The notes beneath the pieces are model-generated. The model was not told the DNA's origin. It was given only the letters and a program-made list of their open reading frames with translations, and did no database searches. Shown piece by piece: positions 1 through 64,000 of a DNA stretch of 64,000 bases. Position numbers and translations under genes: made by a program. Numbering within the stretch: the first letter of the stretch is position 1; the number at the start of each line of letters is the position of its first letter. The DNA comes from Clostridium sp. (lineage in GTDB: Bacteria > Bacillota > Clostridia > Clostridiales > Clostridiaceae), in contig JARLHR010000216.1 of NCBI GenBank assembly GCA_031292145.1, forward strand, positions 1 through 64,000. The letters run 5' to 3'.

Positions 1-358
1 CCCAAAAATCCTTATATCTTATAAAGAAATCTTTATATTTAGATTCATCCTTTTTTTCTTGAAAATCTTTAAAAAAATCAGATTGTCTTGAAATATGATT
101 TACCATAAAATCATACATTAAATAATTGTTTTTGCTTATTTCTTTAACATCTTCAATATCTCCAAAAGCTTCATCTACCATATCATATCTCATAGGTGCA
201 AAGCCTCTATCCCCTGATGATGGAAAGAAAGGAAGAATATGAACGCCTCCAATAGCCCCAGCATAATGTTCATCTAAAACTTCTTTTAAATCTTTTAAAT
301 TCTTTCCTAAACTATCTGCATAAGTTATAAGCATAATTTCATTTTTTATTTTATTCAT
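1..358 (-). CDS. gtfA: Sucrose phosphorylase, N-terminal part (runs off the left edge)
   Basis: This is the first 119 codons of a GH13 sucrose phosphorylase, which splits sucrose with phosphate into glucose-1-phosphate and fructose in the cytoplasm. I translated the minus strand from the ATG at 358. The N-terminus reads [15 protein letters not shown], followed by [19 protein letters not shown], the strand-1/strand-2 signature of the sucrose phosphorylase subfamily, then the family-typical [18 protein letters not shown] ribosome binding site AAGGAG lies just upstream. It is the last visible gene of the sugar-uptake cluster (binding protein, two permeases, GH32, chemoreceptor, this gene). A 170-bp gap before it could hold its own promoter. 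The catalytic Asp/Glu residues lie beyond the window, so intactness cannot be judged. Confidence 0.9.
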
Positions 359-528
359 ATCAATTCTCCTTTTTAATATAAAATCTCTATTTAAAATTTT
401 GTAGTTTCTTTCATTTATGCATTAGCTTGTACATTTCTATATAATTACTAAAATATTGACAAAGTTCATGCACTTTACTGTAACTTTTCTTTGTTCATTA
501 ATTTAAAGCATACCGTTAAACCTTATAC

Positions 529-2583
529 TTATATTTTAAACAAAAGTATAGATTTATTTAGAGCCTGAATAGCTTCATATAATTCATTTGATAAAGAAGC
601 TAATTCTTGAGCCGATGCACTTTCTTCTTCAACTGAGGCTAAAACTTCTTCTGTAGCAGCTGATGATTCCTCTGCAAGAACCGAAATATTCTCTACCGCT
701 TCAATTGTATTTTCTTTAAAACTATATATATCATTCATTACATTAGTAACATTTTCTACCTGCAATGAGATATTTTCTGTTGATTCTACAATATTTCTAA
801 AAGCCTCATCTGCATTCTTAACAGATCTTTCTTGTTCATTAAATATATCATTGGCCTGCTGAACTAAATTAACAGTATTTCTAGTTTTATCTTGAATATT
901 ATTTATAATATTAGCTATCATCGTAGTTGCTTCTTTTGACTGCTCTGACAGTTTTTTAATTTCATTTGCAACCACAGCAAAACCTTTACCTGCCTCCCCA
1001 ACCCTAGCTGCTTCAATAGATGCATTTAAAGATAAAAGGCTTGTTTGATCACTGATTGATTTTATAACTTCAATTATTTTCCCTATTTCTTTAGAACTAT
1101 TATTTAAATCGTATATATCTGCATTAATTTCCTGCACCATTGTTACTGACATTCTAGTTCTTTCATTTAATTCACTGACTGCTAAAATAGACGAATTTCC
1201 AATTTGCTTTGCTTCATTAGAAATATTCTTTACCATCTTTGTACTCTCCATAACAGTATCTATTTTTTCAGCTAAAATCCTTATTTGATCTATGGCTTCG
1301 CTAGAATTTTTTGCTTGCTCTGTAGATCCTGTTGCTATCTCTCCAATTGCCATAGAAATTTGTTCTGTAGCTTCGGCCGATTCCTTTGAAATTTCGGCTA
1401 CATCTTCTACATTCTTTATAACCTTATTGGATACTTGGCTTACTTCTTCAATGAGTGCTTTTATTTTTTTAATCATTATATTGAAACTACTACTTAAGTT
1501 TCCTATTTCATCAAGTTTTTTATAATCTAATACTACTGTTAAATCCCCATCTTCTGCTTTTTTCATTAGCTTCATTATGCTGCTAATTGGCTTAATTATC
1601 CCACGTGCTATATACAGACCAATTACCATTGCTATAATTCCACATATTACTCCAACTATTAACGTAAATATTCCAGACAACCTAATATCACTTATAAGCG
1701 TATTCATTGGAACTTCAGATATAACCTTCCATCCATTATCACAAGTACTAAACGTAATTAGATTGTTATCTTTTACAAAATTCCCATTTGCTTCTTTGCT
1801 ATATACTCCATCTATAATGTTACTTAAAGTATCACTATTAGTGCTCTTATCATCAATGTTAAAAATAACATTTTTATTTTCATCTACTATTTGAATGTTA
1901 TTATTCTTATCTAACTTCATTTTTTCAAAAAGATTTCCAAAGGCATTTGTTTTAATTGACATTACTAATATGCCATTATCACTTTTTCTGATTGTATCCT
2001 TATATTCCCTCATTAAGAATATTTCAGAATTATCATTAATACCTGTAACCCAGTATACTTTATCCTCGTTTTTTCTTATTTCATTATATAATGAAGAATT
2101 CTTCAATTTATTTTTGATGTAATCCTGTGAATGAGTATCCACTGAACCTAAGATCTTACCATCTGACTGAACAATGCAAAAAGTTGAAATATTCCCATCC
2201 GAGTTAGCTATAGATGTAAGAATCCCTTCAGCTTCCTTACTTTTTAACATGTTATCATAAGAAAAACCATCTGAATTCATTTCCTTCATCAATTCAGCTA
2301 AATTAGAATTTGTTATGACTAAAGTTGTCTTGTTAACATATTCATTTATGAAGGAAGTAACATTCATATTTATTTGATTTAATAATTGTTCTGAAAAAGT
2401 AGATACTTTCTTTTCTACAGTATTTTCAGCTACTATATATGAAAAGCTTCCAACTATCATTATAGGTAATATAGCCATTATTAAAAATGAGGACATTAAT
2501 TTTGTTTTTATAGTCGCTGACCTTTTAAACTTTATTTTTTTATCTTTTTTTATTTTTTGTATAAGCAGCATCACTTTTCCCAT
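529..2583 (-). CDS. Methyl-accepting chemotaxis protein (dCache-HAMP-MA)
   Basis: Transmembrane chemoreceptor of 684 residues. A basic N-terminus precedes membrane segment 1 (about 27-52). An extracytoplasmic Cache-type sensor domain follows (about 53-300), then membrane segment 2 (about 303-328), HAMP (about 326-380) and a long MA signalling coiled coil. The coiled coil contains the conserved hairpin tip ([20 protein letters not shown], about 523-545) that binds CheA and CheW. The C-terminal half is rich in Glu/Ala/Ser heptads typical of methylation helices. It sits between the GH32 hydrolase and the sucrose phosphorylase on the same strand, about 120 bp after the hydrolase start region. This suggests, but does not prove, that it senses the imported sugar or its binding protein. 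No CheR/CheB pentapeptide tether is seen at the C-terminus. Confidence 0.93.
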
Positions 2584-2704
2584 ATTTATTCATCCCCTGT
2601 TAGTTAATATATTTTTTATTATTCTGTTATTTAATTTGATTAACTCACAAAAGTCTGCTCTTCTGCATTAAAGATGAATACAAAAAATGCTTTATCAATG
2701 TAAA

Positions 2705-4165
2705 TCATTCTATATCCCATTTTTGTAAAAGCTCTATATTACATTCTCCCTTTGAAAATGCCTTAATTCCTTTAGCATCTTCACTTGGATATATAAGACT
2801 TGTCATTACCTTTTCCCCATCATTAATAAATACTTCAACAGAGCATTTATCAACAAATATACGAAGTTTTAATTTGTTATTTATTAAATAAACTTCTGTT
2901 TTTCTTTCACCTTTATGCCCAATGCCTGATTTATCAATATTAAATACAAACAACTCATCTTTTTTTCCGTATGATAAAACTGTCTCTTCATAATCATTCA
3001 CTCTTAACTTTAAACCAAATTCATCAGCTTCTTTAGCATCATAAATTATCTCAAGTTCATAACTATCCCCATAAATTTCAAGGTCTTTTTCTCCATTTAC
3101 TTTAATATCCTTTAAAATAACCTCATTAGTTCTATGCTTTTGAATTTCATCAACCGGCTTAAAATATAATCTAGTATCTTTCAAAATTACTTCTCTTGGA
3201 ATTGTCATAGCTCCAGCCCAGTTATGTCCATTACTATATGTCGGATATTCCTTTTCCCACATAGTCATCCAACCTACCATAATTCTTCTGCCTTTGCTGT
3301 CAACAGTTGTCTGAGGTGCATAAAAATTAAAACCATAATCAACCGGGTAAAAATCATTAAATTCAAATTTCCCTACATTATAATCCAAGTTTCCTATCAT
3401 ATATACGCAAGAGTAAATATTAGTAAAATCAGCATCTTTTACTTTAAAATATTGAGGAGACACAATAAGAACCTCTTTATCTTGTAATGAAAATAGGTCT
3501 GGGCATTCCCAATTTTCTCCTATATCACCATTACTTTTTGCTACAACATTCACAAATTCCCAGTTTATCAAATCACTAGATTTATACATTAGAACTTGTC
3601 CATTTCCACATTTATCATTGGATCCCAAAAAAGTATAATAACAATCTCCAACCTTGTAGGTTTTTGGATCGCGAATATCTTTTTTAGATGAATTCTCTGG
3701 CACTTGATAAGAATCTATTACAGGATTTTTTAATTTTGCGAAACCAATTCCATCTTCTGAATAAGCTAAACATTGTAATTGTTTATAATCCTCCTTGACA
3801 TTAGGCCCTGTGCTTACATGACCTGTATATATAAGATATAATTTTTCATCTTTTTCTACCGCACTTCCAGAAAAGCATCCATCCTTATCAAATTCTTCAT
3901 CTGGCGCTAAAGCTATAGGTAGATAATCCCACTTTATCAAATCCTTACTTATTGCATGGCCCCAATGCATAGGACCCCAAACAGCTTTATGTGGATTATG
4001 TTGATAGAATAAGTGATAATTATCCTTATATTGAATGAACCCATTAGGATCATTAATCCAGCCATATTCCCCCATCAAATGATAGTTAAGCCTATATTGG
4101 CTATTTATCTTATGTTTGTTTTCTTTAATATATTGATCTGCCTTATCCTTTTTATTCCTACACAT
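2705..4165 (-). CDS. sacA: Sucrose hydrolase / beta-fructofuranosidase, GH32
   Basis: Cytoplasmic GH32 enzyme of 486 residues that hydrolyses beta-fructofuranosides (sucrose, possibly sucrose-6-phosphate or short fructans). The five-bladed propeller carries the three catalytic motifs: WINDPNGF with the nucleophile Asp near residue 40, RDP near 165 (transition-state stabiliser) and WECPDLF near 222 (acid/base Glu). The C-terminal beta-sandwich follows from about 340 (RIFVDKCSVEVFINDGEKV). There is no signal peptide, so it acts on imported sugar. The start is supported by GGGAGAG six bases upstream of ATG. It lies 24 bp after the permease gene, so it is probably cotranscribed with the importer. 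Because the importer is an ABC type and not a PTS, the physiological substrate is probably unphosphorylated sucrose. scrB would be an alternative name. Confidence 0.93.
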   Translation of the reverse strand: MCRNKKDKADQYIKENKHKINSQYRLNYHLMGEYGWINDPNGFIQYKDNYHLFYQHNPHKAVWGPMHWGHAISKDLIKWDYLPIALAPDEEFDKDGCFSGSAVEKDEKLYLIYTGHVSTGPNVKEDYKQLQCLAYSEDGIGFAKLKNPVIDSYQVPENSSKKDIRDPKTYKVGDCYYTFLGSNDKCGNGQVLMYKSSDLINWEFVNVVAKSNGDIGENWECPDLFSLQDKEVLIVSPQYFKVKDADFTNIYSCVYMIGNLDYNVGKFEFNDFYPVDYGFNFYAPQTTVDSKGRRIMVGWMTMWEKEYPTYSNGHNWAGAMTIPREVILKDTRLYFKPVDEIQKHRTNEVILKDIKVNGEKDLEIYGDSYELEIIYDAKEADEFGLKLRVNDYEETVLSYGKKDELFVFNIDKSGIGHKGERKTEVYLINNKLKLRIFVDKCSVEVFINDGEKVMTSLIYPSEDAKGIKAFSKGECNIELLQKWDIE

Positions 4166-4189
4166 TTTCTACTCTCCCGTAAAAGTTTT

Positions 4190-5017
4190 TTATTTTATAG
4201 ATCCCTGTAAAACTCCACCTATAATGCTCTTTTGCAACAATAAGTAAATTATTAATACTGGAAGAATTGATAACATTAAGGCTGACATTGATAAACCGTA
4301 ATCTGTAGTATAAGTACCATTGAAAGCGTATGTTGATAATTGCAGAGTTCTTTCATTTGGAGCTATCAATATTAATGATGGTAATAAGAAGTCATTCCAT
4401 ATCCATAACACATCTAAAGTAGTTATAGTCATAGTTATAGGCTTCATAATAGGAAATACAATTTGCCAAAAAGTTTGAAATCTTGTAGCACCATCTATCA
4501 TAGCAGCTTCTTCTAACTCTACTGGTATACTTTTAATAAATCCATGATACATAAATACTGCTAAGGACATTCCAAAACCTAAATACATATAAATCAATGC
4601 CCATTTAGTATTAAGCATTCCCATTGATCCATAAATCGATACTAAAGGTATCATTATTCCCTGGAATGGAATAATCATTGATAAAACCATTGCAAAAAAT
4701 ATAAATTTATTGAATTTCCAATCCTTTCTTACTAATATATAAGCAGTCATTGAAGAAAAAATAATTATTATAAGCACGCTTAACACAGTTATTATTAGTG
4801 TATTAATAAATGCATGACTATAATTCATTTTTTCAAAAGCGTCAATATAATTAGTAAATTTAAAAGTGCTTGGTAATGCTAATGGGTTAGCAATTACATC
4901 CTTTCTAGCTTTAAATGAATTTATTAAAACAAAGATGAATGGTACTATATATACAAGTAGAAGACCTGATATAACTAGATACTTTATAATATTGGCTATT
5001 AATTTCTTATTTTTCAT
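4190..5017 (-). CDS. msmG: Sugar ABC transporter permease (MalG/MsmG type)
   Basis: Inner-membrane permease of 275 residues with six predicted membrane helices. The cytoplasmic EAA loop is seen near residue 170 (EEAAMIDGATRFQTFWQIV), where it docks to the ATPase. The N-terminal helix is followed by the usual FNSFKARKDVIANP-type periplasmic segment of the MalG branch. Its ATG overlaps the stop codon of the upstream permease by one base (TAATG), so the two are translationally coupled and form the channel heterodimer. No ATP-binding subunit is encoded nearby. In related Firmicutes the MsmK/MsmX ATPase is shared between several importers and encoded elsewhere. Substrate by context: sucrose or a sucrose-containing oligosaccharide. 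Confidence 0.92.
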   Translation of the reverse strand: MKNKKLIANIIKYLVISGLLLVYIVPFIFVLINSFKARKDVIANPLALPSTFKFTNYIDAFEKMNYSHAFINTLIITVLSVLIIIIFSSMTAYILVRKDWKFNKFIFFAMVLSMIIPFQGIMIPLVSIYGSMGMLNTKWALIYMYLGFGMSLAVFMYHGFIKSIPVELEEAAMIDGATRFQTFWQIVFPIMKPITMTITTLDVLWIWNDFLLPSLILIAPNERTLQLSTYAFNGTYTTDYGLSMSALMLSILPVLIIYLLLQKSIIGGVLQGSIK

Positions 5018-5907
5018 TACGCTTCTACCTCCATCTTCTTAGTTGTATAAACTTGGAATAATGATATTGCAGCAACAATTATAAATAGAACAAATGCTTC
5101 TGCCTGCCCAACACCATATTGTTGTGATAAGAATGCCTTATTATAAACATGCATTGATATCATTTCAGTCATTTGATATGGCCCACCTTTAGTAAGTGAA
5201 AGATTTACATCATAAACCATGAAACTTCTTTGTAAGCTTAAAAATAAACAAACAGTAAATGATGGTATCATCATAGGAAGTGTTACGCTTATCATTTTTC
5301 TCAAACTACTTGCTCCATCTATACTTGCTGCTTCTAATATATCTTTAGGTACATTCATAAAACCTGCTACATATATAATCATCAAATAGCCTGAATATTG
5401 CCAAACTGTTACAATAATTAAAGTCCAAAGTGCTTTATTCGGATCTGCGAGCCATGAACTCGAAAAAATTGGAAGATTAAAATTATTACCTATATAAACT
5501 AATATATTAGAAAATACAAACTGCCAAATAAATCCAAGTATTATTCCACCAATAAGATTTGGTGTAAAGAATCCTGCTCTATAAAAATTTTGACCTTTCA
5601 TTCCGCTTGTTAATGCATATGCAAGTAAAAATGCTATTATATTCATAAGTATTACAGCTGCAATAGCATACTTAAATGTTAATAACAAAGAATTCCAAAA
5701 CACTCCATCTTTGAATACCTCTGTATAATTTTGAAATCCAATAAAATTATGAGCATCTGATACACCGTTCCAATTTGTAAAAGTTAAATAAATACCATAT
5801 AAAAATGGTATAATCATAACTGTAAAAAATGCAAACGTACCCGGTCCTGCATATACAAGATAAGTTTTTAATTTACCAAGAAAGCTTTTTTCGTTTGTCA
5901 TATCCAC
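5017..5907 (-). CDS. msmF: Sugar ABC transporter permease (MalF/MsmF type)
   Basis: Partner permease of 296 residues with six membrane helices. The EAA loop is near residue 194 (LEAASIDGASSLRKMISVTL). The first helix begins near residue 18 (YAGPGTFAFFTVMIIPFLYG), typical of MalF-branch permeases of the CUT1 family. It is coupled to the following permease by a one-base stop/start overlap. Upstream, a 152-bp gap separates it from the binding-protein gene. That gap contains a copy of the dispersed palindromic repeat (5919-5979), which could lower permease mRNA relative to the binding protein. The start has a good site (AGGAGG about eight bases upstream). Confidence 0.92.
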   Translation of the reverse strand: MDMTNEKSFLGKLKTYLVYAGPGTFAFFTVMIIPFLYGIYLTFTNWNGVSDAHNFIGFQNYTEVFKDGVFWNSLLLTFKYAIAAVILMNIIAFLLAYALTSGMKGQNFYRAGFFTPNLIGGIILGFIWQFVFSNILVYIGNNFNLPIFSSSWLADPNKALWTLIIVTVWQYSGYLMIIYVAGFMNVPKDILEAASIDGASSLRKMISVTLPMMIPSFTVCLFLSLQRSFMVYDVNLSLTKGGPYQMTEMISMHVYNKAFLSQQYGVGQAEAFVLFIIVAAISLFQVYTTKKMEVEA

Positions 5908-5918
5908 TACTCCTCCTA

Positions 5919-5979
5919 TAAGTCATATTCAAAAAGATAATAAGTCAGCATGCTAGTCTATTTTCTTTCATATGCCTAA
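5919..5979. repeat. Dispersed palindromic repeat, copy in the sugar operon
   Basis: Imperfect 61-bp palindrome with left arm TAAGTCATATTC and right arm TTTCATATGCCTAAA around a short GCATGC centre. It is a diverged member of the TAAGGCACATGAAAG family found about ten times in this window. It sits between msmE and msmF, inside one transcription unit, where the folded RNA could act as an attenuator or mRNA-stabilising hairpin. Confidence 0.7.
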
Positions 5980-6059
5980 AACTTTATTATATCCTTATAT
6001 TGAATAACGGATATTCGTAAATACGCCTATCCGCTATTTTATTTTATTTCATTATGTTA

Positions 6060-7367
6060 TTATTTAACGTTCTTCCAGTAATTTTGAATATCAGTAGCTA
6101 AAGCTGCTTTATCGCTCTTACCATCAAGATATTTTTGCATTGCTCCACCAAGTTGTGCCCAATGATCTCCTGGTAATGTTGTCATAGGTGCTATAACTTT
6201 TTTGTTTTGCATATATTGCTTTATTGATTTTCCAAGAGGATCAGCTATTTCTAATTTGATATTTGAGAAAGCTGGTATTAAATTAGCTTTATTAACTAAG
6301 AAATCTTGACCATTGTCACTATATACTAACCATTCTAAGAATTTCTTTGCTGCTGCTTGTTGATCTGCATCATTGTTTTTAGTATCTACACCAATAAATT
6401 TAGATGAACCTGCATATATTTGTGAATTACCATAATCATCTGCATTGTTGCTCACTGGAACTGGTATAAATCCATATTGTCCATTAGCTTGGTCAAATTC
6501 TTTAATTTGTGGCCATGCCCAGTTACCCATAAACCAGAAAGCTGCTTTGCCTGTACCTAAATATTCAGGTGCCTTTTCGTAAGTTCCAGCAAGTGGTGCG
6601 GCTTTATCTATGTTATTTGCTTTTAAAACATCAAAAGTTGTCATTACTCCGTTGAATACAGCATTGCTACTTAAATCAACTTTTCCAGCCTTTATATCTT
6701 GTACAAATTTATCCGCTGATCCAGCATCTTTTGATTGATCTAGATATGCTATTGGTAGGAAATGTGCTCCTAATGACCAATCCATTGGTGAAAGAACCAT
6801 AGGCGACACTCCAATACCTTGTATTTTTTGGAATGCTGCTTCTAAATCCTTAGTAGTTTTGATAGAAGCTGGATCAACTGAAGCTTTATCTAATACTGCT
6901 TTGTTATATATTAATCCATATCCTTCAATAGCTAATGGGAATCCCACTTGCTTTCCATCTATTTTAGCTGCATCTAAAGTTCCTTCTGTTGCATCTTTAA
7001 CCCATTTTTCAGACGAAAGATCTGCAAACTTATCTGCAAACTTAGGAATGTCATTAGGGTCAAGCATGCTTAAAGATGGTGCATTTCCGGCTGCATACAT
7101 AGAAGACACCTTTTGGAATGGCGATTCCCCTGCACCAGCTTGAACAATATCTACTGTTATATTAGGATTTTCTTTTGTAAAAGCTTTTGTTGCATCTTCT
7201 AATTGAGTTGCAATTTCTCCCTTTGTGTTAAGAAATGTTATTTTTACATTTTTTCCTGAAGATCCTTTATCATTAGTTGAACTTCCGCCACTAGATCCAC
7301 ACCCAGCTAATAAAGAAACTGTTAAAATACCTGTTGTTAAGATAGAGATTAATTTTGACTTTTTCAT
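6060..7367 (-). CDS. msmE: Sugar ABC transporter substrate-binding lipoprotein
   Basis: CUT1-family extracellular solute-binding protein of 435 residues. A lipoprotein signal (basic MKKSK, hydrophobic stretch, lipobox SLLAGC with the acylated Cys near 23) is followed by a Ser/Gly-rich linker and the two-lobe binding fold (about 43-435). It would be anchored on the outer face of the membrane and deliver an oligosaccharide to the two permeases. It is the first gene of the operon. A consensus promoter lies about 150 bp upstream, with an operator-like palindrome and a cre-like site, consistent with induction by sugar via the adjacent LacI-type regulator and with catabolite repression. Sucrose as ligand is inferred from the GH32 and phosphorylase genes downstream. 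Confidence 0.93.
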   Translation of the reverse strand: MKKSKLISILTTGILTVSLLAGCGSSGGSSTNDKGSSGKNVKITFLNTKGEIATQLEDATKAFTKENPNITVDIVQAGAGESPFQKVSSMYAAGNAPSLSMLDPNDIPKFADKFADLSSEKWVKDATEGTLDAAKIDGKQVGFPLAIEGYGLIYNKAVLDKASVDPASIKTTKDLEAAFQKIQGIGVSPMVLSPMDWSLGAHFLPIAYLDQSKDAGSADKFVQDIKAGKVDLSSNAVFNGVMTTFDVLKANNIDKAAPLAGTYEKAPEYLGTGKAAFWFMGNWAWPQIKEFDQANGQYGFIPVPVSNNADDYGNSQIYAGSSKFIGVDTKNNDADQQAAAKKFLEWLVYSDNGQDFLVNKANLIPAFSNIKLEIADPLGKSIKQYMQNKKVIAPMTTLPGDHWAQLGGAMQKYLDGKSDKAALATDIQNYWKNVK

Positions 7368-7492
7368 AATATTCCCCCCATTTGATATTTGTTTAAATCT
7401 TTACTTTGAAATTATATATAAATAACTTTCTCCAATCCTTAATTTCCAAGAATGGACTAAATTATAAATATCATTATTAAATTATTAATTTT

Positions 7493-7506
7493 TGAAAACA
7501 TTTACT
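7493..7506 (-). promoter_or_regulatory. cre-like site (CcpA) downstream of the msm promoter
   Basis: TGAAAACATTTACT resembles the CcpA catabolite-response consensus TGWAAACGWTTWCA, with two differences (central CG read as CA, last base T). It lies within about 20 bp after the start site expected from the promoter at 7517-7545, a usual place for CcpA repression. Assignment rests on motif and position only. Confidence 0.4.
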
Positions 7507-7516
7507 TATTGAAATT

Positions 7517-7545
7517 ATTATATTACTATATTAACAATATGTCAA
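7517..7545 (-). promoter_or_regulatory. Sigma-A promoter of the sugar-uptake operon
   Basis: On the minus strand TTGACA (7545-7540) and TATAAT (7522-7517) are separated by exactly 17 bp, a full consensus vegetative promoter reading towards the binding-protein gene. The 5' untranslated leader would be about 140 bases. A strong promoter of this kind needs a repressor for control, which the overlapping operator-like palindrome can supply. Confidence 0.8.
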
Positions 7546-7555
7546 CCGGCCGCCA
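7540..7555. promoter_or_regulatory. Probable LacI-family operator overlapping the -35 box
   Basis: TGTCAACCGGCCGCCA is a GC-rich island in very AT-rich DNA. It has a central CCGG and imperfect two-fold symmetry: the left half TGTCAACC would need GGTTGACA, and five of eight positions match. LacI/GalR proteins bind such palindromes with a central CG. It covers the -35 hexamer, so binding would block RNA polymerase. The probable binder is the divergent regulator at 8003. Confidence 0.55.
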
Positions 7556-8002
7556 TATATTTTTAAAAATTTTTTTGATATTTTTTTAGACTTAACAAAT
7601 TCAAAATTTCTTTTTTCTTATAATCTAACTTTTGCAACTTCTCTGTTTTCTATGATACTTCACAAAAATTAATTTCACATTAAAGTCACTCTAAAAAAAT
7701 CGTAATAAACCTTATATATTCTACACTTACTACACTTTATTGAAAATCAATATTTTTTTAAAACTATAAATATTAACTAATATTATTTTTTTATCTAAAT
7801 AACACAACCCCGATATTTCTCCTGCTATTCCACTCTAATTTCAAGTACTTACACTTGGATTTTTGCACACCAAAAGTTTGCGTAAAATTGTAATTTTCAC
7901 ATAATTTCATGAAAATAAATGTCAACATGTTACTATAGATTTTTTTCTCACTTCACGTTATATTTAATATAGTAAGTTTTTAATATGTAAGGAAGTGATT
8001 TT

Positions 8003-8983
8003 TTGCCTAATATAAAGGATGTTGCTAATCACGCAGGTGTTTCAGTAACAACAGTATCTAGAATTATGAACAATAGAGGCTATATCTCTGAAAAAACAAG
8101 GAAGAAAGTATATGATGCCATGGAAGAATTAAATTATCATCCAAATGAAATGGCTAAAAGTTTATATACAAAAAAATCTAATTTAATTGGATTAATATTA
8201 CCGGATGTAAGCATTCCCTTTTATTCTGAAGAAGCAAAACATATAGAAGAAGCTTTATATATGAATGGTTATAAACTCCTTTTATGTAATGCAAGTAACA
8301 ATTGCATTCGTGAAAAAGAATATATAGCTATGCTACAAAGAAATCAAGTTGACGGTATAATCATCGGTAGCCACACTTTAAAATTAGAGGAATATACCAA
8401 ATTGAAACTTCCAATTGTTGCTTTAGATAGATTTCTTGGAAAAGATATCCCTGTAATCTCCGCCGATCATACTCAGGGAGGTTGCTTAGCAGCCAACGAA
8501 TTTATACGTTGCGGTTGCAAAAACGTTCTTCAATTTATAGGAAATAGCCAAGTAGCTACACCTGCAAATGAAAAAAACTTTACCTTCTCTGAAATAATGA
8601 AAAAAAATAATATTAATTGTGTAGATGTGGAATTTCCAGTAAATTTCTTTTCATTTGAAAATTATCTACCTTTCATAAGAACAGCATTGGATGCTAATCC
8701 AAACATTGATGGTATATTTGCTGTGGATACAATAGCATTTGCAGTAATAAAAGAGCTATTATCTCGTAACCTTAAAGTGCCTGATGATGTGAAAATAATA
8801 GGATATGATGGAATTGCAATAGGTAGTATTATACCACCTATTCTTACAACAATTAAGCAGCCAATAAGGGATATTGCAAATTCAGCTGTGTCAACCCTTC
8901 TATATCTTATTAACAATGATAATACTATAACTCCTGGCAACATAAAATTGCCTGTTATGCTATCTCAAGGACAGACAACTTAA
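8003..8983 (+). CDS. LacI-family transcriptional regulator of the sugar locus
   Basis: Repressor of 326 residues. The N-terminal helix-turn-helix with hinge (IKDVANHAGVSVTTVSRIMN, about 4-23, then YHPNEMAKSL) binds DNA, and the C-terminal periplasmic-binding-protein-like domain (about 60-326) binds a sugar effector. The start is a TTG at 8003, chosen because GGAAGTG lies six bases upstream and the protein then begins exactly at the family's conserved PNIKDVA. It is divergent from the sugar operon with 635 bp between them, which fits a dedicated repressor. It resembles sucrose/ribose-type LacI proteins (ScrR/RbsR), but the effector cannot be read from sequence. Downstream lies an unusual tandem palindrome (9028-9063). 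Confidence 0.92.
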   Translation: MPNIKDVANHAGVSVTTVSRIMNNRGYISEKTRKKVYDAMEELNYHPNEMAKSLYTKKSNLIGLILPDVSIPFYSEEAKHIEEALYMNGYKLLLCNASNNCIREKEYIAMLQRNQVDGIIIGSHTLKLEEYTKLKLPIVALDRFLGKDIPVISADHTQGGCLAANEFIRCGCKNVLQFIGNSQVATPANEKNFTFSEIMKKNNINCVDVEFPVNFFSFENYLPFIRTALDANPNIDGIFAVDTIAFAVIKELLSRNLKVPDDVKIIGYDGIAIGSIIPPILTTIKQPIRDIANSAVSTLLYLINNDNTITPGNIKLPVMLSQGQTT

Positions 8984-9575
8984 CTTTCATGTATTATTTA
9001 AAATAGCATTCATAGTTAAACTTTCAATGCATATGTTAACATGTTAACATGTTAACATGTGCATTTCTCCATTTCCTATCCATTTTATCCTTAAAACTAT
9101 ATACCGCCCCACTTTATTCATGTAATATTTCCCAACTCACAAACACTTCTATACTTTCTTTGGTTATCACCTATCATTTCATGCCACTCTTCTCTCTTAA
9201 TTATATCTCGAATCGTTTTCACTACTTTATGATACCAATTCCATATGCATAATGTCAAGTATTCTTTTATAACTAAATAACTTATTCTAATAAATATTTA
9301 GTTAAACTTAGACATATTGTCATACAATCAATAAAAGTACATTAATCTATTAGCGATTGAATTAAGCATATATAGCTATTTGATATAAACTATTCTACGT
9401 ATTTATGATACCAATTTCAAGCTTTCTTAACTTTCGTTACCGTCCCTTCATAATCCAAGTTTTTTAACAACTTAATAATCTCCTATCATTGATTCATCTT
9501 TTAATAAAGAAACTGTTAAAACAAATTTAAAATATCACTTTTCAATCCTTATAACTCATATGATTGTTACCTTGA
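8984..9575. other. Intergenic region without a supported gene
   Basis: AT-rich stretch between the LacI-type gene and a decayed flavin-oxidoreductase gene. It holds the tandem palindrome at 9028-9063. The remaining sequence has only short open frames without ribosome binding sites. Short phrases resemble neighbouring coding DNA, for example near 9505 (AAAGAAACTGTTAAAAC, also found in the binding-protein gene near 7311), suggesting small decayed or duplicated fragments. Confidence 0.5.
9028..9063. repeat. Near-perfect 36-bp palindrome made of tandem GTTAACAT octamers
   Basis: The octamer GTTAACAT occurs three times head to tail. The flanks TGCATAT and TGTGCA extend the whole to a palindrome of 36 bp with a single pair of differing positions. 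It lies 45 bp after the LacI-type gene's stop. It could be a factor-independent hairpin, although there is no T-run, or a multimeric operator. The core AACATGTT also occurs upstream of the same gene at 7923-7930. Confidence 0.8.
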
Positions 9576-9960
9576 CTATTTATTTTTATGCAATACACAA
9601 CCAAACTCAGTTCTATTTATTAATGCATTTGTACATTTTACATTGCAGAATCTACAGTATTGAATTTCTTTTTCTCTGCCTTCCTTGACTTTCAATGCCC
9701 AAGCTTCATCGGCAATAAGCTGTCTTGATAAACCAACCATATGAACTATATTTTCTTTTAACGCCTTGTCAATAAAATCTGGTGAATTAAGCTTACCTAC
9801 TCCACAAACTATTTTATTTGTGTATTTTTTACCTCCTTTGCTAAATCAAAAAAACAACCTTCACAGTATTCACAAATATCCTTCACCGTAATCATATTTA
9901 TATTTTTTTCTATGTACAAACTTTTATACTTACAAGATTCATCATCAATCTTCTTTTAGA
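9576..9960 (-). pseudogene. Old yellow enzyme (NADH:flavin oxidoreductase) remnant
   Basis: Minus-strand translation gives the C-terminal part of the FMN-binding TIM barrel of an old-yellow-enzyme relative. It reads KIVCGVGKLNSPDFIDKAL, then MVGLSRQLIADEAWALKV, then the Cys cluster YCRFCNVKCTNALI, ending at TAG (9578-9576). The preceding frame (EYCEGCFFDLAKEVK) belongs to the same protein but is offset by one base in a run of A near 9830, so the gene is frameshifted. The N-terminal half is missing. The Cys cluster matches the iron-sulfur form (2,4-dienoyl-CoA reductase / enoate reductase type). Non-functional. Confidence 0.75.
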
Positions 9961-10077
9961 AATAAAAGAAGAGGGAAAACCTTCTCCCTCTGGACTTATT
10001 TCTCCTCCCTTGCTTAGACACATTATTAAATTATCATTTATATTAAGCTCTATCGATTCAATCTCCCTAGCTTTGTT
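9936..10077 (-). repeat. 142-bp direct repeat, copy A
   Basis: Runs from GATTCATCATCAA to CTTTGTT and aligns without gaps to 11865-12006, with roughly nine bases in ten identical by eye. On the minus strand copy A has an open frame (IESIELNINDNLIMCLSKGG), so the repeat derives from coding DNA of an unidentified gene. The two copies flank the GGDEF gene and lie immediately 3' of it and of the DUF1062 gene. Confidence 0.75.
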
Positions 10078-10128
10078 TATGATAGTGATTATTGACTTAA
10101 CAATACAATATAAACAAGTAGATGTAAT

Positions 10129-11364
10129 TTAATTTTCATCTTTTATATCATTATACATTTTATAACTATTTCCAATAATTTTTTTTGCTTCATACATAGC
10201 ATTATCCGAAAAATTTATTAATGAGTATCTATCCTGTGCATCATCTGGAAATATTGCAGCTCCTATACTAGTGTTAATCATAATTGTATTCCCATCTATT
10301 TCCACTGGATTACTAAAAGCATTAAATACTTTATTTATAAACTCTACCACATCGTCATTGCTTTTCACACATGATTTTACAACAACAAACTCATCTCCCC
10401 CCATTCTTCCTAAAATATCTTCTTTTGTTATTATAGAATTAATTCTAGCTGCAATTTCTATTAAAACCAGGTCCCCAGATGTATGACCATATGTATCATT
10501 TATACGCTTAAATTTATCAACGTCGAAAAATAACACTGCTAATTTATTATTATTTTCCTTTGCCCATTTAATCATTGAAGAAAACTTAACTAATAGTGCT
10601 GATCTGTTGCATATATTGGTTAAAAAATCATAATTCGCCATATACTCTAAATTATCCAGCATTATTTTTCTCTCAGATATATCTCTTATTATAGCCATTA
10701 TTATATTTTTTTCAGTTAACAAAGCCCTATTAGAACTAACTTCTATTTGAAATTTAGTCCCATCCTTTTTTTTATGGATAGTTTCAAAATTCATCGATTC
10801 ATTCATTGCTTTACTAAAATACATTTCAATGTGTTTTACTTCTTCTTCAGCTATTAAATTATAAGAATTCATTCCAATAAATTCAGACCTTTTATATCCG
10901 TATAACTTCTCTGCTGCTTTATTTACCTCTACAATAGTTTTATCTTTATCAAGGAATATTATTGCCTCAACGCAATCATCCATTAAAGTTCTGTATATCT
11001 TTTCATATTCTGGACCCTTCGCCAAATCTTTTACATTCACAAACAATGCATAAAATTCATCTTTAATTCCCCTAAAAACATCAATTTTATAATGCATATC
11101 AAGCTTACTATTGTAATATTCAAAACTTTTAGCTTGTCCATTTACTGAAACTTCTATTAATGCACTCAACATATTTATATATATCTTTTTTATAAATGTT
11201 GTACCAAGTATACCTTCAAAAGTTTTATTCGCATCTATAAAAATGAAATCAACAAAATTTTTATTTTTATCAAAAATCATTCTACCATGAATTAATCCTT
11301 CTACCATATTGTTGAATAAGGTTTTGTAGTAGTTTCTATCCTTAATGTAATTTAACGGTTCCAA
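10129..11364 (-). CDS. PAS-GGDEF diguanylate cyclase
   Basis: Cytoplasmic protein of 411 residues expected to make cyclic di-GMP from two GTP. An N-terminal PAS-like region (about 10-115) is followed by a clear PAS domain (about 120-235, IIFLDKDKTIVEVNKAAEKL) and a GGDEF domain (about 245-405). The active-site motif is intact (GRMGGDEFVVVK, about 316-327), as is the DVDKFKRINDTYGH metal/substrate region. The allosteric I-site expected five residues before GGDEF reads TKED in place of RxxD, so product inhibition is probably weak or absent. There is no membrane segment. It is flanked by two 142-bp repeats in a decayed region, so its chromosomal neighbourhood has been rearranged. Confidence 0.92.
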   Translation of the reverse strand: MEPLNYIKDRNYYKTLFNNMVEGLIHGRMIFDKNKNFVDFIFIDANKTFEGILGTTFIKKIYINMLSALIEVSVNGQAKSFEYYNSKLDMHYKIDVFRGIKDEFYALFVNVKDLAKGPEYEKIYRTLMDDCVEAIIFLDKDKTIVEVNKAAEKLYGYKRSEFIGMNSYNLIAEEEVKHIEMYFSKAMNESMNFETIHKKKDGTKFQIEVSSNRALLTEKNIIMAIIRDISERKIMLDNLEYMANYDFLTNICNRSALLVKFSSMIKWAKENNNKLAVLFFDVDKFKRINDTYGHTSGDLVLIEIAARINSIITKEDILGRMGGDEFVVVKSCVKSNDDVVEFINKVFNAFSNPVEIDGNTIMINTSIGAAIFPDDAQDRYSLINFSDNAMYEAKKIIGNSYKMYNDIKDEN

Positions 11365-11589
11365 AAAATCACCTCTTGTGTTTAATAATTTGTACCTAGC
11401 TAAGAAGCCTTATTCATAATATGTTATAATTATTGAGCTTTTGGCAAAAGCTGCTGAACACTATTGATTACCTTTATATTAAAGATTGTTATGAAATAAC
11501 TTCGATATAAAAGTTAATAATTCTATATAATCTGATATCTTTAACAAATCATATCTTTAAATGAAAAAAACTAAGTATCCAACATAATA

Positions 11590-11840
11590 AGAATTCTTAA
11601 GTCCGTATATAAATAATTTAGCAGAAACCGCTTGCTCTGGCAAGTAGTTCCTATAGTAGCTATAAATAAAACTTCAATAATCTTGTGACGTACTTTAGCA
11701 GTTTGACTAGCATCGCCTATTGCCCCAAAATATTTCGCAAATTTTGAATCCCTACAATCGCGTATTCACCATATGATCCTTTCATCTTACTTCCGCTATA
11801 TCCAAGGGAATACTGAAATTCTGTTGCTTCGGCCCATAAA
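11590..11840 (-). pseudogene. Decayed coding remnants, one resembling a transposase N-terminus
   Basis: No open gene exists here, but the minus strand encodes protein-like stretches in two frames. One reads AKYFGAIGDASQTAKVRHK then IIEVLFIATIGTTC, reminiscent of the N-terminal domain of ISAs1-type (H-repeat) transposases. The upstream one reads WAEATEFQYSLGYSGSKMKG and was not identified. Stops and frame changes interrupt both. Together with the direct repeats on each side this marks an old insertion and deletion site. The transposase assignment is tentative. Confidence 0.35.
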
Positions 11841-11864
11841 TTAATATTAAATCATCACAAACAT

Positions 11865-12006
11865 GATTCATAATAAGTCTTCTTTTAGAAATAAAAGAAG
11901 AAGGAAAACCTCATCCCTCTGGACTCGGTTCTCCTCCATTGCTTAAATACATTATTAAATTAACATTTATATTAAGCTCTATTGATTAAATCTCCCTAGC
12001 TTTGTT
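11865..12006 (-). repeat. 142-bp direct repeat, copy B
   Basis: Gap-free partner of 9936-10077. Unlike copy A, its frame is broken by a stop after the first residues (ATT TAA) and another near the centre (GGA TGA), so it is the more decayed copy. It lies directly 3' of the DUF1062 gene, 1.9 kb from copy A. Confidence 0.75.
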
Positions 12007-12027
12007 AATAGTTATTTTTGAAATAAC

Positions 12028-12645
12028 TTATACTATAGCTTCTAAAATTTCTATATTCTCTACTACATTTAAAACATGTATCTCCATTCCATCTCTTACT
12101 TTAATATTTAATGAATTTTTATCATCTTTAATGAAAATTGCTCCTTTTTTATGCATATTTTTTATTTTGCTTCTTGAAATTCCAAGTGTATCACTTAAAA
12201 ACTTGTCTACTCTGAGCTCTATTAGATTCTTACAAACAATTTCAATAACAAGTTCATTTTCATTGAAATAATACGCTTCTAATTTCTTTTGTATTAATTC
12301 ATAATTAACGTCTTCTAGAATAACTTCAGCTTTATTTCTATTATATACACTTAAATTAAAAGCATATTCTCTCGCTAATTCTTTATCATTAGAAAGAAAT
12401 TTTTCATATTCATATTTATTAATATCATATGGTTTTATTCTTTCATATATTGACATATTCCACGTTGACTTACACTTTTCACATTGATAAATCAGCCAAA
12501 TATCAATACTATTTTTATTTGCATTTACTCTAAATTTTTCACTATTAATATAGCGTGCTTTTTCATTACATTTAGGACAATTCCTTCTTACGATTGGTAA
12601 ATCTTTAGGTATTAGTTCCCATTGATATTTTTTTAAATAGCTCAT
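12028..12645 (-). CDS. DUF1062 family protein (zinc ribbon + S4-like domain)
   Basis: Protein of 205 residues of the DUF1062 family, function unknown. The N-terminal part has two Cys pairs (NCPKC near 23-27 and CEKC near 55-58), forming a probable zinc ribbon. The middle is helical. The C-terminal about 45 residues (LGISRSKIKNMHKKGAIFIK) look like an S4-type RNA-binding fold. A nucleic-acid- or ribosome-associated role is inferred. AGGAGG-type sequence lies just upstream of the ATG. It appears monocistronic, with decayed DNA downstream. Confidence 0.8.
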   Translation of the reverse strand: MSYLKKYQWELIPKDLPIVRRNCPKCNEKARYINSEKFRVNANKNSIDIWLIYQCEKCKSTWNMSIYERIKPYDINKYEYEKFLSNDKELAREYAFNLSVYNRNKAEVILEDVNYELIQKKLEAYYFNENELVIEIVCKNLIELRVDKFLSDTLGISRSKIKNMHKKGAIFIKDDKNSLNIKVRDGMEIHVLNVVENIEILEAIV

Positions 12646-13109
12646 TTTGCTCCTCCTAGGTCTTCATTTTTTAGGATTTGCAAAGGCTATCTCATCACAT
12701 TTTCATCATAATGCAATAGCCTCTGCTATGCATTAAAAATATCTACTGTCATAAATAATTCCTCCAATCTTTTTTCTATATATATTTTATCAACTCTGCA
12801 TATTACATAAAACCTCATTCTTATTTCATAAATAAAAATGCGCCACCCAATACAGATTAGACAACGCACTTTCTATTAATATATATTCTTTTTTGTGATT
12901 ATATAGATTTTCATTCAAACGTCTTACTATAGATAATCAATTTAAAAACCTGAAACATCATAGTAACTTAAATTCAATAAAATCAAAAAATTATTAAATT
13001 TAATTCTTAATTTAAATATCTATAATACATTTTAAATTATATTTTCATTACATCTATATTATATACAAATTAAACAGAACTTACCATATTGCTTTCAGTT
13101 AAAACTTTA
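12646..13109. other. Intergenic region with a candidate terminator
   Basis: No gene found. On the minus strand 12877-12836 folds into a stem rich in G-U pairs (GTGCGTTGTCTAA with TTGGGTGGCGCAT) followed by TTTTTATTT, a plausible terminator about 230 bases beyond the sensor kinase stop. An inverted pair AAGGCTAT / ATAGCCT flanks a loop near 12680-12725. The rest is featureless AT-rich sequence. Confidence 0.4.
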
Positions 13110-14360
13110 CTATTTTTTAGGTAAAAATATCGTTATCCTAGTACCAATGCCTTTTCTACTTAATACAGAGAAATATCCTTTGTGTCCATCAACAATCCAT
13201 TTAGCTATAGACAACCCTAACCCAGTACCACCATTCTTTCTAACTCTTGCTGTATCTGCTCTAAAGAATCGCTCAAATATATGTGGTATATCCTCTTCGT
13301 CTATTCCTATACCATTATCCTGAACTGAAAAATAAGGTTCCCCTTTTTCATTCATTCTCGTTTTTAGTATTATAACTTCATTTTCATCAGTATACTTAGC
13401 CGCATTTTCAATTAATATTCTAGCTGTCTGCTTAAGCAAACCTACATCACCATAAACAATTATTTTTTCTGAATTATAGTACCTATATATATGCTTTTCA
13501 TCTATCATCTTCGACTCTTCCAACACTTCATTTATCATATCATTTAGTAAAAACTCTTTACAGGTAATCTGTGTTTTACCACTAATCCCTCGCGCTAAAA
13601 ATAATAATTGTTCTACTAGATTTTTCATGTTTTCAGATTCACTTTTTATTGCTTCAATAGATTCGTTTAGCACACTTTCATCCTTTTTTCCCCAACGATC
13701 TAGCATATTAGCATAACCTTGGATTACTGAAATTGGAGTCCTGAGTTCATGTGATGCATCAGAAACAAACCTTGCTTGTTGCCTATAAGAATCTCTCATT
13801 CTTTCTAAAAGATTATTTATTGCCTCTTCTAATCCATGCAATTCACTATCCCCAGTGTAAATTTTTTCATCTGAGATTACAGGGCTAATTTTAGAGATGG
13901 CATCTTCAAGATTTTGAAACTTCTCCCCATCAAAGGTCATATTACTAAGCCTGCTTGCAGTTTTGGCTATTTCATCAAGTGGCTTTAGAATCTTTCTAAT
14001 TTTCATTGTTCCAAAGATAATTTCTTTAAATACGAATAATACCTCTATAATAGCTATAGATTGAGCTACTCTTTGAACCATATATAAAAAACTACTTGCA
14101 TCTTTAACCATAGTTTTACCATTATCCCAAACTACTGTATATGCCGAACTTTCTACAGGAAAGAAATCAAATGTTCTTTTAGCATTTATCACTAATTCAC
14201 CATAAAAATTAATTTCCCCATCAATACACCAATATACAATAAGAAAGAATATTAAAAGTACATCAATCCAAAAAAATTTGGAAAATAGTTTTCTTACAAA
14301 AATGGAATTCAGTTTTATTGCAATAGATGTAACATTTTTTGCTTTATTCACCTTATTCAT
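13110..14360 (-). CDS. Two-component sensor histidine kinase
   Basis: Membrane kinase of 416 residues. Two membrane segments (about 30-48 and 108-128) bracket a short extracytoplasmic loop. A HAMP-like linker follows (about 130-190), then the dimerisation helix with the phospho-accepting His in SDASHELRTPISVIQGYANM (about 203), and the ATPase domain with N (ENAAKYT), G1 (DNGIGI) and G2 (GTGLGLSIAK) boxes. It overlaps the response-regulator gene by 8 bp, so the two are translated together and form a cognate pair. The upstream DUF4342 membrane protein is in the same operon, suggesting an envelope-stress circuit. The signal is unknown. Confidence 0.93.
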   Translation of the reverse strand: MNKVNKAKNVTSIAIKLNSIFVRKLFSKFFWIDVLLIFFLIVYWCIDGEINFYGELVINAKRTFDFFPVESSAYTVVWDNGKTMVKDASSFLYMVQRVAQSIAIIEVLFVFKEIIFGTMKIRKILKPLDEIAKTASRLSNMTFDGEKFQNLEDAISKISPVISDEKIYTGDSELHGLEEAINNLLERMRDSYRQQARFVSDASHELRTPISVIQGYANMLDRWGKKDESVLNESIEAIKSESENMKNLVEQLLFLARGISGKTQITCKEFLLNDMINEVLEESKMIDEKHIYRYYNSEKIIVYGDVGLLKQTARILIENAAKYTDENEVIILKTRMNEKGEPYFSVQDNGIGIDEEDIPHIFERFFRADTARVRKNGGTGLGLSIAKWIVDGHKGYFSVLSRKGIGTRITIFLPKK

Positions 14361-15033
14361 CTTTTATAACGTATCCTACCCCACGTACTGTAGATATTAT
14401 CTTTGTTTTGAATGTATCGTCTATTTTTGTTCTTAAGAATCTTATATAAACATCTATCACATTAGTTTCTCCAATATAATCATAGCCACATACCTTTTCC
14501 ATTAGTATATCTCTATTTAATACTATATTCTTATTTTCCATCAAAATTTTTAGTAAAGTAAATTCCCTGTTTGTTAATTCTATTTCTGTATTATCATATA
14601 TTACCTTATGCCTCATCTTATCTAAAGACAATAATCCACAGCTTACTATGTCCGTGTCTCTTTTTTCAATAACAGTTCTCTTTTTTAGAGCTGTTCTTAT
14701 TCTTGCTAATAATTCTTCTATCGCAAAGGGTTTTGTTATATAATCATCCGCTCCTGCATCAAGTCCAGATACCTTATCCATAACAGCATCCCTAGCAGTA
14801 AGCATTATAACAGGTAAATCTGAAGTTTTTCTAATTCTACGTAATACTTCTAATCCATTTATTTGTGGAATCATTATATCTAGAAGCACTAAATCCACTT
14901 CCCCTTTCTCTGCAATTTCAAGACCCGTTCTTCCATTATCTGATTTTAATATTTCATACCCTTCATGCAATAATTCTAATTCTATAAATCTTGCAATTTT
15001 TTCATCATCCTCAACAATTAAAATTTTAACCAT
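14353..15033 (-). CDS. OmpR-family response regulator
   Basis: DNA-binding regulator of 226 residues. The receiver domain (1-120) has acidic pocket EDD (8-10), phospho-acceptor Asp52 in LLDIMIP and Lys in ITKPF. The winged-helix effector (about 130-226) has the usual recognition region and the terminal beta-hairpin RGVGYVIKDE. It starts 2 bp after the DUF4342 gene's stop and overlaps the kinase start, so it is the middle gene of a three-gene operon. Its target is likely to include this operon, but no operator was identified. Confidence 0.95.
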   Translation of the reverse strand: MVKILIVEDDEKIARFIELELLHEGYEILKSDNGRTGLEIAEKGEVDLVLLDIMIPQINGLEVLRRIRKTSDLPVIMLTARDAVMDKVSGLDAGADDYITKPFAIEELLARIRTALKKRTVIEKRDTDIVSCGLLSLDKMRHKVIYDNTEIELTNREFTLLKILMENKNIVLNRDILMEKVCGYDYIGETNVIDVYIRFLRTKIDDTFKTKIISTVRGVGYVIKDE

Positions 15034-15035
15034 TT

Positions 15036-15581
15036 TTAAATCCCCCTCTTTAATTTATCTTTTACCTTTTTTATATTTTCTGATATCGCTTTAAGCACAT
15101 GATTAATCTTATTTATTTCTACCCTATTTCCTGATAATGAAAACTCTAAATCAAAGAAAAGACCTACAATATATAAAGGAATAACTATCCAAAAAGCAAA
15201 TATTATCAACACCATAATCACTGTAACAGGAATCCTAAGAAATACTTTATTTTCTCTCTTTATTTCAAAGAAAATATTATTGCATGTGTCTATTATTTTG
15301 CACACTGCCACAAAAATCCCTTCAAATGTATTATTCTTTTCCGCATACTTAAAATTATTCTCTTGATTCTTCTTATTAGTTACCTCGCTATATTTATAAT
15401 TTTCCTTACATTCATTAGTATAAAATATACTAACAGAAGGCTTTTGAACTTTACCCTTATCTTCTAAATAAACAAAAGCATCTAGAATGTCCCAATTTGA
15501 CTTCTCTAGCACAATTTTTGCTTCCTCATAACTTATATTCGTTTCATTTTTTAATTTATCTACAAGCTTATGATTTTCCAT
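15036..15581 (-). CDS. DUF4342-domain membrane protein, first gene of the two-component operon
   Basis: Protein of 181 residues. Residues 1-50 form a ubiquitin-associated/TS-N-like three-helix domain (NISYEEAKIVLEKSNWDILD) assigned to the DUF4342 family. A variable linker follows. A hydrophobic stretch near 117-148 (IPVTVIMVLIIFAFWIVIPL and beyond) is long enough for one or two membrane helices, then there is a charged C-terminal tail. A close paralogue lies 300 bp upstream (15898-16431). GGAGGG lies six bases before the ATG. Being translationally linked to the regulator and kinase suggests it modulates or is controlled by the pair. Its biochemical role is unknown. Confidence 0.75.
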   Translation of the reverse strand: MENHKLVDKLKNETNISYEEAKIVLEKSNWDILDAFVYLEDKGKVQKPSVSIFYTNECKENYKYSEVTNKKNQENNFKYAEKNNTFEGIFVAVCKIIDTCNNIFFEIKRENKVFLRIPVTVIMVLIIFAFWIVIPLYIVGLFFDLEFSLSGNRVEINKINHVLKAISENIKKVKDKLKRGI

Positions 15582-15601
15582 AAGTTACCCTCCATATCTA
15601 T

Positions 15602-15737
15602 TGGATAAAGTGAAACTTTTCAGGTGGAGTTTTAACTCCATCTGAATTTAGTTGAACTTATCTAGGAGCGTGCAGCCGTTATCTCCCACCTGAATAAGGT
15701 GGGAGTGTTACGGATGCTAGCTATCAGATAAATTATA
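15602..15737. other. Structured two-hairpin element, unidentified
   Basis: Two strong hairpins occur in 136 bp: TTCAGGTGGAG with CTCCATCTGAA (11 bp, loop TTTTAA) and CTCCCACCT with AGGTGGGAG (9 bp, loop GAATA). The second is enclosed by a longer stem GCAGCCGT / ACGGATGC. Outer GGATAA / TTATCT(A) and AGATAA segments frame the whole. One arm of each hairpin is also complementary to the other, so alternative folds exist. It lies in the 5' leader of the DUF4342 operon. Such a layout resembles the ends of IS200/IS605-type elements or a non-autonomous derivative, but no transposase is present. A cis-regulatory RNA is also possible. Confidence 0.55.
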
Positions 15738-15765
15738 CCATTTAACCTAATTCTTTTATATATTC

Positions 15766-15836
15766 AAGGCATATGAAAGAAAATAAAAAGTCCAAAATGC
15801 GATGTATATTAACCTGTTATTTTTTAATATGCCTAA
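15766..15836. repeat. Dispersed palindromic repeat copy
   Basis: Arms AAGGCATATGAAAGAAAATA and the reverse-complementary TATTTTTTAATATGCCTAA enclose a 71-bp element of the same family as 5919, 22014, 32794, 43778, 51806, 52675 and 58490. It lies between the two DUF4342 genes, next to the structured element. Confidence 0.75.
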
Positions 15837-15897
15837 ACACCTAAAATAAGAGGCTTTGAACAACTTCAAAACCTCTAGTACTACACCTCTAAATAAA

Positions 15898-16431
15898 TTA
15901 ACAACCTTTATATCCTTCTTTAAAATCATCTTTAATGTTATCTGCTGATTCTGAAGCTTTATCTAAAATATCATTAACTTTATCAGTATTAATATCGGGA
16001 CCTGTTATTGAATATTTATATCCTAAAAATAAACCAACTAATAGCAATATTGCAACAGGCCAAAATGCAATTATTAGTAAAAATGCTGATATGGTTAGAG
16101 ATATCTTTATTGGTTTTTTGCTTTCTTTTCTTATTTCAAAATAATTTTCATTTCCTTTGTCTATAGCCTTCCCTATAAACTTAATTATTCTACCAATAAT
16201 TTCTCCAATACCTCCAATTTTCTTTTTACGATTTTCATCACTTTCTTTTTTACTTTCTTCCGCCACTTCTATAATAGTATTAGTTTCATTATTTTTAAAC
16301 TTTCCTCTTCTCTCCAAATAAATTATAGAATCTAGAAGATCCCAATCATGTTTTTGTAATACTTCCTCAGCTTCTTCATGACTTACTTTAGCCTTTTCCA
16401 TTATAACTTTAATCATTTCATTTCTTTCCAT
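15898..16431 (-). CDS. DUF4342-domain membrane protein, paralogue
   Basis: Protein of 177 residues with the same plan as the gene at 15036: N-terminal DUF4342 domain (KVIMEKAKVSHEEAEEVLQ, then HDWDLLDSIIYLERRG), charged linker, and a hydrophobic segment near 105-135 (ISLTISAFLLIIAFWPVAIL). I placed the start at 16431 because GGAGG is nine bases upstream. The longer reading frame to 16461 would put its ATGs on or before that site. Tandem paralogy next to the kinase operon implies a local duplication. It may be expressed from its own promoter or read through into the operon. Function unknown. Confidence 0.75.
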   Translation of the reverse strand: MERNEMIKVIMEKAKVSHEEAEEVLQKHDWDLLDSIIYLERRGKFKNNETNTIIEVAEESKKESDENRKKKIGGIGEIIGRIIKFIGKAIDKGNENYFEIRKESKKPIKISLTISAFLLIIAFWPVAILLLVGLFLGYKYSITGPDINTDKVNDILDKASESADNIKDDFKEGYKGC

Positions 16432-16581
16432 ATTAATCATCCTCCATAAATTTTTTCTCAACTTATCTTGCTTATATAATACTTAGCAAAAATTAATCTA
16501 AAATATAAGAAAGATTAAAATCAGATTAAAATCACATGATTTTTCTATAAAGCATAACTCTAATATAAATACTCTTACAAA

Positions 16582-16626
16582 AAATATAGCCTTAACCAAT
16601 TTATATCAATGGTTAAGGCTATATTT
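16582..16626. terminator. Strong hairpin, probable bidirectional terminator
   Basis: AAATATAGCCTTAACCA pairs perfectly with TGGTTAAGGCTATATTT across an 11-base loop. A/T runs occur on both sides. It separates the DUF4342 gene from the nitroreductase remnant. Confidence 0.7.
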
Positions 16627-16639
16627 CACATTTATTTAG

Positions 16640-16813
16640 GGAATTGTTGATGCTAATATCGTCACAACTCAAATGCTGCTTCAAACTCATGAGCTAGGAT
16701 TAGGCCGCACTTGGGTGGGACATTTTAATCCTGATATTATCAAAGAAATCTTTGAATTACCAAAATATATTGTTCCAGTAGCACTTCTTCCAATAGGTTA
16801 TCCAATAAAATAA
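16640..16813 (+). pseudogene. Nitroreductase C-terminal remnant
   Basis: The plus-strand frame reads DANIVTTQMLLQTHELGLGR, then TWVGHFNPDIIKEIFELP, then VPVALLPIGYPIK and TAA. This is the characteristic C-terminal third of a nitroreductase-family FMN protein. An in-frame TAG immediately precedes the fragment, and there is no start codon or ribosome site, so this is a truncated leftover. It lies between two terminator-like hairpins (16582-16626 and 16816-16843). Confidence 0.85.
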
Positions 16814-16815
16814 AG

Positions 16816-16843
16816 CTTACCATATTGCTTTTTATATGGTAAG
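16816..16843. terminator. Hairpin downstream of the HAD gene / nitroreductase remnant
   Basis: CTTACCATAT pairs with ATATGGTAAG around TGCTTTTT. It lies about 45 bases past the stop of the minus-strand HAD gene and 3 bases past the remnant's stop. It probably ends transcription from one or both sides. Confidence 0.5.
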
Positions 16844-16886
16844 TCATTTCTATCAATTCTATATCCAATTTCAGTAAGTTTATCTT

Positions 16887-17555
16887 TTACTTATGATATG
16901 GTTCACCACAAACGTCTAACAGTTTTGATTCTAAAAAGCTCTTTAAACTAGAAATATTATTAAATATAAAAGTCGGATTAATTTTTTTCAGTTCTTCAAG
17001 CTCAACATTATCTGACCATACTGCTGAAAGGCATATTACACCAGCCTCTCTACAAGCCGCCACATCAGAGAGTGCATCACCTACATAATAAAATTCATCA
17101 TTCTTAATAGAGTATTTTTTTAGTAACTTCAAAATAGATTCTGCTTTATTAAGACGTATTTCATCTCCTACCATTATGTCGCTAAAGTAATTTTCCATAC
17201 CTAATTTTTTTAACGAAATATCACAGCTTTTTTGTCCTTTTCCGGTAATCAATGCTACAATAACATTTTTCTCTTTCAAGTACTTAATTAAATCACAAAC
17301 TTCTGGAAAAGATTCCATAAAATTATTATGCATTTCCTCATAATAAAAATAGAAATCTTGCAGAGCTGACTCCAAATTATCTTTTACAACCGTTTTAACC
17401 ATTCCTATCTCATTGAGTCCAAATGTTTGAAGAATCTCATGTTTAGTAAGCTTATGTCCAGCATAAGGTGATATGGCTTTTTTAAAAGCCTCAATACACA
17501 TAGGAATTGTATCAGCTATTGTTCCATCAAAATCAAATGCTACCATTTTAATCAT
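16887..17555 (-). CDS. HAD-superfamily phosphatase (PpaX / phosphoglycolate phosphatase-like)
   Basis: Cytoplasmic hydrolase of 222 residues with all four HAD motifs: FDFDGTIADT (nucleophile Asp8, acid Asp10), the Ser/Thr motif ALITGK, a Lys in the third motif, and YVGDALSDVAACREAG for Mg2+ binding. The helical cap between motifs 1 and 2 (about 15-80) places it with PpaX/Gph-type phosphatases. It overlaps the upstream acetyltransferase gene by 8 bp, so the two are coexpressed. The substrate cannot be read from sequence. Confidence 0.88.
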   Translation of the reverse strand: MIKMVAFDFDGTIADTIPMCIEAFKKAISPYAGHKLTKHEILQTFGLNEIGMVKTVVKDNLESALQDFYFYYEEMHNNFMESFPEVCDLIKYLKEKNVIVALITGKGQKSCDISLKKLGMENYFSDIMVGDEIRLNKAESILKLLKKYSIKNDEFYYVGDALSDVAACREAGVICLSAVWSDNVELEELKKINPTFIFNNISSLKSFLESKLLDVCGEPYHK

Positions 17556-18156
17556 GTTTGCATTCCCTATTAATTTCCCGAATTACTCTACATGGATTTC
17601 CAACTGCTACACTATTTTCAGGAATGTCCTTTGTTACAACACTACCTGCTCCTATAACACAGCCATTCCCAATGCTTACTCCAGGCAAAATAATAACACC
17701 TCCTCCAATCCAACATCCATCACCGATAGTAACAGGACGTGCATAAGTACGGCAAAAATATTCTCCACTTTCTATATTCCAATTTGTTGTTAATCTCTCT
17801 TTAAGCTCTATTGGGTGAGTTGCCGTATAAATTTGCACATTAGATGCAATTAGAACATTATTACCTATAGTGATTTTGTTACAGTCTACAAAGGTACAAT
17901 TCATATTAATAGATACATTGCTCCCCAAATAAATATTGCGTCCATAGTCACAAATAAATGGAGAACCCACTGAAACATTCGTACCAATACTGCCAAAAAG
18001 ATTCTGTAAAACTTCTCTTTTTTCTTCCTTATAATCATATGGAAGGTTATTATATCTTGTAAGTAATGTTCTTGCTGTATTTTTAAACCCTAAAAAAATT
18101 TCATCGTGGCAGTTGTAAATTTCTCCTGCCATGCATTTTTCTAATTCTGTTTTCAT
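17548..18156 (-). CDS. Sugar O-acetyltransferase (maltose/galactoside acetyltransferase family)
   Basis: Trimeric left-handed beta-helix acetyltransferase of 202 residues. The N-terminal maltose-acetyltransferase helical domain (about 1-55, EKCMAGEIYNCHD) leads into hexapeptide repeats ([IV]GxxVxI pattern, about 60-195). The catalytic His is in TATHPIELKER, and the acetyl-CoA-binding loop is GDGCWIGGGVIILPGVSIGN. It transfers acetyl from acetyl-CoA to a hydroxyl on a sugar or related acceptor. It is translationally coupled to the HAD phosphatase downstream. Acceptor specificity is unknown. Confidence 0.9.
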   Translation of the reverse strand: MKTELEKCMAGEIYNCHDEIFLGFKNTARTLLTRYNNLPYDYKEEKREVLQNLFGSIGTNVSVGSPFICDYGRNIYLGSNVSINMNCTFVDCNKITIGNNVLIASNVQIYTATHPIELKERLTTNWNIESGEYFCRTYARPVTIGDGCWIGGGVIILPGVSIGNGCVIGAGSVVTKDIPENSVAVGNPCRVIREINRECKHD

Positions 18157-18224
18157 ATTACACCCCTTTCAAAACCTGATTTAAACAAATAAAAGAATTT
18201 AATGTTCCTTACTCATAGTATAAA

Positions 18225-18259
18225 AAACATCTTGTTACATCGCTAGTAACAAGATGTTT
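18225..18259 (-). terminator. Intrinsic terminator of the RpiR-type gene
   Basis: AAACATCTTGTTAC pairs with GTAACAAGATGTTT across a 7-base loop and is followed on the minus strand by a T-run. It lies seven bases past the regulator's stop codon. Confidence 0.85.
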
Positions 18260-18265
18260 CAAAAT

Positions 18266-18976
18266 TTATATTCTTCCCGCCAATGCTTCTATGAGAAATA
18301 ATACTGGTACCTGTGTGGTAGCATTATATCCACCATTAACCTCATGTACATCCATGTTATATGAAATATTCCAATCTGATATTTGAGAAATAGTGCAATT
18401 AGATTGATTCGTTATGCTCAAGATACCACATTTATTAATTTTAAATTGATTTATTAAATCTATAACTCCTTTTGTTTCTCCTGATACAGAAAGTGCGATT
18501 ACAACAGCAGATTCCATATCTTTTGTAATTGGATACAAAGTATCTTCTAATCCTATTGAAAATTTCCCCAAATTAGAAAAATACCTTGCTGCATATTTTG
18601 CAAGTGCTCCTGATGAACCTGAACCTATAAATATAACCGTTTCCGCTTTTCTAATGAAATGTGCACCTTCCTCTATTTTCTGCTCAAATGAATTAGTGTT
18701 TGTTTCCTTAAAGTAATGCAATAGCTCAGCCAAATCACCCTTCTCTGGTATTTTATGAATCTGATGTACATATTTCTTAAACCTTTCTTTGAATTCCTTA
18801 TATCCATCACAGTCTAATTTATTGCAGAATCTAAGTATTGTTGATGTAGATACCTGAATCGCATCAGCAAATTCTCGAATAGTCATATAAGGAATTTTTT
18901 CTCCATTATCGACAATAAACTTATATATCCTAATTTCAGTTTCATTAAATTTTTGAATATTATCATATGAAAACAT
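18266..18976 (-). CDS. RpiR/MurR-family transcriptional regulator
   Basis: Regulator of 236 residues. The N-terminal helix-turn-helix (about 15-75, MTIREFADAIQVSTSTILRF) is followed by a SIS sugar-phosphate-isomerase-like domain (about 100-230, VIFIGSGSSGALAKYAARYF and ALSVSGETKGVIDLI) that senses a phosphosugar. I chose the ATG at 18976, which follows GGAGG at good spacing. A longer frame from a TTG at 18988 would overlap that ribosome site. It has its own terminator, so it is monocistronic. The following acetyltransferase/HAD pair is a plausible target. Confidence 0.9.
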   Translation of the reverse strand: MFSYDNIQKFNETEIRIYKFIVDNGEKIPYMTIREFADAIQVSTSTILRFCNKLDCDGYKEFKERFKKYVHQIHKIPEKGDLAELLHYFKETNTNSFEQKIEEGAHFIRKAETVIFIGSGSSGALAKYAARYFSNLGKFSIGLEDTLYPITKDMESAVVIALSVSGETKGVIDLINQFKINKCGILSITNQSNCTISQISDWNISYNMDVHEVNGGYNATTQVPVLFLIEALAGRI

Positions 18977-19412
18977 TGTGTCCTCCAATAAATTAATACT
19001 TATCAGCGAAATGTATAAACAATCTGATATTTTTCTTCTCTATGCTCCATTTTGCAATTTGATTATTTCTTATAATGTTCATTCACTATTTATAGTATAT
19101 CATGATAATTAAATTCCACCAGTTTCCATCCGATTATTCTAATACCTCAATCTTAGTTAGAGAAATACTTTTTATTACCCAGGAAAAATGATTCAATTCT
19201 ACTGGTCTAAGAATGATTTTTCCATTCCTGAATCAATTAAATATTCTTTAAGCTCAGGAGGCATTGTACTCTAACACATTTAGCGGAACATATTATATCT
19301 ATAAACAATAGTAACTAAATTTAAAATTTTCTACAAAATAAAAACATTCAATCTATTTTAGACTGAATGCTTTTTATTAAATTTGAATTTTAATTTCTAT
19401 AAGATTTTTATT
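18977..19412. other. Intergenic region between the RpiR gene and superoxide dismutase
   Basis: Contains the superoxide dismutase terminator (19341-19375). A short minus-strand frame near 19265-19200 (MPPELKEYLIDSGMEKSFLD) looks protein-like but has no ribosome binding site and is only 21 codons, so it is probably a gene-end remnant. Nothing else is recognised. Confidence 0.4.
19341..19375. terminator. Terminator after superoxide dismutase
   Basis: AAAGCATTCAGTC and GATTGAATGTTTT on the minus strand form a stem with one mismatch around TAAAATA. It is flanked by T-rich sequence on both strands and lies about 40 bases past the sod stop. Confidence 0.75.
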
Positions 19413-20027
19413 TTAAAACATATAATTTTTATATAATCCATCAACCTTTTCCCAATCAATTATATTCCATATATTTTTAACATACTCATCCCTTAAATTT
19501 TTATATTTTAAGTAGTATGCATGTTCCCAAACGTCTATATTTAGAATTGGAATTAAGCCTTCCATAACTGGTGAATTTTGATTTAATGTCTTTACTACTG
19601 ATAATTTTCCATTTCTATCTTTAACTAAAAATCCATATCCAGACCCAAATTGACTTATGGCTGCATCACTTATTTTATGTTTTAAGGTCTCTAAATCTCC
19701 AAATGTAGCATTTATTTCTCGTAATAAATTACCTTGTGGTGCTTTCTTTGGAGCTGGTGAAAGAATATAAAAATATAAATTGTGATTCAATACTCCTCCT
19801 CCTTGGTTAATTACGCCTTGCCTAATTTCTTGCGGCAATTCATCTATATTTTCTATAATTTGTTCTAAACATTTGCCGTCTATATACTGTTCATATCCTT
19901 TTAAAAGAGCATTTAAATTATCTACATATTTTTGAAGATGCTTAGTATAATGTAATTCTACTGTTTCTGCATCAATGTATGGTTCCAATGCATTAAATGC
20001 ATATGGTAATGGGATTTTATCAAACAT
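19413..20027 (-). CDS. sodA: Superoxide dismutase, Fe/Mn family
   Basis: Converts superoxide to hydrogen peroxide and oxygen in the cytoplasm. The protein has 204 residues, the normal family length. All four metal ligands are visible: His26 (ELHYTKHLQ), His82 (GGVLNHNLYF), Asp165 and His169 (NIDVWEHAYYLKYKN). The usual SGWGWLV signature reads SGYGFLV, with two Trp replaced by aromatic residues. Whether iron or manganese is used cannot be settled from this, although the GGVLNH and QFGSG contexts are compatible with either. It is monocistronic with its own terminator. AAGGAG lies upstream of the ATG. In an anaerobe it serves oxygen tolerance, as may the nearby iron-sulfur flavoprotein. Confidence 0.93.
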   Translation of the reverse strand: MFDKIPLPYAFNALEPYIDAETVELHYTKHLQKYVDNLNALLKGYEQYIDGKCLEQIIENIDELPQEIRQGVINQGGGVLNHNLYFYILSPAPKKAPQGNLLREINATFGDLETLKHKISDAAISQFGSGYGFLVKDRNGKLSVVKTLNQNSPVMEGLIPILNIDVWEHAYYLKYKNLRDEYVKNIWNIIDWEKVDGLYKNYMF

Positions 20028-20351
20028 AATTCATATCTCCTTATAATTAAATAGTTATACATTTATTTATATTACTTTTATATTAAGAATATTATTTATG
20101 TGTTTTGAATATACCGCATTATAAAGTAATTTAAATTGCATTAATTATTTGGTACTGAAAAAGAAATGATAAAGGCTAAAAAACTTATTACCCAAAGTAA
20201 TGCAACCTCTTCCTATATCTGAGTAAAAGACTTGAAGTATATAACATTACTATATGCATGACTTATAAAAAAATTATAGTCTAATGAATAATGGTGAATT
20301 ATTCTAAATAAATTATACTTCATTGTATAATATATCAACGGTAGTAGTATG

Positions 20352-20672
20352 TTAGATAGATCTTTTTTTATATTTATAAACTTCATTTCCCCATTCACCA
20401 AGAGCACTTAAAGCAACTATGAGTTTTTGACTAAGTTCTGATAATTCATATTCTACTCTTGGTGGAATTTCATTGTATTGATGACGAATAACAAGGGAGT
20501 CTTCTTCAAGTTCTTTTAAGTTTTTTGATAGCATCAGACTGGATATGCCATTAACTTTCTTCTGTAGTTCATTAAATCGAATAACTCCATTTTGGAACAT
20601 GGTCCAAATGATTAAGAGTTTCCATTTGCCCCCTATAATATCCATAGCATATCCAACATAACAATCTTCCAT
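20352..20672 (-). CDS. HxlR-family transcriptional regulator
   Basis: Small winged-helix regulator of 106 residues. The conserved HxlR N-terminus has Cys4 before the helix (YVGYAMDIIGGKWKLLIIW), followed by FNELQKKVNGISSLMLSKNL, the recognition region, and the PPRVEYELSELS wing. Cys near the N-terminus is the redox/electrophile-sensing position in several HxlR proteins. It is divergent from an iron-sulfur flavoprotein gene, with two overlapping promoters in the 145-bp gap. That is the usual arrangement for a regulator controlling both genes. Confidence 0.9.
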   Translation of the reverse strand: MEDCYVGYAMDIIGGKWKLLIIWTMFQNGVIRFNELQKKVNGISSLMLSKNLKELEEDSLVIRHQYNEIPPRVEYELSELSQKLIVALSALGEWGNEVYKYKKRSI

Positions 20673-20726
20673 AAAGTAACCTCCATTACTTATATAAATA
20701 TTAGTGACTAAACATTTTTTGCGTAC

Positions 20727-20755
20727 TTGTTAGTTTATATGCTACTTAATATAAT
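20727..20755 (+). promoter_or_regulatory. Promoter of the iron-sulfur flavoprotein gene
   Basis: TTGTTA (20727-20732) and TATAAT (20750-20755) with a 17-bp spacer, about 60 bp before the ATG. It is embedded in direct and inverted TTAGT/ACTAA-type motifs that are candidate HxlR sites. Confidence 0.65.
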
Positions 20756-20767
20756 TAAGTTAGTCAA
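20739..20767 (-). promoter_or_regulatory. Candidate promoter of the HxlR-type gene
   Basis: On the minus strand TTGACT (20767-20762) and TAGCAT (20744-20739) are 17 bp apart. It overlaps the opposing promoter at 20727-20755, so one bound regulator dimer could block both. Confidence 0.5.
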
Positions 20768-20817
20768 TAAATAATTGAATTAATTAAAAAAATTTATATT
20801 TATAGGAGAGATGCGAG

Positions 20818-21381
20818 ATGTCAAAAGTGGTTATATTCAAGGGTAGTCCAAGAAAGAATGGATATACTGCAAAACTATTAGAAAAAGTAGCAGAAGGAGC
20901 AAAATCAAAAGGTGCTGAGGTTATTGAGTTTGATTTAAATGATCCTGGAATCCGTGGATGTCAAAGCTGTTTTTATTGCCGTACCCATGACGGATGTGCT
21001 GTTAATGATTATTTACAGCCAATGTATCAAGCTATTAAAGAAGCAGATGCTATTGTATTTGGTTCTCCAATCTATTTTTATCAAATTACAGGTCAAGCAA
21101 GAGTTTGGTTAGATCGTACATTTCCAATAGTTGGAAGTGATGGCGGTGCTTTTGTACCTAGACATCCAGGTAAGAAGTTAATAACGATATTTGCTCAAGG
21201 AAACCCAGATCCTAAAATAGGTGCAGAGGGCATTAAATTTGCTCATGATATTTTTAAAGGATATGGTTGGAAATTAGAGGATAGCATTCACTACTGTGGA
21301 ACTAGTCATAATCCTGATTCAGAAATGTTTGATGAGTTAGCTTTAAGAGCATTTAAAGATGGGGAAAATTTGGTTGGATAA
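20818..21381 (+). CDS. Iron-sulfur flavoprotein / NAD(P)H-dependent FMN reductase family
   Basis: Flavodoxin-fold protein of 187 residues. The FMN phosphate loop (GSPRKNGYTAKLLEKVAEGA) is at the N-terminus. A compact Cys cluster (GCQSCFYCRTHDGC, CX2CX2CX5C, about 48-60) matches the [4Fe-4S] motif of archaeal and clostridial iron-sulfur flavoproteins. FGSPIYFYQITGQARVWLDR follows. Such proteins move electrons from ferredoxin-like donors to acceptors such as oxygen or hydrogen peroxide, or reduce quinone-like compounds. It is paired with the HxlR regulator, suggesting induction by a redox or electrophile signal. GGAGAG lies before the ATG. Confidence 0.88.
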   Translation: MSKVVIFKGSPRKNGYTAKLLEKVAEGAKSKGAEVIEFDLNDPGIRGCQSCFYCRTHDGCAVNDYLQPMYQAIKEADAIVFGSPIYFYQITGQARVWLDRTFPIVGSDGGAFVPRHPGKKLITIFAQGNPDPKIGAEGIKFAHDIFKGYGWKLEDSIHYCGTSHNPDSEMFDELALRAFKDGENLVG

Positions 21382-21896
21382 TTCCTAATACACCACTTAT
21401 AAAATAATCATACTGGTAGGTTGAATTGTAATTGCAATAATCATCTACATGGTTAACACACATTCTAAAAGTTAATTCCATAAATTACATTTTTATATGA
21501 TGTATATAAAAAAACAAACTGCACATATTAATGCCATAAGGAACATAACAGTTGAGCAAAGATTTATATATGCTCTTGGTTTAGGGGTGTATACAAGTCG
21601 AACAAAGATTATATAATGGTCACAAAATATGGTTGTTATATTAGTCGGCGATAAGATTTTATATGGTGGGGAAAAGTTTTATTATAGTTGATTTATATTT
21701 ATTATAATAGTACTCCAACTTATTATTTAAGGTCGAGTTAACATTATTCAATGTGTTGAATTGATTTTATATAGCCGTGAGGTTGTATTCAGTTGAATAA
21801 ATATGTTGTTTGGTGGAGCGAAACATGATTATTAGGTTGCGATTTGTTGTATTATAGTCGAAAGATTATTATATGATGGTAAACTATCTTTTATTG

Positions 21897-21976
21897 TGCT
21901 AGTTAAGATTGTTATGCTCTTTATAAAAACCATATTTAGTATAATATTTATACTGAATATGGTTTTTAAATTTTAA
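21897..21976. repeat. 80-bp duplicated hairpin, copy 1
   Basis: Starts TGCTAGTTAAGATT and contains AAAAACCATATT...AATATGGTTTTT, a strong stem with flanking A/T runs. It matches 26228-26307 over 80 bp with only a few substitutions. It has the form of a bidirectional terminator. Confidence 0.8.
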
Positions 21977-22013
21977 ATATAAAAGCTTACTCTATTTTTT
22001 AATTTTATTCATT

Positions 22014-22085
22014 TAAGGCACATGAAAGAAAATAATAGACCAAAGATGCGTACATACTGGTGTATTATTTTTTTGATTGTGCCTA
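22014..22085. repeat. Dispersed palindromic repeat copy
   Basis: Left arm TAAGGCACATGAAAGAAAAT, right arm ATTATTTTTTTGATTGTGCCTA, 72 bp. It lies 20 bases beyond the stop of the minus-strand kinase gene, so it could serve as that gene's 3' hairpin. Confidence 0.8.
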
Positions 22086-22105
22086 GTAATTCACAATGAT
22101 AAAAC

Positions 22106-23677
22106 TTATAAATAAACATCTGAAAATTCTACTTGTATATGTTCATTTTTGTTTATAATATTTCTATTATATATCATATTCTCCTTAATCACTGCTCGAG
22201 CCGGAAGTGTAACAGTAAACTTGCTTCCTTTTCCATATTCACTTTCTACAGATATATTGCCGCCATGCAATTCAACAATAGATTTTACCAGACTCAATCC
22301 TATGCCAGTACCTTCCGCATTTCTCGATAAAGATTTATCTGCTTGTTTAAATCTATCAAATATAATATCAATTTTATTTCTTTCAATACCAATACCATTA
22401 TCCCTTACTGATATTTCAATCCATTCATTCATATCCTTAATGTTTACAAATATTTCACCATTATTATTTGAAAATTTTATAGCATTTGATATAAGGTTTA
22501 GCATTATCCTCTCTATCTTTTCTGGATCACATGCAATAATCTTTTCTTCTATCTCTGTATCAAAAATGATATTTAAGCCTTTAATTTTAATAAAATTAGT
22601 TACTGACATAGCTATTTCTTCTACAACCTCTACTATATTCACATTTAATAAGTTGAGTTCAAAAAATCCCGCTTCTATTTTTGAAGTATCAACTATATTG
22701 TTAATAAGTTTTGATAATCTATAGGTATTTAATTTCATTGAGTTAACATACTTTACAAGTGTATCCTTTTTATTTATTATTGAGTCATCCTTGTAATATA
22801 TCTCCAATAACTGAGCTGTTGCTGAAATTACATTTAATGGAGTTTTAAGCTCGTGAGATATATTAACAAGTAACTCCTCCTGCGCTCTTAATGTATCTTC
22901 CATGATTTTATTCGCCTTTATTTCAGCATTTACACTCATTTCTAATGCTTTATTTTGTTCTTCAAGCTTTTTTTCTAAATCTTTTCTTTCTGTAATGTTC
23001 CTGCTAAATCCTGATACAGATGCTAAATCTCCATTTTCATTATATGTAGGAACTAAGAAATCTTCTAACCAAACATAATGCCCATCTTTATGCTTAAATC
23101 TTGCACAAAAAGTTTTAGAAAAATCTGTGTTTTTATTTACCTTAGCTATTTGTATATAAAGATCATCAGGATGAATAATTTCAAATGGTAAATTATGATT
23201 TGTATAATGTATTTCTAAATCATATCCTAAAATCTCTTCAATGGAAGGACTAATATATATAAATTTAAACTCAGGCAAAATTTGAAATGCAAAAAAAACG
23301 TCCTTAGTTTTTTCACATGTTTTAATTAATTGTTTATATTGCTCTTCAATACCAAGATATTTGCTTATATCGATAAGAGAGAGATAAACTCCAACTATTT
23401 TAGAATTATCATTAAACATAGGTTTAGAAACAATATCAAAAAATAGCTGTTCACCATCCTTTTTTAATATTGAAGCCTGAATATTTGCACATGATAATAG
23501 ATCCTCAATTCTATAACCTAAAAAGTTATTAATATAAGTATTTAGAATTTCATTTTGTGTAAGTCCTAAGATACTATAACAATTATTAGAAATTGATTTA
23601 ATAACTCCAGTAGAATCCACTTGAATAAGTAACTCTCTCCTTATTTCAAAATTGCTTAAATCAATATGTAAATTCAT
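22106..23677 (-). CDS. PAS-domain sensor histidine kinase (soluble)
   Basis: Cytoplasmic kinase of 523 residues without membrane segments. Two PAS domains (about 8-112 and 120-235, the second with the PAC motif YVWLEDFLVPTYNENGDLA) are followed by a coiled linker, the dimerisation helix with phospho-accepting His in NISHELKTPLNVISATAQLL (about 274), and an ATPase domain with NAIKFSNNNGEI, DNGIGIERN and GTGIGLSLVKSIVELHGG. There is no receiver domain and no adjacent response regulator, so it is an orphan kinase. In clostridia orphan kinases often feed Spo0A, but that role is inference only. Confidence 0.9.
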   Translation of the reverse strand: MNLHIDLSNFEIRRELLIQVDSTGVIKSISNNCYSILGLTQNEILNTYINNFLGYRIEDLLSCANIQASILKKDGEQLFFDIVSKPMFNDNSKIVGVYLSLIDISKYLGIEEQYKQLIKTCEKTKDVFFAFQILPEFKFIYISPSIEEILGYDLEIHYTNHNLPFEIIHPDDLYIQIAKVNKNTDFSKTFCARFKHKDGHYVWLEDFLVPTYNENGDLASVSGFSRNITERKDLEKKLEEQNKALEMSVNAEIKANKIMEDTLRAQEELLVNISHELKTPLNVISATAQLLEIYYKDDSIINKKDTLVKYVNSMKLNTYRLSKLINNIVDTSKIEAGFFELNLLNVNIVEVVEEIAMSVTNFIKIKGLNIIFDTEIEEKIIACDPEKIERIMLNLISNAIKFSNNNGEIFVNIKDMNEWIEISVRDNGIGIERNKIDIIFDRFKQADKSLSRNAEGTGIGLSLVKSIVELHGGNISVESEYGKGSKFTVTLPARAVIKENMIYNRNIINKNEHIQVEFSDVYL

Positions 23678-24003
23678 TTTTAAATTCTCCTGACAATAAA
23701 TATATACTAAATTTTAATAAAATAATTGAAAGCATAGAGAATTAATTTTCAATATCTCAAATATCTTTCATATATTTACATAATTTCTTATCAATATTAA
23801 TTATAACTTGACAGTCAAAAATTTTACAAAAAAATTAATTCTTTAAGGCAAATTTATGATATCCTTTTAATTGTTCAAGAAAAAAAATAGTATAAAATAT
23901 ACCAAAAGAATTAACTAAAATTAGTTTAGCATAATATTAGTAGATTAACTATAGATTTATGTGGAATTTACTAAATAAAATTTTAGCTAACTTTATGAAA
24001 CTA
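23678..24003. other. Intergenic region with a candidate kinase promoter
   Basis: On the minus strand TATAAT (23805-23800) is preceded at 18 bp by TTGTAA. Between them lies a perfect small palindrome TTGAC-A-GTCAA (23808-23818) that could be an operator. Otherwise it is featureless AT-rich DNA. Confidence 0.35.
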
Positions 24004-25626
24004 TTATTTATTACTTAAAGCCTTAAAACGATCAGCAACAGGTACTTTTTCAGTTCCATCAGTTACAAGTTCAACCACTATTGGCTCATTTATATTCATT
24101 AAGCATTCTTTTATATTCTCTAATTCTTCTACTGTAGACATTTGGAAAGCTTTTATGCCAAGTGCTTGTACCATATCTTTTATAGATACTCTTTCATATG
24201 AAAATCCTTCAGAACTTCTACCATATATAAACTTTTGTCCATGTTCCACATAACCTAACATAGAGTTGTTTATTACAAAATATATAATGGGCATTCTATA
24301 TTCTTTTGCTGTTAGAACTTCTATTCCATTCATAAAAAACGAACCATCACCTACTATAACTGAATATGGTCTTGCTGGATTAGCTGCATATGCTCCCATA
24401 ACACCAGTAACTCCTGCACCCATTGCTCCATAGTTAAGACTTATATCAAAATCCATGGTTTGTTTTAATGGTAAATACTTAAATATAAAATTCATATATT
24501 CACCAATGTCTGATATAAAATATGTATTTTCAGGTACTATATCTACTACCTTTTCAAGAAATAATCTTGTTGATAACCCTGTATGATTACATACATAAGG
24601 TTTGTTTACCTCAGGCTTTGCAAAATCATTATCCTTTTCTAATACATTATCTAATAAGAAAGGTAATGCTTTATGTAAATCGTGATATACTGCTACATCA
24701 GCTTTAAATACTCTGTTTAATTCGTTCTTATCCCAATCAATATGAATTACTTTCTTATCTTCAACTAATACATCATTGAAGTTTCTAGTTGCTGATTCAC
24801 CTAAAGAAGATCCAAGAATAAGTAGACAATCTACTTTAGCATTGTCAATAAACTCTGCTGCGTAATCGGAGCTGCAAAAACCATAATTCCCCAAATTAAG
24901 TGCAAAATCACTATTTATTACCCCCTTACCTTCAGGAGTTGTAATTATTGGCCATTTTAATTTAGTGCTTAATTCTTTAATATCTTCTTTTAGTCCTCTA
25001 GCACCTTTGCCAACCATAATAACTCCTGTATTACTGTTATTTATAAGCTCGCAAGCACTAGATAAATTATAGTTATCATACTCTATTTCTTCTGTTATAG
25101 GAGGCTCCATGCTGTTTATGTCACCTTCAAATACATCAATTTGCATATCTATAGGTATTGATAGATGTACCGGGCCATATGGGGGAGTAAGAGCAATTTT
25201 TATAGCCTTCTTTAACTCATATGCTACCTCTTCATTTTTCAAAATAGTTTTACTATACTTCGTAATAGGCGCTGTAATCATTTCAGTATTTAATTCCTGA
25301 ACAGCCCCTTTTCCTATTTGCCATCTATTAACATATCCACTAATTATAAGTACAGGTACTTTACTTCTTGAAGCCTCTGCTATTCCATTTATAGCATTAT
25401 TTAAACCTACACCACCTGCAAAACAACATACTCCAAGTTTATGAGAAATACTTGCATATCTTGTTGCTGCATATGTAGCAGCCGCTTCATTTTTTGTAAC
25501 TATCAATTGTATGTTAGTATCCTCTAAAGCATCATATAATGCTCCAACTGTTCCTGCTGGTATCCCATATACATTCTTTACATTATTATTTTCTAAATAT
25601 TTTACTATATAATCTGCTACTCTCAA
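24004..25626 (-). CDS. Thiamine-diphosphate-dependent enzyme (acetolactate synthase / 2-oxoacid decarboxylase family)
   Basis: Protein of 540 residues with the three-domain ThDP fold: pyrimidine-binding domain (1-170) with the activating Glu47 (TKNEAAATYAA), a central domain (about 185-320), and a diphosphate-binding domain (about 365-525) whose Mg2+/ThDP motif runs from GDGSFFMNGIEV (about 425) to the NN near 452. NNSMLGYVEHGQKFIYGR follows, resembling acetolactate synthases. The exact reaction (acetolactate formation or decarboxylation of an aromatic or branched 2-oxoacid) is not determined. There is no small regulatory subunit nearby. The gene begins 19 bp after a GAF-domain gene and is cotranscribed with it, an unusual partner. 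Confidence 0.85.
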   Translation of the reverse strand: MRVADYIVKYLENNNVKNVYGIPAGTVGALYDALEDTNIQLIVTKNEAAATYAATRYASISHKLGVCCFAGGVGLNNAINGIAEASRSKVPVLIISGYVNRWQIGKGAVQELNTEMITAPITKYSKTILKNEEVAYELKKAIKIALTPPYGPVHLSIPIDMQIDVFEGDINSMEPPITEEIEYDNYNLSSACELINNSNTGVIMVGKGARGLKEDIKELSTKLKWPIITTPEGKGVINSDFALNLGNYGFCSSDYAAEFIDNAKVDCLLILGSSLGESATRNFNDVLVEDKKVIHIDWDKNELNRVFKADVAVYHDLHKALPFLLDNVLEKDNDFAKPEVNKPYVCNHTGLSTRLFLEKVVDIVPENTYFISDIGEYMNFIFKYLPLKQTMDFDISLNYGAMGAGVTGVMGAYAANPARPYSVIVGDGSFFMNGIEVLTAKEYRMPIIYFVINNSMLGYVEHGQKFIYGRSSEGFSYERVSIKDMVQALGIKAFQMSTVEELENIKECLMNINEPIVVELVTDGTEKVPVADRFKALSNK

Positions 25627-25645
25627 GTTATATCTTCCCTTTCGT

Positions 25646-26101
25646 TTAAATCATACCATTATTGATCAATAATTCATTATATCTCCTAATAATTAATTCA
25701 CATTGTTCTTTTATATCATTTTTGAAAGAGTAATATCTCCCCATAACAGGCATGTCTATTAAGCCTACGACATTATCATCTTTAATAACAGGTACTAAGT
25801 ATATGCTAAATATTCCAAACACTCCATAACATAACGGATAATCACTATTATCATTTGTATTATCTATTGATATGCTTTTTTGGGTCCTCAAAACCTCTGT
25901 AAGAACTATATCATCCTCGATAATAACTGGATTATTAGCATGATACATCTTCCACTTCTCTAAATTTAGACCTTCAGTATCATTCTTATACACTGGAACT
26001 AACCTATCATCTATAATTGCATGGTATCCAAATTCATCTGTATGTAACACTGTTTTTAATTCATGAAATAGACGTTGTAAAATTTCATCCATGTTCTTCA
26101 C
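25646..26101 (-). CDS. GAF-like domain protein paired with the ThDP enzyme
   Basis: Protein of 151 residues that looks like a single GAF-type sensory domain: amphipathic start helix (MDEILQRLFHELKTVLH), a central TEVLRTQKSISIDNTND segment, and VYLVPVIKDD-type strands (about 100-125) ending in a long helix. No output domain is attached, so it would work as a stand-alone ligand sensor, an inhibitor, or a partner of the enzyme encoded 19 bp downstream. AGCGAGG lies upstream of the start. The family assignment is by pattern only. Confidence 0.6.
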   Translation of the reverse strand: MKNMDEILQRLFHELKTVLHTDEFGYHAIIDDRLVPVYKNDTEGLNLEKWKMYHANNPVIIEDDIVLTEVLRTQKSISIDNTNDNSDYPLCYGVFGIFSIYLVPVIKDDNVVGLIDMPVMGRYYSFKNDIKEQCELIIRRYNELLINNGMI

Positions 26102-26227
26102 CTCGCTTAAATATTTGCAACTTTATCCCTTTTTACTTTTTAAGTAAACTTTTTGAAATACTGAAAATAAACCTATATAATGTTCGAAATGGCAAACAAA
26201 TACTTCCAACACAATAACTAAAGAGAA

Positions 26228-26307
26228 TGCTAGTTAATATTATTATGCTCTTTATAAAAACCATATTTAGTATAATATCTATACTGAATATGGTTTTTAA
26301 ATTTTAA
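26228..26307. repeat. 80-bp duplicated hairpin, copy 2
   Basis: Near-identical to 21897-21976. Here it ends at the stop codon of the minus-strand gene at 26304, so on that strand it forms the gene's terminator: AAAAACCATATT...AATATGGTTTTT, then T-rich sequence. Confidence 0.8.
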
Positions 26308-26654
26308 TTATATGATGTTAACCTATCTTTTAAATTTACATCCTTTTCAATAAGCCATCCTTCTTCTTCACATATACTTCCCCATTGCACTATATCATTT
26401 ATTTCCTCCTTAGTTAACTCAACGGAGATTTTATCAATCACCTTTAAATTTTCCTCGTAATAGCCATTATGCATTTTTAATGCATTTGTTTCTCCTTTTA
26501 AGCCTAGTGAATATAAAGGTTTTCCTTTTGCATCTTTATGATGCGCAACAACATAAAGCCTTACTCCACAATTCCTTTTATCGATTTCTGCACCAATCCC
26601 CCTCACCTCAACTAAAGACCCCAACGGTATGTTATATTTATCCACAAAGTCCAC
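26304..26654 (-). CDS. Hypothetical protein, 116 residues
   Basis: Not recognised. A compact acidic protein begins MDFVDKYNIPLGSLVEVRGI. It has a beta-rich first half (GVRLYVVAHHKDAKGKPLYS, LGLKG) and a helical second half (VELTKEEINDIVQWGSICEE). There is no signal peptide, Cys pairs or membrane segment. GAGAGGAT lies about five bases upstream of the ATG. It is downstream of and on the same strand as the activase gene, with a 108-bp gap, and the duplicated hairpin supplies a terminator. Codon usage and the ribosome site support a real gene. Confidence 0.6.
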   Translation of the reverse strand: MDFVDKYNIPLGSLVEVRGIGAEIDKRNCGVRLYVVAHHKDAKGKPLYSLGLKGETNALKMHNGYYEENLKVIDKISVELTKEEINDIVQWGSICEEEGWLIEKDVNLKDRLTSYN

Positions 26655-26762
26655 ATCCTCTCAAATATAAATTCTATATAAAATTTAATTTTCCTTTATT
26701 TTCAGAAAATTTCCACTATTGTTACTTCTACTATTTTATAACTAAAAGGTATTTTATATACA

Positions 26763-28460
26763 TTAACATTCTTCAAGTCCAAATAGTGCAGCCCCGATTG
26801 CTCCAACTATTTCTGGCTCATCTGAAATAAATAATTTTTCTCCAACCTTTTCTTCTAATGCTTTTACAACACCTATGTTTTGTGCAACTCCACCAGTCAT
26901 CATAAATTCGCTGTCTTTCCCTACTCTTCCAAGAAGGGCATTTGTTCTACTAGCTATCGATTGATTTAAAGCATGGATTATATCAGCTTTTTCTTTATTT
27001 TGTGCAATAAGTGAAATCACTTCTGACTCTGCAAAAACTGAGCACATACTGCTTATTTTTATATCTTCTTTCCAACTTAGTGATTCCGGTCCCATCTCCT
27101 TTATATCTATTTCTAAGGTTCTAGCCATCATTTCTAGAAATCTTCCCGTTCCCGCAGCACACTTATCATTCATCGCAAAGTCAATTACTTCTCCTTTTTC
27201 ATTTAATTTTATGACTTTGCTATCTTGTCCACCAATATCTATTATTGTCCTAATTCTTGGATTCAAGTAATGAGCTCCTTTTCCATGGCAGCTTATTTCT
27301 GTCACTTCCTTATCTGCAAAAGTTATACTTACTCTTCCATAACCTGTAGATACGATTAATGAAAGTATTTCTCTGTTTAATCCTGCCTTTATCAATACTT
27401 CCTCTAATGCCCGTTTCGCACTTTCACTACTTTTAGCACCAGTTCTTACTACCGTATATGCAACAATTTCTTTATTATTGTTAATAATAACAGCATTAGT
27501 TGATGTTGAACCGCTATCAATTCCCATTACATATTTTATGTTATTGCTATTCCCTTCAGCATCCTTGCTTTTTAAGTTATCATTAATATCTTTTTCCATA
27601 TCATCACCTATTTCATTTTTAGCATTTAATGACTCAATAAAAGCCTCAACCCTTGTCTTTATTTGCCCTTCGCATTGTTTCGTATAATCAGTTTCAACTT
27701 TTAATACTGGAATATCATAATTTTCTTTGATATCTGCATATTCATAAGAATAAATATCACAAAATTTAACTGTATGATAAATGATTCCATCTAGATTTTC
27801 CTTTTGCTTCTCAAGGAAATCATTTCTTTCGCTAATGTCTGTCATATGGAGGCATGGCAGCTTACCTAATAAATCGCTTATATATTCATTATAAATATTT
27901 TCACCTTTTAAGTTATATTTTCGTTCGTCTCCAGTACATGAAATGTTAAACAACACATTGGTATTGTACTTTTTTACCAACTCAATTATTCCATCATTAC
28001 ATCTTGCCCCCATAAGCCCTATGTTAATACCACTTGTTGGTTTAATATGATCACATTTTAATGAATCGCATACTTCTTTAAGTTTTTTCTCATGAAATCT
28101 TCTCTGGCTAAACTCTTCATAGGCATGCACCATTTCTTTAACCACATTTTCATAAATTCTTATGGATTCTTCATTGACCTTTCTTGGTAAATCTAACATA
28201 TAAATAAACTTGTTTGGAAAATTATCTTTCAATGTATCATAAAGTCTTCTAGCACTATCGCAGCAACTGGTTAATATTACTCCTTCATAATCATACATAA
28301 TCACATCTTCTAATACACCTTTTACATAGGAACACAAATTATTATGCATCATTGTTTCCGCTTTATCATAGCTTGTTACATTTGGCTCAATTCTCTTAGT
28401 TTCAACTCTAAGGCTTGTAAATATTTCTATTGGAGTGTATTTACATGTATATCCAATCAT
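26763..28460 (-). CDS. Fusion: 2-hydroxyacyl-CoA dehydratase-like domain + activase ATPase
   Basis: Protein of 565 residues joining two families usually encoded separately. Residues about 1-280 resemble the HgdB/HGD-D component (ILTSCCDSARRLYDTLKD, NVLFNISCTGDERKYNLKG). Residues about 308-565 are the ASKHA-fold activase (VMGIDSGSTSTNAVIIN, STGYGRVSITFADKEVTEIS, IIDIGGQDSKVI). The two Cys that hold the bridging [4Fe-4S] cluster of the activase dimer are present, in NDKCAAGTGRF (about 432) and ISSMCSVFAESEV (about 472). The activase uses ATP to drive low-potential electrons into its partner, here presumably the 423-residue protein whose gene overlaps its start by 4 bp. It resembles dehydratase/double-cubane-cluster reductase pairs. 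No acyl-CoA genes are near. Confidence 0.88.
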   Translation of the reverse strand: MIGYTCKYTPIEIFTSLRVETKRIEPNVTSYDKAETMMHNNLCSYVKGVLEDVIMYDYEGVILTSCCDSARRLYDTLKDNFPNKFIYMLDLPRKVNEESIRIYENVVKEMVHAYEEFSQRRFHEKKLKEVCDSLKCDHIKPTSGINIGLMGARCNDGIIELVKKYNTNVLFNISCTGDERKYNLKGENIYNEYISDLLGKLPCLHMTDISERNDFLEKQKENLDGIIYHTVKFCDIYSYEYADIKENYDIPVLKVETDYTKQCEGQIKTRVEAFIESLNAKNEIGDDMEKDINDNLKSKDAEGNSNNIKYVMGIDSGSTSTNAVIINNNKEIVAYTVVRTGAKSSESAKRALEEVLIKAGLNREILSLIVSTGYGRVSITFADKEVTEISCHGKGAHYLNPRIRTIIDIGGQDSKVIKLNEKGEVIDFAMNDKCAAGTGRFLEMMARTLEIDIKEMGPESLSWKEDIKISSMCSVFAESEVISLIAQNKEKADIIHALNQSIASRTNALLGRVGKDSEFMMTGGVAQNIGVVKALEEKVGEKLFISDEPEIVGAIGAALFGLEEC

Positions 28461-29728
28461 TTGTTTCCCTCCATATTCTTTAATATTTCTAAAAATGCTT
28501 CCAACCTAGTTTTTAACTGGCCATCATGACAGTTTCTTCTATCCATACAATCTCCATCTAAAATAAGCATAGGAATATTTTTTTCCTTCATAGCTTGCTT
28601 AAGCTGCATTACTCCCCCAGAAGATTGCTTGCATCCCCAATGGCAGAAATGAATAACAGCTTGAGAACCAAGCTCATCAACAGCTTTTTCAATTGCTTCA
28701 ATCTTTCTTTCATATGAACCATTATATATATTTAAAATAAGTTTTTTGGCTAAAGCCTCCAAAGGCTGCTCTATGTCCAATTCTTCCATATAATCAAAGT
28801 TTGTATCATAGGATTGAATCTGATATTTAGAGTTAAAATTAAAATATTCTTTCATTGTTTCTTGATAATATGGCAACAGATGAACCCAAAATACTTTTAG
28901 TCCATCACTTTCAGGATATTTTTGTATATCTTCTGCTAATAGTTTATAAAAATCATATATTTCCTTTGTTCCTATACCCACATGAGATGCAAAAAGCATG
29001 TACATATGCAAAGTTAAAGAACTTGGATAATATTTTGTGTTTTGAAATTTTAAATATTCTTTAAAAAATTTTTTAGATTCATTTTCTCTTTTTAATATTT
29101 CTTTTAATTTATCTTCATCAAATTTCTTTTTACATTTTTCTTCAAGCATAGAAATCATCTGTTTTAATTGAGTCACAACATATTTTTCATTTTCCACAGA
29201 ATATTCATAAGGAATATCTAATACATATGAATCTAAATTGTGTTTTTCTGCAAGATAACGTATTGTATTAACATTGCCATCGCAACAAGTAGATGTTGTA
29301 AATGCAAATTTAGGCTCTGGCAAAATTCCACTTTCAACAGTTCCAATAAAACCTTTATGATAAGAACACAAAGTTTCTGCCACTCCTATATTTTCAGCAT
29401 ATTCATTTACAAAATCTTCACATTCAAATCCTGACATGAAACAAGACATGCACTCTATTGATAAAGGATTAATGTCAAAGCACTGTAATATTTCTACTGG
29501 AGTAAAAATATTAATCCAAGCAGAATTTTCAGGATTCCTTAATCCTTTCAAAATCGAATTAATAGCAATTAAGTTTAATTCTTTATACGCTTTAGGAACT
29601 TCCTTAGATGATAATTTTACTATTTGTTTTTCAAGAAAAAGTCCCAGTTTAATCATCTTATATGCTATCTTCGGATTAGTTTCAGCTTGTTTTTTCGTTA
29701 ACTCCTCATATTTTTTTACTATGTCCAT
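28457..29728 (-). CDS. 2-hydroxyacyl-CoA dehydratase-like / double-cubane cluster protein
   Basis: Protein of 423 residues of the HgdB/FldB/BcrC superfamily. Conserved Cys are seen in CMSCFMSGFEC (about 94-104), TSTCCDGNVN (about 145-155) and HFCHWGCKQSSGG (about 362-374), candidates for iron-sulfur ligands. In the family such proteins either dehydrate 2-hydroxyacyl-CoA or, as the double-cubane cluster protein, carry an [8Fe-7S] cluster that reduces small molecules after activation by an ATP-dependent partner. It stands alone with the activase fusion (4-bp overlap), with no second dehydratase subunit and no CoA-transferase. This points to the double-cubane type more than to amino-acid fermentation. 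The physiological substrate is unknown. Confidence 0.85.
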   Translation of the reverse strand: MDIVKKYEELTKKQAETNPKIAYKMIKLGLFLEKQIVKLSSKEVPKAYKELNLIAINSILKGLRNPENSAWINIFTPVEILQCFDINPLSIECMSCFMSGFECEDFVNEYAENIGVAETLCSYHKGFIGTVESGILPEPKFAFTTSTCCDGNVNTIRYLAEKHNLDSYVLDIPYEYSVENEKYVVTQLKQMISMLEEKCKKKFDEDKLKEILKRENESKKFFKEYLKFQNTKYYPSSLTLHMYMLFASHVGIGTKEIYDFYKLLAEDIQKYPESDGLKVFWVHLLPYYQETMKEYFNFNSKYQIQSYDTNFDYMEELDIEQPLEALAKKLILNIYNGSYERKIEAIEKAVDELGSQAVIHFCHWGCKQSSGGVMQLKQAMKEKNIPMLILDGDCMDRRNCHDGQLKTRLEAFLEILKNMEGNK

Positions 29729-29893
29729 ACTTCACCTCATTACTATAACTACACACTTACATTGAATATAATGTATACTTTGTTTTATTTTAACTAATTA
29801 TAATTCTATTCCTAAAAAATTCCATAAGCAAATATAAATCTCTTTAATTTTTTTAATATTTTATGAACAACCATATACAGATATCTAAATCAA

Positions 29894-29937
29894 GAATGAG
29901 GCCACTGAAAAACTATTGTTTTTCAGTGGCCTCATTC
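29894..29937. terminator. Perfect 20-bp stem-loop upstream of the dehydratase-like operon
   Basis: GAATGAGGCCACTGAAAAAC pairs perfectly with its reverse complement across a TATT loop. It has no clear external T-run. It lies between the dehydratase-like gene's start and the end of the Cof-type gene, and probably isolates the two units. It may equally be a mobile hairpin. Confidence 0.55.
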
Positions 29938-29948
29938 AGAATTAGACT

Positions 29949-29979
29949 TAGGCACATAAAAGAAAATAACAAGTCCAAG
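29949..29979. repeat. Half copy of the dispersed palindrome
   Basis: TTAGGCACATAAAAGAAAAT followed by AACAAGTCCAA is the left arm of the repeat family. No right arm is found downstream, so it is truncated. Confidence 0.6.
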
Positions 29980-30048
29980 TTGATTGCACAACTACTTTAC
30001 AACTAGGAAACACAATATGTTACTTAGTTCGGTTAGTAACTATATAAA

Positions 30049-30073
30049 TCTAAGTTCACATTTTGGTATCTAT
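30049..30073. repeat. 25-bp sequence shared with 53307-53331
   Basis: TCTAAGTTCACATTTTGGTA followed by TCTAT is identical at the two places, and similarity continues for about 30 bases to the left (a GTTCGGT...AACTATA-type flank). Here it spans the stop codon and last codons of the Cof-type gene. Confidence 0.7.
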
Positions 30074-30808
30074 GTTTTTAAAAATGAATTTTTCTATAGC
30101 TTTAGCAACACCATCATTATCATTAGTATCCGTTACAAAATTTGATTTTTTCTTAACTTCTTCGCTTGCATTTCCCATTGCAATTCCCATACCTGCAAAT
30201 TCTATTGCTGAAATGTCATTTTCACTATCACCAATAGCAATTACTTCTTCTTTGTTTATATTATAATGATCCGCGAGTATTTCAATTGCTTTTCCCTTTG
30301 AAGTCCCTTTTTTAGTGATTTCAATATTATACTTAGATGAACTTGTAATTTCAATTCCCTCTACCTTTTCCAGTTCTTTTCTAAGATAATTTATTTTCTT
30401 TTTATTTCTATTTAAAAAGCCTCGAATTTTTAAATACCACATACCAATTTTTATCTTTAAATCACCACAATACACTTTAAATAAAGAATTAAAAATAGGT
30501 TTTACATTGTATTTTTTAAAAATTTCTAATAACTCTTTACACATCTGCTCATCAATAATACTTTTATGAATAACGTTCTCACCGTATTTTTCTTTGATGA
30601 CTGCCCCTGTGAATGCAATAATAGGCGATTTTAACCCCATTGAATCTGAATAGGCTTCTGCATCAACATAAGTTCTGCCCGTAGTAATAACTATATGAAC
30701 TCCCATGTCATGAGCTTTAATAAGAGTTTTTTTTGAAATATCGCTAATTTTATGCTTACTATTTAAAAGTGTTCCATCCATATCTATACAAATCAATTTA
30801 TATTTCAT
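30056..30808 (-). CDS. Cof-type HAD phosphatase
   Basis: Cytoplasmic sugar-phosphatase-type hydrolase of 250 residues. Motif 1 CIDMDGTLLNSKHKIS (Asp9/Asp11), motif 2 IVITTGRTYVDAEAYSD, a type IIB cap in the middle (about 85-180), motif 3 Lys (ITKKGTSKGKAIEI) and motif 4 AIGDSENDISAIEFAGMGIA are all intact. AGGGGAAG lies six bases before the ATG. The last residues (NIDTKM) lie in a 25-bp sequence repeated at 53.3 kb, so the tail may have been altered by a repeat. The substrate is not predictable; members act on many phosphosugars. Confidence 0.9.
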   Translation of the reverse strand: MKYKLICIDMDGTLLNSKHKISDISKKTLIKAHDMGVHIVITTGRTYVDAEAYSDSMGLKSPIIAFTGAVIKEKYGENVIHKSIIDEQMCKELLEIFKKYNVKPIFNSLFKVYCGDLKIKIGMWYLKIRGFLNRNKKKINYLRKELEKVEGIEITSSSKYNIEITKKGTSKGKAIEILADHYNINKEEVIAIGDSENDISAIEFAGMGIAMGNASEEVKKKSNFVTDTNDNDGVAKAIEKFIFKNIDTKM

Positions 30809-30908
30809 ATTGTACTTCCCCTACAGTTAATGATTCTTTTGTATCTTTTTCAAATAAACCATAAATTTTAATAATTCCTTCTTTAGGGATCTTCAAAAAA
30901 ATAACTAG
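30798..30908 (-). pseudogene. Short coding-like fragment overlapping the Cof-type gene start
   Basis: A 36-residue open stretch after a TGA (VIFLKIPKEGIIKIYGLFEK, then TKESLTVGEVQYEI) ends inside the Cof-type gene. The composition is protein-like, but there is no convincing start or ribosome site. It is probably the tail of a lost gene between the phosphodiesterase and the phosphatase. Not identified. Confidence 0.25.
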
Positions 30909-30927
30909 TCATATTCCTTCAGATCCC

Positions 30928-32232
30928 TTATTGAAAAATCTCTTCAATAACCCTTCCATCTACATTTTTCAATTCCAACCCCAACAGCTTTGCCATAGTT
31001 GGCCCCTCATCTATAAGACCCATTTTTCCAATAACAGCACCCGCTTTTATTCCACATCCTGCTGCCATAAAAACAGTGGTATAATTTTCTTTAAATGGAG
31101 AATATCCATGGGTTGAGCTTGTAATATCATGTAAATGACCAGCTTCATAAGGTTGAATTTCCCTTATAAGCTCACCTTCTAAATAATCTAAAAAATAATA
31201 TCCTTTGTTTGCTTCAAGCATAAGAGCACACTCAGGATCTGCTCCAAGCGCCGATGCTTCATCCCTCGTAAAAATAGCCTCAATACACTTATATTCCTTG
31301 TTAAAGTTATCTATTAAATCTTTAATTTCGCAAATAAGTTTTTCATTTTGAGTATCCTTTACGTATACATAAGCTGAGCCGTCACAGTTCTTAATTATTG
31401 CTCTATAATCTATTATATCCCCTGAAGCATCAACTTTTATATATTCATTATCTTTAAGAAGTATATTTAAGTTTATTATTTTATCTTCATCAATACTGCT
31501 ATGATCCCCTAAAGCTATAACCGTACTATCCTCAAACATGTTATTTTCCTTTAGAGTTTTTATTATATCTCCTAACCTGCTGTCATGTCTTTCAAGTGCT
31601 TCCCTTGCTTCTTTGGAATGAAAACCATAATGATGACGCATAGTATCCAAATCAGTATAGTGAACAAGCGTTATATCCGGCTTTTTTTCTTTTATTGTGT
31701 ATAGAAGTGACTGGTGCGTAAAGTTATCAAGATTAGGCTGGTTTATTCCATCCCTTAAAGCACCAAACTTACTATTAAGAGTAGCTTGAAATAACGGACT
31801 TCCATTAGAAATAGAAACCATTATCTGATTCTTCCAAGGTCTGTTTGCAAATATTTCAGGCATATTATATTGTATCCTTGACTTAGCTGTTACTGGCCAA
31901 AGTAATGCAGCAACCTTCATTCCACTTTTTATTGCAATATCATAAAGAGTTTCTCCCTTTATATACTTTCTCTCCCAATACCAGTCTGGAGATTTTCTGC
32001 CTGGCTGCAGTAGTGTATTATTTATTATCCCATGATTTTTAGGATATTTTCCAGTAACTATTGTAGCATGAGCTGGATAGGTAAGTGTAGGATATATGCT
32101 GTACACTTTTTTGCAGTAAGATGACTCATTAATAAAATTTTTAAAATTGGGTAAAGAATTAATATATTCGAAATCCAAAGTTGACAATCCATCAAAGGAT
32201 ATGACAATCAAATGCTTTGTTATTCTTTTCAT
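30928..32232 (-). CDS. Alkaline-phosphatase-superfamily phosphodiesterase (NPP type)
   Basis: Protein of 434 residues related to nucleotide pyrophosphatase/phosphodiesterases. Two-zinc site residues and nucleophile are visible: VISFDGLS (Asp), the Thr nucleophile in YPTLTYPAHATIVTGKYPKN, YTDLDTMRHHYG (Asp/His), IALGDHSS (Asp/His) and the distal His in AGHLHDITSSTHGYSPF. There is no signal peptide, so it is cytoplasmic. I placed the start at 32232 because GAGGAG lies nine bases upstream. An ATG two codons earlier is only three bases from that site, and a longer frame reaches 32277. Substrate unknown (phosphodiesters or pyrophosphates). Confidence 0.88.
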   Translation of the reverse strand: MKRITKHLIVISFDGLSTLDFEYINSLPNFKNFINESSYCKKVYSIYPTLTYPAHATIVTGKYPKNHGIINNTLLQPGRKSPDWYWERKYIKGETLYDIAIKSGMKVAALLWPVTAKSRIQYNMPEIFANRPWKNQIMVSISNGSPLFQATLNSKFGALRDGINQPNLDNFTHQSLLYTIKEKKPDITLVHYTDLDTMRHHYGFHSKEAREALERHDSRLGDIIKTLKENNMFEDSTVIALGDHSSIDEDKIINLNILLKDNEYIKVDASGDIIDYRAIIKNCDGSAYVYVKDTQNEKLICEIKDLIDNFNKEYKCIEAIFTRDEASALGADPECALMLEANKGYYFLDYLEGELIREIQPYEAGHLHDITSSTHGYSPFKENYTTVFMAAGCGIKAGAVIGKMGLIDEGPTMAKLLGLELKNVDGRVIEEIFQ

Positions 32233-32895
32233 CGACATTAGCTCCTCTATAATTTCTATATACTCTATATTAAGCATCTACTTATCTTAAAAAATCAAAG
32301 TAGTAAGATCTCTATCTTTTTTAATAGAGCTTTTTTAACATCTTTAATACAACCTTAATTTATCATCGTATTTACTAACTATTATAACACGTACAATTCA
32401 CTATTTTATTTAAAACTCACATGTAATAGCACTTATTGTAATATTTTTAACTTTCATAATCCCCTCTTCTATAAAAAGCGCTTTATGTTTAATTATAGTA
32501 TAGCTTTTTATAAAGTAATCTATATATATATTTATTTTACAATTATATAACAGTAATTTAATCTTTCTATTTATTAATATTCTTGTTGCATCTTCTTGTA
32601 TTAATAAATAAACCACCATTTAAATTCATAAACATGTATCTAATTTCAGTTAATTATAGTTAAGGCTAAATTTCGCATTGTTTATCTATTAAAAAATTTA
32701 ATCATACATTCCTCCATAAGTAAACTATAATATAATAAAAAAGCCTCATTATAACAAAATGAATTATTTTTCCATTCTGAATATAATGTGACTTAAGGCA
32801 CATTCAAAAAAATAACAAATCCACCTGCTAGCATATTGGACTTGTTATTTTATTTCATGTGCCTAATTTGTACAAAAAAATTTTTCTCTTATAAT
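32233..32895. other. Intergenic region with a short peptide frame and a repeat
   Basis: Holds a weak hairpin near 32310-32332 (CTCTAT / ATAGAG followed by T-run). It also holds a 15-codon frame at 32457-32410 on the minus strand (MKVKNITISAITCEF), preceded by AGGGG at good spacing and, about 45 bp further up, by a TATAAT-like box. The dispersed palindrome is at 32794-32866. The peptide is too short to call as a gene. Confidence 0.4.
32794..32866. repeat. Dispersed palindromic repeat copy
   Basis: Near-perfect 73-bp palindrome: TAAGGCACATTCAAAAAAAT at left and the matching ATTTTATTTCATGTGCCTAA at right, with inner arms AACAAATCCA / TTGGACTTGT around GCTAGC. It lies 30 bases beyond the stop of the minus-strand lipoprotein gene and can act as its terminator. 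Confidence 0.85.
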
Positions 32896-33411
32896 CTATT
32901 CAGCTGTAATGGTACCAGTCTGAGTACTACGATCATACGTTAATTTAATCTTGACTCCATCTGCATTACAATTTGATAAATCTAATCCTTGAAATTCTAA
33001 AGAATCGCCATTTCCATCAACAGCTTTAAAATCCCATTTTAGATTATTTACATCAACATTAAATGTAGCTTCTATAGCTTTTCCAGGTGAAAATGTTACT
33101 CCATTACCAATAAGATTGTCTCCCCACACATCAACCTTTGTACCAGATGTATATAATTCTGAAAAATCAACATCTGTACCATTTTCAATCGTAACTGGTA
33201 CTTGAACAATTCCTTGATTATTTGTATTTGTTGTCTCAGTAGCTTTAGTAGTCTGTTTAGCAGGTTCTGTAGTTTGGGCAGGTTCTTTTGCTGCTTCAGT
33301 AGTTTTAGCAGGTGCCACTGTATCACTTTTTGAACTGTTACTGCCACATCCTATGAACATTCCACTTGTAACAATTGATAATATCATAATCACTAATAAT
33401 TTTTTTTTCAT
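32896..33411 (-). CDS. Secreted lipoprotein of unknown function
   Basis: Protein of 171 residues. The lipoprotein signal MKKKLLVIMILSIVTSGMFI ends in a GC lipobox. A low-complexity Thr/Lys/Ala/Pro/Glu linker follows (about 25-65), then a beta-rich domain of about 105 residues (VPVTIENGTDVDFSELYTSG ... STQTGTITAE) that looks like an immunoglobulin-type fold. The start at 33411 follows AGGGGGCAG. A longer frame from a TTG would run through that ribosome site. Exposed on the outer membrane face. No family or partner recognised. Confidence 0.7.
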   Translation of the reverse strand: MKKKLLVIMILSIVTSGMFIGCGSNSSKSDTVAPAKTTEAAKEPAQTTEPAKQTTKATETTNTNNQGIVQVPVTIENGTDVDFSELYTSGTKVDVWGDNLIGNGVTFSPGKAIEATFNVDVNNLKWDFKAVDGNGDSLEFQGLDLSNCNADGVKIKLTYDRSTQTGTITAE

Positions 33412-33957
33412 ATATTTCTGCCCCCTAATCAATTTATTAAATTTGTATTTGTCAAATGTTCAGTATAAGCATTGATATAACTATATTTTAGTATAAATTT
33501 TTTTATAAATAATAGAGTATTCCTAAATATTGCTTGTTTTACTTACATTTTAATTATCATCTATTTATTTTTTATTTACTATACCCATTTCGGGTAGTTT
33601 TTTAATTAAGACAAATATATTGTGATAAAATTAAAGTAGTATGGACAAGTTAAATGTTTTATTAACTTGGAGGGATTTAGTGGAGCAGTATAATACAAAG
33701 GCATTATATTTTAATATGGACTTTCCCTCAGATATAACGCTTAAAAGAAAAATGGGAAAATTAATAAAAAAATCCCGTGGATACATAGTCATCCACGGGA
33801 TTAATCTTACAATATACATTTATTTTTCTTAATTGTTACCATAAGACTTAGTAAATTTTCATAAATCCACTTCACTAAATTAATATAATATTGCATTTGT
33901 AACAGCACGTTCTTCTAAGAATTCTTTATCATTGTATACGTATATAGTCTTTTTATA
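33412..33957. other. Intergenic region with a short plus-strand frame and a hairpin
   Basis: A 63-codon plus-strand frame (33641-33832) contains protein-like sequence (LVEQYNTKALYFNMDFPSDI, TLKRKMGKLIKK) but has no ribosome site, and its last third is the terminator hairpin at 33773-33802. It is probably a remnant. Nothing else is recognised. Confidence 0.35.
33773..33802 (-). terminator. Intrinsic terminator, minus strand
   Basis: TCCCGTGGAT pairs with ATCCACGGGA around a short loop and is followed on the minus strand by TTTTTTTATT. It lies about 155 bases past the MgtA stop and probably ends that transcript. Confidence 0.75.
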
Positions 33958-36669
33958 CTATAAAAACTCACCATATCTTCTTATATATAATTTTTTTAAT
34001 ATTGTTACTAAAACCATATATGCCAATATCGTAGCTCCTAACCACACGAAATACACTGCAGGCATAGGTGACATTCCAAGCATTTGCCCCACACTAGTAT
34101 AAGGAATTATTGTGCCTACCATAATAGCTATTGTTGTAAGAGTCAATATTGGTAAAGATGCCCTACTTTGAATAAATGGAATTTTAGGTGTTCTTATCAT
34201 ATGAATTACAAGCGTTTGTGACCATAATGATTCAACAAACCATCCTGCATTAAATAATGCCATAAATAATACATTATCTACACCTGGTGCACCATATGCT
34301 CCACCACAAACTGCTGGACATATTACAAAGAACATAAGGATATAAGTCGTAATATCAAATACTGAACTTGTTGGACCTATCCAACGCATAAAACTTCCAA
34401 TTGAAGATGCATCCCATTTACGTGGTTTTTTAAGATAATCTAAATCTACATTATCCCATGGAATTGAGATACAAGATAAATCATATATAAAATTTAATAC
34501 TAGTATTTGAACAGGTAACATTGGTAAAAAAGGTAAGAAAGCACATGCAACTAATACACTAAACATATTTCCGAAATTAGAACTTGCAGTCATTTTAATA
34601 TATTTAATAATATTTGCAAAAGTCCTACGTCCTTCAATTACTCCTCTTTCAAGTACCATTAAATCTTTTTCAAGAAGAATAATATCTGCTGATTCTTTTG
34701 CTATATCAACAGCAGTATCAACAGAAATAGCAACATCAGCTTTTCTCATTGCTGGAGCATCATTGATTCCATCTCCCATAAAACCTACCACATGTCCATT
34801 ATCTTTTAATGCTGACACTACTCTAGACTTTTGTTGTGGAGATAATTTAGCAAATATATTAATCTTCTCAACAGCATCCTTTAACTGTAAGTCAGTCATC
34901 ACTTCAATATCTGATCCTAAAAGTATCCTATTCGTAGAAATACCAACCTTGTTACAAACATATTTTGTTACTTTTTCATTATCACCTGTTAGAACTTTAA
35001 CATCTACACCATATTCATGTAATGCCTTTATTGCATCAGTAGATGACTCCTTTGGAGGATCTAGAAAACCAATATAGCCCATTAATACCATTTCCGATTC
35101 ATCTTTAACAGAAAATAATCCTTCTGGTGATGGATTTGTTTTCTGAGCCACCGCAACAACTCTCATTCCACTTGAATTAAGTTCATCTACAGTTTCAAAA
35201 ATCTCTTTTTTTACATCCTCTGTAAGTTCAACTACATTACCTTTATATTCTGCAAAAGTACATATAGATAACATTTCTTCTACTGCACCTTTAGTAATTA
35301 ATTGAGTTTTTCCATTTTTATCTTTTAGCACTACTGACATTCTACGGCGTGCAAAATCAAATGGAATTTCATCTACCTTCTCGTACATTGTTTTTAAATT
35401 TGAAAAACCATCTTCATCACCATGTTCAAGTATTGCTATATCAAGTAAATTTTTAAGGCCTGTTTGAAAATAACTGTTTAAATATCCATGTCTTAATACT
35501 CTAATATCTTCATTCCCATGAATATCGAGGTGACGTTCTAAAATAATTTTATCCTCTGTAAGAGTTCCAGTTTTATCTGTACATAAAACATCCATTGCAC
35601 CAAAATTTTGAATTGAACTTAAATTTTTCACTATAGTTTTATGCTTAGACATCATGATTGCACCTCTTGCAAGGTTTGTAGTAACAATCATTGGAAGCAT
35701 TTCTGGTGTAAGTCCAACTGCTACTGACAATGCAAATAAAAATGCTTCAAGCCAATCTCCTTTTGTAAAACCATTTATTATAAATACAACTGGTACCATG
35801 CATGCCATAAATCTAATTAATACCCAGCTCACTGAATTTACACCTTTGTCAAAGCTTGTAGATTCTCTCTTCTCTGTAATTGAATCTGCCATAGTACCAA
35901 GGCATGTATCATTTCCTGTTGAAATAACAATTGCTGTAGCTGTTCCACTAATAACATTCGTTCCCATATATACCAAGTTTTCTAATTCTAAATGGCTTGA
36001 AATATTCTTATCTCTTGTAACTTGAAGTAATTCAGCATGTTTTTCAACAGGTTCAGACTCTCCTGTCATTGAAGATTGACTAATGAATAAATCCTTCGCA
36101 AAAATTATTCTCACATCTGCTGGAATCATATCACCTGCTGCAAGTTGTACCACATCTCCTGGAACTAGTTCAGATATGGAAATTTCATTTGCAACTCCAT
36201 TTCGTAGCACCATAGCTGTAGTTTTAATCATAGCCTTTAATCTTTCTCCAGCCTTATTAGATCTACCTTCTTGAACAAAACGGAGCGTTCCGCTTATAGT
36301 AACCATTGCACTTAAAAGAATAACTGTTTTCAAACTTCTATCCTCTGGTGATGCAATAATATAATCTGTAAAAAAGGACACTGCTGCAAGCATTATTAGT
36401 ACAACAGAAAATGGATTTATATAGGCACTAATGATTTTTTTTAGCCACGTATTTTCATTATCATGATTTATTTCATTAAGACCATACTCTTCTAATCTTT
36501 TTTCAGCTTCCACATTTGTAATTCCTTCAGTTGTAGTATTAAGCTTTTTTAACATATCATCTTTTTCTAATAATCCGAATTGAAGTAACTTATTAGATAT
36601 TTTATCTCTGTTAATATTTTTTTCTATAGCTGTTTTATTTAATTTCTCTTTATTTACAAAAAATTTCAT
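33958..36669 (-). CDS. mgtA: Magnesium-translocating P-type ATPase
   Basis: Membrane pump of 903 residues that imports Mg2+ at the cost of ATP (P-type IIIB). Seen in order: N-terminal cytoplasmic region, paired membrane helices (about 75-125), actuator domain with MTGESEPVE (about 200), helices with the PEMLPMIV ion-site motif, phosphorylation motif DKTGTLTED (Asp near 365), nucleotide domain, [20 protein letters not shown], and six C-terminal helices. The start is at 36669 because AGGGGG lies seven bases upstream. The frame extends to 36708 but would include that site. It is preceded by an M-box riboswitch with terminator, so it is expressed only when Mg2+ is low. Confidence 0.96.
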
Positions 36670-36955
36670 TTCTATTCCCCCTGCATAATTAAAATTTTTA
36701 TGCGACATTGGAATAGACTTAAGTAAAAATTTAATCTCTACTAAAAATTATCTCCCATAAGAAATATTATTCTGACATTAAAAATAAGCAGTTTGAAACT
36801 GTAGATGCTTAGCTAATATTTTAGCATCCTTAAAGATTCCCACATAATTCATATTGTCAAAAAAATATTTCTGCTTGGGGTAATCTTCGTCTATCCCAAT
36901 GCACCTACTGCTAGATTCCACTTATTTTCACCTACCTCTACTTCTTATTATTTCA

Positions 36956-36996
36956 ATAAAAATAAAAATCCTCGCTCAGCTAAAACCGAACGAGGA
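36956..36996 (-). terminator. Riboswitch-controlled terminator of mgtA
   Basis: On the minus strand TCCTCGTTCGG and CTGAGCGAGGA form an 11-bp stem (with G-U pairs) around TTTTAG, followed by TTTTTATTTTTAT. It sits between the M-box and the mgtA start, the standard place for the Mg2+-dependent expression platform. Confidence 0.85.
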
Positions 36997-37029
36997 CGTA
37001 AAAACGCACGCTATTAATTAAATAATAAT

Positions 37030-37190
37030 GTATTTATTCATTCCGTTCAAGCTTTAGCTTCATAGGGCAATGAAATTGCGTTAAAATACGCCTTAAACTC
37101 GACGCATTCTGCTAACCTTCTCATAGTGTCTCCACTACTCCGCGGCAGCAACCCGTATCCCTATGGTAACCTCACCTACCGATTCTTATT
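37030..37190 (-). ncRNA. M-box (ykoK) Mg2+ riboswitch
   Basis: The minus-strand RNA begins near 37190 with the conserved core GGTAGGTGAGGTTACC, then ATAGGGATACGGGTTGCTGC, and later segments (AAGGCGTATTTTAACGC, GCCCTATGAAGCTAAAGC) that match the M-box layout. It is directly upstream of a Mg2+ ATPase and followed by a strong terminator. In the family, high Mg2+ compacts the aptamer and lets the terminator form, shutting off transport. Boundaries are approximate. Confidence 0.92.
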
Positions 37191-37219
37191 CAATTGTTAT
37201 AATTACTTTGTACAAACTC

Positions 37220-37248
37220 AGTATATGCACTTATGCGAAATTTGTCAA
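37220..37248 (-). promoter_or_regulatory. Sigma-A promoter of the M-box/mgtA transcript
   Basis: TTGACA (37248-37243) and TATACT (37225-37220) on the minus strand with exactly 17 bp between them. Transcription would start near 37213, about 20 bases before the aptamer core. Confidence 0.8.
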
Positions 37249-37337
37249 TAACTATATTTTTATCTTAACTTAGATTTATCTTTATTTTAACTTAAATATT
37301 ACTTCCTCTTTAATTTTCCTATTTTTTAATTTCATAA

Positions 37338-37511
37338 GACCATGATTCATGTCATTATAATATAGACGATTGGGAAAAAGCTTTTTTTGATTATAGTGGA
37401 AATGTAGAGGGAAATGAATCAAGAAAATTGAGAATTACAAATGAAGATGATGGGTTACTTTTATTACTTACTTTAATATTAGATATAATACAATTTATAA
37501 AAAGCAAATAA
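37338..37511 (+). pseudogene. Orphan coding-like fragment without a start codon
   Basis: A plus-strand open stretch of 57 sense codons follows an in-frame TAA. It contains YNIDDWEKAFFDYSGNVEGN, then RKLRITNEDDGLLLLLTLIL and DIIQFIKSK with a stop. There is no ATG in frame before the protein-like part and no ribosome site. The acidic-then-hydrophobic pattern looks like a real small protein that has lost its start. Not identified. Confidence 0.4.
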
Positions 37512-37628
37512 GTAGAAACAAGAATAATAATACTGCTGATTTACTTGACAATATGTTTATAAATACTATACAAAAATAATCCCCTAAATTTTTTTCAAAA
37601 ACACACTCCCAAAATAAGACCCTTTTAC

Positions 37629-37675
37629 AAACAAAAGAACGGTTTATTCCTTACAATTAAGCCATTCTTTTGTTT
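37629..37675 (-). terminator. Hairpin at the end of the metallophosphoesterase gene
   Basis: AAACAAAAGAA pairs with TTCTTTTGTTT, extended inward by GGTTTA / TAAGCC with one mismatch. It overlaps the stop codon at 37674-37676 and ends in T-rich sequence on the minus strand. Confidence 0.55.
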
Positions 37676-38666
37676 AACAAAATATTTCCTTAGTAAATAT
37701 CCATTGCTTTTCCTTAATGTCCCTTCCTTTAATAACAACCTTGTTACCGTTAACCTCAATATAAATCCCCTTAATATAAGGTTCTCTTCTTATCCCTTTA
37801 TCACTCTTTTCATCAGGTATAATAGTATAAGTGACAGCTCCAGTATGAACCATTGTAAATGGCTGATTTAGAGTTACACTACTCTCATTTAAATCACTAT
37901 GAGTATGGGATGTAAATAATATTACTTCTGGATACTTTGACAATATCTCTCTAACTTGTTTACTTTGCTCTACTCCAATCCAGCCTTCATCACTACTATT
38001 TAAATGTTGATGCAAAAATACAAATATAGGCTTTCCCCTTTGATATTTTTCAGCTAATTTTTCTTTTAACCATTTTTGTTGATCCTTAGATATAAAAGCT
38101 CTTACTGAATCTATTGTGGTTGAATTACCATCTTCTGATCCTAAAGATATAAAATGATAATTATTTATCCAAGTATCGTGATAGACTTTTTCTTCTCCTG
38201 AAAATTCAAGATATCTTTTTATAAAAGTTTGAACCTGATCTGGTGAATTAGTTCGTATTTTATAATTATAAAACTCATGATTACCTATATTTTTGATAAT
38301 TGTTTTAGGTAACAATTCCCTATTATCACTTATGATTTTTTTAATTGAATCGTACTGCTCATCAATGCCCTGATCCACAGTATCTCCATTTAATACTAAT
38401 GCATCCATATATGGATTTATTGTATTTAAATCCTTTATTGCGTCATTAAAGCTATCTACATTTTCATGAACATCTCCTAATACCGCAAAAGTAATATCTT
38501 TATCTGGCATTACTGATTCCCTGCTTTCATCAACAATGCCTAGCTCTTTATTAATTATTGCTGATTCTATGTTTTCTTCAATAAATTTGGGTTTATTAAC
38601 ATATATAGCTGCTATTATACCTATAAAAATTATAGTAATTGTTATGTATACACTTTTAATTTTCAC
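37674..38666 (-). CDS. Membrane-anchored metallophosphoesterase
   Basis: Calcineurin-like phosphoesterase of 330 residues. A single N-terminal membrane segment (about 5-24, ITITIIFIGIIAAIYV) leaves the catalytic domain outside the cell. The metal motifs are intact: LGDVHEN (Asp, His), LNGDTVDQG (Asp), IGNHEF (Asn, His), FLHQHLN (His) and FTSHTHSD (His-x-His). It hydrolyses phosphomonoesters or phosphodiesters, and the substrate is not predictable. Monocistronic with its own hairpin terminator. The nearest same-strand neighbour upstream is an S33-type hydrolase 168 bp away. Confidence 0.88.
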   Translation of the reverse strand: MKIKSVYITITIIFIGIIAAIYVNKPKFIEENIESAIINKELGIVDESRESVMPDKDITFAVLGDVHENVDSFNDAIKDLNTINPYMDALVLNGDTVDQGIDEQYDSIKKIISDNRELLPKTIIKNIGNHEFYNYKIRTNSPDQVQTFIKRYLEFSGEEKVYHDTWINNYHFISLGSEDGNSTTIDSVRAFISKDQQKWLKEKLAEKYQRGKPIFVFLHQHLNSSDEGWIGVEQSKQVREILSKYPEVILFTSHTHSDLNESSVTLNQPFTMVHTGAVTYTIIPDEKSDKGIRREPYIKGIYIEVNGNKVVIKGRDIKEKQWIFTKEIFC

Positions 38667-38834
38667 TTTTATAATCTCCCCTGTTCTGTGAAACCTTCTT
38701 ACTATAAAATATATGATATGTAATAAAGCATTTTAATATTCATAGACATTTTGAATCTGCCTTAAATTAAAACAACTGCAACTTTAAATTTAAATATAAC
38801 TCTAGATTAAAAATTAATTTAAATATATTTTTCA

Positions 38835-39749
38835 TTATATTTCTTTGACTTTCTCACATATATAATTTGTTACAACTTCACAATACCGCTCTGGCTCTTC
38901 AATTCTAACGTAATGACCCGAATAATTAAATGTAATTACTTCGTTATCTGCTACCTTATTTATAAATTCTGATGTTTGTATTTCACAAGTTATCGGATCA
39001 TATTTACCTTTAATTAACAAGGAAGGCTTATTTACCTTTGATAGCTCATTAAATACATCCTTATATACTCGCCAATCCTCTAGTAACTTAAATCTTGTCT
39101 TTGTAGAATTGCCCCATAACTTTCCGCCATCTTTAGTAGCCATAGCTATTTTCTCAATAATTTTTTTATCCTTACCATACCACATAAAATTATTACAGTT
39201 TTCACCAAGTTCATTTAAAGCTTTCATGAGATAATTATTAATCTCTTTATAATCATTGATTTCGCTTAAAGCTTTAAAATACACGCCTGCTGATTCTTGA
39301 TTTCCTAATTTAATTAACTCCTGGGCAGCCGCCTTTAACATAGAACGCTCTGAAAGCGCAAAATTAAAAGATGGACATTCATATATCATACATTCAATAG
39401 AATCTGGATATACATTAGCATAAAGAACAGCAAGATATCCACCAAATGAGTGACTAAGTACTGACCATTTAGTTATATTTAATTTCTTTCTTAATTCCTC
39501 AAAATCCTCGATTATATCTTCTAAAAAAATATTTTCATCCTCTAAAATTTCTTCCGATCTCCATACGCCCCTTTGATCAGGGGCTATTACTTTAAAGTGC
39601 TTGGACAATTTATCTCCTTGATATTCAATAAAATCGGTAACACCAATTCCACCTGGCCCGCCATGAATAAACAACAATGCTGGCGATGAATCCTCTCCTA
39701 AAATTTCAGTATAGAGGTCTTTCCCCCTAATTTTGTAGTAATTATTCAT
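38835..39749 (-). CDS. Alpha/beta hydrolase, proline iminopeptidase-like (S33)
   Basis: Protein of 304 residues with the alpha/beta-hydrolase fold. The oxyanion-hole motif HGGPGG (LLFIHGGPGGIG, about 27-38) is characteristic of prolyl aminopeptidases. The nucleophile is Ser in LSHSFGGYLAV (about 98), with Asp in KGKYDPITCE and His in YSGHYVRIEEPERY completing the triad. The lid region lies about 130-215. It would release N-terminal residues from small peptides, or hydrolyse esters/amides of similar shape. The family is broad, so specificity is uncertain. Cytoplasmic, no signal peptide. Confidence 0.85.
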   Translation of the reverse strand: MNNYYKIRGKDLYTEILGEDSSPALLFIHGGPGGIGVTDFIEYQGDKLSKHFKVIAPDQRGVWRSEEILEDENIFLEDIIEDFEELRKKLNITKWSVLSHSFGGYLAVLYANVYPDSIECMIYECPSFNFALSERSMLKAAAQELIKLGNQESAGVYFKALSEINDYKEINNYLMKALNELGENCNNFMWYGKDKKIIEKIAMATKDGGKLWGNSTKTRFKLLEDWRVYKDVFNELSKVNKPSLLIKGKYDPITCEIQTSEFINKVADNEVITFNYSGHYVRIEEPERYCEVVTNYICEKVKEI

Positions 39750-39833
39750 ATAATACTTTCTCCTTGCTGAGCCTTAATTATTTTTTACATTCACTGAAGG
39801 TTATAACATTTTATTTCTATAAGTATATTTTCA

Positions 39834-40669
39834 TTAGCATAAATTTTTATCTTTAAGAATTTTTAAAGTTATTTCCTTAGCTTTCTATCCATCCGCACTT
39901 TCCTTCGTGGTTTCATTAGCTTCAATATTTGTTGCAAAATAATAAATATCATTGTCCTTTTCAACATATCCAATAAACCAGCCATTTATAGATCCTATTT
40001 TTGCTTTATTATTCTTATTTGTATTTTCACCAGATCCAGTTTTCCCTGATAATCTAATTCCATTTTCATCAGATAATAAAATTACATTCTTAACTATATC
40101 TATATTTCCTTTTGTAACAGGCAATTGATAGTCATAAAATTTTCGTAAGAACTCAACTTGCTCTTCAGTGATATTTTCAAAGACGATTGTAACCAAAACT
40201 TAGTTATACCTCCTGAAATATCTTTGTTTCCATAATTAAATTTGCTAATATAGTCTTCCATCCTGCTTTCTCCAATTTTTGATGCAAGAATCTGAAAATA
40301 CCAGACTGCTGAATTAGAAACTGCTAATTTTAATGTTTGATCTTTATTCCATGAATCAATTGGATATTTTGTTCCATCCCATTTAAAGGTTGTGTTCTCA
40401 TCTTCTAATTCTTTTGTTTCCAATCCTATTAATGAATTAGCTATTTTAAAAGTTGAACATGGTGATATTTCCTTTTGGCTTTTTAATTCATTATATATTA
40501 TATAGTTATTTTTATTCTCATCTAATAACACAATACACCCATCATAACCAGAAAAATAATTGCTTAAATCCTCATATGAAACCATTTCAGTATTCTTTGA
40601 ATTATTTGATAACTTATCTGCCTTACTACATCCTATAACTGTTATTGCAATAGAGATAAGAAATATCAT
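39834..40669 (-). pseudogene. Class D (OXA-type) beta-lactamase, inactivated
   Basis: A complete but broken class D beta-lactamase. The first frame carries a lipoprotein-like start (ISIAITVIGC), the STFK active-site motif (Ser/Lys), SAV and YGN motifs, and WLQSSLKIS. The reading then continues in another frame as EEQVEFLRKFYDYQLPVTKG and the KTGSG motif. The shift lies near 40165-40175. An in-frame TAG at 39887-39885 then cuts off the normal tail, which continues as KAKEITLKILKDKNLC to a TAA at 39836-39834. The N-terminal start is also doubtful: an in-frame TAA sits directly before ERYKKIA and no ribosome site is seen. At least two disabling lesions. Confidence 0.85.
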
Positions 40670-40722
40670 TGCAATTTTTTTATAACGTTCTTATTTAGAT
40701 GAAATTTTCTTAATATATTCAT

Positions 40723-41700
40723 CTATATCTTATTAATCCTTGATATATTTATTTGCTTTTTATAATTTACAAGTGTTAATTTATCATTAATATGTCTTAA
40801 TTTTCCACTTTGAATATAGCCCATTTTCTCATAAAGATGGCAATTTCGAATTTCGGACAATATAGTTTCAAGTTCCCAGGAATCTGCTTGTGGATACATA
40901 AGTTCAAGCCGCTTTATCACTTCTTGTCCAATACCCTTATTTTGATATTCTTCACGTATATTTATAATATGAAGCTTCATTGTACCTGGCTCTTTTTCAT
41001 AAACAAATACACTTCCTGCTAAACTTCCTTTATATAGAATTTTGTAATATTCTCCAATATCAAATCTTTTTAAAAATCTTTCCATTGTTTGTGTGACTGG
41101 ACTTGTATCATGATCTTCATACTTTTTATATAAAGACATGAATACTTCTTTCTGCATTAATAATAATTCTTCTGCTTCCTCTACTACTGCTTTACTAAGC
41201 AAAATATTTGAATTTATCATTTCATATAAAATGTCAAGATAATGATATTCTATAAACTCTCCATCTTGTACCATTTGCTTAATTTCTTTGAAAGAAACCC
41301 ATTTAGCATCAGCAACTTCTTCATATTGAAGTTTTAAATCACTAACATCAATATTTTGTCTAACAAACCAAATGTCATCAAATCCACGAGAAAATTTAAC
41401 TGTAAATATTATATCAGCTTTGCTCATATCTAAATCAATGCCAAGTTCCTCCTTTGTTTCACGAATTGCACCTTCTCTACTTTTCTCTCCTGAAATTACT
41501 GAACCTGCAGCAGAACAATCCCACATATTAGGCCATCCTATTTTCCAAGACTGCCTTTTTTGAATTAAAAATTCTCCTTTATCATTAACAATCCAAACAT
41601 GAACAACAATATGATAATCCCCCTCAGTAATAGGAACACCTCTTTCATGAGCTCGTCCAGTCTTATTTCTATATTTATCATAAATATCAAACAATTCCAT
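40723..41700 (-). CDS. NUDIX hydrolase - GNAT acetyltransferase fusion
   Basis: Protein of 325 residues with two enzymes in one chain. Residues about 1-165 form a NUDIX domain of the isopentenyl-diphosphate-isomerase-like branch (MELFDIYDKYRNKTGRAHER start), with the box GSVISGEKSREGAIRETKEE followed by LGI. Residues about 175-325 form a GNAT fold with the acetyl-CoA loop EEYQNKGIGQEVIKRLE and the C-terminal LYEKMGYIQSG. The start at 41700 follows GAGGGAG; a longer TTG frame to 41727 would include that site. Substrates of either half are unknown. Confidence 0.87.
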   Translation of the reverse strand: MELFDIYDKYRNKTGRAHERGVPITEGDYHIVVHVWIVNDKGEFLIQKRQSWKIGWPNMWDCSAAGSVISGEKSREGAIRETKEELGIDLDMSKADIIFTVKFSRGFDDIWFVRQNIDVSDLKLQYEEVADAKWVSFKEIKQMVQDGEFIEYHYLDILYEMINSNILLSKAVVEEAEELLLMQKEVFMSLYKKYEDHDTSPVTQTMERFLKRFDIGEYYKILYKGSLAGSVFVYEKEPGTMKLHIINIREEYQNKGIGQEVIKRLELMYPQADSWELETILSEIRNCHLYEKMGYIQSGKLRHINDKLTLVNYKKQINISRINKI

Positions 41701-41753
41701 AACTTTTTCTCCCTCTATTATTATCAAAAAATTGATTTTTCTTTATAAATTAA

Positions 41754-42401
41754 CTATTGTATATCTTCCAGATTGAAATCATTAAAATCATTTATAACAA
41801 TATCTGCTTCACTTAAATCTTGGTTTGAAATAGGATTATTATATCCTACACAAAACATATTCGCTGATTTAGCTGCTCTTACTCCATTAGTAGAATCTTC
41901 AATCACAATACACTCACTAGGATTTACTTTTAGTTTTTTTGCAGCTTCTAGGAATATATCTGGATGAGGTTTTGAATTAGTAACTTCATATCCACTTACT
42001 ATAGCTTTAAAATAATTCGTTAATTTAAATCTGCTTAACACTAATTCAATTTTTTCTCTTTTTGCAGAAGATGCGACAGCTAATCTAATTTCTTTTTCAT
42101 ATAATTTTTTTATTAATGAATCAACATTATTTATAGGTTTTATATCCCTACACTCTCTAATAGTATCAATATATATCCTTTGAAATTTTTCAACCATTCT
42201 ATCAATATCATAATTTTTATTGAATTTCTCATTTATTCTTTTAAATAATTCAATTGATGTAATTCCACAATAGTTGTTGTATTCACTTTCAGTTAGGCTT
42301 AAACCAATTTCACTTAAAAATAGGCTTAGTACATGAAAATGTATTGGTTTTGTATCTATTATTACACCATCTTTATCAAATATTACTGCCTTAAATGCCA
42401 C
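41754..42401 (-). CDS. HAD hydrolase, beta-phosphoglucomutase/phosphatase-like
   Basis: Protein of 215 residues. Motif 1 is FDKDGVIIDT (two Asp), motif 2 is AVASSAKREKIEL, then Lys in SGYEVTNSKPHPDIFLEAA and motif 4 VIEDSTNGVRAAKSANM. The helical cap lies at about 18-85. These features are shared by beta-phosphoglucomutases and sugar-phosphate phosphatases (YniC-like). The start is a GTG at 42401, preceded by GGGGGAAG. The open frame extends to 42455 but would overlap the upstream gene's stop. It lies 19 bp after the NUDIX gene and is probably cotranscribed with it. Confidence 0.87.
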   Translation of the reverse strand: MAFKAVIFDKDGVIIDTKPIHFHVLSLFLSEIGLSLTESEYNNYCGITSIELFKRINEKFNKNYDIDRMVEKFQRIYIDTIRECRDIKPINNVDSLIKKLYEKEIRLAVASSAKREKIELVLSRFKLTNYFKAIVSGYEVTNSKPHPDIFLEAAKKLKVNPSECIVIEDSTNGVRAAKSANMFCVGYNNPISNQDLSEADIVINDFNDFNLEDIQ

Positions 42402-42420
42402 ATTTCTTCCCCCTTGTAAA

Positions 42421-43203
42421 CTATTCAAATAATGTTTTAACGTGCACCAAACCAACAGCTGCCTTTAATGTTGGAATTAAATTTTCATCCGTTTCCCTAA
42501 AGTTACTATTAATGAAATTTTCTATCTCATGTTGATCTGCTTCTAGCATTAATAATGAACTTAATTCTGGACTAATTCCTTGTTCAATCAAACTATTATT
42601 ATATTTATTAAACTTGTCCTTAAACTCATCTGCATCAATTGCTAAATCAAGTTTAAAGATAGCAGCCAAAAAATTAGTTTTACCTCCATCTTTCAATAAA
42701 TATGGTTTGAAACCTTTCACAATGTTTTTACCATTAATATCAATTCCAAGCTCCTCTGAAATTTCCTTTTTAATATTATGCTCTAAATCTAACATATCTC
42801 CATTTATATCCTCTTTATCTATACCTCCGCCTACTAATTGCAATTTCTCTGGCGCGCAAGTATCTTTTCCCATTATTCCAATTGCAAACTTGCCATCTGA
42901 TGTTTCTACTAATACAGAAGTATAAATTACTTTACAATCATACTTATCATATTGTCCCCTATGTATTGTATATAAAAAATGTGCATAATCTGTCTGTTCA
43001 ACAGATATAATTACATCATTGTCCTTACGTCCAATATTTGTAATTGTAAAGACATCTCCTCTAAAAAATTTTTTACCATCCTTTAATATTGACTCCCAAT
43101 ATTCTTCTATGGAATCACTATAATCCTTCGGTAATGAAACTTTTCTATTTGTATAATTAACTTTTATATTATTATCAAACTTATAAATATTAATTTCATT
43201 CAT
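42421..43203 (-). CDS. NUDIX-like hydrolase
   Basis: Protein of 260 residues. The N-terminal 90 residues have no recognised motif. A NUDIX domain follows (about 95-200) with LVGGGIDKEDINGDMLDLEH and NIKKEISEELGIDI, in which the usual REXXEE is KEISEE and the glycine loop is expanded by a few residues. The catalytic glutamates remain. The protein ends with an all-helical tail. It forms a probable operon with the HAD phosphatase, and both could process the same nucleotide-sugar or sugar-phosphate. AGTAAG-type leader, ATG at 43203; an acceptable but not strong ribosome site. Function not known. Confidence 0.72.
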   Translation of the reverse strand: MNEINIYKFDNNIKVNYTNRKVSLPKDYSDSIEEYWESILKDGKKFFRGDVFTITNIGRKDNDVIISVEQTDYAHFLYTIHRGQYDKYDCKVIYTSVLVETSDGKFAIGIMGKDTCAPEKLQLVGGGIDKEDINGDMLDLEHNIKKEISEELGIDINGKNIVKGFKPYLLKDGGKTNFLAAIFKLDLAIDADEFKDKFNKYNNSLIEQGISPELSSLLMLEADQHEIENFINSNFRETDENLIPTLKAAVGLVHVKTLFE

Positions 43204-43358
43204 TTCTTACTCACCTTTTTTGTACAAAATAATATCATTATTGCATAGCCATAAACTTATCATTTTTTTGTTTTATTAGCATTATAGTATTTGACAAATA
43301 CTAATTTATTGTAATTTTACCATAACATTTCTTTAAGTGGAATAACACAGAAAACAAA

Positions 43359-43402
43359 ATGCTGTTTAGAACAACTCAAAATTATTCTAAACAGCATTTC
43401 TA
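43359..43402. terminator. Perfect 15-bp stem-loop terminator
   Basis: AAATGCTGTTTAGAA / TTCTAAACAGCATTT around a loop of about 14 bases, with T/A-rich flanks on both sides. It insulates the NUDIX-HAD unit from FapA. Confidence 0.65.
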
Positions 43403-43777
43403 TTAATTTATTATTAATATATTGTTGCAAAAGCAATTCTATATAATCAACTTTGAGAAATTATGAGGTAATTTCATTATATTTGTATCATAAATTTATA
43501 ATTGCAACATATATATTTCTCTAAACTGTATATTCATTTTGAGTAATAGCAGGGTATATAACATGCCTATAACAGCATACTTAGCAACGTTATCATTAAA
43601 AACATCGAACTTCCAATATTTTACTATCAAATTTATTCGCAAGATCTACTATTACTTTTGCATTATTTATTATACGTTTACACAGGACTTACTTTATAAT
43701 AACATTACATTGATAGCCCTGCATTAGTAATTTCTTTATATTATAGTAAAATATTTAGATTGTTATTATTTTTTATT

Positions 43778-43836
43778 TAGGCACATGAAAGAAAATAACA
43801 AGCCCATCTGCCAAGCCTATTTTTTCATGTGCCTTA
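43778..43836. repeat. Dispersed palindromic repeat copy
   Basis: Left arm TTAGGCACATGAAAGAAAAT, right arm ATTTTTTCATGTGCCTTA, 59 bp, one of the smallest complete copies. It abuts the 3' end of the FapA gene. Confidence 0.85.
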
Positions 43837-43838
43837 AA

Positions 43839-45587
43839 TTATAACGCTGAATTATTAATTATAATTCTTCTAGTTTCTTCATTATAATGTACACTAATAT
43901 TTTTCATTGTTTCTTCTAAGATTAATCTTACATTTCCAAAACATAATATTGTATTTGGGAACGTTAAAGCAGCAGTTATCCTGCCATGCTTTGGCACAAT
44001 TAGCGTTGTAGGTATGTAAGCCTTGCTGCCTACAATTCCAGCACTAATGTTTTCTCCTGAAGACAATACGCCCCCACGCGCAACAGAATTAGAGTTGGTA
44101 AAAAGTATATCCTTCATTGCAGTAAGCTTAGAAGTATATTCTCCCTTACCTCCCATTATTATATTCCCTGTAGACTTTATCTCGCAATCTTGACAATAAC
44201 CTATACGAATATCCAAAGGAGCTATTAGATTTCTATCATAATATTCTATTTCATTTTCTAATATATCTTTAAGACATATTAAATCACTTATATCTTTCAT
44301 ATTTAAAATATTGTATCCCAGAATATTTTCTTTGATATAATCAACAAGTTTACTCCTTTTTGTTTTATTTTTTATATTTAAAGAAACTATATTTAAAGCT
44401 ATTTTTTGAAAATTGCTAAACCTTTGTTCAGTTAATGTTATTATTAAATCATTATTTTTAGAATACATGCCTCTAATTTTCAATTCATTTATATACTCAA
44501 CCATTTCTGATATAATATGCTTAAATTCATTTAAAACGTCTAAATATTCCTTATTTCTAATATCAATTTGACCTGATAAAATTTTTGAATTAATTGCATT
44601 TCCTAAAATAGTTATTTCCCCACCTGATACTACACTTGACGTATTAACATTTTGACTAACATCTAAAGATCCACCAGCGCTAACAAACATATTATCTTGG
44701 ACAGAATCATAAACCTCTATATCTCCATGGAATCTAATATTACAAGTCTCCATATTTACAGATTCTACAGCATAAATTGGATTAACAGTAACTTTTCTAT
44801 TTGCTATATGAGCCTTTCCATCGATAAGTGCTATAATATCGTTCCCTTCTATTTTACATCCATCTGAAGCATTTATTGGCAAGCTTCTAATATATTCTCT
44901 TTTTATTACTTTGCCAAAAATATTCATTCCCTCTTCACCAATGACTTCAGGAATTATTTCAGCAATTTTATCTCCTGAATTAACATTAGAAATTCTAAAT
45001 AAGTTTTTATAATCAATTATTTCATCGGAGTCAGGTTCTGGAAACATCATTTGAGTAGGAGTAAAAAATAATTTCACTTCACTTGGTATATCTTTAATTG
45101 GTTTTTTCCCTTCTGCAATTAGAATTTCCTTTCCTGTTCCTTCTGTTCCTTCTGTTGCAACTTCTAATTCTTCCTCTTTTATTCCGTATACAATTCCCTT
45201 TTCCTTTAATATTTTTTTCAATTCCGCAACGGTAAAGTATTCAGGGTATTTTTCAGAAGCTATTTCAGTAGATATTGCTAAATTTAAAAATGTATCTTTA
45301 TCTTTTAGTTTGTATTCAATTTCTGGCGTATATTGTACAGTTATATAGGCTTTCATCTTATCGTCGGAAATGGAAATATTTATTTCCCTGCTAGCCTTAG
45401 TTTTCTCGCAAGTATAAGTGAGCTTATCTTTTGAAGTCACTTCATATGCTTCATATTGCTTACAAGGTGTATCATTAATAACTAGGTTAATATATTTTCT
45501 AGCTTTTATTGTTATTTTCTCTTTATTAATGCCATCGATTACTATTATTTCCCCATTAACAACTTTTGCTCCAACTTCTCTTTCCAT
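43839..45587 (-). CDS. FapA family protein (DUF342)
   Basis: Protein of 582 residues. The N-terminal part includes a KH-like/beta region and a polymerisation-type linker rich in Glu/Gly (about 145-165). The central DUF342/FapA region (about 165-370, VNSGDKIAEIIPEVIGEEGM, NIFGKVIKRE) is followed by a coiled coil (about 340-420) and a right-handed beta-helix of Gly-rich turns (GNIIMGGKGEYTSKL, GGVLSSGENISAGIVGSKAY). FapA proteins are polymer-forming cytoplasmic or envelope-associated proteins named for flagellar assembly in Vibrio, and clostridial members are uncharacterised. No flagellar gene is near. The ATG follows TAATAATGG-type sequence with a GGGGGATAATA site. Confidence 0.85.
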   Translation of the reverse strand: MEREVGAKVVNGEIIVIDGINKEKITIKARKYINLVINDTPCKQYEAYEVTSKDKLTYTCEKTKASREINISISDDKMKAYITVQYTPEIEYKLKDKDTFLNLAISTEIASEKYPEYFTVAELKKILKEKGIVYGIKEEELEVATEGTEGTGKEILIAEGKKPIKDIPSEVKLFFTPTQMMFPEPDSDEIIDYKNLFRISNVNSGDKIAEIIPEVIGEEGMNIFGKVIKREYIRSLPINASDGCKIEGNDIIALIDGKAHIANRKVTVNPIYAVESVNMETCNIRFHGDIEVYDSVQDNMFVSAGGSLDVSQNVNTSSVVSGGEITILGNAINSKILSGQIDIRNKEYLDVLNEFKHIISEMVEYINELKIRGMYSKNNDLIITLTEQRFSNFQKIALNIVSLNIKNKTKRSKLVDYIKENILGYNILNMKDISDLICLKDILENEIEYYDRNLIAPLDIRIGYCQDCEIKSTGNIIMGGKGEYTSKLTAMKDILFTNSNSVARGGVLSSGENISAGIVGSKAYIPTTLIVPKHGRITAALTFPNTILCFGNVRLILEETMKNISVHYNEETRRIIINNSAL

Positions 45588-45870
45588 TATTATCCCCCAA
45601 AATAAATATTAATTTATCTTTTAATCTTTAAGCTATTAATTTTTCCAATGTTCTTTTCTTTCTATTCCTTAAGCTACAATTTTCCTTGTTTTTATAAGAA
45701 AGCAGTTGCTAATTTTTTATTATGAATTGTTCTTCTAAGCCTCTAATTTTTAACAATAAAAAACGTAATAATAACTTAATAGTTATTTTAACTAAAATTC
45801 CCCTAAAAATTTATATATTTACCTATATTAAAACATTATTTATACTCTCTAATTATAGGGTATAATCACC

Positions 45871-46740
45871 CTAAATTCCACAAAATAATTTAATTTTTTC
45901 GCCAATAATTATACATTTAGAATCTTTTCCATGACCAATTTCATTTGTTTTTACAATTGGCATACTAGGATCGTCTACTACTTCTTTAAGTATATCTACT
46001 ATGGTAGGGGAATATTTTTCTCTTTCCATTTCTGTGAAACTTCCGAGTATTATTCCTTTAACCTTTTTAAATACACCCGTATGTTTATATTGAGTCAAAT
46101 ATGTTACCATTTTAGGAACATCTCCATTTAGTCCTTCTAAAAAAATAATTCTATCTTGAAAATCTGGCATATATTCTGTGCCTGAAAGTTTTAAAAGACA
46201 ACGAATATTTCCTCCAATAATAATCCCCTCAATTTTATTTCCTTGTATCCACTCATGCTTGAAATTTAAAAGCTCATTTCCATTTCCCATAAAAGTGTCT
46301 TTAAATTCCTTAATCTGCGTATCTGTATTGCTTTCTATTAGATTTCTAACTTGATAAAGATACGTTTTCATATTAGCTTTTGAGTATAATGAATTTATAA
46401 CTACAGATAGATCACTATAACCAAAGAAAGGTTTATGATTATCTTTTATTATTTTAAAATCTAAATAATCCAAAACTCCATTTGCCAAATCCCCACCTGA
46501 TACATCAAATATAGCTTTAATACTTGAATCCTTGAAAAAATTCATTAGGACTTCTGCTCTTTCTTTTCCAGTGCCATTAAATACAGATAATTTTTTATAT
46601 ATTTTATCACTAAATACAACTTTAAGGCCAAGAGAATTCAATGTGGTTTCTAAGTTTTCCATTTTATTTCTGTTATTTTCATCCAATCCATTGGAACAAG
46701 CAACAATACCTACTTTATCATCATAATTTAATAATTTCAT
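45871..46740 (-). CDS. LD-carboxypeptidase family peptidase (S66, MccF/LdcA-like)
   Basis: Serine peptidase of 289 residues. The N-terminal domain has the GDL-type and nucleophile motif FFGYSDLSVVINSLYSK (Ser near 108). The C-terminal domain supplies Glu (RIIFLEGLNGD) and His (TNEIGHGKDSKCIIIGEK), completing the Ser-Glu-His triad. S66 enzymes remove D-alanine from muropeptides or, in the MccF branch, cleave microcin-type aminoacyl-nucleotides. The start was set at 46740, after GAGGGAGAG; the frame to 46776 includes that site. Cytoplasmic. It lies downstream of the GH31 gene, with a terminator between them. Confidence 0.88.
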   Translation of the reverse strand: MKLLNYDDKVGIVACSNGLDENNRNKMENLETTLNSLGLKVVFSDKIYKKLSVFNGTGKERAEVLMNFFKDSSIKAIFDVSGGDLANGVLDYLDFKIIKDNHKPFFGYSDLSVVINSLYSKANMKTYLYQVRNLIESNTDTQIKEFKDTFMGNGNELLNFKHEWIQGNKIEGIIIGGNIRCLLKLSGTEYMPDFQDRIIFLEGLNGDVPKMVTYLTQYKHTGVFKKVKGIILGSFTEMEREKYSPTIVDILKEVVDDPSMPIVKTNEIGHGKDSKCIIIGEKIKLFCGI

Positions 46741-46783
46741 AAATGTTCTCTCCCTCGCAAAAAATATGCAATTCATTTAACAC

Positions 46784-46817
46784 AAAATAGTGCTAGATAT
46801 ATATCCAACACTATTTT
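46784..46817 (-). terminator. Terminator after the GH31 gene
   Basis: AAAATAGTG and CACTATTTT form a 9-bp stem around a 16-base AT-rich loop, 55 bases past the GH31 stop. It separates GH31 from the peptidase gene. Confidence 0.55.
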
Positions 46818-46871
46818 AACATATTGTACTAACTTTTATATATTTCCTCTTTATATTAAACTCTAATGTTT

Positions 46872-49244
46872 TTATTGGGCTGGGTTAGAAATAATAACTT
46901 TCCCATTTATAACTTCCTTGCATTCTCCGTTTATAATCACAACTTTGCCATTTAGGTTATAAATAATAAACTCTATATTTTGATAGTTATCCTTATATCC
47001 ATGATCTATTACTTTAAATTTTATTTCAACTTTTTCATTATTTACTACTTTAATTTTATAATTATTAAATTCCCCTGCTTGGTATCTAAAACTTTCTCCA
47101 TCATCACTATAGTGATGATATCTAGTTTCTGTATTTTCTTTGCACAAATAAATCTCTACCATTAATTTATTGGAAAGATTTTCACCTATATAATTTTGTT
47201 CCTCACTTATTGGAATCACAGACCCCCCTTTAATAAATATTGGGCAGATACCTAATGGTGTTTCTTTTATTATATATTGTCCACCTTTATATTCTTCTTT
47301 TGTCCAATAGTCTATCCAAGCCTCATCCTGTGGGAGATATATAAGTCTTGCCTTTGCCCCTTGTTCAACAACTGGTGCAACTAAAATGTTTTCTCCGCAA
47401 AGAAATTCATCGTTGACTTCATAAGTTTTTCTGTCATTTTGATAATTAAATAATAATGGTCTTATAAGTGGCTCTCCATATTTACTACAATTCCACATGT
47501 TATCATATAAATATGGAAGCAATTTATACCGTAATTTTATATACTTTCTATTAATTTCTTCTGTAATTTCATCAAATGCCCAAGGTTCTTGATCTCTTGT
47601 CCCCATTGCTGAATGATTCCTAAAAAGCGGTGTGAAAGTTCCAATTTGAACCCATCTGCTTAATAACTCAGGACTACAATCATGTCCAAATCCACCTACA
47701 TCAGTTCCACAAAAAGCCATTCCACTAATTCCAAGATTCATGAGCATTGGAATTGACATTCTTAAATGCTCCCATGTACTTTGATTATCTCCAGTCCATA
47801 CAGTTGAATATTTTTGAGTTCCAGCATAACAAGCCCTAGTTACAATAAATGGTCTCTTTCCAGTTGCTTTCTTTAAACCTTCATATGTAGCTTTAGCCAT
47901 CATATGTCCGTAAACATTATGAGCCTCTTTATGAGTTACTAAAACACCATCATTATCAAACATAACATTATCCGGAAGAGGTCCTCTAAAGCTTGCTGGC
48001 TCATTCATATCATTCCAAATACCACTAATACCTATATCGGTCATTATTTTTTGATTTTCGCCCCACCATTTTCTGACCTTTGAACTAAGGAAATTAGGAT
48101 AAACAGAATCTCCTGGCCAAACTTCGTTTCTATAAACTATACCTTGATTATCTGTCGCAAAATAGCCATTTTCAAGACCTTCATCATAAATTTTATATCC
48201 TTTATCAACCTTAACGCCTGGATCTATTATAGTTACTACTTTAAAGCCCATATCATTCAATTTTTTAATCATAGCTTCTGGATTTTCAAATCTCTCATTA
48301 TTCCAAGTAAATACCCTATATCCATCCATGTAATCTATATCCAAATATAAGGTATCGCATGGGATTCCCTTTTCCCTAAAGCTATTTGCAATTTCCATAA
48401 TTCTCTTTTCATTTTCATAAGACCATCTGCATTGTTGATATCCAAGAGTCCACAACCCAGGTAATGGTACATTTCCAGTAATTTTAGTATATCCTTCAAC
48501 AACTTTTTTTACTGATGGGCCGTAAATAAAGTAGTAATCTAGATTACCTTCAACTCCAGCAAAATAATAATATTTTGAATTATCTCTTCCCATATCAAAA
48601 TGTGTTTCAAAATGATTATCAAAAAATATTCCAAAAGCATTGCCTTTATTTAACCCAATTAAAAATGGAATTGATTTATAAAGTCTATCAAAAGTTTCTC
48701 CATGAGGCGCTGGGTTATCTGTATTCCAATTTACATAATGATATCCCTTTTTATTTAAATGCCCGCTTCTTTCTCCAAGTCCATAAAAATACATGTCATC
48801 TTCCATTTGCTTTGATACATATACCTTAAATTCTGAATCCCCATTTAAATTATGACCTTCTGCTTCTGCAAGCTGATAATCTCCATTCCTTCTTATAAAT
48901 GGATCTTTTTCGCCTCTATAATCTGCACATAATAGTTTCCCTGCTTTATCGTAAATATCAACTTTAAACTCATCATAAACATAAACTATTAATTTTTCTG
49001 TTGATATTTTAATTCCATCATTAATATTTTCAACATCAAAGTCACAATGGCTGTCTTTTAAATTTTCAACTGCTTTGGAATTTCTTTCTTCTCTAAATAA
49101 AGGCGCAAAAAAATTAATAATATAAGAATTTACTACTTTTATAAATACATTTTCTTTTTCAAATTTAATATTGACCACATTATCATGTGCTTCATAACTT
49201 ACTATTTTCCCAAAACGTTTTCTTTCTTGTTGATGTTTTTCCAT
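46872..49244 (-). CDS. Alpha-glucosidase, GH31
   Basis: Cytoplasmic glycosidase of 790 residues that removes alpha-linked glucose from oligosaccharides. The N-terminal beta domain (about 20-240) includes YFYGLGERSGHLNKKGYHY. The TIM barrel has the nucleophile Asp in GIWNDMNEPASF (about 411) and the acid/base Asp in WTGDNQSTWEHLRMSI (about 488). The C-terminal beta domains contain YLPQDEAWIDYWT and GGSVIPI. No signal peptide. It may process isomalto- or malto-oligosaccharides brought in by another importer. Monocistronic, with a terminator following. GGAGGAG lies upstream of the ATG. Confidence 0.94.
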   Translation of the reverse strand: MEKHQQERKRFGKIVSYEAHDNVVNIKFEKENVFIKVVNSYIINFFAPLFREERNSKAVENLKDSHCDFDVENINDGIKISTEKLIVYVYDEFKVDIYDKAGKLLCADYRGEKDPFIRRNGDYQLAEAEGHNLNGDSEFKVYVSKQMEDDMYFYGLGERSGHLNKKGYHYVNWNTDNPAPHGETFDRLYKSIPFLIGLNKGNAFGIFFDNHFETHFDMGRDNSKYYYFAGVEGNLDYYFIYGPSVKKVVEGYTKITGNVPLPGLWTLGYQQCRWSYENEKRIMEIANSFREKGIPCDTLYLDIDYMDGYRVFTWNNERFENPEAMIKKLNDMGFKVVTIIDPGVKVDKGYKIYDEGLENGYFATDNQGIVYRNEVWPGDSVYPNFLSSKVRKWWGENQKIMTDIGISGIWNDMNEPASFRGPLPDNVMFDNDGVLVTHKEAHNVYGHMMAKATYEGLKKATGKRPFIVTRACYAGTQKYSTVWTGDNQSTWEHLRMSIPMLMNLGISGMAFCGTDVGGFGHDCSPELLSRWVQIGTFTPLFRNHSAMGTRDQEPWAFDEITEEINRKYIKLRYKLLPYLYDNMWNCSKYGEPLIRPLLFNYQNDRKTYEVNDEFLCGENILVAPVVEQGAKARLIYLPQDEAWIDYWTKEEYKGGQYIIKETPLGICPIFIKGGSVIPISEEQNYIGENLSNKLMVEIYLCKENTETRYHHYSDDGESFRYQAGEFNNYKIKVVNNEKVEIKFKVIDHGYKDNYQNIEFIIYNLNGKVVIINGECKEVINGKVIISNPAQ

Positions 49245-49602
49245 AAATACTCCTCCGTGTATAACTAATAAATTGATTTAATATTTATATGGTTATGAAT
49301 CTCTTGACTATTTTAGGCCCAATCAAGTGAAAGGGGTACTCACTGACAAAAAAAGTTAACTGGACCTAAATAATTTTAATAACAATACTTGTTAATATCA
49401 TTATAATGCTATTATACAACGTTACTTTCTAAACTTCTTGCAAAATATAAGCTAATACTATAATAATACTGCTATTTTTATATAGATTTATCCACTGATA
49501 TATCTATAATTTAGTATCACTTTAATAAAAATGAATCACCCTAAAATTCCTTTATAAGATGATTCATTTTCTTATATTATTTTGTACAATATTTTCTATG
49601 TT
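49245..49602. other. Intergenic region between GH31 and the carboxylesterase
   Basis: Contains the esterase terminator (49527-49570). It also has an imperfect 16-bp inverted repeat (TTAGGCCCAATCAAGT near 49313 and AGTTAACTGGACCTAA near 49357) enclosing a GTGAAAGGGGTACTCACT segment, 5' of the GH31 gene. That could be an operator or a small mobile remnant. Confidence 0.4.
49527..49570 (-). terminator. Terminator after the carboxylesterase
   Basis: AAAATGAATCA and TGATTCATTTT pair across a 22-base loop. A T-run follows on the minus strand, and the hairpin starts about 30 bases past the stop codon. Confidence 0.7.
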
Positions 49603-51366
49603 TTACTTAATCCAAAGGCTAGGATTTCCAAAATGTTTATCAAGTTCACCACTAAACCATCGACCATTTAAAACTTCCTTTATTAATTGGTCTTTTACTT
49701 CTTTTGAAACTGTAGTATCTGCTTCCATTTGTTTTAAAACATCTTCATATTTAATTCTTTCGTCTGACATAGATATATTAGCTTTATTTTTATCAGCATC
49801 AAGTATTAAGCTAGTTGTTCCATTCTCAGCACTAGTCCAAGGTTTCCATTCACATTCAATCGGATTTTGTCCATTAGGATTTCCACTCCATAAGAAATTT
49901 GAAATATAGCCAGTAAATTTAACGCCTAAATCATTAGCTCCAGGATTATTAAAGGAATCTTTATACATTGCGGCAAATCCTGTTACTTCATCAGTTAAGA
50001 AAGGTATCCATATGCCGTGAAATGGGCCGGCTAATTGTGCCATTTTATCTCCTACTACATTTTTATCTAATCCCCATTTAAAGTCACATGTATAAATCGG
50101 AGAATCATACTTATTTATCATTCTTTCGGCTGACTCTTCAGCATTAAATAATTCATATAACTTACTTCCATAATTTAATGTAAAACTTAGTTCTCTATTT
50201 AATTCTTGGTTAGTCATTAGTGTATTATCATCTATAGCTGCAAATTTCTTATCATATCTTCCGAATAAAGAAAATTCTTTAGCTCCTGTTGACATAATGA
50301 GAGGCACATCATTATAATTCTTTGTTTCAAACCCATCCTTTGGTATAACTGTTCCATCAGTATATAAATGTGGAAAGGCACTCATTCTAATACCCGCATT
50401 TCCCATTAATTTTGCTAATCTATCCGCTGAAAGATTATATAAATAGTCTTTTACATCTTTTGAATCTGTCTGTAACCAAGCATATGCTTCATCTTCTGTA
50501 GCCTTAACCTTGTCTTCTACAACTAATGGTGCAATAGCTTTTGCAATTACCTTAGCACTATCTTCTGGATCTGCAGTTGTCATACCACCACTAAATGAAA
50601 TTGCTTTTTGGAATTTACCTTTAAATATTGGTGATATAAGCATTGCCATTACATCTCTACCACCAGCTGAAAAACCAGATGCTGTAATATTTTTTGAATT
50701 TCCTCCAAAATAACTAATGTTATCTTTTATCCAGTCTAATGATTTGCTTATATCTAACAATGCATAGTTACCAGAATCCTCATATTTATCTCCTGTTTTA
50801 AGTGCTGGTAAGCTATTAAATCCAAGTACACCTAATCTATAATTAACAGATACTACTACGCAATTAGCATTTACAGCTAATTCTTTTGCACTTATTTCTG
50901 TACTTGCACCAGTTTGATTGTTACCACCATGTATATATATAAGAACTGGTAAATTGTTTTGATTTGTATTTGGTCTATAAATATCTAAATTTAAACAGTT
51001 TTCACTACCAACTATCTTTCCATTAGACAATTGGATACCCATATTACCATCTTTGGTTGCATCTAAAGTGCTTGTCCAACTATCTGGATTCACTGGCTCT
51101 TTCCATCTTAATTGACCAACTGGTGCTTTAGCATACGGAATCCCCTTCCATATTAAAGTCTTTCCTTCATTTTCTTCATATCCTTGAACTTTTCCGTATT
51201 TTGTTGTCTGAAGTGTTCCTTTTGAGTAACTTGTATCTTTTAAAGCCTGTCCTGTTGAACTTACCGAGATGTTTTCACTTGCTTTGACTGGTAAACTAAT
51301 TAAAGAACTTGATAATACTGAAATTGTTAAAGCAATTGCCACTAAAAGATTTGTTTTTTTACACAT
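49603..51366 (-). CDS. Secreted type-B carboxylesterase
   Basis: Exported hydrolase of 587 residues. A Sec signal peptide (MCKKTNLLVAIALTISVLSS, cleavage likely after PVKASE near 30) is followed by the esterase-lipase alpha/beta-hydrolase fold. Recognisable elements are the type-B opening KVQGYEENEGKTLIWKGIPY, the ENCLNLDIYRP block, the oxyanion loop IHGGNNQTG, the nucleophile Ser in ASGFSAGGRD (about 232), and His in AGPFHGIWIPF (about 440). It would release acids from esters outside the cell; plant-polymer acetyl/feruloyl esters are one possibility. An upstream 20-bp perfect hairpin (51427-51477) may control it. Confidence 0.9.
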   Translation of the reverse strand: MCKKTNLLVAIALTISVLSSSLISLPVKASENISVSSTGQALKDTSYSKGTLQTTKYGKVQGYEENEGKTLIWKGIPYAKAPVGQLRWKEPVNPDSWTSTLDATKDGNMGIQLSNGKIVGSENCLNLDIYRPNTNQNNLPVLIYIHGGNNQTGASTEISAKELAVNANCVVVSVNYRLGVLGFNSLPALKTGDKYEDSGNYALLDISKSLDWIKDNISYFGGNSKNITASGFSAGGRDVMAMLISPIFKGKFQKAISFSGGMTTADPEDSAKVIAKAIAPLVVEDKVKATEDEAYAWLQTDSKDVKDYLYNLSADRLAKLMGNAGIRMSAFPHLYTDGTVIPKDGFETKNYNDVPLIMSTGAKEFSLFGRYDKKFAAIDDNTLMTNQELNRELSFTLNYGSKLYELFNAEESAERMINKYDSPIYTCDFKWGLDKNVVGDKMAQLAGPFHGIWIPFLTDEVTGFAAMYKDSFNNPGANDLGVKFTGYISNFLWSGNPNGQNPIECEWKPWTSAENGTTSLILDADKNKANISMSDERIKYEDVLKQMEADTTVSKEVKDQLIKEVLNGRWFSGELDKHFGNPSLWIK

Positions 51367-51393
51367 TATTTCTTCCCCCTTAAAAATTTAGAT

Positions 51394-51412
51394 TTAGGCA
51401 CATAAAAAAATC
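51394..51412. repeat. Partial copy of the dispersed palindrome
   Basis: TTAGGCACATAAAAAAATC matches the left terminus of the repeat family just upstream of the esterase gene. No matching right arm follows. The adjacent perfect hairpin begins 15 bp later. Confidence 0.45.
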
Positions 51413-51426
51413 ATAGCTAAAAAAAT

Positions 51427-51477
51427 AACCTAAGTAGATATAAGAATTTTGTTAAAGTTCTTATATCTACTTAGGTT
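51427..51477 (-). terminator. Perfect 20-bp stem-loop upstream of the esterase
   Basis: AACCTAAGTAGATATAAGAA is followed after 11 bases by its exact reverse complement. On the minus strand the stem is followed by ATTTTTTTAG, the form of an intrinsic terminator, about 60 bp before the esterase start. It can be an upstream terminator or an attenuator in the esterase leader. Confidence 0.6.
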
Positions 51478-51805
51478 TCGCCTGAAATTCAGTAACGATC
51501 CTGTGATTTTATTATGTATACGTTTTATAATATAACTTATATCATCTTTGGTTATTATTGTCAATACGTTTAGAAGAATATTTAAAAAAACTACTTCCAC
51601 TGAAAATACCAAAAAATATTTATGTATCTTAGACTTAGTAGCAGTATAAATAAAATTAAGCCACCTATTTTACATAAACTAAGAAACTTTTCACTGAAAA
51701 TACTAAAAGCAGGGTGTTCAAAATTTGGCTTACACGACTAGTAGTCCAGCAAATTGAATCACCCTTCTTCAAACAACTGTAATTTATCACAATTACATAT
51801 TTTTT

Positions 51806-52077
51806 CAGGCACATGAAAGAAAATAACAAGTCCAAAATGTCATGATTATTTTTCATCAGGCAAGAAAGCAGATTGCTCTCATAGCGGTCCTATTAGGGCA
51901 ATCTGCTGACATGAGCAGTGAACCCAAATCCATGATTTGGTGTGAATCGCTTACTTAGCGAGCGCATGAGAGTCGAGCTTCCTATGATGGAAAATAGGCA
52001 CATTAGAAAAGAGCAGCTATGCTGCAATCTGGAACTTTTCTGGTAGATGAGCTTGTTGTTTTTTTGAATATGCCTTA
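51806..52077. repeat. Enlarged composite copy of the dispersed palindrome (272 bp)
   Basis: Begins with a full small copy (CAGGCACATGAAAGAAAATA ... TTTTTCATCAGGCA). It continues through hairpins AGCAGATTGC/GCAATCTGCT and CCAAATC/GATTTGG, then GGCACATTAGAAAAGAGCAG, and ends GAATATGCCTTA. The final TTA is the stop codon of the cell-wall-binding gene on the minus strand. The GAGCAGCTATGCTG segment is shared with the composite copy at 52675-52877. Confidence 0.75.
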
Positions 52078-52644
52078 TGCTAAAGACCCATCCCAATTAA
52101 GATAATATCCACCAACATATGTATTATACGCCATTGAGCCATCAGATTGTAAATAATACCATGTAGCTCCATCATTTACCCATCCAGTCTGCATTACTCC
52201 ATCTGCATCCATGTAATACCACTTTCCGTTTACATATCTCCAGCCACTCGCAGGAACTCCCTGTTGAATTAATATCCATTTTCCATCCTTAGTTTTTCCC
52301 CAAAAATCACCCTTTACTCCAGTACTTGGTGCAGTACTTACAATTACATTCCCTGGGGCGGAATCAGCCGCAACTGTAGTATTAGATGTTGTATTCGTTG
52401 TTGCCGTAGTTGTTGTTGTATCTGTGCTTTGCTGTGAACTTGAAAAAGTATTTTTATCAGAACTAACCTTGTAATTACTTTTTGCAATATCCGTAGCATC
52501 AAATCCAGGTGCTAAATTATCCAATTCATCTTTAGTATAGGTTGTATCACTTGAACTTGCCGCATATACACAGGTTCCTTGAACTAATACTGCTACTAAA
52601 GCTAAAGTTATTATTTTTAATTTATTACTTTTCATTTTTCTCAT
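52075..52644 (-). CDS. Secreted protein with cell-wall-binding repeats
   Basis: Protein of 189 residues. A signal peptide (KLKIITLALVAVLVQGTCVY, cut near AAS) is followed by a disordered Ser/Thr-rich region (about 30-100). Three glucan/choline-binding-type repeats then follow: SGWRYVNGKWYYMDADGVMQ, TGWVNDGATWYYLQSDGSMA, YNTYVGGYYLNWDGSLA. These aromatic/glycine repeats attach proteins to wall polymers. There is no catalytic domain, so it is a surface adhesin or a regulator of other wall proteins. It is bracketed by two composite palindromic repeats, and its stop codon is formed by the last bases of one of them. Confidence 0.82.
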   Translation of the reverse strand: MRKMKSNKLKIITLALVAVLVQGTCVYAASSSDTTYTKDELDNLAPGFDATDIAKSNYKVSSDKNTFSSSQQSTDTTTTTATTNTTSNTTVAADSAPGNVIVSTAPSTGVKGDFWGKTKDGKWILIQQGVPASGWRYVNGKWYYMDADGVMQTGWVNDGATWYYLQSDGSMAYNTYVGGYYLNWDGSLA

Positions 52645-52674
52645 CTCCTAGAATATTTTATGCATATTACTATT

Positions 52675-52877
52675 TTAGGCACATTCAAAAAATAACAAGT
52701 CAATATGCTAGTCTATTTTCCATCATACTTCGTCGGCATGTTCACCTAATAGTCCACTATGAGATAAACATACCTCCTTGTCTGATGAAAAATATACACA
52801 TTATAAAAGAGCAGCTATGCTGTATATAAGAACATCTCATCGCATCTTGGACTTGTTATTTTATTTCATGTGCCTTA
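52675..52877. repeat. Enlarged composite copy of the dispersed palindrome (203 bp)
   Basis: Starts TTAGGCACATTCAAAAAATA and ends TTATTTTATTTCATGTGCCTTA. The interior carries the AAAAGAGCAGCTATGCTG segment also found at 51806-52077, and a diverged inner copy (GTCTATTTTCCATCAT). It lies 30 bp upstream of the start of the cell-wall-binding gene, so it occupies that gene's promoter region. Confidence 0.75.
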
Positions 52878-53098
52878 GTCTAAAATTATATTCTTATTTT
52901 TCATTATCGTTTAAATATTTCAACTCTTAAGCATATTTTATAAATTTTCTAACAAATATACAATTAATTTCACGCTCGTTTTAAATTAATTAATAATTCA
53001 ATAAAAAAAAATCGACATAAAATTGATATTTTCAGTTGCATTTATGTAGATATCCAAATTATGAATTGAATTTATACTTTGAAATATATGCCATATCA

Positions 53099-53288
53099 GA
53101 AAGAACTGGTAATCTGTTACGTAGTGCTGCATTGAGAATAAGGCTGTAGGTATTTCTTCAATAGAAGTTGTACTATTTTTGCTTGTCCTCAGCTTGTCTG
53201 AGGAGCATGCAGAAATGGTACAACTCCTATTGTTAGAAATCCACAGCCTTATTCTCTAGCAACCGAGTAACAGATCACCAGTTCTTTC
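53099..53288. repeat. 190-bp near-perfect inverted repeat
   Basis: GAAAGAACTGGTAATCTGTT at 53099 pairs with AACAGATCACCAGTTCTTTC at 53288, and pairing continues almost to the centre through GAGAATAAGGCTGT / ACAGCCTTATTCTC and AGTTGTACTATTT / AAATGGTACAACT. The centre is a separate hairpin TCCTCAG-CTTGT-CTGAGGA (53186-53204). It has no open frame and is less AT-rich than its surroundings. It could be a miniature inverted-repeat element or a structured RNA. No target duplication was evident. Confidence 0.8.
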
Positions 53289-53306
53289 GGTAAACTATAG
53301 CATAAG

Positions 53307-53331
53307 TCTAAGTTCACATTTTGGTATCTAT
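53307..53331. repeat. 25-bp sequence shared with 30049-30073
   Basis: Identical to the 3' end of the Cof-type phosphatase gene region. Here it is non-coding and lies 18 bp after the 190-bp inverted repeat. Confidence 0.7.
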
Positions 53332-53340
53332 AATTAAAAG

Positions 53341-53364
53341 AAGCTCCTATCTTAATTGGAGCTT
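53341..53364. terminator. Terminator of ppk1
   Basis: AAGCTCC and GGAGCTT form the stem, with T-rich sequence on both strands (TTTTTTT on plus, CTTTT on minus). It lies 13 bases past the ppk1 stop. Confidence 0.7.
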
Positions 53365-53376
53365 TTTTTATCCGTA

Positions 53377-55434
53377 CTATTTTTTTTTATTATATCTTTT
53401 ACAAAGTTCCATCATTTCTTTTTGGGCATCAACATTTTTTCCTTCTGCTTCTATCTTTGTATACGATCCATCTGAAAGCAAAATTCTACTTTTAACATTA
53501 TCCTTTAAGTATAATTCCAACATATCTTTAAGTTCTCTTTTAATCATAGAATCTTCTATTACGGTCATGGTTTCAACCCTTTTATCTAAATTTCTGTACA
53601 TCCAGTCAGCACTTGATATGTAAATATCTTCTTTACCTTCATTATGAAAATAATATATTCTACTATGTTCTAAATATCTTCCTACTAAACTTATAACAGT
53701 AATGTTTTCGCTTAATCCTTTTATACCAGGCTTTAAGCAGCAAATCCCTCTAACTATGAGCTGAACTTTAACCCCAGCTTGAGAAGCTTTATATAAAGCT
53801 ATCATAAGCTTTTTATCTACTAATGAGTTCATCTTTGCAATTATCTTTGCCTTCTTACCACTTTTCGCATGTTCTGTTTCCCTTTCAACTAAATGTTCTA
53901 GTTTCTTTCTTAATCCATAAGGTGCAATTGTAATTTTGCTCATATTTTCAGGCTTAAAGTATCCTGACAGCATATTAAAGATAACTGTTGCATCTTCACC
54001 ATATTCTGGTTTTGAAGTAAGAATTCCAATATCAGTATAAAATTTTGCAGTTACATCATTATAATTTCCTGTTCCTAAATGAACATATCTTTTTATCCCT
54101 TTCTTTTCCTGCCTGACAATCAGCAATATTTTACTATGGGTTTTTAGTCCTATGACCCCATATATAACATGGCATCCTGCCTTTTCAAGCTGTCTTGCCC
54201 AATGAATATTATTTTCTTCGTCAAACCTAGCTTTAAGTTCAACTAAAACTGTAACTTGCTTACCGTTTTCTGCTGCTTTTGAAAGTGCAGCAATTATTGG
54301 TGAATTTCCACTTACTCTATAAAGTGTTTGTTTTATAGCTAGTACCTTATCATCCTGAGCTGCCGTTTCAACCAATTTTACAACTGAAGAAAAACTTTCA
54401 TATGGGTGATGTAAGAATATATCTTTTTTACTTATTGCCTGAAATATATCACCTTCTTGTAATTCTTTAATAGGTAAACTCTTTAATTGTTCAAATTTCA
54501 ATTCATTATATCCTTTTATGCCATACAACTTATTTATAAATGTCAAATCAATTGGTCCTTTTATAGAAAATATTTGATTTTTTGATATCTCAAATTCTTC
54601 CTCTAATGTGTTTATAATCCTATGATCATTAGTTTCTTCAATTTCTAGTCTTACTTCTACACCCCATCTTCTTTGTTTAAGAGATTCTTCAATAGTTTCA
54701 AGTAGATCTTCTGCTCCTTCTTCATTTAAACTTAAATCTGCATTTTTTGTTATTCTATAGCAAGCTGTTGATAACACCTTAAATCCAAATAATTCACTTA
54801 AATGATTTTTTATAACATCCTCTAATAATATAAAATTCTCACCTTCTCCACCTGGAATAGGTACTAATCTATCTAATACTGATGGTACTTGAATAGTAGC
54901 GAATACCTCTTGATCACTCTTGTTTGATTTTAATATAACACCTATATTTAGAGTTTTATTTAATAGCAATGGAAAAGGTCGTCCAGAATCAATTACCATA
55001 GGTGTTAATACTGGATAAAGAATATTTTTATAATAATCATTTATAAAGTTTAATTGCTTTTCATTCATCATGTCATATGTAAAAATTCTTATGTTTTTTG
55101 CTCCCAAGTGATCATACAAATGTTCATAAGTTTTATATTCATCTTTTATCATATGCTTAACTTTATGTAGTATTTTTTCAATTTGTTCGCTAGGTGTTAA
55201 CCCTGAAGCCTCCTTATTTTCAAATCCTGCTTGAATTTGGCTGTATAGCGATCCTACTCTTACCATAAAAAATTCATCAAGATTTGAACTGGATATTGCT
55301 AAAAATTTAAGCCTTTCTAAAAGCGGATTAGTATTATCTTTAGACTCATCCAATACCCTTTGGTTGAATTCTAACCAACTTAATTCTCTATTAAAAAAAT
55401 TCTCATAATTATCATATGCATGTAACTCACTCAT
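53377..55434 (-). CDS. ppk1: Polyphosphate kinase 1
   Basis: Peripheral membrane enzyme of 685 residues that polymerises the gamma-phosphate of ATP into inorganic polyphosphate, reversibly. Domains in order: N (about 8-110, FFNRELSWLEFNQRVLDESK), head (about 120-315), C1 (about 320-500) and C2 (about 505-680). The autophosphorylated His is in GLKTHSKILLIVR (about 431), and C2 has the second conserved His (YFHNEGKEDIYISSADWMYR). The start was set at 55434 (MSELHAY) because GAGGGG lies at proper distance; the frame reaches 55449. It is divergent from the exopolyphosphatase gene, so making and breaking polyphosphate are encoded back to back around a PhoP-like box. Confidence 0.96.
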   Translation of the reverse strand: MSELHAYDNYENFFNRELSWLEFNQRVLDESKDNTNPLLERLKFLAISSSNLDEFFMVRVGSLYSQIQAGFENKEASGLTPSEQIEKILHKVKHMIKDEYKTYEHLYDHLGAKNIRIFTYDMMNEKQLNFINDYYKNILYPVLTPMVIDSGRPFPLLLNKTLNIGVILKSNKSDQEVFATIQVPSVLDRLVPIPGGEGENFILLEDVIKNHLSELFGFKVLSTACYRITKNADLSLNEEGAEDLLETIEESLKQRRWGVEVRLEIEETNDHRIINTLEEEFEISKNQIFSIKGPIDLTFINKLYGIKGYNELKFEQLKSLPIKELQEGDIFQAISKKDIFLHHPYESFSSVVKLVETAAQDDKVLAIKQTLYRVSGNSPIIAALSKAAENGKQVTVLVELKARFDEENNIHWARQLEKAGCHVIYGVIGLKTHSKILLIVRQEKKGIKRYVHLGTGNYNDVTAKFYTDIGILTSKPEYGEDATVIFNMLSGYFKPENMSKITIAPYGLRKKLEHLVERETEHAKSGKKAKIIAKMNSLVDKKLMIALYKASQAGVKVQLIVRGICCLKPGIKGLSENITVISLVGRYLEHSRIYYFHNEGKEDIYISSADWMYRNLDKRVETMTVIEDSMIKRELKDMLELYLKDNVKSRILLSDGSYTKIEAEGKNVDAQKEMMELCKRYNKKK

Positions 55435-55563
55435 AATTATTCCCCTCATCCTATATAAGCTAATTTTTTAACCTAATTTAATTATTTGTATTAATAGTAT
55501 TTAAAATACGTCTTGTATAATGTAAAATATTAAAATGTATACTAATATAATCTAGCATTTTTG

Positions 55564-55602
55564 TTAACTCCACGTTAACAAAATATTATTTATAAGTTAA
55601 CT
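55564..55602 (+). promoter_or_regulatory. PhoP-type box: four hexamers at 11-bp phasing
   Basis: TTAACT (55564), TTAACA (55575), TTATTT (55586) and TTAACT (55597) start exactly 11 bp apart on the plus strand, with 5-bp spacers. In Bacillus, PhoP binds TTAACA-like direct repeats with this phasing in Pho-regulon promoters. A TATATT -10-like box follows at 55608 and the ppx ribosome site at 55626. GTTAAC being palindromic, the first two units also form an inverted repeat (TTTTGTTAAC / GTTAACAAAA). Confidence 0.65.
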
Positions 55603-55637
55603 TTTGCTATATTGTATCATAATTTAGGAGGAAATAG

Positions 55638-57146
55638 ATGAAAAATATTGCCGTAATTGATATTGGTTCTAATTCTATGAGAGTTTTAGTATATGAAATA
55701 TATGAAAATAACTCTTTTAAAATAATTGATGAAGAAAAAAGAATGACAAGGCTTGGGCAATACATTGATGAGGATAATAATTTATCCCATGAAGGTATTA
55801 ATAAATTGTTAATTACTTTAGAATTTTTCAAAATTCTTTGCGAAAAGAACAACGTTGTAGAAATAATTGTAGTGGCAACTGAAGCAATTAGACGTGCAGA
55901 AAATAAGGATATGATTTTATCCTTATTAAAGGAAAATACTGGTCTTGATATTAGAATTTTAAGTGGACTTGAAGAATCAGCTTATGGTTACACAACAATT
56001 CAAGCGACAATAGATATTAAGGATGCTTTACTTATTGATATTGGTGGTTCTAGTATGGAAATTACTTTAGTTAAAGATAGAAAGATATTAAATGGAATAA
56101 GTTTACCCTTAGGTTCAATTCCATTAACTAAACTTTTTCCTTTTGACTCAAGCCAAGATAAAGACATAAAGTCAGATTTCAAAAAATTCATTTATAATGA
56201 ATTTGATAAATTACCTTGGCTCCGCAATGCAAAAAACCTGCCTTTAATTGGTATAGGAGGTACAGCTCGTTCAGTTGGAAAAATACACAAAAAGTTCATT
56301 ACGTATCCTTTAGATTTATTACACAATTATTCAATATCTTTTGATGAAATTAAAATCCTCTATAATTATGTTCTTGATCTTAATTTTAATCAAAAACTCA
56401 AATTAAAAGGATTGCCTAAAGAAAGGGCTGATATATTTACTGCTCCTTTTTCTGCCTTGGCAATGCTTATGGATTATTGCAATTGTCCACTTATTAAAAT
56501 TAGTCAATATGGAATACGTGAAGGTGTTTTATATGAAAAACTTTTAGGACAAAATATTAATAATATTGATATTTTAGAGTTTTCCATAAATAATATTTTG
56601 ACTAATAACGATTTAAATATTGCCCATGCTAATAAAATCCGTGATTTATCTTACGTCCTCTTTGAATATTTAGGAAGTCCACATTCAAAATATTTTAATT
56701 TAGAAACTAAGTTACTTGGAGTTGTTTCTAAATTACACGATGTAGGAGTAAGCATCTCTGTAAAGCATGCTTATAAACATAGTTTTTACATCATAATAAA
56801 TTCTTTAATTTCAGGGCTTACTCATATTGAAATTCTAATGGTTGTCTATGCAGTTGCACTTAGTGGGAAATTTGATTATAAATTAGCTGATGAATATAAA
56901 GATTTATTGACCAAGGATCAACTCCTTATATGCAAAAAACTTTCAGTAATTTTATGTATTGCTCATAAAATTGATAAATATTTTTACAACAGCTTAACTG
57001 AAGTTATTATTATTAATGAAAAAGATAATTTTAAATTGGCTCTTCCTAAAGCTAGCGTAAAGTACCTGAAAGATAGCTTACCTGTAGAAATGGATGAGAG
57101 CTTTAAGAAATGTTTTGATAGAAAATTGTCCTTTATAGAATTATAG
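55638..57146 (+). CDS. ppx: Exopolyphosphatase / guanosine pentaphosphatase (Ppx/GppA)
   Basis: Protein of 502 residues that removes terminal phosphates from polyphosphate (and may act on pppGpp). The ASKHA ATPase fold is seen: AVIDIGSNSMRVLVYEI (phosphate-1 loop, about 4-20), ATEAIRRAEN, SGLEESAYGY (catalytic Glu), LIDIGGSSMEITLV (about 130-143) and GIGGTARSVGKIH. The C-terminal region (about 320-500) has an HD-like helical bundle (SKLHDVGVSIS, HAYKHSFYIIINS) as in long Ppx proteins. AGGAGG lies seven bases before ATG. The PhoP-type box upstream suggests induction on phosphate starvation. Confidence 0.94.
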   Translation: MKNIAVIDIGSNSMRVLVYEIYENNSFKIIDEEKRMTRLGQYIDEDNNLSHEGINKLLITLEFFKILCEKNNVVEIIVVATEAIRRAENKDMILSLLKENTGLDIRILSGLEESAYGYTTIQATIDIKDALLIDIGGSSMEITLVKDRKILNGISLPLGSIPLTKLFPFDSSQDKDIKSDFKKFIYNEFDKLPWLRNAKNLPLIGIGGTARSVGKIHKKFITYPLDLLHNYSISFDEIKILYNYVLDLNFNQKLKLKGLPKERADIFTAPFSALAMLMDYCNCPLIKISQYGIREGVLYEKLLGQNINNIDILEFSINNILTNNDLNIAHANKIRDLSYVLFEYLGSPHSKYFNLETKLLGVVSKLHDVGVSISVKHAYKHSFYIIINSLISGLTHIEILMVVYAVALSGKFDYKLADEYKDLLTKDQLLICKKLSVILCIAHKIDKYFYNSLTEVIIINEKDNFKLALPKASVKYLKDSLPVEMDESFKKCFDRKLSFIEL

Positions 57147-57252
57147 ACAAAACAAACTATATAACCACAAATTTATTGCCTAAAAATTTTATATAATGTA
57201 TTATGTAAATTAATTACTAAAATATATAAACTAAGGAGATAATTAATATTAT

Positions 57253-58461
57253 ATGAAATTTGAACTCGATAAAAAATTACTTAAATATTCAATATATGTA
57301 ACTATTACAGCAATAATAATGTATATAGTATTTTTAATCATTCCAAATATAGGATTAATATTTGAAAAACTATTTAACATTTTCGCGTATTTAATCGGCT
57401 TAATTAAACCTTTGCTTATTGGAATTGTAATTGCCTATTTATTATATCCACTTACTAAAACCATTGAAATATTTTTAGAGAAGAATAAATTATACGGAAT
57501 TAAAAAAGGCTCAATTAGACGTGCTTTCGCCATTACATTCTCATACTTTTTGATAGTAGGCATTTTTTTAGGATTAATATTGGGAATTTATTTTATGGTT
57601 GGTGGACAACTATCAAATAATACAACTATAACAAATATAGCTCAGCATATAATTTTATATATAAGCAACAATTCCTTTTCACCACACTCAATAAAAGAAA
57701 CTTTGGATAAAATCAATAGCCCTTTAGTAGATAGCATTAAACCATACATTATTGATGGAATTACTTATTTACAAAACTATGTTCAAAATAACCTTGGAAA
57801 TATGACATCTTATGCTATGTCTATAGGAAGTAGTGTTGCAATATTTTTCATTTCCCTTGTAATTAGTATATATCTTTTAAACGATTCGGAGTATTTTCTT
57901 GACTTATGGCATAAGCTTTATTATTTAATATTTAGAAAAAGTGCTGTTGGCTGCAAAATAAACTATGTTTTTAAAGTAGTTCATCAATCATTTGTTAAGT
58001 ACCTTAGGGGGCAATTATTAGAGGCATTTTTTGTTGGCGTTTTATCTGCTATTTCTCTTTCTATTGTAGGTATAGATTATGCTTTTGTAATTGGTATTTT
58101 TGCTGGTATAACTAACATGATTCCTTTCGTAGGCCCAATAGTAGGTACAATTCTTGCTGCAATCATGGGTTTACTTAGTGGAACACCTATTAAAATACTT
58201 TATGCTGTCATAGCTATGCTGATAGTTCAGCAAATTGATGGTCACCTTTTAGCACCTAAAATTGTTGGCGATAGCGTTGGATTACATGCGGTCTTTACAA
58301 TTCTAGCAATTTTAATTGGTGGCGACGTGGGTGGTATATTAGGAATGCTTCTTGCAGTTCCAATAGCAGCTTCATGTAAGGTTCTTCTTAATAATTGGTA
58401 TGAAAATTACATGAAAGATCAGAATGATTCCAATAATCCTAAACAGTATAATAAAGAATAA
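57253..58461 (+). CDS. AI-2E family transporter (membrane permease)
   Basis: Membrane protein of 402 residues of the AI-2E/TqsA/YtvI family with about eight helices. The N-terminal helices include YSIYVTITAIIMYIVFLIIP and LIKPLLIGIVIAYLLYPLTK. A large loop domain (about 120-210) follows, then the conserved C-terminal block GIDYAFVIGIFAGITNMIPF, VGPIVGTILAAI, and QQIDGHLLAPKIVGDSVGLH. Despite the family name, members export many small molecules, and some are Na+/H+ antiporters. AGGAGATAATTAAT lies upstream of the ATG. It is 106 bp after ppx and may be read from its promoter or its own. Confidence 0.9.
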   Translation: MKFELDKKLLKYSIYVTITAIIMYIVFLIIPNIGLIFEKLFNIFAYLIGLIKPLLIGIVIAYLLYPLTKTIEIFLEKNKLYGIKKGSIRRAFAITFSYFLIVGIFLGLILGIYFMVGGQLSNNTTITNIAQHIILYISNNSFSPHSIKETLDKINSPLVDSIKPYIIDGITYLQNYVQNNLGNMTSYAMSIGSSVAIFFISLVISIYLLNDSEYFLDLWHKLYYLIFRKSAVGCKINYVFKVVHQSFVKYLRGQLLEAFFVGVLSAISLSIVGIDYAFVIGIFAGITNMIPFVGPIVGTILAAIMGLLSGTPIKILYAVIAMLIVQQIDGHLLAPKIVGDSVGLHAVFTILAILIGGDVGGILGMLLAVPIAASCKVLLNNWYENYMKDQNDSNNPKQYNKE

Positions 58462-58489
58462 CTTATGTAAATAATTTATTCATATTATA

Positions 58490-58552
58490 TAAGGCACATG
58501 ATAGAAAATAATAGACTAGTATGGTTGTCTATTATTTTCCTTCATGCGCCTA
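58490..58552. repeat. Dispersed palindromic repeat copy
   Basis: TAAGGCACATGATAGAAAAT and ATTTTCCTTCATGCGCCTA, with inner arms AATAGAC(TA) / (TT)GTCTATT, 63 bp. It lies between the convergent AI-2E and transglutaminase-like genes, 28 bp past the AI-2E stop. Confidence 0.85.
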
Positions 58553-58557
58553 AAGTA

Positions 58558-58596
58558 AAACTCTTGTCTAATAAATCCTAAAAGACAAGAGTTTTT
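58558..58596. terminator. Bidirectional terminator
   Basis: AAACTCTTGTCT pairs with AGACAAGAGTTT across a 13-base loop and is followed by TTTATTTT. It serves the convergent genes on both sides. Confidence 0.8.
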
Positions 58597-58600
58597 TATT

Positions 58601-59644
58601 TTATGCTACCCAAGCTCCAGTATAGTCCACTGTATAACCATTTATAACTGTGTTTGATGCCATCTCACCGCTGTCTGGATAACAATAATACCATTTACCA
58701 CCATAATAAATCCAACCTGTTATCATATCATAATCATAACCAAAGAAATACCATTTATCATCAATTAAGTTCCATCCTTTAGCATAATTTTTTGTATTCT
58801 TTAGAAAATACCATTTTCCATTATCAATAGACCAAACTCCATCCAAATTGGATTTATATCCACTTGAAGATTGTACATAATTCTTAGATTGATTATTTAT
58901 TATATTTGCAATATTAGAAGTATAATCATAATCTTCATCACATTGCGGATATTTACTAGAATCCCAAGTAAATCCATCAGCTTTTAATATACTATCTTTT
59001 CTGAGAAAATACTTATTATTACCTAAAACATCATTATTAGTAACATCCAATTGATACCACTTACCATTAAGTTTAACTAAATTCCATCCATGGCCAACTC
59101 CATTTAACGTTCCGATAACAATCTTATTTTCTACCCCTGCTAAATCAAGCATTTTACAAGTAGTTAAAGCATATCCTTGACAAGTTGTTTTTCCTGTTGT
59201 TAATGCAGAATATGCATTATTTGATACAAGGCTGTCATCATATTCAAATCTATCTATTAAATATTGATTTATTGTTTTAACTTTTTCAAAATCACTCATT
59301 TTATCAGTAATTATATTGCTAATTATTTTTGTCAACTCTTGGTTTACATACTCTTCCTGAGCTTTGGTTGTTTTATAATCAACTTTTAGTGTTGCAGTAT
59401 CTCCGCTTCTCTCATAAACTAATCTATTTAGTGATACACTTAGATAATCATCTTTTCCAGCAATGCTCTTAACTAAATCCAACACATCAGATTTATAATA
59501 AGGAATATCAAATTCTGTATCCCAATTTTCCAAATGATTATATATATATGTATTTAAATCATAATCTGCTGCAAATACAGTTTGTCCCCCTATTGCTGAT
59601 ATTATTAGTACTATCAATAGTAAATTCTTAATAAATTTCTTCAT
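58601..59644 (-). CDS. Secreted transglutaminase-like protein with cell-wall-binding repeats
   Basis: Exported protein of 347 residues. Signal peptide (MKKFIKNLLLIVLIISAIGG, cut near VFA). A transglutaminase/protease-like core (about 100-225) has the catalytic triad: Cys in GKTTCQGYALTTCKML (about 155), His in GHGWNLVKLNGKWYQLD (about 187) and Asp shortly after. C-terminal wall-binding repeats (about 265-347) include GVWSIDNGKWYFLKNTKNYA, KGWNLIDDKWYFFGYDYDMI and TGWIYYGGKWYYCYPDSGEM. It probably acts as a peptidase or cross-linking enzyme on the cell surface. The start at 59644 follows AAGGGA; a TTG frame extends two codons further. Confidence 0.88.
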   Translation of the reverse strand: MKKFIKNLLLIVLIISAIGGQTVFAADYDLNTYIYNHLENWDTEFDIPYYKSDVLDLVKSIAGKDDYLSVSLNRLVYERSGDTATLKVDYKTTKAQEEYVNQELTKIISNIITDKMSDFEKVKTINQYLIDRFEYDDSLVSNNAYSALTTGKTTCQGYALTTCKMLDLAGVENKIVIGTLNGVGHGWNLVKLNGKWYQLDVTNNDVLGNNKYFLRKDSILKADGFTWDSSKYPQCDEDYDYTSNIANIINNQSKNYVQSSSGYKSNLDGVWSIDNGKWYFLKNTKNYAKGWNLIDDKWYFFGYDYDMITGWIYYGGKWYYCYPDSGEMASNTVINGYTVDYTGAWVA

Positions 59645-59869
59645 TAACAAATCCCTTCTTTCATCCTATAACTTTAAGTATAAGCCAATAGTATTTTTTC
59701 ATTAGTTTAACAAATAAAAATTACTTTTCACCAACCTTTCACTCAGTTTTCTGTTTTAACATATATATCTATTATATAACAAAAATTTTATTAGTAAATT
59801 ACAATTCCCTGTATATTCATAAATAAAAAAACCTCTTTTTCAAGAAGTTCTTCTAAAAAGATATTAATT

Positions 59870-61213
59870 TTAATTTGCTAATCTATGCTTTACCCATTTA
59901 TCCCCTCTAAGTCTAATTAAATACATTGAGCCTCGAACAATCCAATCTATATACATGGCAATCCATATTCCAAGAATTCCAATTCTAAATATAATTCCTA
60001 AAATGTATCCCAAAAAAACTCTAAATACCCACATACCAACAAATGCCGTCACCATGGTATACCTAGTGTCTCCAGCCCCTTTAAGTCCTGATGAAAGTAC
60101 AAACGAAATCGCCCATGCAAGTAATGCTATGCTATTACTTTTAATCAATAATGCAGTAAGTCGTATTATTTCTGGATCAGTAGTATAAAAGCTTGACATC
60201 CATTCTGCAATTGGAACAAAAAGAATTCCCACAGATACTAAACAAACAGTTGTAAATTTAGTTAAGTAAAGTAGTGTGCTTTTTGCTCCTTTAATATCAT
60301 TTTTCCCCACATACTGTCCAACTAGTGTTGTTGCAGCTAAACAAAGTGCATTTCCTGGAACATTAATTATTTGCGATATTGACATTCCAATAGCATTGGC
60401 AGCAATTGAAGCCGTTCCCATGGTTACTATAAAGACTTGTACTATTAATTTTCCTGTTTGGAATATTACTTGTTCCATCCCAGCTGGTATTCCTATATTG
60501 AATATGTCTTTTTGTATTTTCATATCAAATTTAAATGGATATATTTTATTAATTTTTATATTTTTACTTCCTCTAACTAAAACTATTACTATTACTATTG
60601 TACCAATTGTTCTAGCTATAGCTATTGCTATAGCAGCACCCATTATCCCAAGAGATGGTATGTTAAAATTATAAAGCCCATATATTAATATGTACCCTAA
60701 GATTATATTTACTACATTCATAAACATGGTAATATACATTGGAGTTTTAGTATCTCCTGTTCCCCGAAGTATACCATTAGCAATTTGTTCTATTGCTATA
60801 AGCGGATATGTTAACAAAGTAAATTCTATGTATAATTTCGCATCTAATTTTACTAATTCTTCCGCAGAACCATAGAGAACATTTATTATAGGCACACGAA
60901 AAATCCATAAAAGTAATGTTATTATTCCTGATACTATAATTCCTGATGCTATTGCTTGTTTTGCAGTTTCATTTGCTTTTTTCGTTTTTCCTTGTCCAAT
61001 TTGTTGTGCAACTACTACTGTAGCTCCTACAGATAAAGCAGCAAAAAAAGATATAAATAAACTATTCATAGAATCTACCATTCCTATTGCAGATACAGCT
61101 TCTTTACCAATATGACCTGCCATAATAGTATTACATACTCCAAGCAACATAACAAAAGTCTGTTCTACCATAATAGGTATTGCTAATTTTAATACATTTT
61201 TTCTTATAAACAC
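59870..61213 (-). CDS. MATE family multidrug/metabolite efflux transporter
   Basis: Membrane antiporter of 447 residues with twelve helices in two pseudo-symmetric halves. It opens FIRKNVLKLAIPIMVEQTFV and shows MATE hallmarks: NTIMAGHIGKEAVSAIGMVD, VVAQQIGQGKTKKANETAKQ, the second-half repeat GIPAGMEQVIFQTGKLIVQ and LVGQYVGKNDIKGAKS. It exports cationic drugs or metabolites in exchange for Na+ or H+. I favour the GTG at 61213, nine bases after AAAGGGA. A longer frame reaches 61246 without a ribosome site. The upstream region has TTAAC-containing inverted motifs (GTTAACACCTTGACA near 61324) that may bind a regulator. Confidence 0.92.
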   Translation of the reverse strand: MFIRKNVLKLAIPIMVEQTFVMLLGVCNTIMAGHIGKEAVSAIGMVDSMNSLFISFFAALSVGATVVVAQQIGQGKTKKANETAKQAIASGIIVSGIITLLLWIFRVPIINVLYGSAEELVKLDAKLYIEFTLLTYPLIAIEQIANGILRGTGDTKTPMYITMFMNVVNIILGYILIYGLYNFNIPSLGIMGAAIAIAIARTIGTIVIVIVLVRGSKNIKINKIYPFKFDMKIQKDIFNIGIPAGMEQVIFQTGKLIVQVFIVTMGTASIAANAIGMSISQIINVPGNALCLAATTLVGQYVGKNDIKGAKSTLLYLTKFTTVCLVSVGILFVPIAEWMSSFYTTDPEIIRLTALLIKSNSIALLAWAISFVLSSGLKGAGDTRYTMVTAFVGMWVFRVFLGYILGIIFRIGILGIWIAMYIDWIVRGSMYLIRLRGDKWVKHRLAN

Positions 61214-61518
61214 AACATGACATCCCTTTCTATTATAGATAAACAACGTGTAAACTATATGTATGTGTTAACTTACCGAAATCATAAATTTCTTTATCAG
61301 ATAGTAACAACATTATTTGTTCACGTTAACACCTTGACAATTTAATTATATCACATTATTTAAAATACAACATATTTTTTATTTTATTCTATTCATTGTT
61401 TAAGCACATAAGAGGAAGTACCAATTTTATTACCTTATTAATAAAAAAAGTTATTATTTTAATTAATTTGTATTAACTAAAATAATAACTATCATTTTAG
61501 GCATATTTTTATACCGAC
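61214..61518. other. Intergenic region upstream of the MATE gene
   Basis: Holds a hairpin AGTTATTATTTTA... / TAAAATAATAACT (61449-61493), a probable terminator for the membrane protein gene at 61519, although that gene ends on the far side of it. Fragments resemble the dispersed repeat (TTAAGCACATAAGAG near 61400 and TTTTAGGCATA near 61496), perhaps a worn copy about 100 bp long enclosing that hairpin. Confidence 0.4.
61449..61493. terminator. Hairpin after the 354-residue membrane protein gene
   Basis: AGTTATTATTTTA and TAAAATAATAACT form a 13-bp stem, partly extended by ATTAAT / ATTAA. On the minus strand it is followed by TTTTTTTATT and lies 26 bases past the stop at 61519. Confidence 0.7.
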
Positions 61519-62583
61519 TTATTTATTAATTGATATTTTATTCTCTCCTATTTCACTCTTTATTAACTTATTGTTATTTTGAGAAATAATCCCCTTAGAA
61601 TATGATTGCACCAATTGACCATCATACTTAATTGTCTTTTTACTTGTAAGTTCTAAAACACTATTAGCAGTTTTATCATTTACATAAACTTTTCCTGAAT
61701 AATCTATTATTATATCCACTCTATCAACAGGTTTTTGTAAAGTCAATGTGTTCCATTGAAGTTTTGGGTTATTTATATCTTTATAATATATTTTAGTAAT
61801 CTTATTATTCACTTCTTCACCAAAATAAACATTATCATTAATGTCCGTGCCTAATACCCTTGTCACTTGAACATTAGGTATTTCGATATCAGAGCCATTC
61901 AATATAGTTGCACCATTTCCCATTTCCATTACTGCATTTGTACTAGTAGTTGGGACCACAATATTTCCGATTTCTTTGTTAGACCTAACCTTTTCTAATT
62001 GATTCATTATGTTAGCGTAATACAAATCACTTTTCCCATTTGCTTTTTTTATTTTTATGTATAGGGTATGAGTTGCAGTTGAAAATGCCACATCATCAAT
62101 CTTCTCATTTTTATTTGTTATATTTATTTTTAGTTCATTTAAATTAAAATCTGCAAGCTGCCTCGTTTCACCTTTTTTTGCATTAAAGGATACTGGTTCA
62201 AAATAAGATCCACTATCTGTTTGAACTTTTTGAACTACAATTATACTATTTTCATTTGTCAGCCATTTGTAAAATGCTACTTCTCCATTCTCTTCACTTT
62301 GAAATTCTTTTTCGCTATTATCATTACTATCTAGAACTTTAAGTTTATTGTTTTCTAAATAAGCAACAAATCTTCCATCTGATGACACTGATATCTGATC
62401 TATGCCCTCTTTTACAGTAATTTCATTTGGGTTATTTTGCTTTGGAGTTTCTTTTTCTTCAACCTTTTCAGCTTGTATTTTCACATCTGAAGATAAATAT
62501 ATATTTTCTATATATAAAAATATACTCTGCTGAATTACTAAAGCTATTAGTGTCCATACTAATATTCTTATCAGATTTTTCAT
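61519..62583 (-). CDS. Membrane-anchored beta-propeller-like protein, function unknown
   Basis: Protein of 354 residues. One N-terminal membrane segment (about 5-28, IRILVWTLIALVIQQSIFLY) and then an external region with repeated short beta units of the TolB/DUF5050 kind: IDQISVSSDGRFVAYLENNK, EVAFYKWLTNENSIIVVQKV, DVAFSTATHTLYIKIKKANG, NVYFGEEVNNKITKIYYKD, KVYVNDKTANSVLELTSKK. No catalytic residues recognised. It lies 96 bp downstream of the phosphodiester glycosidase-type gene on the same strand, likely one operon, so the two may act together at the cell surface. Confidence 0.7.
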   Translation of the reverse strand: MKNLIRILVWTLIALVIQQSIFLYIENIYLSSDVKIQAEKVEEKETPKQNNPNEITVKEGIDQISVSSDGRFVAYLENNKLKVLDSNDNSEKEFQSEENGEVAFYKWLTNENSIIVVQKVQTDSGSYFEPVSFNAKKGETRQLADFNLNELKINITNKNEKIDDVAFSTATHTLYIKIKKANGKSDLYYANIMNQLEKVRSNKEIGNIVVPTTSTNAVMEMGNGATILNGSDIEIPNVQVTRVLGTDINDNVYFGEEVNNKITKIYYKDINNPKLQWNTLTLQKPVDRVDIIIDYSGKVYVNDKTANSVLELTSKKTIKYDGQLVQSYSKGIISQNNNKLIKSEIGENKISINK

Positions 62584-62679
62584 TACTTTCCCCTCTCCTA
62601 AGTACTTCTGAGTTATGCTTATATATCGAATTAATATAATTCTTAATTAGATTTCCATATACAAGTTTAAATATATACC

Positions 62680-63723
62680 TTACTCAACATAAAATGCTGT
62701 AGCAACGGTTCTTTCACCATCCCAAGCATTTGGAGAATTTATTACATCCCCTTTATAATACATTGTAGATGAATATCCACCATCAAGAGCTCCTGCATTT
62801 ATAGCTCCTCTTTCTAACATTATCTGCTGTACATCATATAAAGTTGCTCCAGGTGCTGTGATTTTTCTACCATCAATAACTAAAAAAATGACTGTTCCAT
62901 CTTCCTTTTGACCAACAGCTGTTCTAGGATTTAATCCATCTGCCATCTTATCTTTAACTTGCGGTTCCCCATTAATAATAATATTAGGTCTTCTAAAGCA
63001 CATTGCTTCTTGTACATTTAATTTTTGTAATTCCTCAAGTGTATGATCTCCCACAATAAGCTGACCACCTTTTGTAAAGGCAATCACATTCTCAACATTA
63101 TTTTTCTTTACATTTGTTGTAGGATATATTACCTTTCCTCCTGAAATTACAAAACCACCTGGTTCTGCCCCAGTTCCCGCATAAAGAGTCCCATCCGAAG
63201 ATTTATCTACGAAAGATCCCCCATTGATAGCAGCAATTGCATTATGTTCTTCTGCCATCTCACTTGTCTTTTGTCCAATCTTGCCTAAATATTTTGTCAT
63301 TGCAACCCTAACACCTAAAGGATTCTTTATTTCTAATACATATCCATTATATCTATCAGTATGTATATCATATCTAGTTATTTCATTTCCACTTGTATAT
63401 TTAACTTTTATTTTATTTAAATCTGTAACGCTATTTTGGGGAGTTTCAGCCTTAGGCTCTTCATCATTCTTATTATTTACTCCCAGAATTTCATTTATCT
63501 TTTCTTGAGACATAAAATCAGTTATCAAATATGCATGTCTTGTAGCGAGTAAAGATGATACAAACACTTTCCTTGTATTTTCATATGGTCCAAACAATAA
63601 TACAAGTGGAGTTGTTATACCTAAAAAAACAACTATGTATAATATTCCCACAAAAATTACTAAAGGATTGAATTTTTTATTTTTTTTGACTTCCTTTGTT
63701 GACTGACTACCTTGGGTATCCAT
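62680..63723 (-). CDS. Membrane-anchored phosphodiester glycosidase (NAGPA-domain) protein
   Basis: Protein of 347 residues. After a short basic cytoplasmic tail, one membrane segment (about 20-45, PLVIFVGILYIVVFLGITTP) anchors an extracytoplasmic NAGPA/DUF2233 domain (about 115-347). Family hallmarks are seen: EEHNAIAAINGGSFVD, GFVISGGKVIYP, GLNPRTAVGQKEDGTVIFLV, DGRKITAPGA and the C-terminal GALDGGYSSTMYYKG. Such domains cleave sugar-1-phosphodiesters, and bacterial members are linked to exopolysaccharide or teichoic-acid metabolism. It is upstream of the propeller-like gene in a probable operon. GGAGGTAATAA lies before the ATG. Confidence 0.88.
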   Translation of the reverse strand: MDTQGSQSTKEVKKNKKFNPLVIFVGILYIVVFLGITTPLVLLFGPYENTRKVFVSSLLATRHAYLITDFMSQEKINEILGVNNKNDEEPKAETPQNSVTDLNKIKVKYTSGNEITRYDIHTDRYNGYVLEIKNPLGVRVAMTKYLGKIGQKTSEMAEEHNAIAAINGGSFVDKSSDGTLYAGTGAEPGGFVISGGKVIYPTTNVKKNNVENVIAFTKGGQLIVGDHTLEELQKLNVQEAMCFRRPNIIINGEPQVKDKMADGLNPRTAVGQKEDGTVIFLVIDGRKITAPGATLYDVQQIMLERGAINAGALDGGYSSTMYYKGDVINSPNAWDGERTVATAFYVE

Positions 63724-64000
63724 TTATTACCTCCAAATTGTAAATTATATACTCGTTTCATGCACAGTAAACGCAACTATACCAGCATTAAATGCAAAAT
63801 TAATTATCTATCAATAATTATTATTCCAGACTTTATAATACATTACTCTGTAAAAATTCTATTCTTTTATAATATACATAATGCATATTCAAAAGAATAA
63901 ATTATTAATGAGTATAAATCAAATATATATTACTATATATACTATATATACTATATACTTACAACTATACTTATTAATATTCCACATTTTTATTAAATTT
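63724..64000. other. Right-edge intergenic region
   Basis: No gene seen before the window ends. It contains a short tandem run of ACTATAT-type units (about 63931-63958) and otherwise random AT-rich DNA. The promoter of the NAGPA-domain gene should lie here. Confidence 0.4.

Follow-up and report, generated by a model that had tools for sequence, protein, structure and literature searches.

The DNA analysed here, referred to as the window, is a stretch of 64,000 nucleotides (64 kb) with a G+C content of 29% and forms part of contig C118 in a host assembly of 6.34 Mb and 282 contigs. An earlier note had proposed about ten copies of a palindromic repeat in it, and inspection of the window sequence confirmed that all ten places named there hold the repeat. 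Six short copies are located at 5919..5979 (plus strand, TAA/TAA target duplication included; covariance model E 5.1e-5), 15765..15836 (minus strand, flanks CAA/TAA with one mismatch; E 1e-9), 22014..22086 (minus strand, flanks TAA/TAG with one mismatch; E 3.1e-14), 32794..32866 (plus strand, target duplication TAA/TAA; E 3.7e-14), 43777..43836 (minus strand, target duplication TTA/TTA, near the stop of ORF 43839-45587; E 1e-5) and 58490..58553 (plus strand, target duplication TAA/TAA, between convergent ORFs; E 7.7e-8). Two larger copies carry additional modules, here called cassettes A and B. The copy at 51805..52077 (minus strand, flanks TCA/TTA; E 5.9e-9 for 51807-51956 and 0.0023 for 51996-52075) contains cassette B at 51919..51982 and cassette A at 51997..52043, and the copy at 52675..52877 (plus strand, target duplication TTA/TTA; E 1.1e-20) consists of the canonical core and one cassette A at 52797..52838, which belongs to repeat family D11 (all three cassettes on the plus strand, limits approximate). 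Two partial copies with a single end and no assigned strand lie at 29949..30020, a weak model match (E 0.13), and at 51394..51480, adjoining another hairpin, where the model reports the hairpin 51427-51477 only (E 0.06).

The covariance model, trained on 41 copies that all came from outside the window, recovered 8/8 full window copies with E <= 5.1e-5 (the 51807 copy in two pieces), and an extra 44-nt match at 30885-30928 (E 1.5e-4) was excluded from the copy count. Among the eight full copies the target duplication is perfect in five (5919, 32794, 43777, 52675 and 58490) and one mismatch off in three (15765, 22014 and 51805). The location between genes described previously holds in general, with the exception of the 51807-52075 copy: its right-hand TTA (52075-52077) also serves as the stop of ORF 52075-52644 on the minus strand. 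A search of the window against Rfam gave an M-box riboswitch elsewhere in the window as the sole match at gathering score.

Anatomy and abundance of the element

The canonical unit, as which 41 copies align, is 157-163 bp long, an imperfect palindrome over its whole length with the ends GGCACAT...ATGTGCC and outer arms of about 27 bp. For one copy the calculated fold has an energy of -64.8 kcal/mol (z -9.4), and the coding room of the approximately 160-bp unit allows a short peptide at most. When arm ends were paired at the first loci, two length classes predominated, one of about 51-75 bp and one of about 158-162 bp, followed by a tail of longer copies. The short window copies (56-69 bp), previously regarded as complete or nearly complete, are without the middle of the canonical unit and are hence internally deleted, and the window copies of 199 and 269 bp represent the core with hairpin cassettes. 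Both arms are related, yet fixed differences between them are kept (GGCACAWTCAAAAAAATAA versus GGCACATGAAAGAAAATAA), so that the element has an orientation. As copies were gathered by mismatch-limited end motifs, the collection lacks diverged members and may contain mispaired ends.

When the host assembly (6.34 Mb) was searched with the 18-base arm motif AGGCACATGAAAGAAAAT at no more than two mismatches, 193 forward and 194 reverse matches were found, whereas the same motif read backwards gave 0+0 matches; the 387 matches therefore reflect a repeat family and not chance, and the scarcity of further copies that would have spoken against the earlier proposal was not seen. The covariance model likewise led to at least 150 host matches at E <= 0.01 (150 of 8425 candidates scored), and among the host model matches listed all those above 140 bits were 157-162 bp long. 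At one mismatch or fewer, 23 of 68 genus genomes contain the 18-base motif, and a version of 20 bases is found in 33 of the 225 genomes of the order, with 0 matches in the other 192. Matches to this version number 215 in the host, 248 in C. uliginosum (G065), 133 in G022 and 183 in G185, a member of another genus, and named carriers among the matches listed include C. uliginosum, C. frigidicarnis, C. chromiireducens, C. beijerinckii and C. puniceum. The distribution of the family is patchy, and its copy number varies widely between related genomes.

Target duplication, empty sites and spread

The same trinucleotide is found on both sides of 39/41 canonical copies. Across the 1.92 Mb examined, flanks matched in 213 of 263 copies (TTA 112, TAA 101), compared to a mean of 113 and a maximum of 136 matches of 263 in 1000 permutations, and the fourth flanking base matched in just 49 (left) or 31 (right) of the 213. 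A further 1.59 Mb from G022 gave a matching trinucleotide in 93/136 copies and thus a pooled total of 306/399 copies with perfect duplication; the other 93 comprise 71 that are one base off and 22 that differ by more. Sorted by length, the match rates were 1/1 (<50 bp), 98/134 (50-75 bp), 35/52 (76-150 bp), 130/161 (151-165 bp), 7/10 (166-220 bp), 25/28 (221-250 bp) and 10/13 (>250 bp), which means that internally deleted and cassette-bearing forms show the same 3-bp duplication as the canonical unit. The flanks correspond as T-T or A-A and are therefore directly repeated, which an extension of the hairpin would not be. At both ends the variable T/A is part of a 3-bp TTA/TAA target duplication and lies outside the element; the ends proper are GGCACAT...ATGTGCC, and the leading T(T/A)A of the termini suggested in the earlier note does not belong to the element.

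We then compared the joined flanks of 390 copies with all collected sequence and required, for an empty site, a gap-free match of >=80% across the 42 nt around the junction. Nine rows were returned, of which six were exact with a single TTA/TAA, so that empty sites of the kind to be looked for according to the earlier note do exist. They correspond to a 161-bp copy of the host (L129), which sits within a member of a different repeat family, to copies of 57 bp (L048) and 159 bp (L080) in C. uliginosum, to a 160-bp copy in G049 (L261) and a 158-bp copy in G067 (L154), both with their empty counterparts in G022, and to a 227-bp copy in G022 (L295) with its empty counterpart in the host; the 227-bp length class often carries cassette B. 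One additional insertion (L010, in G002), which alters the last residues of a gene read as ABC-transporter ATPase, has an empty site in G007 (L232) and was not counted as exact, as its right duplication has decayed. Three other candidates were rejected: L012 shows no TWA target, L041 was a self-match and was dropped, and in the comparison of L134:8109 with six relatives the copy was absent but the surroundings differed.

From its short unit, terminal inverted repeats, dispersed copies, target duplication and empty sites, the repeat is very probably a non-autonomous, non-coding MITE that inserts at TTA/TAA with a 3-bp duplication. Judged by copy identity, the family is recently active, in agreement with the recent spread suggested before. 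In a set of 103 canonical copies, the closest relative belonged to the same species for 36/40 host copies (median nearest identity 0.96), 17/20 C. uliginosum and 12/13 C. frigidicarnis copies, and for 0/5 copies of G022 and 1/6 of G049, a pattern that fits separate bursts in the host, C. uliginosum and C. frigidicarnis. Over 165 nt, a C. uliginosum copy shares 97.6% identity with host copies, whereas 27 homologous stretches >=400 bp show a median identity of 74.6% and a maximum of 86%; one recent horizontal transfer of a copy between C. uliginosum and the host is therefore probable. Searches of 72,556 plasmid and 50,697 phage records gave no match to the element, and the sole IMG/VR match (L106) was judged from its sequence to be chance.

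Pairing of the arms, genomic context and mode of movement

The arms are conserved in pairs, as had been noted before: in the 41-row alignment 91.8% of the cells pair and 25/55 pairs change on both sides, and 0/500 shuffles and no slide by 1-3 columns came near these values. The strong covariation and the conserved internal differences between the arms exceed the needs of a plain MITE, and this was counted against such an assignment. A possible, though not the favoured, explanation of the covariation alone, which is compatible with a MITE, is that the arms are kept matching not by selection but by arm-to-arm copying through template switching or hairpin repair. It would account for the placement of cassette A, which occupies corresponding sites in a single arm or in both, and of cassette B, which is seen in either arm (L002, L139, L127), and also for two arm subfamilies distinguished by a series of adjacent paired positions, but frequent conversion would erase the fixed arm differences, which persist across species.

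Selection of the hairpin as RNA, with copies kept as structured terminator or stability elements, appears unlikely in spite of the two-sided changes in 25/55 pairs that no shuffle reached. In the 41-copy alignment, the strand modelled had no fewer A.C mispairs (110 cells) than G.U (82 cells), contrary to the selection for an RNA fold considered earlier. In the arm alignment of 103 copies the modelled strand showed 213 A.C-type, 89 G.U-type and 416 transversion mispairs, the last exceeding both other types; the complementary strand reverses the ratio to 213 G.U-type versus 89 A.C-type, which speaks for the RNA reading, but the mispair cells are non-independent and these counts therefore do not decide between RNA and DNA. 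The element gave no match to Rfam at gathering score, and a permissive scan of one copy led only to matches far below the gathering scores. A supply of 3' hairpins, as proposed previously, is not reflected in the genomic context either: copies lie near 3' and 5' gene ends alike (medians 81 and 107 bp), and their orientation to tandem genes (55 versus 37) is not significant (p = 0.08).

The distances and orientations above and the next two counts are based on a simple longest-ORF caller instead of an annotation. Of 203 perfectly duplicated copies, 25 are located inside called ORFs, compared with 69% of TWA sites. Fourteen of the remaining 178 copies sit exactly on a TAA stop codon (2.3% expected, p = 7e-5, with a background that counts overlapping loci more than once). 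A separate count that required 100 open codons upstream found 15/202 copies exactly at a stop, the kind to which the window copy at 51805-52077 belongs, and 8 rows with a TAG formed from the target TA and the first G of the element.

The REP-like half of the earlier proposal, in which a hairpin-recognising Y1 (TnpA/RAYT) transposase would mobilise a REP/REPIN-like element as single-stranded DNA, shares the intergenic palindrome, the many copies and the stable fold (z -9.4) but is highly improbable, since Y1 insertion and REP movement are not known to leave a target duplication and we observed a 3-bp duplication in 306/399 copies and six exact empty sites; the MITE half is supported by the same two observations. 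For the MITE, the TWA-type 3-bp target duplication (TTA 112, TAA 101 of 213) is the type of the IS5/PIF-Harbinger group, which uses TWA/TNA targets and, like the clostridial element, has ends starting with GG. In the fashion of this group, a DDE-type transposase supplied in trans would cut both ends and join them to a TWA target opened by a cut with a 3-bp stagger. Insertions would survive mainly where harm is small: in intergenic DNA, or on a TAA stop, which could be restored by the duplicated TAA or by TA and the first G of the element.

Among the PF13359 matches in the host and 67 genus genomes and the two PF13340 elements that could be delimited, no IS5/PIF-Harbinger transposase with matching ends was detected. 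PF13359 gave no match in the host and one in the 67 genus genomes (L170, presumably IS982-like), and PF13340 was present in 4/67 genus genomes, with different ends in the two elements that could be delimited. From 100 PF01609 matches in 8 genomes, 30 loci were examined and none was bounded by the element ends, except for a nested, unrelated IS of the IS4 family that sits in cassette B of L186 and has a 10-bp flank repeat. A class-blind scan for TWA-flanked element ends with an ORF between them, covering 1.92 Mb and 1.59 Mb (~3.5 Mb), revealed no autonomous partner. It led to a second nested IS, likewise unrelated, which carries a transposase, lies in a short copy (L286), has an 8-bp flank repeat as read by eye and is taken to be of IS256 type (the 53-residue fragment searched matched no Pfam family), and to other end pairings with weak ends or ordinary genes that were judged chance. 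A transposase with the same termini, as anticipated earlier, was hence found neither in the ~3.5 Mb end scan nor at the 30/100 PF01609 loci, nor by PF13359 in the host; it is either lost or located in carrier sequence beyond these loci and the ~3.5 Mb scanned.

Cassettes and relation to known systems

Cassette A occurs in one or both arms and also in tandem, and cassette B is a module of approximately 64 nt; both fold weakly at best (z -1.9 and -1.4). A single motif located cassette B 38 times, 16 inside detected copies and 22 outside, and at least three of the latter (window 51968, L136:11642 and L266:19669) belong to the present MITE family but were missed or split by the boundary caller. 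Others of the 22 occupy one arm of a different palindromic repeat (L122, L123, L124 and, by eye, L259) or, by eye, stand in further contexts (L020, L136:1009, L271), which suggests that it may move on its own. Tentatively, the palindromes might serve as docking platforms, with cassette B moving between palindromic families that are otherwise unrelated, the cassettes being exchangeable MITE-nested modules and the matching arms allowing a module to be copied to the corresponding position in the opposite arm. Addition of cassettes to the arms would give rise to a BOX-like modular series.

A full-text literature search for six stretches of the element sequence, which covered 5.39 million papers, found none of them, searches of titles and abstract starts gave no description of such a clostridial family, and the main text of a 2024 review of prokaryotic MITEs (PMC10969869) contains no word beginning with Clostrid. 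The repeat thus appears to be a large clostridial MITE family that is undescribed in the literature searched. Its clean 3-bp TWA signature, the exact empty sites and a probable interspecies transfer make it a natural dataset for questions about the identity of the TWA transposase, the upkeep of matched arms and the limitation of damage at TAA stops.

In the relevant section of one source, canonical Harbinger elements are described with a 3-bp target duplication (PMC12730594), a feature that PIF-Harbinger/IS5-group elements and Tourist-type MITEs, as far as these sources go, have in common with the clostridial element; the clostridial host differs in being without a PF13359 gene, and the two delimited PF13340 elements end differently. 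REP/REPIN sequences with their RAYT are similar as intergenic hairpins in many copies, but the clostridial element has a target duplication. Correia elements occur in forms of 107 and 155 bp, the latter with an inner piece of 50 bp, and together with NEMIS, RUP and ERIC they resemble the clostridial element, according to the sections concerned, as non-coding units below ~200 bp with terminal inverted repeats, a target duplication and stable hairpin transcripts (PMC2229807). In the same sections, theirs is mostly a terminal TA motif, whereas the clostridial duplication has 3 bp, TTA/TAA (PMC2229807).

With its cassettes, the family allows comparisons of how small mobile elements grow by modules, a process for which BOX has been the best-known case. 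The BOX elements of Streptococcus pneumoniae range from 67 to 637 bp and are, in the portion of the source that describes them, interspersed and modular with a variable number of inner modules and a predicted RNA fold, as is the clostridial element (PMC3049150). The latter differs as one long palindrome with cassettes in either arm, and its likeness to BOX is one of modular build.

Interruptions of the element and contig ends

Within copies of the miniature inverted-repeat element (MITE) in a relative's genome, G022, two nested insertion sequences were found, both unrelated to the MITE itself (L186:996-2653 and L286:17992-19581). The MITE also breaks the host assembly, as matches to its covariance model start at base 1 of six host contigs (C69, C167, C211, C174, C237 and C154), and its copy number at these contig ends may therefore be under-counted.

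A second palindromic family

A separate dispersed palindromic repeat family, distinct from the MITE, was observed in the host (L134:10505-10815), with like sites in relatives. Its motifs are GGCATTTGAAAATGAGCTGTTAAA and CAGCGATATTTTCATAGTCC, with 18 and 20 matches within 464 kb of the host, 23-24 within 1.69 Mb of G022, 0-1 across C. uliginosum loci and none across C. frigidicarnis loci. A search of this family against Rfam gave no match; several of its copies contain cassette B, the module of about 64 nt also found within some MITE copies. By-eye comparison showed that window positions 29980-30085, adjoining the partial MITE copy at 29949, are similar to the tail of this family, and the repeat search of the window paired 30044-30084 with 53302-53342.

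Other features of the window

Two direct repeat pairs, each 89% alike, were detected by repeat search, one of 149 bp (9932-10080 and 11861-12009) and one of 111 bp (21897-22007 and 26228-26338), the latter containing a terminator-like hairpin and its first repeat ending 6 bp ahead of the 22014 MITE copy. An M-box (magnesium) riboswitch lies on the minus strand at 37030-37190 (97 bits).
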